From: Puniceibacterium sp. IMCC21224
GTDB lineage: Bacteria; Pseudomonadota; Alphaproteobacteria; Rhodobacterales; Rhodobacteraceae
NCBI RefSeq assembly: GCF_001038505.1
Contig: NZ_LDPY01000009.1
Coordinates: 1-36,203, forward strand
Reading direction: 5' to 3'
Length of the DNA: 36,203 nucleotides
The notes under the pieces were generated by a model. The model did no database searches and had not been told where the DNA came from. It worked only from the letters and a program-made list of their open reading frames with translations. The first letter of the stretch is position 1; each line of letters opens with the position of its first letter. Shown here piece after piece: positions 1-36,203 of this stretch. Position numbers and translations under genes: made by a program.

Positions 1-1055
1 CGAAGCATCAGCAGGCAATAAATCGCCTCTTGCGCACCGGTGGCCCCCTGACTGTGGCCGGTCATGGATTTGGTCGAGCTAACGGGCGGCGTCTGGCCTT
101 CGCCGAATACCCGGCGCACGGCCTCGATTTCGCCAACATCGCCGACCGGGGTCGAGGTGCCGTGCGCATTGATGTAGCCGACTTTGCGGTCATGCAGGGT
201 TTGCAGGGCAAGCCGCATCGCCCGCTCGCCGCCTTCGCCGCTTGGCGCCACCATATCGTGGCCGTCGGACGTGGCCGCGTAGCCTGTCACTTCGGCGTAG
301 ATCTTGGCGCCGCGCGCCTTGGCGTGCTCCAACTCTTCCAGAACCAGAATGCCACCGCCGCCACCGATCACAAAACCGTCGCGGCCCGCGTCGAACGCGC
401 GCGACGCCTTTTCCGGGGTGTCGTTGTATTTGGACGACATTGCACCCATCGCGTCGAACAGGCAGGACAATGTCCAGTCCAGTTCCTCGCCACCACCGGC
501 GAACATCACGTCCTGCTTGCCCATCATGATCTGTTCCGCCGCGTTGCCGATGCAATGCAGCGAGGTCGAGCAAGCCGAAGTGATGGAGTAGTTGATGCCC
601 TTGATCTTGTAGGCCGTGCTAAGGTTGGCCGAGATCGTTGACGACATGCACTTGGGCACGGCGAATGGTCCGATCCGTTTTGGGGCGCCGGAATTCAGCA
701 CCACCTGATGCGCCATCAGCATGGCGCTGGTCGATGGTCCGCCGGACCCGGCCACAAGACCGGTACGCGGGTTCACGATGTCGGACTCTTCCAATCCCGC
801 GTCTGCAATCGCCTGCGCCATCGCAATATGGGCATAGGCCGCCCCTGGCCCCATAAAGCGCAATGTGCGCTTTTCGACATGTTCGCTTACATCCAGCTTG
901 ATATCGCCGGCGATCTGACTGCGAAACCCGCGTTCAGCCATATCCGCATTTGCGGTGATACCGGATGTCCCGGCCTTCAACGAGGCTAAAACCTCGGAGG
1001 CGTTGTTCCCGATGCTTGAGACGATACCCAAGCCTGTGACGACGACACGGCGCAT
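1..1055 (-). CDS. fabB: beta-ketoacyl-ACP synthase I (FabB), 3' end cut by window edge
   Basis: Condensing enzyme that elongates unsaturated acyl-ACP in type II fatty acid synthesis in the cytoplasm. Read on the minus strand from ATG at 1055, the protein begins [18 protein letters not shown], a typical KAS start. The catalytic cysteine lies in ITSACSTS, and the two active-site histidines lie in [11 protein letters not shown] and [11 protein letters not shown]. About 351 residues are visible, and only the last C-terminal part is missing beyond position 1. An AGGGGAG ribosome-binding site sits 7 bases before the ATG. It lies downstream of fabA on the same strand with a 265-bp gap, matching the fabA-fabB arrangement of alphaproteobacteria that make unsaturated fatty acids anaerobically. 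The assignment to KAS I rather than KAS II rests mainly on the fabA neighbour. Confidence 0.95.
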
Positions 1056-1320
1056 GCGCGCACTCCCCTGCAATTAGTGTTGACTGTGTATGGCATCGCG
1101 GGGGAGAGACGCAAGGTTGGCGGGATGCCGATGTCCGCGTTTTCGGCGCGGACAGTCAGGACGCGCCGGTTTGGGACCACATTGCGAGTACGGTCTTTTG
1201 CACGAAACCAGATTGATGGGGGTCTATCTGATCTTCTCGGGCGCACTACGCACAGACATCGAAACTACGCGCCCCAAAGAGGTACGGGACGGTGAAATCT
1301 GACGGCGTGGATCGGGTCGT

Positions 1321-1830
1321 TCAGCTTTCCGACAGCGCGACCTTCATGTCTTTGACCTGATAGATTACCTCGCCGTCCGCCTCGACGATACCGTCGGCGA
1401 CGCCCATGGTCAGGCGGCGGGTCTGGATCGCCTTGGTAAAGTCGATCTTGTAAGTCAGCATTTTGCGGTCTGGCCGGACCATGCCTGTCAGCTTGACCTC
1501 GCCCACGCCCAGCGCATAGCCGCGCCCCAGCCAGCCGCGCCAGCCAAGATTAAAGCCGGTCAGCTGCCAAAGGCCATCCAGCCCCAGACAGCCCGGCATG
1601 ATCGGGTTGCCAGGAAAGTGGCAGTCAAAAAACCAGAGGTCGGGCGTGATGTCGAATTCAGCCAAAACATGGCCCTTGCCGTGCAGGCCGCCGTCGCCAG
1701 AAATATCGGTGATGCGATCCATCATCAGCATCGGCGGCGCGGGCAGCTGCGCATTTCCGGGGCCAAACAGCTCTCCGCGTGCGCATTTCAGCAGGTCATC
1801 TTTGTCAAACTGGCTCGGATAGTCGGCCAT
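1321..1830 (-). CDS. fabA: 3-hydroxydecanoyl-ACP dehydratase/isomerase (FabA)
   Basis: Dehydrates 3-hydroxyacyl-ACP and isomerises trans-2- to cis-3-decenoyl-ACP, the branch point to unsaturated fatty acids. I chose the ATG at 1830 (MADYPSQF), giving 169 residues, the usual FabA length; an in-frame start at 1845 would add five residues. The hot-dog fold active-site histidine is in [14 protein letters not shown] and the catalytic aspartate in [11 protein letters not shown]. It is transcribed towards fabB and divergently from the Fur-family gene at 2007, with a 176-bp intergenic region that must hold both promoters. The fabA-fabB pairing supports the assignment to FabA rather than FabZ, as do the length and the [10 protein letters not shown] signature. 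Confidence 0.95.
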
Positions 1831-2006
1831 ATTGCCACGCCTCATGTGTTGGTTTTTCCGATCCGTCCCCGTCTAGCACTCGTGCAGCGCAGGGCGCAAG
1901 CCTGCGTATGCGGCTGTTCCGCGCACCAGGGTGTGGCAATTTCGTTTGAAATTCCAGTGGATGACGCTCTATATATATATCACACAGCAAGAGGACCGAA
2001 CACAGC

Positions 2007-2426
2007 ATGACACCGCAAGCCGCGCAACGGGGAACTGATTGGCTGGACCGCGCCGGGCTGCGGTCGACCAGGCAGCGTGTGACGCTGGCGGCTCTGCTTG
2101 TCGGGGACGGGCAGAACCGGCACGTCACGGCAGAAAGTCTGTTTGCCTCGGCCCGTGATCAGGGCACACGGGTATCGCTGGCGACGGTTTACAACACCCT
2201 AAAGGCATTCTGCGACGCCGGTCTGATGCAAGAGGTGACGGTGGATGGCTCAAAAAGCTATTTCGACACCAACACCCACGATCATCCGCATTTCTACTGG
2301 GAAGAGGACGGTCGACTGACCGATGCGCCGCTTGACCAGCTGGAAATCGCTCGGTTGCCCACCGCCCCGGACGGGGCCGAGATTGCCAGTGTCGACGTGG
2401 TGATCCGCCTGCGCCGCACGCGCTGA
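2007..2426 (+). CDS. irr: Fur-family transcriptional regulator, Irr-like
   Basis: Ferric-uptake-regulator family protein of 139 residues. The N-terminal winged helix contains GLRSTRQRVTLAALL and the recognition region VSLATVYNTLKAFCDAGL. The C-terminal part has the HDHPHFYWEEDGRL segment that occupies the metal/haem-sensing position. In alphaproteobacteria, Irr represses or activates iron genes according to haem availability. I favour Irr over Fur or Zur because the protein is short, lacks the C-terminal CxxC pairs of Fur/Zur, and lies next to fabA, a neighbourhood I recall for Rhodobacterales irr. The ATG has an AGAGGA ribosome-binding site, and a TATATATATA tract about 30 bases upstream could serve as the -10 region. 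It ends 6 bases from the convergent nagA stop. Confidence 0.75.
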   Translation: MTPQAAQRGTDWLDRAGLRSTRQRVTLAALLVGDGQNRHVTAESLFASARDQGTRVSLATVYNTLKAFCDAGLMQEVTVDGSKSYFDTNTHDHPHFYWEEDGRLTDAPLDQLEIARLPTAPDGAEIASVDVVIRLRRTR

Positions 2427-2432
2427 GCCGCC

Positions 2433-3585
2433 TTAACCAAGGCGCAGCGATGTGCCGCCTTGCCAGACTGCTTGCAATGCCATGTGGTCGTCCAGATGCA
2501 CCAGATCGGCACCGCCGCCAACCTTGATATGCCCAAGGTCCGTACGCCCGATGGCCGCAGCAGGGGCTGCGGTTGCCATCGCCAGAGCATTGTCCAGCGG
2601 CACACCCAACCCGATCAGATTGCGCAACGCCTGCGGCAGATCCAGATCTGCCCCGGCGAGAGTCCCATCCGCCAGCGCCAAGCGACCGCCCTGCCGGAAC
2701 ACGCGCTGGCCGGTCAGAACGAATTCAGGCAACTCCACCCCGGCACAGGCCATCGCATCGCTGACCAAAAAGATCTGACCTGGACCGACCTTGGCACGCA
2801 GCGCCAGCAAGAGCGTCTGCCCATGCACATGGTGAAGGTCCGCGATCAGCCCCGCGTGCAGCGCACCCGCGCCCAGCGCCGCCCCCCACCAACCCAGGTT
2901 CACGACTGCCCAGCGGGCTCATGGCGTTGAAAAGATGCGTGACCATGCTGGCCCCAGCGGCCACGGCGGCCGTTACCTGTGCATGACTGCAATCGCTGTG
3001 GCCCAGCGACACCACCGCCCCCGCCGAAACAAGCGCGGCAATCTGATCCGGGGTCACACTCTCGGGGGCCAGCGTCACCACCAGAGTCGGCAAATCCCGG
3101 GCGGCATCCTGCAACACAGCCAAATCCTCTGCGGCCATGGGCCGGATCAAATCGCCGTCATGGGCACCCTTGCGCGACCGCGCAAGATGCGGCCCTTCGA
3201 GGTGAAGCCCGCCAATCCCCGGCACCCCCTGATCCAGCGCAGCGCGCACCGCCCCGACTGCAGCCGCCACGCGATCGGGTGTGTCAGTGATCAGCGTCGG
3301 CAGAATTGTTGTCGCCCCCAGCCGCGCATGCGCGGAGGCCATGCAGCGCAATGTGTCCATGTCGGGCGAATCGTTGAACAACAGCCCGCCACCGCCATTG
3401 ACCTGAACATCCACCAGACCGGGCGCGAGGATGCCACCATTCAGCCGGACTACTTGCGCGCCCACAAGCAGCGCCCCGGCATCGACCAGCGCGATGATCC
3501 GCGCGCCCTCGACGACAACGGCTTTGCCATCCTGCAACACGGCACCATCAAAGATCCGTGCGCCCGTCAGCACCTGTATTGTCAC
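2433..3585 (-). pseudogene. nagA: N-acetylglucosamine-6-phosphate deacetylase (NagA), one-base frameshift
   Basis: Amidohydrolase that converts GlcNAc-6-P to GlcN-6-P and acetate. Translation starts at GTG 3585 and overlaps the kinase stop (GTGA). The first frame carries GGILAPGLVDVQVNGGGG, GLHLEGPHLARSRKGAHD, SLGHSDCSHAQ and THLFNAMSPLGSREPGLVG. The second frame, from about 2890 to the stop at 2433, carries GAGALHAGLIADLHHVHG, FLVSDAMACAG and the family's C-terminal segment. The frames join if one base is removed from a run of six C (plus strand) at 2882-2887. Together they give a full-length deacetylase of about 380 residues with all metal and substrate motifs. The break is either a homopolymer sequencing error, which I think more likely, or a very fresh mutation. 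It forms an operon with the upstream kinase for GlcNAc/chitin or cell-wall amino-sugar use. Confidence 0.85.
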
Positions 3586-4454
3586 GCCGTAACCTCGGCG
3601 GCGAAACGTTCCGCCAGAACCAGCGCCCCGTCCAGCGCGCGACCTTCGGGTTCCACCAAACTGGCCTGAATTTCGACGCCGAGATATCCAGCGTAGGCGT
3701 TGGCCACACCGCCCAGCAGGCAAAATGCCTCACCCGCACGCCAGCCCAACACCAGCAGCGCCCGCTCGATATAGGCCGCGCCGTCCTGCAGCAGCGCCAC
3801 AGCCACCGCATCCTCGGCCTCGGCGGCCGCGACAACCATTGGCGCAAGACGGGCAAAATCCACCGGGCGCGCGGCCTGGGCATAGAGGATGATTTCAGAC
3901 GCGCCGCCAAACGTGTCGATCACTTCGCGGGTCAGTTCGGTGGCGTCACACATGCCCTCGGACGCCCGCAGCGACTGGCGAAGCAGACTGCGCCCCATCC
4001 ACGCCCCGGATGCATCGTCCCCCAGAACCAGCCCGTGACCGCCAACAAAAGCCATGCCACCCGCGCTCTGACGCGCGACAAACGATCCTGTCCCCAGTCC
4101 TGCCACCACGCCACGCCGCAGACCCAACGCACCCACGACGGCGGCTGGACGATCCTCTTGCACACGCAGCCGCGCCAGCGGAATAGCATCGGCCAGACGC
4201 GACCCCAACTCGGGCTTGATCATCCCGGCAAGGCCGAGATAGGTCGGCACCTCAGCCAACACATCCAGCCGCACACCCGCCTTGGCCGACAGCGCCTCTA
4301 GCCCCTCCCACAGGGCCGCAACCGCACCATCGAAATCACTGGTCAGGTTGGCACCCGGACCTTCGTGTTCGAGTCTCTGACCCTCCCATATTAATGCAAA
4401 ACGGCAGCTTGTGCCGCCGCCATCTACAGCCAAAAGAGGTGTCATATCAGTCAT
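3582..4454 (-). CDS. N-acetylglucosamine kinase-like, BadF/BadG/BcrA/BcrD ATPase family
   Basis: ASKHA-fold sugar kinase predicted to phosphorylate GlcNAc to GlcNAc-6-P, the substrate of NagA encoded just downstream. The phosphate-1 motif LLAVDGGGTSCRFALI is at the N terminus. The second phosphate loop GVVAGLGTGSFVARQ is followed by GGHGLVLGDDASGAWMGR, and a C-terminal adenosine-type motif FCLLGGVANAY follows. I placed the start at ATG 4454 (MTDMTPLLAVDGG, 290 residues); ATG 4445 is equally possible, and neither has a good Shine-Dalgarno. A longer frame continues upstream through the tRNA gene and is spurious. The stop overlaps the nagA start by 4 bases, so the pair is translationally coupled. 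Anhydro-MurNAc or glucosamine are possible alternative substrates. Confidence 0.8.
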   Translation of the reverse strand: MTDMTPLLAVDGGGTSCRFALIWEGQRLEHEGPGANLTSDFDGAVAALWEGLEALSAKAGVRLDVLAEVPTYLGLAGMIKPELGSRLADAIPLARLRVQEDRPAAVVGALGLRRGVVAGLGTGSFVARQSAGGMAFVGGHGLVLGDDASGAWMGRSLLRQSLRASEGMCDATELTREVIDTFGGASEIILYAQAARPVDFARLAPMVVAAAEAEDAVAVALLQDGAAYIERALLVLGWRAGEAFCLLGGVANAYAGYLGVEIQASLVEPEGRALDGALVLAERFAAEVTA

Positions 4455-4501
4455 CAGCGCGGTTATTGCCCGTGGCGGCCCGTTGAGCGGACCTTGTTCG
4501 C

Positions 4502-4585
4502 TGGTACCCGCGACCGGATTCGAACCGGTACGGCTTGCGCCTGGAGATTTTAAGTCTCCTGTGTCTACCATTCCACCACGCGGGC
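4502..4585 (-). tRNA. tRNA-Leu(UAA)
   Basis: On the minus strand the acceptor stem GCCCGCG (from 4585) pairs with CGCGGGT, followed by ACCA at 4505-4502, so CCA is encoded. The anticodon arm is GAGA-CTTAAAA-TCTC with anticodon TAA. A long class II variable arm (AGGCGCAAGCCGT) and a GGTTCGAATCC T-loop complete the cloverleaf. The crossover boundary of the integrated element lies at 4547, immediately 3' of the anticodon. The 3' half is therefore chromosomal, while the 5' half (4547-4585) and everything upstream of it is sequence that also occurs at 27800. Confidence 0.95.
4547..4585. other. attL: left junction of the element within tRNA-Leu
   Basis: From ATTTTAAGTCTCC at 4547 onward the sequence is the same as from 27800 onward, while the bases to the left differ (CTGGAG here, CCAGAGA there). 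The break falls in the anticodon stem-loop, a standard crossover position for tyrosine recombinases. The shared tRNA part extends to 4585, but the right limit of the att core cannot be seen because the repeat continues for 8.4 kb. Confidence 0.75.
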
Positions 4586-4758
4586 AACCAGTTGGTTTCG
4601 CTGCGAAAAATGATGGTGAACACCCCGAAATCCGTCAGACAAGGCGGCCACAACGGCCACAAGATGTCGGCACAGTCACACAAAACCCGGCACAGCAAGA
4701 AATATCTATCCCGCTTTGGAAGCTAAGTCCAGATTTTGAAAGGTACTTTTGGGGGCCA

Positions 4759-5037
4759 GTGGGTAGGTCGGGCGAGAGCTGGGAATGGCAGCTTGCGTCG
4801 TTGGGGCGTGGGTATGGTCCGGTCCGACTTCCCAGAAACCGGGCACAATTCCGGGCACACCAAATATCGTATGCTATGACGACTGGAACCGACCCCGGCC
4901 CAATGCTGGTTTGCCACTCCTGCGACAACCCGAAATGCGTTCGTCCCGCCCATCTGCACAGTCTGGAGCCGCGAAAACAGATTCAACGAGCCAAAGAGCA
5001 ACCCCATCGCATAGAGGACGGCGTATATGGGATGTGA
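4759..5037 (+). CDS. HNH endonuclease, start uncertain (possibly degraded)
   Basis: Small HNH nuclease of the phage/homing type. The conserved core reads WEWQLASLGRGYGPVRL, then FRAHQISYAMTTG, then LVCHSCDNPKCVRPAHLHSL. The CDNP-C-V-P-HL pattern is the zinc/HNH signature, and H in RAHQISY fits the fold. Homology to such nucleases seems to begin slightly earlier, at PDFERYFWG. No ATG or convincing TTG is available there, so I used GTG 4759 as the only visible start (92 residues). In the copy at the element junction the same frame is open to an ATG at 27778. The stop overlaps the ATG of the next gene. HNH genes next to methyltransferase genes are common at phage and island ends. Confidence 0.6.
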   Translation: MGRSGESWEWQLASLGRGYGPVRLPRNRAQFRAHQISYAMTTGTDPGPMLVCHSCDNPKCVRPAHLHSLEPRKQIQRAKEQPHRIEDGVYGM

Positions 5038-5392
5038 ACTGATCCATGGGAGCTGCATGGAGGTGCTTCGAGGCATGCCGTCTGAGAGCATCGATGCGGT
5101 GGTAACCGACCCTACGTACGAACAGACCCCCTTGGCTTGGGACCGATGGCCGGATGGATGGCCGACAGAAGTTGCGCGAGTGCTCAAACCCACCGGATCA
5201 ATGTTGGTGTTTGGTACGCTGCGGATGTTCCTTGACCGACGCGACGACTTCCATGATTGGCGGATGGCACAGGACATCGTCCAAGAAAAGCAGAGCGGAT
5301 CTAGCATGCTCGCCGATCGCTTCCCCCAGCCCAAAGCGGCCCTGCCCACCACACCAGACCCTCGGCGTGAGGTCAGTCACGTCCGGCCCTGA
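5027..5392 (+). pseudogene. Truncated beta-class DNA methyltransferase (N-terminal part)
   Basis: The N-terminal half of an N4-cytosine/N6-adenine DNA methyltransferase of the phage type. It begins MGCELIHGSCMEVLRGMPSESID, followed by catalytic motif IV as AVVTDPTY (DPPY in most relatives). The conserved ARVLKPTGSMLVFGTLR and QDIVQEKQSGSSMLADRF follow. After about residue 98 the sequence stops resembling the family (PQPKAALPTT...), and the SAM-binding FxGxG region is absent, so an active enzyme is unlikely. It overlaps the HNH stop by 11 bases. The same truncation is present in the second copy, so it predates the duplication. Confidence 0.75.
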
Positions 5393-5617
5393 CCTGCCGT
5401 TCGCTTCATTGCCGAGCGCTGCGGTGCAGCTTCACCAGACCGGCCATTCGTCCACCGTGCAGCATTTTCGGTGGGTGAAGGTCGGCAGAGCGGACGAAGT
5501 GTGAATTCGCTGCAGTTTTACCAATGGTGGGTTTCGTCGCATTGCGACCGAAGTGAGCAAGGTGAAATCGCTTGCGACTACGGCTAGCAAGAGTGATCTC
5601 GGTTCTCTCTTCTTCGT

Positions 5618-6484
5618 TCAGATCCAGCGCAAATGGTCGCAGATACCGGCAAGCTCGAGGTCGGAAAACTGATGTCTGATCAGGCCATAAGTACGCGTTA
5701 ATGTCTCGGGGGTTTTCATGTCACCCATGTCGGTGGCATGAATGCCGCCCGCAACAAAGTAAGCGGCAAATCCGTTCTGGGCAGCGCCTTTGATATCTGT
5801 CGGCAAGCCATCACCCACAACAAGTATTCGACTTTTTGAAATCGTGCGCCCCGCAATGATGGTCATTTGCGTCAGGGCCGCTTGATAAATTGGTGCCTCT
5901 GGCTTGCCCGCATAGGTGACTTTGCCGCCAAGTTTTGCGTAGAGCTGCGCGATTGATCCCGCACAGATCACTATGCGGTGACCGCTTCTCACGACCAAGT
6001 CAGGGTTGGCGCAGATCATATCGATTGCATTGCCCCGCATTTCCCGCAATAGCGGTTCATAGATGTCAGCGCTTTCAATCCCGTCATCCAGAGGGCCGGT
6101 CAGTAGACACAGCTTGGTGTCCCGACTGCCGACCAATGGGTGTGTCAGGCCTTCCAAGATAGACTGGTCCCGCACCGGGCCGAAGTGAAACAAAGGCGTG
6201 TCGGGCCGCTTTTGCAGCAGCGATGTGGTCACATCGCCTGATGTGACCACGGCATCAAAGGCTTCGCGCGGGACGCCAAGTCGCGCCAGTTGCGGATAGA
6301 TAACATGGTTGGACCGCGGAGCGTTGGTGATCAACACGACTATCCCGCCCTGTGCCCGATATCTGCATAAGGCATCTACCGCGTCCGGAAAGGCGGCAAC
6401 GCCGTTGTGCAAGACACCCCAGATGTCGCAGAGTATGCCGTCATAGTGTGGTGCTAGATCACTGAGTGGCATGAGTTTGGCCAT
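5618..6484 (-). CDS. HAD-superfamily class IIA phosphatase (TIGR01459-like)
   Basis: A 288-residue cytoplasmic HAD hydrolase with a class IIA cap, related to NagD/4-nitrophenylphosphatase. Motif I is YDGILCDIWGVLHNG, with nucleophile D20 and W22 in place of the second Asp, as in the alphaproteobacterial subgroup I know as TIGR01459. Motif II is VVLITNAPR, motif III lysine is in YAGKPEAPIY, and motif IV is LVVGDGLPTDIKGA. The ATG at 6484 (MAKLMPLSDLAPHYDG) is the natural start. It is divergent from the transaminase/CDP-alcohol operon, with a 404-bp gap, so a role in the same pathway (for example dephosphorylating a head-group precursor) is possible but unproven. The natural substrate is unknown. 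Confidence 0.85.
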   Translation of the reverse strand: MAKLMPLSDLAPHYDGILCDIWGVLHNGVAAFPDAVDALCRYRAQGGIVVLITNAPRSNHVIYPQLARLGVPREAFDAVVTSGDVTTSLLQKRPDTPLFHFGPVRDQSILEGLTHPLVGSRDTKLCLLTGPLDDGIESADIYEPLLREMRGNAIDMICANPDLVVRSGHRIVICAGSIAQLYAKLGGKVTYAGKPEAPIYQAALTQMTIIAGRTISKSRILVVGDGLPTDIKGAAQNGFAAYFVAGGIHATDMGDMKTPETLTRTYGLIRHQFSDLELAGICDHLRWI

Positions 6485-6888
6485 AAGACCCGTGGACTAC
6501 GGCCCGGCACGCGCCCAGTCAAGCGCCGCATAGGTCGCTTGCTATTTGCGTTTTTGCTCTGTAATTATGCATCTTCGCGATCAGTCAGGATCGCAGACAA
6601 TACGCGACAAGGTTACCCGCTTCGGCGCAACTTGCCTGCCTACCACGACATTTGAATAGGTTTTTTAGGCCGACGGTGCGCTGGTTTTCAGCACGCAATG
6701 ATGTCCAATTCCACGAGATGTGTGGAGTGAAGTCTTTTTCAGAACCGCCTGCGTTCAATTTCCGGACGCCATATTCCACGGCATCTTTTCAGGCTGTGTT
6801 TTCGAAATCGATTTGTGCCCTCTCGGTGTTCACGCGCGTTCCTCGCACGTGGAGATATCATGGGCGTAGCGGCTTTGTGTCCAGGCAC
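6485..6888. other. Divergent intergenic region with a hairpin
   Basis: No gene is supported here. A reading frame is open upstream of the transaminase start but does not resemble that family. An inverted repeat GCGATC-AGTCAG-GATCGC lies at 6577-6594 and could be an operator or RNA hairpin. The region must carry the promoters of the HAD gene and of the rightward operon. It is more AT-rich than the surrounding genes. Confidence 0.4.
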
Positions 6889-8103
6889 ATGAGGTCGAAG
6901 AAGATTGAACTTGTTTTGGACAAATACCTGCTTTTCACCCCCGGCCCCGTCAATGTGGCCGCTTCCCTTCGCAATGCGATCTGCAAAGAAGACATCTGCC
7001 ACCGCGAACCCGACTTTGATGGTCTATTGGCGAGCATAGAACAAAAGCTGCTTTCGCTGTTCGAAATTAAAAAACGCGACCGCTACCGCGCCGTTGTTAT
7101 CACTGGCTCAGGGACTGCCGCAAATGAGGCGATCTTGTCCTCTGTGGTAGGGACCGGCGCGATTCTGATCCTGTCGAATGGCGAATTTGGGGAGCGTTTG
7201 CATAAAACCTCGCTCATTCACAACAAGCACACCTATCTACTGCAACAGCCTTGGGGAATGCCTTTCGATCCGGACCAGATCGCGACCTACCTTGCTGCCC
7301 ATAAGATCGATGCAATCGCGATGGTCCATCACGAGACTTGCTCTGGGATGCTGAACCCGCTCGCTGCGATCGGTGCAATGGCGAAGGCCCATGGCGCGAT
7401 CTTTGTCGTCGATGGCGTCAGTTCTGTCGGTGCCGAAGTCGTTGATATGGAAGGTTGCAATATTGCCTTTTGTTCTAGTTCCAGCTCCAAGGCCATCGGG
7501 TCATATCCCGGACTTTCATTCGTGATCGGGCGCAAGAAACAGTTCAAAAAGCTGAAACTGCATGCCGCCAAGACAACATACCTCAACCTCGCGACGTTCT
7601 ACGGCTTTCTCAAGCGACATAGCCAAACACCCAATACGCCTGCTGTTCCGCTTTTTTTTGCCTTTGATCAAGCGCTCACCAACATTCTGTCCGAGGGCGT
7701 CGCCAACCGTTTCGCACGGATACGGGCCCGCGCGGGCCAGCTTCGGCTGGGTATGCGAAAGCTTAATCTTGAGTTTGTTCTGGATGAAGAGGACATGTGC
7801 GCGATCCTGACGACAGTCAGGGTGCCCCCGTCGATCTATATCCGGGAATTGCGAGACAAGCTGCGCGAGAAATCAATTATCATCTACGAGGGCAAAGGCT
7901 GTTTTGCCGGGAAAGTCTTTCAGGTTGGCAATATCGGCGAATTATCTGATCATGATATTCAATTCTTCCTCAGCACGTTGAGGAGCGTGTTGCTAGAACT
8001 GCAGGCAAAAGCCGTCGACGGTATCGCCCCTATCAGACCGATGACCGCCAAACCAACCATTCAGGCACTTCCAAAGCCAAAGTTGGCAAAGATCCTATCA
8101 TGA
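6889..8103 (+). CDS. Class V PLP aminotransferase, 2-aminoethylphosphonate transaminase-like
   Basis: Fold-type I aminotransferase of the AEP:pyruvate transaminase (PhnW)/alanine-glyoxylate branch. It has YLLFTPGPVNVAASLRNAI at the N terminus, VITGSGTAANEAIL for cofactor phosphate contacts, VHHETCSGMLNPL and IFVVDGVSSVGAEVVDM with the pyridine-N aspartate. The Schiff-base lysine is K201 in SSSSSKAIGSYPG, where AEP transaminases have SNKCLEGVPG. With ATG 6889 (MRSKKIELVLDKYLL) it has 404 residues. The frame is open further upstream but that part is unlike the family. It overlaps the next gene by 4 bases (ATGA). With the two downstream genes it suggests an amino-bearing head group that is activated and transferred. 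No phosphoenolpyruvate mutase or phosphonopyruvate decarboxylase is visible, so the substrate may not be a phosphonate. Confidence 0.8.
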   Translation: MRSKKIELVLDKYLLFTPGPVNVAASLRNAICKEDICHREPDFDGLLASIEQKLLSLFEIKKRDRYRAVVITGSGTAANEAILSSVVGTGAILILSNGEFGERLHKTSLIHNKHTYLLQQPWGMPFDPDQIATYLAAHKIDAIAMVHHETCSGMLNPLAAIGAMAKAHGAIFVVDGVSSVGAEVVDMEGCNIAFCSSSSSKAIGSYPGLSFVIGRKKQFKKLKLHAAKTTYLNLATFYGFLKRHSQTPNTPAVPLFFAFDQALTNILSEGVANRFARIRARAGQLRLGMRKLNLEFVLDEEDMCAILTTVRVPPSIYIRELRDKLREKSIIIYEGKGCFAGKVFQVGNIGELSDHDIQFFLSTLRSVLLELQAKAVDGIAPIRPMTAKPTIQALPKPKLAKILS

Positions 8104-8867
8104 CTGATAAGATTACGCGGCTTTGGACGACAAAGACCAAAGAGGACGAATGGTGGTCTTCGTTTGTCACCGCGCCATTAGGGATCTTTGCAAACTATTG
8201 GGCCGTTGATATTCCGGCGATTACGCCAAACCGTCTCACCGCCGCATCCTTTGCGGTCGCTGTCGCCGCGACCTTGTGCATTTTGATCGGCGGTTTTGGC
8301 TGGTTCATGGCCGCGGCTATCCTGATCCATCTTAGCCACATTCTGGATTGCATGGACGGCCAAATGGCCCGCTACAGAAAAGTGTCGTCACCGGTCGGTA
8401 GCTACTTTGACCGTTTAACAGATCAGGTCCAGATCACGCTATGGTTTGGGGCGGCTGGTTATGCTGCCTATGCGCAATCGCTCAGCGTCGTGCCGGTATT
8501 CCTCGCCCTGATCGGCATCGCGTTCTATGGGCTGCGCGGCTATGTGAAGTACATCGCGCTCCAAATCGAAACCGCGCTTGATCCCGAATATCCCGCAAGA
8601 ATGGTACACCTGAAACGGCAGGAACCGGTGGCCGGTTTGGGCTTTGGCGTCGTGGCAAATGTTAAATGGCTATTGAAGGAACAACCAAAGATTCTGGCAT
8701 TTGACGAAGGCGTGTTCATCTTCATGCTGTCAGCGGCGCTCATTTTTGACCAACTCACACCAATGCTGTGGATTTTCGCAGCAAGTCAGGTGATTTGGGG
8801 AACCCTAAAATCATGGCAGCGCGGCAAGAATATTGACGCAAACCAAAAGAGCATCATCCAGAAATAA
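8100..8867 (+). CDS. CDP-alcohol phosphatidyltransferase family membrane protein
   Basis: Integral membrane enzyme that transfers a phospho-alcohol or phosphono group from a CDP-activated donor to an acceptor alcohol. The family signature D-x2-D-G-x2-A-R-x8-G-x3-D-x3-D is complete: D83, D86, G87, A90-R91, G100, D104, D108 (DCMDGQMARYRKV...GSYFDRLTD). Several hydrophobic helices flank it (for example LTAASFAVAVAATLCILIGG and VVPVFLALIGIAFYGL). Length is 255 residues. It is coupled to the transaminase (ATGA overlap) and 34 bp ahead of the nucleotidyltransferase, which would supply its CDP-linked substrate. The extended soluble loop at about 150-200 (ALDPEYPARMVHLKRQE) is not typical of phosphatidylserine or phosphatidylglycerophosphate synthases. 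That fits a specialised capsule, lipid or phosphonolipid enzyme. Confidence 0.85.
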   Translation: MTDKITRLWTTKTKEDEWWSSFVTAPLGIFANYWAVDIPAITPNRLTAASFAVAVAATLCILIGGFGWFMAAAILIHLSHILDCMDGQMARYRKVSSPVGSYFDRLTDQVQITLWFGAAGYAAYAQSLSVVPVFLALIGIAFYGLRGYVKYIALQIETALDPEYPARMVHLKRQEPVAGLGFGVVANVKWLLKEQPKILAFDEGVFIFMLSAALIFDQLTPMLWIFAASQVIWGTLKSWQRGKNIDANQKSIIQK

Positions 8868-8901
8868 TCCCCCACATCGCTAATGAAGTCAGGACAAACT
8901 C

Positions 8902-9723
8902 ATGAATTACGACAACAATCGCCCACCCATGGCCGTTATACTGGCCGCTGGCATCGGCTCACGGCTCAGCCCTTTAACGGACAAAAGCGCAAAAAGCCTC
9001 CTGTCTGTTGGAGGCTCTGTCATCCTGGAACGTATGATCCGCAATTGCCTAAGCTGCGGGATGTCTCAATTCGTTTTGGTGTTGGGCCACCGTGCAGACG
9101 AGATCAAACAGTTCGTTGATAAAACGTTTCGCGGAATCCGCGTCACATATGTGATCAATGACCGGTATCGTGATACCAACACAGGGTATTCGCTGATGCT
9201 TGCGTCAACCGTTGTGGGAACTGCCGAGTTCATCAAATTCGATGCAGATGTAGTGTTCGACACGAAGATCCTGCGTGCATTGGTGGACAGTGAATTGCCC
9301 AACGTCCTGTGCATCGACCGCAACATCGCGCTGGCCGATGAAGAGGTGAAAGTGATCACAGATGATCAAATGCGGGTCCGCGAGATTGGTAAAACAGTCG
9401 ACCCCAAAACGGCACTCGGTGAGTCCATTGGAATTGAGAAAATCAGCGCTTTTACAGGCCCACTGCTATTTGCCGAGTTGAAAGAGATGATGGAAAACGC
9501 AGGAAATGCGCAGGAGTATTATGAAGCGGCCTACGCGCGGCTGATCGCTAAAGGGATGCCTTTTCATGCGCTGGATATCACAGGGATGAATTGGACCGAG
9601 ATTGATACGCCTGAAGATTTTGCAACTGCAAACGCACTGTTTGGCACACCAATCGCGACCGTATCGCGCGGGCAACAACGAGCATTGGACGAAGCGCGTA
9701 CAAACCCGCGGCGTTCAATATAG
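8902..9723 (+). CDS. Nucleotidyltransferase, LicC/PntC/IPCT-like (probable CTP-dependent)
   Basis: A Rossmann-type NTP transferase of 273 residues that joins a sugar- or amino-alcohol phosphate (or phosphonate) to a nucleotide. The P-loop-like start AVILAAGIGSRLSPLTDKSAKSLLSVGG contains G17-x-G19-x-R21 and catalytic K31. DADVVFD is the metal-binding region and WTEIDTPEDFA matches the C-terminal signature of phosphocholine and inositol-phosphate cytidylyltransferases. The start is ATG 8902, and M10 is also possible. A CDP-linked product would feed the preceding CDP-alcohol transferase. A cytidylyltransferase for 2-aminoethylphosphonate (PntC) is known in bacteria, often linked to an AEP transaminase, and the gene set here mirrors that. 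Nucleotide specificity cannot be told from sequence alone. Confidence 0.8.
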   Translation: MNYDNNRPPMAVILAAGIGSRLSPLTDKSAKSLLSVGGSVILERMIRNCLSCGMSQFVLVLGHRADEIKQFVDKTFRGIRVTYVINDRYRDTNTGYSLMLASTVVGTAEFIKFDADVVFDTKILRALVDSELPNVLCIDRNIALADEEVKVITDDQMRVREIGKTVDPKTALGESIGIEKISAFTGPLLFAELKEMMENAGNAQEYYEAAYARLIAKGMPFHALDITGMNWTEIDTPEDFATANALFGTPIATVSRGQQRALDEARTNPRRSI

Positions 9724-10372
9724 GCCCATGGAAGGATTCATCGCGCGTCCATAACTGGCGCGTGATGTATATTCGCGCTGGCAGTCATCTCCAGTGAGTG
9801 CCCGACTTGCCGCGGCAAAGGACTGCAATAGGTGCTTATCGTTCCTTGATGCACGTTTCAGCAACAAGCACATTGGGCTCGAAGCCGCCTTGCGGCGGTG
9901 CGGCAGCACATCCGCAGCGAAATCACATGAGATCCCGGTTGCCCGATGGCAGCTGTCAGCCCTTCCACGACATTTGTGCCTGGCGCAGCATGACGCGGGG
10001 CTCCGACACGAAGGGCGGAAACCGGTCATTCGCTGCATGTCAAACAAGCCTTGTCTTTTTCGAAAACCGAATGAAAACCTGCTACGTTCTAATGTTGTCT
10101 GAATTAATCTCGGTTGGCCTTCATGAACCTCTATCCTTAAGAGATCGAAGTCATACCAATGGGCAGGGACCGATTAGATTTTCCGTGATAATTAGATCTT
10201 GGCAGGATTGACGAGGCACTCGCCTATTTCGCTGGTCGCACAATAAATGAGGCTCCCGGTTCAGAATTTTGTAACGGAATACCAAGTAGACGTTTTTTAA
10301 TATTGCCCAACCTATCATTGCGCTGTTGTCCCGGACAGCCACGGTATCGACCGTAGCGGGGTTTGAACTCAG
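9724..10372. other. Long non-coding gap, possible degenerate interspersed sequence
   Basis: I see no supported gene in these 649 bases. Overlapping short frames have no family resemblance. The part at 9850-10050 is GC-rich and contains wording such as GGTCATTCGCTGCA that recalls repeated intergenic debris of Rhodobacteraceae (memory, not checked). The part at 10060-10330 is clearly AT-richer and probably holds the promoter of the large secreted-protein gene. No strong terminator follows the nucleotidyltransferase. Confidence 0.35.
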
Positions 10373-13300
10373 ATGGATCGCTCAATTTCATATTGCTGGC
10401 CTGCCCAGAGGTTGCTCCGTCTTTTCAAGGCGGTGCGAACGAAAGTGGTTGTTTTTCTGTTGGCGTTTTTTTCGCTATCGGGGGCTGACGTGGCACAGGC
10501 GCAGGAGTCTTGTGGGGCTGCCTGCGTGTTCGCAGGCCCCCGAATGGCCAGTGTGGAATCCAGCGAGTCAGAGCTGTTGGGCCCCATCCTTTCGGGGTTG
10601 CTTGGCACCGATGTCGGCCTGAGCGTTCTGGATTGGAATGCGATGGCCGGTGCCAACATTGATCTTTTGGGCCTTCTTGGTGAAAACGGGCAGGATGTCA
10701 CGGTTTCTGATCCGGGGCAGATCGCCAATGTTGACCTGACCCTGCTGGACCTTGTCCAAGCCTCGGCCGCAGTTGCAGAGGCTGATGGTGATACCGCGTT
10801 GGTGAACGCCTTGAATGCCCTGAGCGTGCCGATCGCCGAGCTGAACCAGACCATCAATCTGGCTGACCTCATCACGATCGGCTTGCCCCAAGGGTCTTTG
10901 GCGACGCTGGAGCTGAATGCACTGGACCTGATCGGTGGGGCGATCCAACTTTACAACTATGAAAACGTCGTGACCACGACACAGCCCATCGCGCTTAACA
11001 ACGCCATTCTGGAACAATTCGGCATTGGCGGAGCAGAGATATTGCTGCAGGTTGTCGAGCCGCCCCATTTCGAATGCGGGGGGGCTGGAACGCAGTTCCA
11101 TACCTCGACCGTGCGCGCGAAACTTTCCGTGGATCTGGCCGATATCGAGCTGGATACCGCTGTGCTGGACGGTGCTCTCGGCGCACTTGTCGGGGGGCTG
11201 ATCGCGACAGATGTCACTTTGGGGGACGTTGATCTTTATTTCGAATTCGGTCGCGTGGACGGCACGATCCTGTCGGCCGACCCCGCGACGAAGACGGCCA
11301 GCGTCATTCTTGCGCCCAGTGCAATCGACCTGTTTCTGGGCGGTATCGACGACGCCATATTCTTCAACCGCGATCGGCCGATCGCGCAGTCAGATGTCGA
11401 CTTCGCGACCGTTGCCGAGCTTGACGTCTCCTTGTTTGGAGGTCTGGTTCAGGAAAGCGCGGGCGTGCGGGTGAAATCCTTTGCGCAGAGCGCGCCGCAA
11501 ACAAGCGAGACGTTGTTCTTCTCGCCACCCTATCCGCAAAGGCAGGCCATCGGGGATGGCGCCTCATCGTTCAGCGATCTCATCGGAACCCTTGCGGAAA
11601 ACCTTGACGTGGAAGTTGAAGACAGTCTGGGAAATCTGGTTGGTCCGCTGATTGATACGACGATCGAACCTCTGGTGGGGGATCTGGTCGGCGGTCTGTT
11701 GGTGGATGCGATCTCTCCGATTCTGGACCTTACCGTTGATCCTCTACTCGGGTTTTTCGGCGTCGGGATCGGAGAGGCGGAAGCGTCAATTTCGGGGGTG
11801 ACGTCAATCTGCACCGACTACGCGGATTGCCCGGTTTCAGGCCCGGCACCCGATGGCACCGCAACGGCGAATTACGGCAGCCCTTACCATCTGATCTATG
11901 AGACGTTGTTCATGGGCTCTGCCGTGCCAGATACGGAGTCGGCGCCGCAGACAAACGCGACGGCCACCGGGGATGACGAAAGCGGGATCGACGACGAAGA
12001 TGGCGTTGTTCTGCCGCCCTTGCCCGTTGGCACGACCCAGACCGTCGAGATCAGCGTGAGCGAAACAGGAGGAGAGGCCGGATATCTGCAGGCCTGGATC
12101 GACTGGAACGGAGACGGCACCTTCGGGGCGGGCGAACAAATCGCAAATGATGTGACCTCAAACGGGGCCGGGGTGATTTCGCTGTCCGTGGTTGTTCCCC
12201 CCAACGCACGGCCAGGGGCCAGCTTCGCGCGGTTCCGCTGGTCCACGCAAGCCGACCTGGATCCCATCGAGATTGCTCCGGACGGCGAGGTCGAGGATCA
12301 CGCTGTCGCCCTGTCCGGGACACCACGCCCCAGGCTTTCGGGCCAGGTCATTGCCGACACCGGCGCAGGAAACGGCAGTGCCCATGACGGTGCGCTTAAT
12401 GGTGGCGAGGCGGGCTTGGCAACGGTATCGGTCAGGATCGAGACGCCCGAGGGGCAGACCATCGCGGTGACGATGACGGATGACCTTGGCAATTGGTCCG
12501 TAGATCTTCCACCTGGTTTCGAGGGGCCTGCAATCGCGAGGGTGGTGGTGCCGGACGGCATGCTGGCGATCTCCGAAAGCACTTCAGGCTCGCCTGCGAT
12601 CGTGCCATCCCCGCCAAACGATGGGGCGATTCTTCTGGACCTCGCGAGCGACAGCATCGTGAGCAACCTTGCCTTGGGCCTGATCCCCGTGCCGCGGCTG
12701 TCCGAAGATTCCGTCACCTATACGCAATCGGGGCAGATCGCCGTTCTCCTTCACGACTACGTTGCAGGCAGCAAGGGCAGCGTCACGTTTTCCGTCGAAG
12801 ACCTGAGCCTTCCATCCGAGGGCGCGGCCAGTGTTGCACTGTTTCATGACGAGGATTGCGATGGCACCCTCGGAGCTGTCATTTCCGCACCCTTTGCCGT
12901 GGAAACTGGCGACCGTATCTGCATCCTGTCGCGCGTTGCCACGGGTTCTGGATTGCCGGATGGTGCCGCCGTCACCTATCGGCTCACTGCGACCACCGCG
13001 TTTGATGATGTCAGTGCCACGGTGCAGGCTGACAACACCGACCGCGTTATCATCGGCAGTGGCGGCGGGATCATCGTCGAAAAAACGGTCGAAAACCTGA
13101 CCCGGATGACCGGCGAAACGCATTCCAACAGCGGGGGGCCTGCCGATATTCTTCTGTACAGGATCCGCATTGTGAATACCGGGATTGAACCCGTGCGCGG
13201 AGTCCAGATCCACGATCACACCCCCCCCTACACGAGCCTCGATGGCGGGATTACACAAACGCTCACAATCGGCAGCGGGACCGAATGCACCCTCGCGCTG

Positions 13301-13411
13301 CCTGATACGGCGACGGTCGGTTACGTGGGTGGGATAAGGTGGGAATGCACTGGCGAGGTGCTGCCAGGATCAACCGCGACGTTTGAATTCAGGACCCGCA
13401 TTGACGAGTAG
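10373..13411 (+). CDS. Large secreted surface protein with GEVED, SdrD-B-like and DUF11 domains
   Basis: A 1012-residue exported protein. An N-terminal signal peptide has a basic stretch (LFKAVRTK), a hydrophobic core (VVVFLLAFFSLSG) and a likely cleavage after AQA at about residue 43. Residues about 50-500 form a leucine/aspartate-rich region reminiscent of the extracellular part of TadG-like surface proteins (weak). At about 537-640 lies a GEVED domain (DDEDGVVLPPLPVG, then LQAWIDWNGDGTFGAGEQI, ending in DGEVEDHAVAL). At about 655-730 there is a carboxypeptidase-like/SdrD-B fold (GLATVSVRIETPEG, TDDLGNWSVDLPPG). At about 897-1010 a DUF11-type repeat (YRIRIVNTGIEPVRGVQIHD) ends the protein. 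No sortase motif or beta-barrel anchor is visible. A role as adhesin or surface-layer component is inference. The second copy is frame-broken. Confidence 0.8.
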   Translation: MDRSISYCWPAQRLLRLFKAVRTKVVVFLLAFFSLSGADVAQAQESCGAACVFAGPRMASVESSESELLGPILSGLLGTDVGLSVLDWNAMAGANIDLLGLLGENGQDVTVSDPGQIANVDLTLLDLVQASAAVAEADGDTALVNALNALSVPIAELNQTINLADLITIGLPQGSLATLELNALDLIGGAIQLYNYENVVTTTQPIALNNAILEQFGIGGAEILLQVVEPPHFECGGAGTQFHTSTVRAKLSVDLADIELDTAVLDGALGALVGGLIATDVTLGDVDLYFEFGRVDGTILSADPATKTASVILAPSAIDLFLGGIDDAIFFNRDRPIAQSDVDFATVAELDVSLFGGLVQESAGVRVKSFAQSAPQTSETLFFSPPYPQRQAIGDGASSFSDLIGTLAENLDVEVEDSLGNLVGPLIDTTIEPLVGDLVGGLLVDAISPILDLTVDPLLGFFGVGIGEAEASISGVTSICTDYADCPVSGPAPDGTATANYGSPYHLIYETLFMGSAVPDTESAPQTNATATGDDESGIDDEDGVVLPPLPVGTTQTVEISVSETGGEAGYLQAWIDWNGDGTFGAGEQIANDVTSNGAGVISLSVVVPPNARPGASFARFRWSTQADLDPIEIAPDGEVEDHAVALSGTPRPRLSGQVIADTGAGNGSAHDGALNGGEAGLATVSVRIETPEGQTIAVTMTDDLGNWSVDLPPGFEGPAIARVVVPDGMLAISESTSGSPAIVPSPPNDGAILLDLASDSIVSNLALGLIPVPRLSEDSVTYTQSGQIAVLLHDYVAGSKGSVTFSVEDLSLPSEGAASVALFHDEDCDGTLGAVISAPFAVETGDRICILSRVATGSGLPDGAAVTYRLTATTAFDDVSATVQADNTDRVIIGSGGGIIVEKTVENLTRMTGETHSNSGGPADILLYRIRIVNTGIEPVRGVQIHDHTPPYTSLDGGITQTLTIGSGTECTLALPDTATVGYVGGIRWECTGEVLPGSTATFEFRTRIDE

Positions 13412-14109
13412 GGGCGGCGGAGTTCGGAGGACACCCACCCGTCGAGAAGCTCTGTTTTCAGCTATCGATAGGTCAAGGTACTTTGAAGGTGGTGATTAAA
13501 AAGAAGTTGTAGATCTATTTCGAAAAATAATTTGGGGTATGTCTGTACAGTCTGGTAGTATTTGCAATCATTCGAATTCAAGTGGTTTGGCACGATGATG
13601 GTAGGACATGATGCCATTTCAGTTTGCTCATATGGAGGGCTGTTTGATGGTTCTGCACCGCAGCGCCGGTATTCGAGTTCAACGTCCTCTAAGGGCCGAT
13701 CATGCCTGTCGCGCAGGTCGCTGTCCACGAGTTTGCAAAGGTCACTTCCTGCGCATTGCTGACCTTGGTCCGCAGCGCAGCATGTGGGCTGCGGACCGCG
13801 AGGGCTTGAATGGCCGCTTTTGCCTGTCTGACATGCAACTTTCGCAGGTGCAGCTAACGGCAGTTCTCCGCCCTTGATTGGCGCCGTTGCGATCGGCCCA
13901 CACCGGACATCCATCTGATCCCTATAATGCCGCGTTGCGGCCCGTCGGAGCGGGCATTGGTGCAACGCGCAGCATTCTTACCAGTCAGATACCCGCTACC
14001 CGGACCTTCCGGACGTTTTCTGTGTGCAAGATCTCCCGTCCCGGCTGCGAGGGGCTGCCGCAAAACGTTGCGCCTCGCCCTGCCCGGCGGGCCAGTTCGT
14101 TCTCGTCGC
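13412..14109. other. Non-coding gap between the surface protein and LysR genes
   Basis: No gene is supported in these 698 bases. Positions 13470-13580 are AT-rich, and 13700-14050 are GC-rich with phrases such as GTGCAACGCGCAGCATTC that look like degenerate interspersed repeat or old transposon debris. No clear terminator hairpin follows the large gene. The region could be the seam between the cargo arm and the LysR/SDR module. Confidence 0.35.
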
Positions 14110-15024
14110 CTATTTCAGTCTGGCTTGCTTGACCTGCCCAGCCGCTGCGTCACGGACCATGGAGAGGAACGCGCTGAACCCCGCCGACGGATTTCGTCTG
14201 CTTGGGTAATACAAGCTGAAACCGGGACGCGCCGGGGTCCAGTCTTCCAGAAGGCGGACCATTCGGCCGGTGGCGATATCCTCGGCCACATCCTGTTCTA
14301 TAAAGAAGCCGATCCCGGCTCCGTCACAGACGGCGGCGCGCGCAATCGCGGCCTCGTCCAAGGTCAAACGGCCATTGGCCTCGATCTGCACGGTTTCGCC
14401 GTTGCGTTCGAAGTGCCAGCGGAACAGCGCACCGTTGGGCAGGCGGACGCGAAGGCAATCCTCCAACGGTAGGTCACCCGGGGTCAGAGGTATGGGGTGG
14501 TCCGCGATCCATCTGGGCGCGGCCACGACGGCATAGCGCTGCGGCCTGCCCAGAGGGAGGGCGATCATGTCGCGGGGCACCAGATCGGCGGGCCGGAGAC
14601 CCAAGTCGAATCCCTCGGCCACGATGTCGACCCGCCGTCCCTCGGTGACCAGGTCGATCTGCATGTCGGGGAAGCGACGCAGGAAGTTCAGAACCAGCGG
14701 CGTGATCTCGCGCCCCGCCTGCTTAGAGGCGTTGATCCGCAAAAGCCCCGACGGTCTGCTTCGTTGGGATTGCGCTGTCTCCATTGCGATGCGGATTTCG
14801 GACACCGCCGGACCGATGCCTTCGACGAACTTCCGTCCTGCATCGCTCAGCGAGACGCTGCGCGTCGTGCGGTTGAACAATCGCACGCCAAGACTGGTCT
14901 CCAAGCGCGAGATGGTGTGCGACAGCGCCGTGGTCGACATGCCGAGATCGATCGCCGCTGCCCGGAACGACCCGAGCCGCGCGATGGCCATCACTGCCTC
15001 AAGACCCTTCAGCCCTGCTTCCAT
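14110..15024 (-). CDS. LysR-family transcriptional regulator
   Basis: A 304-residue regulator. The N-terminal winged helix-turn-helix reads [21 protein letters not shown], then [33 protein letters not shown], and the C-terminal part is a periplasmic-binding-protein-like effector domain. I chose ATG 15024 ([13 protein letters not shown]), because the 42 residues of open frame before it do not fit the family and would cross the divergent promoter. The gene is divergent from the SnoaL-like/SDR pair at 15125, with a 100-bp intergenic region, the classic layout for a LysR regulator controlling its neighbours. The inducer is unknown. Confidence 0.9.
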
Positions 15025-15083
15025 TGTCCCGATTCTGTCATCGTCAGATGCCAATTTATCCCGATTATCTGCACAGCAGTCCA

Positions 15084-15096
15084 GCCATATATTGGC
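15084..15096. promoter_or_regulatory. Candidate LysR operator (dyad)
   Basis: The dyad GCCATATATTGGC lies in the 100-bp gap between the divergent LysR gene and the SnoaL-like gene. Its position and partial symmetry suit a LysR-type binding site, but there is no other evidence. Confidence 0.3.
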
Positions 15097-15124
15097 CATG
15101 ACGAGAATCGAAAGGACGACCTCC

Positions 15125-15445
15125 ATGAAACTCCCATCTCCGATCCACATTTATTTCACCGCCCGAGCGCCGCAGGACCGTGACGCTATTGCTGCGGCCT
15201 TTGCCCATGATGCCATCGTCCATGACGAAGGACGCAGTCACAGTGGCCCGCAGGCGATCAGCGATTGGTGGGTCGCCGCGAACGCGAAGTATCGCCACCA
15301 CGTGGAACCCATGGGCACGACCGAGGCCTGCGGAAAGACCGTGGTCCAGGCGAACGTCACTGGCGATTTTCCCGGAAGCCCTGCGGTGCTGACCTTCACC
15401 TTCGGCTTGAACGGCGACCGCATCACGGACCTGGAGATCGGATGA
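15125..15445 (+). CDS. SnoaL-like / NTF2-fold small protein
   Basis: A 106-residue single-domain protein of the SnoaL-like (NTF2) superfamily. It begins [36 protein letters not shown], the typical helix plus acidic strand of this fold. It continues with [22 protein letters not shown] and ends [18 protein letters not shown]. Members include isomerases, dehydratases and many proteins of unknown role. It overlaps the SDR gene by 4 bases (ATGA), so the two are co-translated and presumably act in the same small-molecule reaction under control of the divergent LysR regulator. Confidence 0.85.
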
Positions 15446-16224
15446 TGTCGGAATTCGTAACTTTAAAGGGCAAGCGCACACTGATCACAGGCGGAACTCA
15501 GGGCGCGGGTGCGGCGACTGCGGCGCTGTTCTGTGAACTGGGCGCACAGGTCATGACTACGGCGCGCAAGCCTCCCGCGGGCCTGCCGGACGACCTTTTC
15601 GTTGCCGCCGACTTAACCACGCTGGAAGGATGCGAAACCGTGTCTACGGCAGTGCAGACCCGGATGGGCGGCGCGGACATCATCGTTCACATGCTGGGCG
15701 GCTCCTCGGCCCCCGGCGGCGGCTTTGCGGCTTTGGGCGAGGCTGAATGGCAAGCCGAACTGGCGCTGAACCTCCTGCCTGCCCTGCGCCTCGACCGCGC
15801 ACTGGTGCCGGGCATGGTCGCGCAGGGCGCGGGAGCGGTGATCCACGTCACCTCGATCCAGCGCCTGCTGCCGCTGCCCGAGGCGACCACAGCCTATGCC
15901 GCCGCCAAGGCGGCCCTGTCTACCTACAGCAAGAGCCTGTCCAAGGAAGTCTCGCCCAAGGGCATCCGCGTGGTCCGCGTGGCCCCTGGTTGGATCGAGA
16001 CCGAGGCCTCGGTCCGCTTGGCGAAACGCGTGGCCGCGGACGCAGACACCGACCTCGAGGGAGGGCGCCGCATCATCATGGACAGCCTAGGGGGAATCCC
16101 AATCGGGCGCCCCTCGAAACCCGCCGAGATCGCGAGCCTGATCGCCTTCCTTGCTTCGGACCGCGCAGCCACCATCACCGGAGCCGAATATGTTATCGAT
16201 GGCGGAACGGTGCCGACCACGTAA
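15442..16224 (+). CDS. Short-chain dehydrogenase/reductase (SDR)
   Basis: A classical NAD(P)-dependent oxidoreductase of 260 residues. The cofactor glycine motif is [18 protein letters not shown]. The catalytic serine lies in [19 protein letters not shown], the YxxxK pair is YAAAKAAL, and the C-terminal segment [22 protein letters not shown] is the usual SDR ending. Basic residue R near the end of the second strand (MTTARKP) suggests NADP preference. Two consecutive ATGs (15442, 15445) are possible starts. It is coupled to the SnoaL-like gene. The substrate cannot be predicted. Confidence 0.9.
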
Positions 16225-16809
16225 TCCTCTGGTGCGCACGAACGCGGAGTCCATGTAGCCGCGCGACCGCGAAATAGCGCGATCGCCACAAACCGCAGGA
16301 TGGCAGGAAAAACTGTAGTGAGCAGACTTGTGGCGGGGCGGAGAGACACACGGCTCTCTGCCGAGCCTAAGCTGCGATCCTACGGCGCGGCGAAGGGGGA
16401 GATCGCACTCGGCATCGAGCATTGTCAGCATTAGGGATTGAACAACCCAAGCGAGGGCTCCCACCGCCATACAAGACGGCGCGAGAAAATCATGGGCCGT
16501 TTCAATCCCCGCGCCAAGCGCAGCGGTTTCCGTCCGTGCATGACCAGTCAGCCAGTCTGTCTGCCCGAAACACCACGGGCTATACTGACGAGTTGACTGT
16601 TTGATTTTGGGCTTCACCAACGAACTCAACCCGACATCAACAACCTGACAATTCCGACAGGATTTGTGGAACAAAGCCGGTCCGGGCGGAAGGGTGCCCG
16701 TTGTGCAGCCGCGGTAGGATACCGCAGCCGCACGTGGTATGTCATTCAGGTGGCGTTGGCCTGATAGTACGCAGCCTCGAAGTCATTGACTGTCCGTCGT
16801 CATATAAAA
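16225..16809. other. Insertion-sequence debris
   Basis: There is no intact gene here. GATTTGTGGAACAAAGCC at 16661-16678, read on the minus strand, resembles the terminal inverted repeats of IS5/IS903-type elements. A hairpin with stems GTGC/GCAC and GCGGTA/TACCGC lies at 16703-16733. The fragment at 16746-16793 resembles the end of an IS3 transposase. A minus-strand frame over 16087-16674 is open, but its start runs antisense to the SDR gene, so I do not call it as a gene. Confidence 0.5.
16746..16793 (-). pseudogene. 3' remnant of an older IS3-type transposase
   Basis: On the minus strand this short stretch reads TVNDFEAAYYQANAT and then a stop, resembling the C-terminal end of IS3-family OrfB proteins (EAAYY-type ending). 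It lies just outside the left end of the intact IS3 element, so the younger IS appears to have landed at or in an older one. The evidence is a short motif only. Confidence 0.4.
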
Positions 16810-16863
16810 TGGGACATCAGAGCGGCTTGAGCATTGGAGGCTCTGGCTCGTTTGTGTGATTGA

Positions 16864-17844
16864 TTATGCGGCTTGTTTTTGGTGTTGCAAGCGGCGTTCG
16901 CGGATTGTCAGTATCTTGATCTTCTTCCTTTCTCTGAGGATGGCTTTGTCGCGCCCAAAGTAGACGTCGGCGGGCGTGACGTTGTTGAGACTCTCGTGGT
17001 ATCGCGCGTTGTTGTAATACTCTACGAAGGCCCCGATCTGGCGTTCGAGATCGCCGGGCAGGTAGTAGTTTTCCAGCAGAACCCGGTTCTTCATAGTTTG
17101 GTGCCAGCGCTCAATCTTGCCCTGGGTTTGCGGATGGAATGGTGCCCCGCGAACGTGGTCCATTTTTTGATTTCCCAACCACTTGGCGAGGTCGCCAGAG
17201 ATGTAGCAGGCCCCGTTGTCACTCAGCAGGCGCGGCTTGTGCCGGACGACGGCTTGGTCACAGCCCGATGCGCTCAGAGCCAGTTCAATCGTGTCCGTCA
17301 CGTCCTCGGCCCGCATGTTTGTGCAAAGCTTCCAGGCGATGATGTAGCGGCTGTAGTCGTCGAGGATGGTGGACAGGTAATACCAGCCCCAGCCGATGAT
17401 CTTGAAGTAGGTGAAGTCGGTCTGCCAGAGCTGATGGATGGCCGTGGTCTTGTCCGTGAACTCGTCCGCGGCCTTGATCACCACATAGTCCGGCGCCGTG
17501 ATCAGATCAGCTGCTTTAAGAATGCGGTAAGCCGATGATTCCGAGATAAAATACCGGTTCTCATCGGTGTATTTGACCGCCAGTTCACGTGTCGTCAGCG
17601 CCTCATGTTCTAACGCAAACTCGATCAGGTCATCGCGCCGGTCTTGGGGTATTCGATTCCAGACCGACCCTGGTCGAGGAGACCGATCGGCCAGCGCATC
17701 GAACCCGCCCTCGACGTAGCGATCATACCAGCGGTAGAAAGCCGTGCGCGGAATGCCCAGCATATCCAGCGTCATTTTGGTGGGCAGATGCGAACCTTCA
17801 ACGGTGCGGATGATCTCAAGCTTCTCGGTTGCAGGGTATCTCAT
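16864..17844 (-). CDS. IS3-family transposase OrfB (DDE catalytic domain)
   Basis: Integrase-core transposase, 326 residues from ATG 17844 (MRYPATEKLEIIRTVE). It has an N-terminal HTH region followed by the rve catalytic core. The DDE triad is in LWQTDFTYFKIIGWG, PRLLSDNGACYISG and QGKIERWHQTMKNR, and the ending is VEYYNNARYHESLNNVTPADVYFG. It is normally made as an OrfAB fusion by -1 frameshifting at the A7 run 17873-17879, with the frame open upstream through that site. The stop-start overlap ATGA with OrfA also permits re-initiation. No disruption is seen. Confidence 0.92.
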   Translation of the reverse strand: MRYPATEKLEIIRTVEGSHLPTKMTLDMLGIPRTAFYRWYDRYVEGGFDALADRSPRPGSVWNRIPQDRRDDLIEFALEHEALTTRELAVKYTDENRYFISESSAYRILKAADLITAPDYVVIKAADEFTDKTTAIHQLWQTDFTYFKIIGWGWYYLSTILDDYSRYIIAWKLCTNMRAEDVTDTIELALSASGCDQAVVRHKPRLLSDNGACYISGDLAKWLGNQKMDHVRGAPFHPQTQGKIERWHQTMKNRVLLENYYLPGDLERQIGAFVEYYNNARYHESLNNVTPADVYFGRDKAILRERKKIKILTIRERRLQHQKQAA

Positions 17845-18215
17845 TCCTCCACCTCCCCAGCCCCTGTCATACTTTTTTTGAGCAGACGGTTTTCCAGGGT
17901 GAGATCGGCCACGCATTCCTTCAGGGCCAAAGACTCAGAGCGAAGCTCCTTCACCTCCGGCGACGTGGCTTGGCGCGCCGTATCGCCAGACAAGCGACGC
18001 TTGCCAGCCTCCAGGAACTCCTTCGACCAGCTGTAATACAGGCTCTCGGCGATACCCTCCCGCCGACATAGCACCGAAATGCTTTCCTCACCGCGCAGGC
18101 CAGCTAAGACGATGCGGATCTTCTCCTCTGCAGAATAGGTCTGCCGCGTCTTGCGGCGGATGTTCTTGACCAGCTTGTCAGCTGCGTCCTTCGACGTTCC
18201 GGATGTCTTGTTCAT
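17841..18215 (-). CDS. IS3-family transposase OrfA (helix-turn-helix)
   Basis: DNA-binding subunit of the IS3 transposase, 124 residues. I chose ATG 18215 (MNKTSGTSKDAADKL) because AAGGAG lies 7 bases upstream. The HTH is in YSAEEKIRIVLAGLRGEESISVLCRREGIAESLYYSWSKEFL, and a leucine-zipper-like segment LKECVADLTLENRLLKK at the C terminus serves in dimerisation. The A7 slippery run falls in codons for LLKKS, just before the stop. Confidence 0.92.
   Translation of the reverse strand: MNKTSGTSKDAADKLVKNIRRKTRQTYSAEEKIRIVLAGLRGEESISVLCRREGIAESLYYSWSKEFLEAGKRRLSGDTARQATSPEVKELRSESLALKECVADLTLENRLLKKSMTGAGEVEE
17872..17879 (-). other. Programmed -1 frameshift site of the IS3 element
   Basis: On the minus strand the run AAAAAAAG joins the OrfA frame (CTC AAA AAA AGT) to the OrfB frame (CAA AAA AAG TAT). 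Both frames are open across it. This matches the canonical A-stretch slippage of IS3-family elements. Confidence 0.75.
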
Positions 18216-18267
18216 CTTCGCTCCTTGAAAGCTACGATGAACCAGAAATCCTCCGTTGTTCAAATCC

Positions 18268-18807
18268 TCAAATCTGTCCCAAAAGCGCTGACGTCAGACA
18301 GTGCTGCAACCGCGCGCTGTCCTCAGCATCCAGCACCCGGCCCTCTTGCGCCAGCTGCACCAAACGCACATCGCGCTGCGCTGACTCGGCAATCTTGCGG
18401 TGCTCGCCATCGTTCAGGGGCGGGCGGTGGTGGCGGGCAAAGAACTCGAACTCGTTGACCAACACCCCCTGACGCTCGGCGCGTGGTCCCTCGACTGACC
18501 GAAACCAACTCACGAGGTTTGGCATTTCCTCGACCGGACGGGCCTGGACAATCTGCGCAAAACTCAGAATCGGCCCGCGCCGCAACCACTCGCCGCGCCG
18601 CTTGCCTTGACCCTTGGTCCGCAACATCTGACACAACACCCGCAGACTGTCATCGCTGAGATAGGTCAGATCATCGCAAAGCTTGACCCGCTCTGCCTGC
18701 CACGGTGCGTCCTTGATCCCCGCCGGGCGCTGATAACCCAGATCGTCCAGAGGCGTGATCAACAGCCTGCGCACACGGTCCCGGTTGGTCTCTGTCCTGT
18801 CCGTCAT
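18268..18807 (-). CDS. Unknown phage-type protein, C terminus replaced by IS end
   Basis: A 179-residue protein that I do not recognise; last gene of the leftward operon of the phage-like core. It begins MTDRTETNRDRVRRLLITPLDDLGYQRPAG, is rich in charged residues and has no membrane segment. Its last codons (LGQI, stop) lie inside the inverted repeat of the IS3 element inserted at 18281, so the native C terminus is lost or altered. Removing the IS and one AAA would continue the frame into older IS debris for about 20 residues, so the gene may already have been clipped. A helically phased TGTCCG repeat array lies immediately upstream. Confidence 0.6.
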   Translation of the reverse strand: MTDRTETNRDRVRRLLITPLDDLGYQRPAGIKDAPWQAERVKLCDDLTYLSDDSLRVLCQMLRTKGQGKRRGEWLRRGPILSFAQIVQARPVEEMPNLVSWFRSVEGPRAERQGVLVNEFEFFARHHRPPLNDGEHRKIAESAQRDVRLVQLAQEGRVLDAEDSARLQHCLTSALLGQI

Positions 18808-18910
18808 CGTCCTGTCCCCTTTCTCAGCCTGCTCGTTTTCGATCTATCGCCACGCCTGCGTCCGTGCGGCGCAACCTGTCTTTCCATTTCATGTCTTGTC
18901 TTTTGGTGGC

Positions 18911-18999
18911 GGACAGATAGCCCGCAAATGTCCGCCACATGTCTGGTTATCTGTCCGGACATGTCCGTATCTGTCCGCAGACACATACCGACATGTCCG
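18911..18999. repeat. Helically phased TGTCCG direct repeats (iteron-like)
   Basis: The hexamer TGTCCG (one copy TGTCTG) starts at 18929, 18940, 18952, 18962, 18972 and 18994. The intervals are 11, 12, 10, 10 and 22 bases, so copies recur once per helical turn with one turn skipped. An inverted GGACAG lies at 18911. Most copies are preceded by A or C. The array fills the 194-bp gap between the genes at 19002 and 18807. It could be a replication origin (iterons) or a binding site for a multi-HTH protein. Confidence 0.6.
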
Positions 19000-19001
19000 C
19001 C

Positions 19002-19670
19002 CTATTTCGGAGGTTTGCGAAAGAACCCGGCGCAGACCTTTTCAAGGCAGGCCTGAATCGCGCCGTGCAACTGTTCCTGTGTGCGCTTCTTGTTGCCGTC
19101 CGCTTCCATCGCGTCGCGGATATGGGCGTCGACCCAGCGCACCTGCGCCGGTTCCATCGCGATGGCCGGAGCGATCCCGGCCAATGTTTCAGCCAGCCGC
19201 ACCAGCCGTTTCTGGGTCGAGGCGCCATCCGTCCGCGCGGCGTTCAGTTCCTTGCGGCTAAGGGCATTGATGACCACGCGCGTGACAGTGTCGTGCATCA
19301 GACGCACATCGCCGTTGTCGCAAACGCACTTGCGCCACCCATACAGCACACCGATGTCCAAAGCGGCCAATCCGCTGAAAAGCACCGGATCGACCGGCGG
19401 CTGCACCATGCGGGCCAAACGCGCATGATCGACCGGCAGCGTCCCGACGGGCGTCTGCTCATGCGCCTGCTGGATCAGATCAAACCAGATACTCTTTACC
19501 TGATGATCAGCGGTCCAGCGGAATTCGCTTTGCAGAAACCGGCGGAACTCCCAGGCGATGAATTCATGGCTGTCCAGACGCACGGATGCCGAGATCGGAT
19601 ATTCGGGCAGACCGGCCACATCGATCAGTGTGGGAACAGCGCGAATCTGCGTCACGACATTTCCCCACAT
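19002..19670 (-). CDS. Phage-type hypothetical, distantly DUF1376-like (possible replication gene)
   Basis: A 222-residue protein starting MWGNVVTQIRAVPTL. The central block RLDSHEFIAWEFRRFLQSEFRWTAD, then SIWFDLIQQAHEQTPVGTLPVDHARLARMV, recalls the layout of DUF1376-type phage replication proteins (short aromatic block, then GTLP-D). I rate that resemblance as weak. Its start overlaps the cupin gene stop by 19 bases, and GTG codons just downstream are alternative starts. It lies next to the iteron-like array, which would suit a replication role. No catalytic motif is visible. Confidence 0.6.
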   Translation of the reverse strand: MWGNVVTQIRAVPTLIDVAGLPEYPISASVRLDSHEFIAWEFRRFLQSEFRWTADHQVKSIWFDLIQQAHEQTPVGTLPVDHARLARMVQPPVDPVLFSGLAALDIGVLYGWRKCVCDNGDVRLMHDTVTRVVINALSRKELNAARTDGASTQKRLVRLAETLAGIAPAIAMEPAQVRWVDAHIRDAMEADGNKKRTQEQLHGAIQACLEKVCAGFFRKPPK

Positions 19671-20083
19671 CCCCGCCCGACCGATCCGACATCACCCGGA
19701 TCGACAAACTCCTGCCAGTGGACCCATCCCTTGGGACAATGAAAGCCCCAATCCCGAACCTTGGGCCCAGTGATGAACAGCGTCTCAGCAGGAAGCCCAT
19801 CAATCAGCTCAAGACGATGCGAGAACTCTGGACCGCGATAAACGCAATCTCCGGCACCAATGAGACGGGAACCATCAGGCGTCACCTCGCACATCGCGCC
19901 AGACATCATGATCGAAAAACTCGGCCAGGGATGATCGTGCAGAATCACGTGATAGTAGACGTTAAAGACTTCGTTCCTCGGCAGGATATACCAGCGCAGC
20001 ATGTACGGACGCTCACCCGCCCCGATGACGAAATCCGGGGCCCGTGATGGCCGGATATGCGAGATTGAAACGGGATCGATCAC
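19652..20083 (-). CDS. Cupin-like protein of prophage type
   Basis: A 143-residue single-domain beta-barrel protein. The putative metal ligands are in VILHDHPWPSFSIMMSG and in RGPEFSHRLEL; a conserved FITGPKVRDWGFHCPKGWVHW ending marks the small cupin family often found in tailed-phage genomes. The start is GTG 20083, overlapping the stop of the upstream gene (GTGA). The function is unknown, and sugar or nucleotide binding is only a guess from the fold. Confidence 0.75.
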   Translation of the reverse strand: MIDPVSISHIRPSRAPDFVIGAGERPYMLRWYILPRNEVFNVYYHVILHDHPWPSFSIMMSGAMCEVTPDGSRLIGAGDCVYRGPEFSHRLELIDGLPAETLFITGPKVRDWGFHCPKGWVHWQEFVDPGDVGSVGRGCGEMS

Positions 20084-20340
20084 AGCTTGCCCTCCAATTC
20101 ATCCAGACGATGCGCCAGCTTGCGCAACTGCGTGGCCATGCCGCGTGGCACATGCGCCGAGAACAGCGCCGGGGGCAGCTTGCCGTCGCCCCGGTCCACA
20201 TCCGCCCGCAGGGCAAAGGTGACGCAATCTTGCGGGTGATCGATCACCTCGAAATTGACGTGACCGACGGGCCAGCGCTCGCGCCGAAATCCGACCGGAT
20301 CCGGGTGCCGCCCGATGGCACGGGACGAATGCGCGCTCAT
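20080..20340 (-). CDS. Small phage-type hypothetical protein
   Basis: An 86-residue protein (MSAHSSRAIGRHPDPVGF...LRKLAHRLDELEGKL) that I do not recognise. The middle reads as beta-strands (GHVNFEVIDHPQDCVTFALRAD) and the end as a helix. Both ends overlap the neighbouring genes by four bases (ATGA, GTGA), which supports it as a real coupled gene. Confidence 0.65.
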   Translation of the reverse strand: MSAHSSRAIGRHPDPVGFRRERWPVGHVNFEVIDHPQDCVTFALRADVDRGDGKLPPALFSAHVPRGMATQLRKLAHRLDELEGKL

Positions 20341-21143
20341 GCCCGCACCTCCTGCGCAACCCGCGCGGCCATGATGCGCCCGGCCAAGTCCTCGGGAATC
20401 GGCGGGCTGTCGTGACGGTACAGCGTCACCAGACCGTGCAGAACAGCCCGTTCCGCCGCATTCAGCAGATCGGTGGCCCGTTTGTCCGCACCCACCACCG
20501 GCAGATTGGGAATGCGCGCTGCCGGATCAGAATCCGGTGCCGCACGGGCCACCGTGACCGCGACATTGCGCGCAAGGTTGCGCCGCCGCCGCCAGGAACC
20601 GATGCTGTTGGCAGCCACCCCCTGCCGCCGCGCAATCTGCACATCGGACAGACCGTCGCGGTACAGTTGCAGCCGCACGGGATGGGTTTCATCTGGCGAC
20701 CGATTCACCGCCAAACCCAGCTTTATCCGCCAACTGCGGACAGTCGCACCAGAGATGCCCTGATGGTCCGCAATCTGCTGATCGGTCAGCCCCTTGCGAT
20801 ACAGCGTCAGACGTATCGCAAGATCCCGACCGGGGGCATAATACGGCGCCAACCCAAGGCGCCTGCGCCAGGCCGTGACAGCCGCAGCCGAACAGCCCTC
20901 GCGCCGCGCGATCTCGGAATCCGACAACCCCTGATCATACAGCCCCCGCCGTGCCAGCAGCGGCGACGCCCGCACGCGGTGCGCCCTTAGACCCAGCATT
21001 CGCCGCACCCGCGCCGCCCGGTCCGCAGTGCAGCCCATGCGCGCGGCGACCTGCGCGTCGGTCAGACCCTCGGCATGGAACCAACGCACCGCAGCACGGT
21101 CCGCATCGGTGACCAGAACGCAGGTGTGCCTCTTTACCGTCAT
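20337..21143 (-). CDS. Protein with four tandem helix-turn-helix units at 46-residue period
   Basis: A 268-residue basic protein. Four homologous HTH units begin at residues 25, 71, 117 and 163: EGLTDAQVAARMGCT, QGLSDSEIARREGCS, KGLTDQQIADHQGIS and DGLSDVQIARRQGVA. Each is followed by a W/R-rich recognition helix and an LGL or NL turn. The spacing is exactly 46 residues every time. A C-terminal helical region (from about 200) is unlike the repeats. I chose ATG 21143 (MTVKRHTCVLVTD), which overlaps the upstream stop (ATGA). Each unit resembles the GcrA/homeodomain-like HTH of phage regulators. Binding to a long, phased site is inference. The only obvious phased array nearby is at 18911-18999. 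Confidence 0.75.
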   Translation of the reverse strand: MTVKRHTCVLVTDADRAAVRWFHAEGLTDAQVAARMGCTADRAARVRRMLGLRAHRVRASPLLARRGLYDQGLSDSEIARREGCSAAAVTAWRRRLGLAPYYAPGRDLAIRLTLYRKGLTDQQIADHQGISGATVRSWRIKLGLAVNRSPDETHPVRLQLYRDGLSDVQIARRQGVAANSIGSWRRRRNLARNVAVTVARAAPDSDPAARIPNLPVVGADKRATDLLNAAERAVLHGLVTLYRHDSPPIPEDLAGRIMAARVAQEVRA

Positions 21144-21493
21144 TGTGAAACCCTCACCCTGTGCCACCAACCCTGAACCCGGCGCAGCGGCTCGTCCCAG
21201 CGCGCGGCCAGCGCGCACAATTCGCAATAGCGTCCCGTGGTGCTGATCAGCGCCGCGACGCGCTCAACCGTCAGATCCGGATGGGCCGCGACCTCGGGCA
21301 CCACAACCGCAGCATCCCGCGCCGCCCGCTGTGCGTCGGCCCGCGCCTTGACACCCCGCGCGCGGGCTTTCGCCAACGCAGTGTTGACCGCCGCGCGGCG
21401 AACGCCATACCGCTCGGCAATCGCCACAACGGTCAGACCCTGATCACGCAGCGCCTGCAGCACCTCGGCACCTGGCAGAATGCGAACCGCCAT
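21140..21493 (-). CDS. Small HTH protein of the leftward operon
   Basis: A 117-residue protein from ATG 21493 (MAVRILPGAEVLQALRDQG), which overlaps the upstream stop as TGATG. An HTH is visible in LTVVAIAERYGVRRAAVNTALAKARARG. The C-terminal part (PDLTVERVAALISTTGRYCELCALAARWDE) may form a second helical domain with CxxC-like spacing. It precedes the four-HTH gene with an ATGA overlap, so both may work on the same DNA. The specific function is unknown. Confidence 0.65.
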   Translation of the reverse strand: MAVRILPGAEVLQALRDQGLTVVAIAERYGVRRAAVNTALAKARARGVKARADAQRAARDAAVVVPEVAAHPDLTVERVAALISTTGRYCELCALAARWDEPLRRVQGWWHRVRVSQ

Positions 21494-21687
21494 CAGGACC
21501 GCCACCGATCAAGCGTGCGGAAAAATTTTTCCGCACGCGACCGCGCCTCACGCGCCAGCCGCTCATGCCGCGCCGTCCGAAATGCGAACCCGCGCGCCAT
21601 CGTCTCGTGAATGAAGGCGCGCCCGGACCAGAATTGCGCCCGGATACGCACCGACAAACCGCGCAAGAGCGTCACCACCAGCGTCAT
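21493..21687 (-). CDS. Small basic hypothetical protein
   Basis: A 64-residue arginine-rich protein (MTLVVTLLRGLSVRIRAQF...AEKFFRTLDRWRS). The N terminus is hydrophobic but short. It overlaps both neighbours by a few bases (ATGA upstream, TGATG downstream). No family is recognised; support comes from its place in the tightly coupled operon. Confidence 0.55.
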   Translation of the reverse strand: MTLVVTLLRGLSVRIRAQFWSGRAFIHETMARGFAFRTARHERLAREARSRAEKFFRTLDRWRS

Positions 21688-21971
21688 GCCGCCCGCCCGC
21701 CGGTCTCGAACAACGCCTCGAACCCGGCCAACACCAGAACGGCAGTGACATAGGTCAGCGACGCGTCATTCTCGCAGCGCAGCCAATTCCGGACCTGCCG
21801 CTCTGACACACCCAGCACCGGCGCGGCCTGATAGGCCAGACTGGCCTCCGAATCAGCCGGAAACGCGCGCCACAACAGCGCCGCAAACCAGTCCCGCGAC
21901 CGCGACCGATGCTGCCCATCCATCGAACCGTTTGAATCTACAATGAAATTTCTGGCAAGATTTTTCCGCAT
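21684..21971 (-). CDS. Small HTH phage-type regulator
   Basis: A 95-residue protein starting at ATG 21971 (MRKNLARNFIVDSNG) with a good AAAGGTGGAG ribosome-binding site 6 bases upstream. The HTH core is LAYQAAPVLGVSERQVRNWLRCENDASLTYVTAVLVLAGFEAL, a pattern I know from Rhodobacteraceae prophages. A longer version starting at 22049 would overlap the preceding frame as ATGA, but its 26 extra codons have low third-position GC and look non-coding. Confidence 0.7.
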   Translation of the reverse strand: MRKNLARNFIVDSNGSMDGQHRSRSRDWFAALLWRAFPADSEASLAYQAAPVLGVSERQVRNWLRCENDASLTYVTAVLVLAGFEALFETGGRAA

Positions 21972-22045
21972 AATTGCTCCACCTTTGTCCTGTGAAGGAA
22001 CAGTTGATGGAGCAACAGCGGAAAGGGCGGGACGGGGTGCAGTGC

Positions 22046-22228
22046 TCATGCTGCACCCCGCAGCGTTTCGGGGGGCGTGCCCGCAGTACCGGCCTGCAAT
22101 GCCGCATCATCCGCTTGCTGTACCTCAAAAAAGGACAAAGGCGCTGGCGAAAGCTTGGAGAAGGGGAACGGCGCCTCGTTAGCGATCTTGGGCTGGCAGG
22201 AGATGGATGACGAGGCGAGGCAGATCAT
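22046..22228 (-). CDS. Possible small coupled gene
   Basis: A 60-residue frame (MICLASSSISCQPKIANEAPF...) whose ATG overlaps the Cro-like gene stop in the ATGA manner typical of this operon. Third codon positions are GC-rich, consistent with coding. It has no recognisable family and no HTH. It could be chance read-through of a leader region. Confidence 0.4.
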   Translation of the reverse strand: MICLASSSISCQPKIANEAPFPFSKLSPAPLSFFEVQQADDAALQAGTAGTPPETLRGAA

Positions 22229-22479
22229 GCGGCCGCATCCTGTGGCACAGTTCTGTCGTGCAGATCCACCATCATGTCTGCAGAAACAGGAAACCCTCTC
22301 ATCTCGCCAGCTTGGATGACCGCGCGATGATACATTGCCGGTATACAGTTCTTACGCGCCCACTTGTGGACTTGGTCCGCACTGACTTGCCTTCCGAAGT
22401 GACAAGCAACGTCCGCCGCAACATCGGCGCGGCGTGGCCACAAGTTAATCAGGTCAGTAACAGAGGAAATTTGGTCCAT
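22225..22479 (-). CDS. Cro-like small HTH protein, first gene of the leftward operon
   Basis: An 84-residue protein from ATG 22479 (MDQISSVTDLINLWPRRADVAADV) with an AGAGGAAA ribosome-binding site. The HTH region ADVAADVACHFGRQVSADQVHKWARKNCIPAMYHRAVIQAGE fits the small Cro-like proteins whose recognition helix is followed by W-x(3-5)-IP. It lies head-to-head with the repressor gene at 22568, with two operators between them. That is the lambda cro/cI layout. It probably opposes the repressor and opens the leftward replication-type operon. Confidence 0.7.
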   Translation of the reverse strand: MDQISSVTDLINLWPRRADVAADVACHFGRQVSADQVHKWARKNCIPAMYHRAVIQAGEMRGFPVSADMMVDLHDRTVPQDAAA

Positions 22480-22485
22480 GAGCAA

Positions 22486-22515
22486 GCGATAATGGACGAA
22501 TCGTCCATGTGTCAA
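22486..22515 (-). promoter_or_regulatory. Leftward promoter with operator O1 inside the spacer
   Basis: On the minus strand TTGACA (22515-22510) is followed by an 18-base spacer and TATCGC (22491-22486). The spacer contains the 17-bp palindrome ATGGACGAATCGTCCAT at 22492-22508. A repressor on O1 would block RNA polymerase from the Cro-like gene. Confidence 0.6.
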
Positions 22516-22532
22516 CCATGGATGAAACTTTT

Positions 22533-22549
22533 ATGGAAGTTTCGTCCAG
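22533..22549. promoter_or_regulatory. Operator O2, upstream of the repressor gene
   Basis: ATGGAAGTTTCGTCCAG matches ATGGAC-N5-GTCCAT with two mismatches. It lies within a larger inverted repeat, GGATGAAACTT...AAGTTTCGTCC (22520-22547), and ends 18 bases before the repressor ATG. It is suited to autoregulation. Confidence 0.5.
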
Positions 22550-22567
22550 TTAGCGCTCAATGCAGTC

Positions 22568-22861
22568 ATGATCAAACGCATGAACCTTCCTAAGATTGAC
22601 CTTGATGGTGTTGGCATCCGGGTAGAGGCCGTTTTGGTTTCGAGCGGGTTGAAAGATGGAGAGTTTGCCGCGACTGTTGGCATAGACCCATCGAGTTTTT
22701 CAAAGATAATCCAAGGCAAAAAACCGCTAAACGCTGACATGGGGTTCAGAATATCAGAACGTTGGGATGTTTCGATGGACTACCTTTACCGAGGCCGTCT
22801 GACCGGGATTCCTGAAAAAGTTACCTCTGCCTTGCGCAACCTTGAAAACATCGGGCGCTGA
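22568..22861 (+). CDS. CI-like XRE-family repressor
   Basis: A 97-residue HTH_XRE protein (MIKRMNLPKIDLDGVGIRVEAVL). The HTH is LKDGEFAATVGIDPSSFSKIIQGKKPLNADMGFRISERWDVSMDYLYRGR. There is no C-terminal peptidase domain, so it is not RecA-cleavable in the lambda manner; induction would need another route such as an antirepressor. It is divergent from the Cro-like gene and flanked by operators O1/O2 and, downstream, O3/O4. ATG 22580 is an alternative start; no strong ribosome-binding site is present before either, suggesting weak or leaderless translation. Confidence 0.8.
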   Translation: MIKRMNLPKIDLDGVGIRVEAVLVSSGLKDGEFAATVGIDPSSFSKIIQGKKPLNADMGFRISERWDVSMDYLYRGRLTGIPEKVTSALRNLENIGR

Positions 22862-23011
22862 AAAGCGGCGTCAACACTCTCGCCCCAAAAATCACACCAA
22901 AGAAACAAAAGCCGGTCGCTGACGCTGTATCGCGGCATGCTCGAATCTCCTAGAATCCCTTATATGTTCTCATAATGTTCACTTTCCCTAATTGGCGTCA
23001 ACTGATTAGGC

Positions 23012-23064
23012 ATGGACAAATCGTCCATTTATGATTTGACAATGGACGTTTTGTCCACAATTGT
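23012..23064 (+). promoter_or_regulatory. Early rightward promoter with operators O3 and O4
   Basis: O3 is ATGGACAAATCGTCCAT at 23012-23028. O4 is ATGGACGTTTTGTCCAC at 23042-23058. A perfect -35 TTGACA (23036-23041) is followed directly by the 17-bp O4 as the whole spacer, then AATTGT as a weak -10 (23059-23064). The promoter precedes the rightward operon starting at 23093, so a bound repressor would silence it. Confidence 0.65.
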
Positions 23065-23092
23065 TACCCCATCACCCCAGATGGAAGCACCC

Positions 23093-23422
23093 ATGCACCC
23101 CACCCCCGACCAGATCCTTGAGGCCCGCGCAACCGCGCTCAGTCCGACAGACGGCGACCGCATCATTCCCGCTGTGCTGCAAAACGCCTGGTTCACTCTC
23201 AAAGAGGCGCAGGGCCATCCCGTCACCCGCGCCGCGACCCGGCGGATCGCCCGACCTCTGTTTGACCAGTTCACCGGCCCGCCCGATCCCGGCCCGCACG
23301 GATTGATCCAAGGCGCCAACCCGATCGACACCGCCCGCATCGCCGCCTTCCCGGCCACCCGCCGCGCCATCGACGCCCTGCGCGCCATGCGCCCCGCCCC
23401 CACCGGCGGTGACGCAGCATGA
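23093..23422 (+). CDS. Phage-type hypothetical, first gene of the rightward operon
   Basis: A 109-residue protein from ATG 23093 (MHPTPDQILEARATALSP), with GGAAG 5 bases upstream; ATG 23081 is possible. The frame is open further upstream through the operators, but that part is not protein-like. The sequence is helical and basic with proline-rich stretches (DQFTGPPDPGPHGLIQG). No family is recognised. It overlaps the next gene as ATGA. Confidence 0.6.
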   Translation: MHPTPDQILEARATALSPTDGDRIIPAVLQNAWFTLKEAQGHPVTRAATRRIARPLFDQFTGPPDPGPHGLIQGANPIDTARIAAFPATRRAIDALRAMRPAPTGGDAA

Positions 23423-23664
23423 CACAGCCCAGCCCCCTGCACGACGATGCAACCCGCGCCCGGGCCAACTGCCTGCTGATCATGGCGCACGCTCTGGTGG
23501 CCGAGGCCGATCGGATTGCCGGTCTTCTGGCCGAGGTTTGCGACCTGGACCCCAGCAGCGACCAAATCATCGATGCGATTTGGAACCAGACCGAGGTCGG
23601 CACGGGCATAATGATCCTGCGTGGCGACCTGCCGGTCCGTCCGGACGCGGAGTTTATCCAATGA
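23419..23664 (+). CDS. Small acidic hypothetical protein
   Basis: An 81-residue, mostly helical, acidic protein (MTQPSPLHDDATRARANCLLIMAHALVAEADRI...). It has no recognised family. Coupled on both sides by ATGA overlaps within the repressor-controlled operon, which supports it as a true gene. Confidence 0.6.
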   Translation: MTQPSPLHDDATRARANCLLIMAHALVAEADRIAGLLAEVCDLDPSSDQIIDAIWNQTEVGTGIMILRGDLPVRPDAEFIQ

Positions 23665-23843
23665 CCGGCCCCATCCGCACCCCCGAGTCGCTCGATGATC
23701 CACTGATCACCGGGGCCGAGGCCGGGCGCGGCCCGATGGACGGGGTCGCGGTTTCGGTTCTGATCATCCTCAGCACCATTCTGGCCATCGCCGCGACGGC
23801 CTACGCCGTCCTGCGCGCCATCGGATCCGGGATATGGATCTGA
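23661..23843 (+). CDS. Small single-pass membrane protein
   Basis: A 60-residue protein from ATG 23661. An acidic soluble N terminus (TGPIRTPESLDDPLITGAEA) is followed by one transmembrane helix (VSVLIILSTILAIAATAYAVL) and a short tail. It overlaps the previous gene by ATGA. The shape is seen in small phage membrane proteins, but no function can be assigned. Confidence 0.55.
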   Translation: MTGPIRTPESLDDPLITGAEAGRGPMDGVAVSVLIILSTILAIAATAYAVLRAIGSGIWI

Positions 23844-23901
23844 TATGCCACAACCGCAGCAATCACTGCCAACCTCCTCCCTGGGGTGCGCTGCGGCACC
23901 T

Positions 23902-23932
23902 GCCGGGGGCCTTGCGCCCCCGGCTCTTTCTT
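23902..23932 (+). terminator. Rho-independent terminator inside the rightward operon
   Basis: A perfect 9-bp GC stem, GCCGGGGGC (23902-23910) and GCCCCCGGC (23916-23924), has a 5-base loop and is followed by a pyrimidine tail TCTTTCTTTCC. It lies in the 112-bp gap between the membrane-protein gene and the next gene, so it would limit expression of the distal genes, including excisionase and integrase. Confidence 0.7.
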
Positions 23933-23955
23933 TCCCCACCAGACCGGACCCCCAC

Positions 23956-24177
23956 ATGACCGCCACCACCACTCACACCGACCCAACCGGCGGTCAGCAG
24001 GCGGGCACGGACGCGCTGTTTTACGCCCGCGCCGTGCTCGCCGATTTGGTGCATTTTGACGACGACACAATCCGGCTTGCCTGCAAATTTATCTGGAACC
24101 ATCCGGACACCGGCATTGAGGAACGTGACAACGCCGTCGCCATCAATCACGAACTCAGGTCGAGGGCGGCGCAGTGA
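23956..24177 (+). CDS. Small phage-type hypothetical protein
   Basis: A 73-residue protein from ATG 23956 (MTATTTHTDPTGGQQAGTDALFYARAVLADLVHFDDDTI). It is acidic and helical and has no known domain. It is the first gene after the internal terminator and overlaps the following gene as GTGA. An open frame extends upstream through the terminator but is not protein-like. Confidence 0.55.
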   Translation: MTATTTHTDPTGGQQAGTDALFYARAVLADLVHFDDDTIRLACKFIWNHPDTGIEERDNAVAINHELRSRAAQ

Positions 24178-24446
24178 CGGGTCGCATCCCATTCTCCGAA
24201 ATGCCCGCGCCAAAACAGGCTGGCATCCTGTGCAATGATCCCCGGTTTCAGACCTTCGCGGCGCTGCGCTGCGGATTTCCCGGCGGACAGTTCAGCGCCA
24301 GCGCCGCCGCCGAATACCTGCGCACGGTCTGTCGCATCGCCAGCCGCACGGCGCTGACCACCGACACCGCCGCCCGCGCCCGGTTTCAGGCACTGCACAC
24401 CGATTTCGACGCATGGACCGGACGCATCGCCGCCCCGCGCGACTGA
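24174..24446 (+). CDS. Phage-type hypothetical protein
   Basis: A 90-residue protein with a GTG start at 24174 overlapping the previous stop. It contains DPRFQTFAALRCGFPGGQFSASAAAEYLRTVCRIASRTALTTD, a compact helical domain I cannot name, seen in my memory in Rhodobacteraceae prophages next to DUF2303 genes. No catalytic residues can be picked out. Confidence 0.6.
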   Translation: MTGRIPFSEMPAPKQAGILCNDPRFQTFAALRCGFPGGQFSASAAAEYLRTVCRIASRTALTTDTAARARFQALHTDFDAWTGRIAAPRD

Positions 24447-24488
24447 CGCAAACAGACCGCCCCTAACCACGAAAGGACCCCGAACGTG

Positions 24489-24911
24489 ATGACCAAACGC
24501 AAAGACACAACCGCTCTCGCCAAGGCAGAGCCGCACGACCCATACCGCATGCGCACGCTGGAACAGATCCTTGCCCTGTTCGACGGCGGCGATTTTCTGG
24601 CCGAGGTGATGGCCGGTCACAAGCAGTTGCAGCACGACCTGCTCGACCACAATGAAGAGCACGGCCCCAAAGGCTGCCAGGGCAGCATGACGATCCAGAT
24701 CAACTATGCGCTCGGAAAATCCGGCGATGTGGGCATGGGCGCAACCGCGACATTCAAGGCGCCCAAGAAACCACCCAGCAGCGCCGCAGCCTACATCAAC
24801 GAGGACGGTGAACTGACGCTCTACAACCCGTTCATGGCCCGCATGCACCAGCCCGTCCGTGACGCAACCGACTACGACCCCGAAACCGGTGAAATCCGGG
24901 ACGTGGACTAA
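24489..24911 (+). CDS. Phage-type hypothetical protein
   Basis: A 140-residue protein from ATG 24489; the GTG directly before it is also possible, and AAAGGA lies upstream. The N-terminal half is helical (RTLEQILALFDGGDFLAEVMAGHKQLQHDLLDH). The centre is a beta-rich block (GSMTIQINYALGKSGDVGMGATATFKAPKKPP), followed by an acidic tail (DYDPETGEIRDVD). This tail is common in small phage proteins that act beside recombination or DUF2303 genes. The function is unknown. Confidence 0.65.
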   Translation: MTKRKDTTALAKAEPHDPYRMRTLEQILALFDGGDFLAEVMAGHKQLQHDLLDHNEEHGPKGCQGSMTIQINYALGKSGDVGMGATATFKAPKKPPSSAAAYINEDGELTLYNPFMARMHQPVRDATDYDPETGEIRDVD

Positions 24912-24936
24912 CCCACCCCACGATAAGGAACACCTC

Positions 24937-25137
24937 ATGAAATCGGACATCGTAGAACTATCCGTGCAGTTTCAGCACCAGACAGACGGCGCAGTATGCG
25001 TGCGCGCCGTCGAAGGTGGGCCGGATATTTGGGTGCCAAAATCGCGCTGCGAGGTTCTCCAATCTGATCCCAGACGCGGCCATTACATTCTTCTCACGAC
25101 CGACGAAACGACAGCGACCGAGAAAGGTCTCGTCTAA
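24937..25137 (+). CDS. Small hypothetical protein
   Basis: A 66-residue protein from ATG 24937 (MKSDIVELSVQFQHQTDGAVCVRAVEG) with AAGGA 8 bases upstream. It looks like a small all-beta fold (strands at VELSVQF, AVCVRAV, DIWVPKSRCEVL, HYILLTTDE). No family is recognised. It lies between the hypothetical gene at 24489 and DUF2303 in the same operon. Confidence 0.55.
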   Translation: MKSDIVELSVQFQHQTDGAVCVRAVEGGPDIWVPKSRCEVLQSDPRRGHYILLTTDETTATEKGLV

Positions 25138-25161
25138 CTGCCTTTGCATAGGAACCCCACC

Positions 25162-26145
25162 ATGACTGACTTTCCAACCCTTCAGAACCCCGCCGAAACC
25201 ATGCGCGACGCGATGGAAGACATCGGCCACCACGACCTGATCAAAACGCCGGACGGCCATGTCCTGACCACACCGCACCTGATCACCCTTCCCGAAAAGC
25301 GCACGGTCCAGGATCTGACATCCCACCACCGCGCTGCCGCGGAATACCTCAAACCCGCCCGGCGCAAGGGCACTGCGCATCTGTCCGACCTGGGCAGCCT
25401 GATCACCTGGGCCAACCGGTTCAAGGGCGAAACCTCAGTTCTGTTTGGCAAGCCGGACCTGACCGCCCCGACCCTGACCTGCGTCGCCGACTATCACGCG
25501 AACGGGCCGGTCGACACCACGGCGCCCGGCGGCGATCCGACCGCCCGCCATTGCCACCACCGCGCGATCTACAATTTCCCTCTGTCCGAGGAATGGAAGG
25601 CGTGGATGAAGATTTCCGGCAAGGGTCTGGAAAAGGATGAGATGGGCGAGTTCATCGAAGCCAACGCCAAGGACATCATGGATCCGACCCCGCCCGTCCT
25701 GACCCTCAGCCAGAACGACAAGAACAAACCGTGGGAAAACCGCCTGATCGAGACCGCGCAGAATATCGAGGGGCGGTATGGCCAGCTCAGGCAGTTGCTG
25801 GCGATGTCGCGTCAGTTCACCGTCTTCGAAAGCAGCGACCTCAAGGTCAGCACCAACCGCGACACTGGCGAATCCGAAATCCAGTTCCTGAACGAACACA
25901 AGGGCGCGGATGGCAAACCGCTCAGCCTTCCCAACCTGATCATCATCGCGATCCCGGTGTTCCTGAACGGCGCGCCGTACCGCATGCCGGTGCGGTTCCG
26001 GTACCGCAAGAGCGGCGGCTCGGTGAAATTCATCCTGTCTGTCTACAACCCCGAAAAGGCATTCGAAGCCGCCTTTGAGGAAGCCGTGAACGCCGCAGCA
26101 GACGCCACCACCCTGCCGGTGCTCATGGGCACCCCCGAAACCTGA
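25162..26145 (+). CDS. DUF2303 (YfdQ-like) prophage protein
   Basis: A 327-residue protein from ATG 25162 (MTDFPTLQNPAETMRDAME) with AGGAA upstream. Segments typical of DUF2303 are VLTTPHLITLPEKRTVQDLTS, DLGSLITWANRFK, LTCVADYHANG, HRAIYNFPLSEEWKAWMKISGKGLEKDEMGEFIEAN and IAIPVFLNGAPYRMPVRFRYR. The family occurs in prophages (YfdQ in E. coli prophage CPS-53) and has no proven activity. Its presence identifies this operon as phage-derived. Confidence 0.85.
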   Translation: MTDFPTLQNPAETMRDAMEDIGHHDLIKTPDGHVLTTPHLITLPEKRTVQDLTSHHRAAAEYLKPARRKGTAHLSDLGSLITWANRFKGETSVLFGKPDLTAPTLTCVADYHANGPVDTTAPGGDPTARHCHHRAIYNFPLSEEWKAWMKISGKGLEKDEMGEFIEANAKDIMDPTPPVLTLSQNDKNKPWENRLIETAQNIEGRYGQLRQLLAMSRQFTVFESSDLKVSTNRDTGESEIQFLNEHKGADGKPLSLPNLIIIAIPVFLNGAPYRMPVRFRYRKSGGSVKFILSVYNPEKAFEAAFEEAVNAAADATTLPVLMGTPET

Positions 26146-26201
26146 TGCCTCTTTCTGCCCATCGGCAACGGTGGGCAGCGACGGACAACAGGACATTTCA
26201 C

Positions 26202-26378
26202 ATGCGAGACACCTTCGACTTCCCAGCACCGCCATTCCAATCCCGCCGCCCGACCGGCACGCCGATGACCAAAACCGAACAGACCCGCATGTGGGGCAAC
26301 AGCGTCTGCCCACCACAGGCAGACGCGCTGGTCCGCGCGAATGCAGCGCATCTCGCAGCAAAGGAGATTGCAGCGTGA
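26202..26378 (+). CDS. Short protein resembling the C-terminal motif X of a C5-cytosine methyltransferase
   Basis: A 58-residue frame from ATG 26202 (AGGA upstream). The second half, RMWGNSVCPPQADALVRANAAHL, matches the GNSV motif X region at the very end of phage DNA-cytosine methyltransferases. The rest of such an enzyme (PCQ, ENV motifs) is absent upstream. It is therefore either a relic or a conserved split domain. It is followed by GTG 26375, which overlaps its stop. Confidence 0.6.
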   Translation: MRDTFDFPAPPFQSRRPTGTPMTKTEQTRMWGNSVCPPQADALVRANAAHLAAKEIAA

Positions 26379-26530
26379 CCCAACTCAACATCAGCGCCGC
26401 GCTATACGCGGCTGGCCTTGTTTCGCCATTCATGCCTCAGCCGCCCGTGCGTCATTCGCGCCGCAGATCCAGCGGCAAGGATCGCGCCAAGATCAAGGCC
26501 GCGCGCAAACAGCGCCGGAGGGGGAAGTGA
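26375..26530 (+). CDS. Small basic hypothetical protein
   Basis: A 51-residue protein with GTG start at 26375 and AAGGAG 8 bases upstream (VTQLNISAALYAAGLVSPF). The C-terminal half is strongly basic (RHSRRRSSGKDRAKIKAARKQRRRGK), suggesting nucleic-acid binding. It is coupled to its neighbours by overlaps at both ends. No family is recognised. Confidence 0.5.
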   Translation: MTQLNISAALYAAGLVSPFMPQPPVRHSRRRSSGKDRAKIKAARKQRRRGK

Positions 26531-26586
26531 TGCCCACCGCGCGACCGTTTACACCTGACATGCTGGCGAGGCCCCCATGCAGATGA
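26530..26586 (+). CDS. Tiny frame upstream of the excisionase-like gene
   Basis: An 18-codon frame (MPTARPFTPDMLARPPCR) whose ATG overlaps the previous stop as TGATG and whose end overlaps the next start. The RPFTPDMLA opening resembles the start of excisionase-type HTH proteins. It could be a coupling peptide or a relic of an alternative N terminus. Confidence 0.25.
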   Translation: MPTARPFTPDMLARPPCR

Positions 26587-26888
26587 TGTCACCCGCGCAG
26601 ATTGCCAAGACACTTGATGTCTCGGTGCGCACTGTGTCACGTATGTGCGCCAAGGGGGAGATCCCTGCGCACAAGGTGAGGCACCAATGGCGGGTTGATC
26701 GTCGCGATTTTCTAAAGTGGCTACGTGAGGGAAAAAGTGGCGCATGGCGACTGTTTACAAGCGTGGAAATACCTACTGGGTCCGCTTTCAATGGCGCGGC
26801 CAAGAAGTCAGGAAATCGGCTAGAACAACTGTTAAGCGCGAAGCCCGAGAATATCTCGCGCACATCCAAGAGCAATACCGCCGGATAG
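26577..26888 (+). CDS. Excisionase-like MerR/HTH_17 DNA-binding protein
   Basis: The first 55 residues form a complete excisionase-family winged HTH: MSPAQIAKTLDVSVRTVSRMCAKGEIPAHKVRHQWRVDRRDFLKWLREG. Its position directly before integrase and next to the attachment site fits a recombination directionality factor. The frame runs 145 bases into the integrase gene, and the last 48 residues have no HTH-family character. Whether they are used is unknown. GCGAGG upstream may serve as ribosome-binding site. Confidence 0.7.
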   Translation: MQMMSPAQIAKTLDVSVRTVSRMCAKGEIPAHKVRHQWRVDRRDFLKWLREGKSGAWRLFTSVEIPTGSAFNGAAKKSGNRLEQLLSAKPENISRTSKSNTAG

Positions 26889-27733
26889 ACCACGGTGGCC
26901 GTCCGAGGGTGCCGTTTTCGGAAGCCGCAGCAGCGTACATAGAGGAACACGTTTCAAGCCTAAGCGTCGATTCGATCCGGTTTTATCAAAGCATTGTCAG
27001 GGTCCTTAACGAGGAATTCGGGGCCTCTTATCTTGATGAAATTACCCGGAAAAGGCTGACCTCTTTTGAGGTGGCTCAGGCGAAAAGAGTATCGGCATCA
27101 CGGTTGAAACATTACCGGGCTGCGATGTCTGGGCTATTCAGAATTGCCCTGAGACATGAGTGGGTCGATGCCAATCCGTGCAAATTGCTTGATCCAATTC
27201 AAATCAATAATGAAAGAGAGAGGTTCTTGACCGCAAACGAATGGGATCAGCTTAAAAAAGCATTGACCGAACCATATCGCAGCATTGCGGAAATCTCCAT
27301 ACTTCGGGGCATGAGGTGCGGCGAAATATTGGCGATGAAATGGGTTGATGTCGATCAGCATCGCGACCTGATTACGATTCCGAAAGGCAAAGGAGGAAAG
27401 CGAAGGGTGATCCCCCTGGAAGAAGCCGCCCTGGTTCTTGATCGCCAGCCGCAGACGGGCAACCTAGTGTTTCCGGGCAGGACGGGACGGCCCATGCGCG
27501 TGGATGCTGTCTCGCGAAATGTGAACTCAGCCGCAAAAGGCTGCGGCATTCGGGATTTCACGTTCCACGACCTGCGGCACACGTTCGCATCTTGGTACGT
27601 CCAGAACGGCGGCGATATGTACCCATTGCAGATCATCCTTGGGCACAAGGGACCGGCGATGACACAGAGATATACGCACTTGCGGGTGGACGATTTGAGA
27701 AATTTCCGCACAAAAACCGGCACACTGCACTAG
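26744..27733 (+). CDS. int: Tyrosine-type site-specific integrase
   Basis: A 329-residue phage integrase. The N-terminal arm-binding part (MATVYKRGNTYWVRFQWRGQEVRKSART) is an AP2-like strand unit, followed by a SAM-like core-binding domain (about 60-150). The catalytic residues are R191 (LRGMRCGEIL), K at 216-219 (KGKGGKRRVIPL), H275 and R278 (FHDLRHTFASW), H301 (ILGHKGPAM) and nucleophile Y310 (TQRYTHL). All are present, so it should be active. It ends 66 bp before the tRNA-half junction at 27800 and points towards it, the usual int-att arrangement. The target is inferred to be the anticodon region of tRNA-Leu(UAA). Confidence 0.93.
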   Translation: MATVYKRGNTYWVRFQWRGQEVRKSARTTVKREAREYLAHIQEQYRRIDHGGRPRVPFSEAAAAYIEEHVSSLSVDSIRFYQSIVRVLNEEFGASYLDEITRKRLTSFEVAQAKRVSASRLKHYRAAMSGLFRIALRHEWVDANPCKLLDPIQINNERERFLTANEWDQLKKALTEPYRSIAEISILRGMRCGEILAMKWVDVDQHRDLITIPKGKGGKRRVIPLEEAALVLDRQPQTGNLVFPGRTGRPMRVDAVSRNVNSAAKGCGIRDFTFHDLRHTFASWYVQNGGDMYPLQIILGHKGPAMTQRYTHLRVDDLRNFRTKTGTLH

Positions 27734-27799
27734 AGACTTTTCAAGGTAATACACTGATTTAGCTTGATAAAAGTAACATGTTTGAATTCATGCCAGAGA

Positions 27800-27838
27800 A
27801 TTTTAAGTCTCCTGTGTCTACCATTCCACCACGCGGGC
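27800..27838 (-). other. Element junction (attP or attR-type) with the 5' half of tRNA-Leu
   Basis: Here only the 5' half of tRNA-Leu(UAA), through the anticodon (27838-27800 on the minus strand), is present. What should be its 3' half is element sequence. The bases after it repeat the left end of the element, not a new chromosomal flank. The 66 bp between integrase stop and junction include a CATG...GAATTCATG dyad that may be an integrase site. Confidence 0.75.
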
Positions 27839-28011
27839 AACCAGTTGGTTTCGCTGCGAAAAATGATGGTGAACACCCCGAAATCCGTCAGACAAGGCGG
27901 CCACAACGGCCACAAGATGTCGGCACAGTCACACAAAACCCGGCACAGCAAGAAATATCTATCCCGCTTTGGAAGCTAAGTCCAGATTTTGAAAGGTACT
28001 TTTGGGGGCCA

Positions 28012-28290
28012 GTGGGTAGGTCGGGCGAGAGCTGGGAATGGCAGCTTGCGTCGTTGGGGCGTGGGTATGGTCCGGTCCGACTTCCCAGAAACCGGGCACA
28101 ATTCCGGGCACACCAAATATCGTATGCTATGACGACTGGAACCGACCCCGGCCCAATGCTGGTTTGCCACTCCTGCGACAACCCGAAATGCGTTCGTCCC
28201 GCCCATCTGCACAGTCTGGAGCCGCGAAAACAGATTCAACGAGCCAAAGAGCAACCCCATCGCATAGAGGACGGCGTATATGGGATGTGA
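28012..28290 (+). CDS. HNH endonuclease, copy 2
   Basis: Same sequence as the HNH gene at 4759-5037. Here the frame is also open upstream across the att junction to ATG 27778 (MFEFMPENFKSPV...), giving a possible 170-residue protein whose first part reads antisense through the tRNA half. That long form exists only when integrase end and element left end are joined. Confidence 0.55.
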   Translation: MGRSGESWEWQLASLGRGYGPVRLPRNRAQFRAHQISYAMTTGTDPGPMLVCHSCDNPKCVRPAHLHSLEPRKQIQRAKEQPHRIEDGVYGM

Positions 28291-28645
28291 ACTGATCCAT
28301 GGGAGCTGCATGGAGGTGCTTCGAGGCATGCCGTCTGAGAGCATCGATGCGGTGGTAACCGACCCTACGTACGAACAGACCCCCTTGGCTTGGGACCGAT
28401 GGCCGGATGGATGGCCGACAGAAGTTGCGCGAGTGCTCAAACCCACCGGATCAATGTTGGTGTTTGGTACGCTGCGGATGTTCCTTGACCGACGCGACGA
28501 CTTCCATGATTGGCGGATGGCACAGGACATCGTCCAAGAAAAGCAGAGCGGATCTAGCATGCTCGCCGATCGCTTCCCCCAGCCCAAAGCGGCCCTGCCC
28601 ACCACACCAGACCCTCGGCGTGAGGTCAGTCACGTCCGGCCCTGA
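28280..28645 (+). pseudogene. Truncated DNA methyltransferase, copy 2
   Basis: Identical to 5027-5392: DPTY motif present, SAM-binding half missing. Confidence 0.75.
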
Positions 28646-28870
28646 CCTGCCGTTCGCTTCATTGCCGAGCGCTGCGGTGCAGCTTCACCAGACCGGCCAT
28701 TCGTCCACCGTGCAGCATTTTCGGTGGGTGAAGGTCGGCAGAGCGGACGAAGTGTGAATTCGCTGCAGTTTTACCAATGGTGGGTTTCGTCGCATTGCGA
28801 CCGAAGTGAGCAAGGTGAAATCGCTTGCGACTACGGCTAGCAAGAGTGATCTCGGTTCTCTCTTCTTCGT

Positions 28871-29737
28871 TCAGATCCAGCGCAAATGGTCGCAGATACC
28901 GGCAAGCTCGAGGTCGGAAAACTGATGTCTGATCAGGCCATAAGTACGCGTTAATGTCTCGGGGGTTTTCATGTCACCCATGTCGGTGGCATGAATGCCG
29001 CCCGCAACAAAGTAAGCGGCAAATCCGTTCTGGGCAGCGCCTTTGATATCTGTCGGCAAGCCATCACCCACAACAAGTATTCGACTTTTTGAAATCGTGC
29101 GCCCCGCAATGATGGTCATTTGCGTCAGGGCCGCTTGATAAATTGGTGCCTCTGGCTTGCCCGCATAGGTGACTTTGCCGCCAAGTTTTGCGTAGAGCTG
29201 CGCGATTGATCCCGCACAGATCACTATGCGGTGACCGCTTCTCACGACCAAGTCAGGGTTGGCGCAGATCATATCGATTGCATTGCCCCGCATTTCCCGC
29301 AATAGCGGTTCATAGATGTCAGCGCTTTCAATCCCGTCATCCAGAGGGCCGGTCAGTAGACACAGCTTGGTGTCCCGACTGCCGACCAATGGGTGTGTCA
29401 GGCCTTCCAAGATAGACTGGTCCCGCACCGGGCCGAAGTGAAACAAAGGCGTGTCGGGCCGCTTTTGCAGCAGCGATGTGGTCACATCGCCTGATGTGAC
29501 CACGGCATCAAAGGCTTCGCGCGGGACGCCAAGTCGCGCCAGTTGCGGATAGATAACATGGTTGGACCGCGGAGCGTTGGTGATCAACACGACTATCCCG
29601 CCCTGTGCCCGATATCTGCATAAGGCATCTACCGCGTCCGGAAAGGCGGCAACGCCGTTGTGCAAGACACCCCAGATGTCGCAGAGTATGCCGTCATAGT
29701 GTGGTGCTAGATCACTGAGTGGCATGAGTTTGGCCAT
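28871..29737 (-). CDS. HAD class IIA phosphatase, copy 2
   Basis: Identical 288-residue product to the gene at 5618-6484, including motifs CDIWGVLHNG, LITNAPR and VGDGLPTD. The whole divergent upstream region is also repeated. Confidence 0.85.
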   Translation of the reverse strand: MAKLMPLSDLAPHYDGILCDIWGVLHNGVAAFPDAVDALCRYRAQGGIVVLITNAPRSNHVIYPQLARLGVPREAFDAVVTSGDVTTSLLQKRPDTPLFHFGPVRDQSILEGLTHPLVGSRDTKLCLLTGPLDDGIESADIYEPLLREMRGNAIDMICANPDLVVRSGHRIVICAGSIAQLYAKLGGKVTYAGKPEAPIYQAALTQMTIIAGRTISKSRILVVGDGLPTDIKGAAQNGFAAYFVAGGIHATDMGDMKTPETLTRTYGLIRHQFSDLELAGICDHLRWI

Positions 29738-30141
29738 AAGACCCGTGGACTACGGCCCGGCACGCGCCCAGTCAAGCGCCGCATAGGTCGCTTGCTATTT
29801 GCGTTTTTGCTCTGTAATTATGCATCTTCGCGATCAGTCAGGATCGCAGACAATACGCGACAAGGTTACCCGCTTCGGCGCAACTTGCCTGCCTACCACG
29901 ACATTTGAATAGGTTTTTTAGGCCGACGGTGCGCTGGTTTTCAGCACGCAATGATGTCCAATTCCACGAGATGTGTGGAGTGAAGTCTTTTTCAGAACCG
30001 CCTGCGTTCAATTTCCGGACGCCATATTCCACGGCATCTTTTCAGGCTGTGTTTTCGAAATCGATTTGTGCCCTCTCGGTGTTCACGCGCGTTCCTCGCA
30101 CGTGGAGATATCATGGGCGTAGCGGCTTTGTGTCCAGGCAC
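29738..30141. other. Divergent intergenic region, copy 2
   Basis: Repeat of 6485-6888, with the GCGATC/GATCGC inverted repeat at 29830-29847. No gene. Confidence 0.4.
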
Positions 30142-31356
30142 ATGAGGTCGAAGAAGATTGAACTTGTTTTGGACAAATACCTGCTTTTCACCCCCGGCCC
30201 CGTCAATGTGGCCGCTTCCCTTCGCAATGCGATCTGCAAAGAAGACATCTGCCACCGCGAACCCGACTTTGATGGTCTATTGGCGAGCATAGAACAAAAG
30301 CTGCTTTCGCTGTTCGAAATTAAAAAACGCGACCGCTACCGCGCCGTTGTTATCACTGGCTCAGGGACTGCCGCAAATGAGGCGATCTTGTCCTCTGTGG
30401 TAGGGACCGGCGCGATTCTGATCCTGTCGAATGGCGAATTTGGGGAGCGTTTGCATAAAACCTCGCTCATTCACAACAAGCACACCTATCTACTGCAACA
30501 GCCTTGGGGAATGCCTTTCGATCCGGACCAGATCGCGACCTACCTTGCTGCCCATAAGATCGATGCAATCGCGATGGTCCATCACGAGACTTGCTCTGGG
30601 ATGCTGAACCCGCTCGCTGCGATCGGTGCAATGGCGAAGGCCCATGGCGCGATCTTTGTCGTCGATGGCGTCAGTTCTGTCGGTGCCGAAGTCGTTGATA
30701 TGGAAGGTTGCAATATTGCCTTTTGTTCTAGTTCCAGCTCCAAGGCCATCGGGTCATATCCCGGACTTTCATTCGTGATCGGGCGCAAGAAACAGTTCAA
30801 AAAGCTGAAACTGCATGCCGCCAAGACAACATACCTCAACCTCGCGACGTTCTACGGCTTTCTCAAGCGACATAGCCAAACACCCAATACGCCTGCTGTT
30901 CCGCTTTTTTTTGCCTTTGATCAAGCGCTCACCAACATTCTGTCCGAGGGCGTCGCCAACCGTTTCGCACGGATACGGGCCCGCGCGGGCCAGCTTCGGC
31001 TGGGTATGCGAAAGCTTAATCTTGAGTTTGTTCTGGATGAAGAGGACATGTGCGCGATCCTGACGACAGTCAGGGTGCCCCCGTCGATCTATATCCGGGA
31101 ATTGCGAGACAAGCTGCGCGAGAAATCAATTATCATCTACGAGGGCAAAGGCTGTTTTGCCGGGAAAGTCTTTCAGGTTGGCAATATCGGCGAATTATCT
31201 GATCATGATATTCAATTCTTCCTCAGCACGTTGAGGAGCGTGTTGCTAGAACTGCAGGCAAAAGCCGTCGACGGTATCGCCCCTATCAGACCGATGACCG
31301 CCAAACCAACCATTCAGGCACTTCCAAAGCCAAAGTTGGCAAAGATCCTATCATGA
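30142..31356 (+). CDS. AEP-transaminase-like class V aminotransferase, copy 2
   Basis: Identical 404-residue product to that of 6889-8103, intact, with the PLP lysine in SSSSSKAIGSYPG. Confidence 0.8.
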   Translation: MRSKKIELVLDKYLLFTPGPVNVAASLRNAICKEDICHREPDFDGLLASIEQKLLSLFEIKKRDRYRAVVITGSGTAANEAILSSVVGTGAILILSNGEFGERLHKTSLIHNKHTYLLQQPWGMPFDPDQIATYLAAHKIDAIAMVHHETCSGMLNPLAAIGAMAKAHGAIFVVDGVSSVGAEVVDMEGCNIAFCSSSSSKAIGSYPGLSFVIGRKKQFKKLKLHAAKTTYLNLATFYGFLKRHSQTPNTPAVPLFFAFDQALTNILSEGVANRFARIRARAGQLRLGMRKLNLEFVLDEEDMCAILTTVRVPPSIYIRELRDKLREKSIIIYEGKGCFAGKVFQVGNIGELSDHDIQFFLSTLRSVLLELQAKAVDGIAPIRPMTAKPTIQALPKPKLAKILS

Positions 31357-32120
31357 CTGATAAGATTACGCGGCTTTGGACGACAAAGACCAAAGAGGAC
31401 GAATGGTGGTCTTCGTTTGTCACCGCGCCATTAGGGATCTTTGCAAACTATTGGGCCGTTGATATTCCGGCGATTACGCCAAACCGTCTCACCGCCGCAT
31501 CCTTTGCGGTCGCTGTCGCCGCGACCTTGTGCATTTTGATCGGCGGTTTTGGCTGGTTCATGGCCGCGGCTATCCTGATCCATCTTAGCCACATTCTGGA
31601 TTGCATGGACGGCCAAATGGCCCGCTACAGAAAAGTGTCGTCACCGGTCGGTAGCTACTTTGACCGTTTAACAGATCAGGTCCAGATCACGCTATGGTTT
31701 GGGGCGGCTGGTTATGCTGCCTATGCGCAATCGCTCAGCGTCGTGCCGGTATTCCTCGCCCTGATCGGCATCGCGTTCTATGGGCTGCGCGGCTATGTGA
31801 AGTACATCGCGCTCCAAATCGAAACCGCGCTTGATCCCGAATATCCCGCAAGAATGGTACACCTGAAACGGCAGGAACCGGTGGCCGGTTTGGGCTTTGG
31901 CGTCGTGGCAAATGTTAAATGGCTATTGAAGGAACAACCAAAGATTCTGGCATTTGACGAAGGCGTGTTCATCTTCATGCTGTCAGCGGCGCTCATTTTT
32001 GACCAACTCACACCAATGCTGTGGATTTTCGCAGCAAGTCAGGTGATTTGGGGAACCCTAAAATCATGGCAGCGCGGCAAGAATATTGACGCAAACCAAA
32101 AGAGCATCATCCAGAAATAA
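31353..32120 (+). CDS. CDP-alcohol phosphatidyltransferase, copy 2
   Basis: Identical product to the gene at 8100-8867, with the complete D-D-G-A-R-G-D-D signature and ATGA coupling to the transaminase. Confidence 0.85.
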   Translation: MTDKITRLWTTKTKEDEWWSSFVTAPLGIFANYWAVDIPAITPNRLTAASFAVAVAATLCILIGGFGWFMAAAILIHLSHILDCMDGQMARYRKVSSPVGSYFDRLTDQVQITLWFGAAGYAAYAQSLSVVPVFLALIGIAFYGLRGYVKYIALQIETALDPEYPARMVHLKRQEPVAGLGFGVVANVKWLLKEQPKILAFDEGVFIFMLSAALIFDQLTPMLWIFAASQVIWGTLKSWQRGKNIDANQKSIIQK

Positions 32121-32154
32121 TCCCCCACATCGCTAATGAAGTCAGGACAAACTC

Positions 32155-32976
32155 ATGAATTACGACAACAATCGCCCACCCATGGCCGTTATACTGGCCG
32201 CTGGCATCGGCTCACGGCTCAGCCCTTTAACGGACAAAAGCGCAAAAAGCCTCCTGTCTGTTGGAGGCTCTGTCATCCTGGAACGTATGATCCGCAATTG
32301 CCTAAGCTGCGGGATGTCTCAATTCGTTTTGGTGTTGGGCCACCGTGCAGACGAGATCAAACAGTTCGTTGATAAAACGTTTCGCGGAATCCGCGTCACA
32401 TATGTGATCAATGACCGGTATCGTGATACCAACACAGGGTATTCGCTGATGCTTGCGTCAACCGTTGTGGGAACTGCCGAGTTCATCAAATTCGATGCAG
32501 ATGTAGTGTTCGACACGAAGATCCTGCGTGCATTGGTGGACAGTGAATTGCCCAACGTCCTGTGCATCGACCGCAACATCGCGCTGGCCGATGAAGAGGT
32601 GAAAGTGATCACAGATGATCAAATGCGGGTCCGCGAGATTGGTAAAACAGTCGACCCCAAAACGGCACTCGGTGAGTCCATTGGAATTGAGAAAATCAGC
32701 GCTTTTACAGGCCCACTGCTATTTGCCGAGTTGAAAGAGATGATGGAAAACGCAGGAAATGCGCAGGAGTATTATGAAGCGGCCTACGCGCGGCTGATCG
32801 CTAAAGGGATGCCTTTTCATGCGCTGGATATCACAGGGATGAATTGGACCGAGATTGATACGCCTGAAGATTTTGCAACTGCAAACGCACTGTTTGGCAC
32901 ACCAATCGCGACCGTATCGCGCGGGCAACAACGAGCATTGGACGAAGCGCGTACAAACCCGCGGCGTTCAATATAG
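32155..32976 (+). CDS. LicC/PntC-like nucleotidyltransferase, copy 2
   Basis: Identical product to the gene at 8902-9723. This is the last fully intact gene of copy 2 in the window. Confidence 0.8.
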   Translation: MNYDNNRPPMAVILAAGIGSRLSPLTDKSAKSLLSVGGSVILERMIRNCLSCGMSQFVLVLGHRADEIKQFVDKTFRGIRVTYVINDRYRDTNTGYSLMLASTVVGTAEFIKFDADVVFDTKILRALVDSELPNVLCIDRNIALADEEVKVITDDQMRVREIGKTVDPKTALGESIGIEKISAFTGPLLFAELKEMMENAGNAQEYYEAAYARLIAKGMPFHALDITGMNWTEIDTPEDFATANALFGTPIATVSRGQQRALDEARTNPRRSI

Positions 32977-33625
32977 GCCCATGGAAGGATTCATCGCGCG
33001 TCCATAACTGGCGCGTGATGTATATTCGCGCTGGCAGTCATCTCCAGTGAGTGCCCGACTTGCCGCGGCAAAGGACTGCAATAGGTGCTTATCGTTCCTT
33101 GATGCACGTTTCAGCAACAAGCACATTGGGCTCGAAGCCGCCTTGCGGCGGTGCGGCAGCACATCCGCAGCGAAATCACATGAGATCCCGGTTGCCCGAT
33201 GGCAGCTGTCAGCCCTTCCACGACATTTGTGCCTGGCGCAGCATGACGCGGGGCTCCGACACGAAGGGCGGAAACCGGTCATTCGCTGCATGTCAAACAA
33301 GCCTTGTCTTTTTCGAAAACCGAATGAAAACCTGCTACGTTCTAATGTTGTCTGAATTAATCTCGGTTGGCCTTCATGAACCTCTATCCTTAAGAGATCG
33401 AAGTCATACCAATGGGCAGGGACCGATTAGATTTTCCGTGATAATTAGATCTTGGCAGGATTGACGAGGCACTCGCCTATTTCGCTGGTCGCACAATAAA
33501 TGAGGCTCCCGGTTCAGAATTTTGTAACGGAATACCAAGTAGACGTTTTTTAATATTGCCCAACCTATCATTGCGCTGTTGTCCCGGACAGCCACGGTAT
33601 CGACCGTAGCGGGGTTTGAACTCAG
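32977..33625. other. Non-coding gap, copy 2
   Basis: Repeat of 9724-10372. No gene, and no difference from copy 1 noticed. Confidence 0.4.
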
Positions 33626-36203
33626 ATGGATCGCTCAATTTCATATTGCTGGCCTGCCCAGAGGTTGCTCCGTCTTTTCAAGGCGGTGCGAACGAAAGTG
33701 GTTGTTTTTCTGTTGGCGTTTTTTTCGCTATCGGGGGCTGACGTGGCACAGGCGCAGGAGTCTTGTGGGCTGCCTGCGTGTTCGCAGGCCCCCGAATGGC
33801 CAGTGTGGAATCCAGCGAGTCAGAGCTGTTGGGCCCCATCCTTTCGGGGTTGCTTGGCACCGATGTCGGCCTGAGCGTTCTGGATTGGAATGCGATGGCC
33901 GGTGCCAACATTGATCTTTTGGGCCTTCTTGGTGAAAACGGGCAGGATGTCACGGTTTCTGATCCGGGGCAGATCGCCAATGTTGACCTGACCCTGCTGG
34001 ACCTTGTCCAAGCCTCGGCCGCAGTTGCAGAGGCTGATGGTGATACCGCGTTGGTGAACGCCTTGAATGCCCTGAGCGTGCCGATCGCCGAGCTGAACCA
34101 GACCATCAATCTGGCTGACCTCATCACGATCGGCTTGCCCCAAGGGTCTTTGGCGACGCTGGAGCTGAATGCACTGGACCTGATCGGTGGGGCGATCCAA
34201 CTTTACAACTATGAAAACGTCGTGACCACGACACAGCCCATCGCGCTTAACAACGCCATTCTGGAACAATTCGGCATTGGCGGAGCAGAGATATTGCTGC
34301 AGGTTGTCGAGCCGCCCCATTTCGAATGCGGGGGGCTGGAACGCAGTTCCATACCTCGACCGTGCGCGCGAAACTTTCCGTGGATCTGGCCGATATCGAG
34401 CTGGATACCGCTGTGCTGGACGGTGCTCTCGGCGCACTTGTCGGGGGGCTGATCGCGACAGATGTCACTTTGGGGGACGTTGATCTTTATTTCGAATTCG
34501 GTCGCGTGGACGGCACGATCCTGTCGGCCGACCCCGCGACGAAGACGGCCAGCGTCATTCTTGCGCCCAGTGCAATCGACCTGTTTCTGGGCGGTATCGA
34601 CGACGCCATATTCTTCAACCGCGATCGGCCGATCGCGCAGTCAGATGTCGACTTCGCGACCGTTGCCGAGCTTGACGTCTCCTTGTTTGGAGGTCTGGTT
34701 CAGGAAAGCGCGGGCGTGCGGGTGAAATCCTTTGCGCAGAGCGCGCCGCAAACAAGCGAGACGTTGTTCTTCTCGCCACCCTATCCGCAAAGGCAGGCCA
34801 TCGGGGATGGCGCCTCATCGTTCAGCGATCTCATCGGAACCCTTGCGGAAAACCTTGACGTGGAAGTTGAAGACAGTCTGGGAAATCTGGTTGGTCCGCT
34901 GATTGATACGACGATCGAACCTCTGGTGGGGGATCTGGTCGGCGGTCTGTTGGTGGATGCGATCTCTCCGATTCTGGACCTTACCGTTGATCCTCTACTC
35001 GGGTTTTTCGGCGTCGGGATCGGAGAGGCGGAAGCGTCAATTTCGGGGGTGACGTCAATCTGCACCGACTACGCGGATTGCCCGGTTTCAGGCCCGGCAC
35101 CCGATGGCACCGCAACGGCGAATTACGGCAGCCCTTACCATCTGATCTATGAGACGTTGTTCATGGGCTCTGCCGTGCCAGATACGGAGTCGGCGCCGCA
35201 GACAAACGCGACGGCCACCGGGGATGACGAAAGCGGGATCGACGACGAAGATGGCGTTGTTCTGCCGCCCTTGCCCGTTGGCACGACCCAGACCGTCGAG
35301 ATCAGCGTGAGCGAAACAGGAGGAGAGGCCGGATATCTGCAGGCCTGGATCGACTGGAACGGAGACGGCACCTTCGGGGCGGGCGAACAAATCGCAAATG
35401 ATGTGACCTCAAACGGGGCCGGGGTGATTTCGCTGTCCGTGGTTGTTCCCCCCAACGCACGGCCAGGGGCCAGCTTCGCGCGGTTCCGCTGGTCCACGCA
35501 AGCCGACCTGGATCCCATCGAGATTGCTCCGGACGGCGAGGTCGAGGATCACGCTGTCGCCCTGTCCGGGACACCACGCCCAGGCTTTCGGGCCAGGTCA
35601 TTGCCGACACCGGCGCAGGAAACGGCAGTGCCCATGACGGTGCGCTTAATGGTGGCGAGGCGGGCTTGGCAACGGTATCGGTCAGGATCGAGACGCCCGA
35701 GGGGCAGACCATCGCGGTGACGATGACGGATGACCTTGGCAATTGGTCCGTAGATCTTCCACCTGGTTTCGAGGGGCCTGCAATCGCGAGGGTGGTGGTG
35801 CCGGACGGCATGCTGGCGATCTCCGAAAGCACTTCAGGCTCGCCTGCGATCGTGCCATCCCCGCCAAACGATGGGCGATTCTTCTGGACCTCGCGAGCGA
35901 CAGCATCGTGAGCAACCTTGCCTTGGGCCTGATCCCCGTGCCGCGGCTGTCCGAAGATTCCGTCACCTATACGCAATCGGGGCAGATCGCCGTTCTCCTT
36001 CACGACTACGTTGCAGGCAGCAAGGGCAGCGTCACGTTTTCCGTCGAAGACCTGAGCCTTCCATCCCGAGGGCGCGGCCAGTGTTGCACTGTTTCATGAC
36101 GAGGATTGCGATGGCACCCTCGGAGCTGTCATTTCCGCACCCTTTGCCGTGGAAACTGGCGACCGTATCTGCATCCTGTCGCGCGTTGCCACGGGTTCTG
36201 GAT
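33626..36203 (+). pseudogene. GEVED/DUF11 surface protein, copy 2, frame-broken and cut by window end
   Basis: Same gene as 10373-13411, but the reading frame changes at five homopolymer runs (33767, 34330, 35579, 35873, 36065). As written, it would stop soon after the signal peptide. Every change is a single G or C in a run, none is a substitution, and they cluster towards the end of the sequence. Uncorrected sequencing error near a contig end is therefore a better explanation than five real mutations. The C-terminal DUF11 part lies beyond the window. Confidence 0.75.

Follow-up and report, generated by a model that had tools for sequence, protein, structure and literature searches.

The smallest contig of the Puniceibacterium sp. 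IMCC21224 genome, C9, repeats itself from a tRNALeu gene onwards, and the question raised by this locus is in which arrangement the repeated DNA exists in the cell and whether the element that it contains is moving. The window, i.e. the whole stretch of DNA analysed, was the complete contig C9 (36,203 bp), and its right edge is the contig end. The genome assembly of 5.56 Mb contains nine contigs, where C1 is of 4,144,425 bp and C2 to C8 range from 441,716 down to 47,003 bp. An assembly of nine contigs including one of 4.14 Mb suggests that long reads were used. In our study, we found that the locus is best explained by a 23.25-kb tyrosine-integrase island at the tRNALeu (UAA) gene, whose empty, inserted and joined forms were mixed in the sequenced DNA, the joined form being a circle; the probability of this reading was estimated at about 0.6.

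The repeat and the island that it delimits

The tRNALeu gene at the start of the repeat was found by ARAGORN at 4502–4585 on the minus strand, with the anticodon TAA, as the sequence-only reading had proposed. Positions 1–39 of this tRNA form a 39-bp att core (4547–4585, minus strand), which runs from the tRNA 5' end (4585) down to 4547, the anticodon beginning at tRNA position 34. The core was found again by repeat and junction search at 27800–27838 (minus strand), and the same sequence was present at C1:3969089–3969127. The earlier claim of a re-start of the 4547 sequence at 27800, continuing for at least 8.4 kb, was found to be exact: positions 4547–10516 are identical to 27800–33769 over 5,970 bp at an offset of 23,253, and the gapped alignment of the two copies reached the last base of C9 in 8,412 columns with 0 mismatches and 6 gap positions, one of which sits beside the core. 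Chance is excluded for a match of such length. The offset delimits one island unit of 23,253 bp including the core (4547–27799), followed by a partial second copy of 8,404 bp (27800–36203), ended by the contig edge after 8.4 of 23.25 kb.

The two copies were described earlier as carrying no substitutions. This was correct, but the copies are not indistinguishable, and five one-base length changes were found between them, all in G/C runs, at 10517/33770, 11084/34336, 12331/35582, 12626/35876 and 12818/36067 (copy 1/copy 2). All five were located within the last 2.4 kb of C9 (33770 to 36067 in copy 2), where they break a GEVED-domain frame of 1,012 codons (10373–13411, plus strand; ORF list and domain search) that is open in copy 1. 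Only about 15% of the bases in this stretch sit in runs of three or more, and the changes were confined to runs. Because of this position, the broken frame and the restriction to runs, the differences look like contig-end sequencing error rather than divergence. An older, diverged second copy was rejected, since substitutions were lacking and every change fell in a G/C run close to the contig end.

The chromosomal left flank common to C9 and C1 occupies 1–4501, and the match itself extends over C9:1–4546 and C1:3964545–3969088. Between C9:1–4585 and C1 the sole differences were two extra C nucleotides, one at 2887 and one at 3629, each within a C run, and a 494-codon stop-to-stop frame that is open in the C1 flank was broken in C9. 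Differences close to both ends of C9 fit thin coverage there, although they are no measure of coverage.

The island encodes a tyrosine integrase of 329 aa in an open frame (26744–27733, plus strand; PF00589, 111 bits). The frame ends at 27733, 66 bp before the re-start, which agrees with the earlier description. An excisionase-like HTH_17 protein (26577–26888, plus strand; PF12728 and PHROG excisionase families) is encoded beside it, and both genes adjoin the core at 27800. The top named protein matches of the integrase and of a flank gene were from Rhodobacterales-type bacteria, the order being judged from names. The cargo at 5618–9723 contained genes for a HAD hydrolase (minus strand), a PhnW-like aminotransferase (below its NCBIfam cut-off), a CDP-alcohol phosphatidyltransferase and an NTP transferase (Pfam, NCBIfam). 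A phosphonolipid-like pathway is our guess from this set; PEP-mutase-family genes were present on C2 and C1, but matches to this family were obtained in 11 of 14 control genomes as well. The island further contained an IS3-family insertion sequence (16791–18302, minus strand), with near-identical copies on C1 and C2, and genes for a DUF2303 protein, a LysR protein and an SDR protein (Pfam/NCBIfam). An HNH-like frame just under the Pfam cut-off and a partial DNA-methylase frame were found at its left end. Relaxase, transfer and capsid genes were absent from the 22 C9 frames scanned with Pfam and the 10 scanned with PHROG, out of 104 frames of at least 100 aa. A further copy of the island in the genome was considered and dropped; among the candidates scored (40 of 85 and 40 of 124), the matches were confined to copies of the IS, one piece of 1.18 kb, the core and short stretches.

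Empty, occupied and joined forms

An intact tRNALeu gene with the anticodon TAA was found at C1:3969044–3969127, and beyond it C1 continues into unique chromosome with no match to C9. This is the empty site, attB. A single assembly was therefore found to contain attB (C1), attL (C9:4547) and the element-to-element junction, attP (C9:27800). The tRNA pattern, searched with up to one mismatch, occurred in the own genome at these three places only, so the tRNALeu (UAA) gene is probably single in the host. A 300-bp query over the 27800 junction had no matches other than the junction itself, the core region of attL and the 39-bp core of C1, and no attR to unique chromosome was found with it in the nine contigs. 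A unique chromosomal attR directly after 27838 had been named beforehand as an observation that would speak for an assembly artefact, and none was present in the assembly. An attR can be missed in an array or in a mixed assembly, which limits any claim of a complete integrated copy.

The locus has several marks of a tRNA-targeted tyrosine-integrase island, namely an integrase near the att site, a tRNA with a matching fragment and an empty site; the matching fragment (27800–27838) was seen at the element-to-element junction and not at an attR, a mark that is lacking here. As in islands of the 5'-fragment class, the displaced fragment corresponds to the tRNA 5' end and is situated on the upstream side of the gene. 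Since the core comprises tRNA positions 1–39, the island replaces the 5' half of the gene and displaces its promoter.

In the mechanism that we propose, the island's own tyrosine integrase would recombine attP with the tRNALeu (UAA) gene, with strand exchange in or beside the anticodon-loop segment. The island carries a tRNA 5' half; on insertion, a complete tRNA would be restored at the left end, and the right end would be expected to hold the displaced 5' half together with the native promoter. In the reverse reaction, the HTH_17 protein and the integrase would together give excision. The sequenced DNA would have been a mixture of empty chromosomes (C1), occupied chromosomes (attL in C9) and head-to-tail joined DNA (attP in C9), and the assembler would have extended an integrated copy across the attP junction.

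The mixture is supported by the observations above on the empty site in C1, on the junction query and on the integrase and excisionase-like genes beside the core, and by three more. The re-start lies exactly at the 39-bp core, which is likewise found in attL and at the empty site; the copies and the flank differ just by one-base G/C-run changes near the contig ends; and two other genera of the family contain islands that duplicate the same tRNA 5' half. Two observations count against it. A single integrated copy should have an attR, which the assembler may have dropped, and the second copy halts after about a third of the unit. The second of these points is shared by a tandem array of at least two head-to-tail copies at the tRNALeu gene, in which C9 would start in the left flank, pass along copy 1 and enter copy 2. 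The assembled C9 looks exactly like this, the missing attR suits an array too long to cross, and arrays are known, for SGI1 (in the portion of PMC2297512 that describes it) and for 125 tandems of two or more in the Islander data (as given in the pertinent part of PMC4383910). However, a second integrated copy is not required, the joined copy is incomplete, and C1 indicates that excision or absence of the island was common enough to assemble; an array is thus possible, though we consider it doubtful. For the joined form we favour an excised circle as the most likely state, because nothing requires the second integrated copy.

The same appearance of C1 and C9 would be expected from a culture of two clones, of which one lacked the island and the other carried a stable tandem copy, the island then being at rest. 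Such clones would have to be almost identical, since the flank and the chromosome differ by two homopolymer changes over 4.6 kb, and nothing in the open integrase frame points to inactivation; we regard a mixture of clones as very unlikely. An assembly artefact, in which the assembler made the 27800 join across the 39-bp repeat, finds some ground in the repeat at the join, in the small size of C9 and in the differences near both of its ends. It is hardly credible, as the suggested long reads should not be misled by a repeat of 39 bp, the second copy runs on for 8.4 kb with differences of its own, and the empty site in C1 would be left unexplained. The presence of inserted, absent and end-to-end states in one assembly means that movement of the island was probably under way at the time of sequencing. 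The sequence-only reading had offered a tandem array or integrated plus circular forms, either of which would mean an active element, and the unoccupied tRNALeu gene in C1 with chromosome on both sides, which is outside the window, supports activity more strongly than C9 by itself.

The same tRNA site in other genomes

The tRNA pattern was found in 166 of 394 genomes of the host family, the own genome included, and it occurred twice in five others (G148, G154, G176, G204 and G266). In G148, G154, G176 and G266, one of the two matches was a 5' fragment located next to a complete tRNA; the two differ in G154, which makes that case less clear. G204 was rejected as a further case because it contains two complete tRNAs. 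The insertions at the same tRNALeu gene were 6.4 kb in G176 (L218) and 4.05 kb in G148 (L219), and they resemble the C9 island in the gene used and in the duplication of its 5' half. Their integrase-like genes are mutually similar (33%) and lie beside the rebuilt tRNA, unlike the integrase of the C9 island. The G176 gene scores below the Phage_integrase cut-off, and its match to the C9 integrase is marginal (E 0.022 in a single comparison). The displaced fragment of G176 retains an upstream TTTACA-16-TATGTT, a score reached by 10% of shuffles. Decayed or diverged tRNALeu fragments were found in G342 and G151. Insertions or fragments of the 5' type occur at the tRNALeu (UAA) gene in at least six further genera of the family, and the gene therefore looks like a recurrent target of the less common 5' mode.

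The closest relatives of the integrase among protein sequences showed 52–70% identity. In the single-sequence scan of genome contigs, none of 79 stretches was confirmed as a relative, and in the alignment scans (80 loci per scan) identity was at most 41% among the matches listed. Counting the own genome, relatives were found in 2 of 295 genomes of the family (the other at 35%), 1 of 5 of the genus and 2 of 390 of the order. No tRNA was found at four loci with weaker integrase relatives. Viral contigs were considered as a source of 5'-half att sites and rejected, as all 53 matches were complete tRNAs and none was a fragment. The plasmid search with the island gave 110 records; 19 of the 20 matches listed were to the IS, and the best plasmid match listed was a LysR/SDR stretch in Gemmobacter fulvus (77%). 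Among the records obtained with the integrase at E <= 1e-20, 12 from plasmids and 108 from phages, no match reached 60%.

Replacement of the 5' half is a known but uncommon mode, to which the C9 island adds another example. The relevant section of the Islander report counts 159 islands with a 5' fragment and 3,760 with a 3' fragment among 3,919 (PMC4383910). As far as that section describes them, its 5' tDNA islands share with the C9 island a tyrosine integrase, a tRNA target, a 5' fragment and a crossover by the anticodon loop; the C9 island differs in having empty, occupied and joined forms in one assembly. The pTN3-like integrases also use the tRNA 5' half, an arrangement seldom met in bacteria, according to the excerpt of PMC8371274 used here. 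In the same excerpt these elements are archaeal, with suicidal-type integrases, and the integrase promoter drives the rebuilt tRNA, whereas in the C9 island the integrase lies at the end opposite the rebuilt tRNA. SGI1, in the description quoted from PMC2297512, is likewise a tyrosine-integrase island reported in tandem; it is a different element, and the likeness is to that description alone. The C9 island is real and probably active; apart from its use of the less common tRNA 5' half, it is ordinary.

Promoter displacement and UUA codons

The tRNA at the empty site is preceded by a sigma-70-like promoter (TTTACA-16-TATGCT), which ends 11 bp before the gene, and the score of this promoter was matched by 2 of 300 shuffles (0.7%). 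In attL, all sequence upstream of the rebuilt tRNA belongs to the island. In the stretch now upstream (4586–4660, minus strand), no consensus promoter passed the scan; the best site scored 8/12 and was matched by 23% of shuffles. A TTTAC or TTGAC motif was present in 15 of 32 tRNA upstream regions of the host family (31 family loci, 30 of them from the pattern search, one region being upstream of a fragment) and absent in 17, and this count warns against over-reading the promoter loss. TTA accounted for 23 of 1,980 leucine codons in a host sample of 47 ORFs (20,371 codons). On the island, the integrase gene had no TTA codon and the excisionase-like gene had one; TTA was also present in the HAD, aminotransferase, phosphatidyltransferase, NTP-transferase, SDR and IS genes.

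Integration could act as a switch, in which the likely sole tRNALeu (UAA) gene exchanges a consensus promoter for a much weaker one and UUA is poorly read until excision; we think this unlikely. A literature search found no published work joining tRNALeu, the UUA codon, bldA and an integrase. If the switch were true, excision would be favoured and a population that is part empty and part occupied would be partly explained; it may also feed back on the island, given the TTA codons in its cargo and excisionase-like genes.

The empty, occupied and joined forms in one assembly are evidence of movement obtained without an experiment, and they show that mobile elements can be caught in action in the small contigs left over from an assembly. 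The 5'-half mode also has a testable cost, in that the host's apparently sole tRNALeu (UAA) gene is parted from its own promoter.

Gene content of the island

The island contained a set of genes of lower GC content (51–52%) at window positions 6652–9723, encoding a PhnW-like aminotransferase, a CDP-alcohol phosphatidyltransferase, and an NTP transferase; this gene set possibly has a role in a modified lipid or surface head group. The DNA-methylase frame at 5027–5392 matched the Pfam profile over its first part only and was unchanged between both copies of the island, and is therefore truncated or frameshifted. A further 1.18 kb of the island (25219–26397), including the DUF2303 gene, was found to be 99.9% identical to positions 89185–90366 of the 4.14-Mb contig C1 of the same assembly (locus L185), where the copy was present close to a tRNA-Thr gene. 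The C1 copy is perhaps the remnant of a related island, or the result of a recent exchange.

Islands at the same tRNA-Leu in other genera

Islands were also present at the same tRNALeu in genomes G176 (6.4 kb; L218:3149–9670) and G148 (4.05 kb; L219:3062–7189), both from genera other than that of the host. The rebuilt tRNA was adjoined by an integrase-like gene in both islands, and that of G148 seems to be broken up by transposase-like frames.

Small insertions and displaced fragments

The complete tRNALeu of genome G154 was found 291 bp from the displaced 5′ fragment (L220:1012–1389), and the acceptor stem differed between the two, as though a foreign tRNA had taken the place of the original. 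In three genera (3 of the 394 family genomes searched), a noncoding insertion of ~126 bp separated a tRNALeu (UAA) 5′ fragment from the complete tRNA. The insertions of G266 (L221:1290–1424), G342 (L210:1374–1501), and G151 (L294, about 1463–1590) were 81–83% alike. Each looks like a minimal or remnant 5′-type insertion, supplying the tRNA with a new upstream region.
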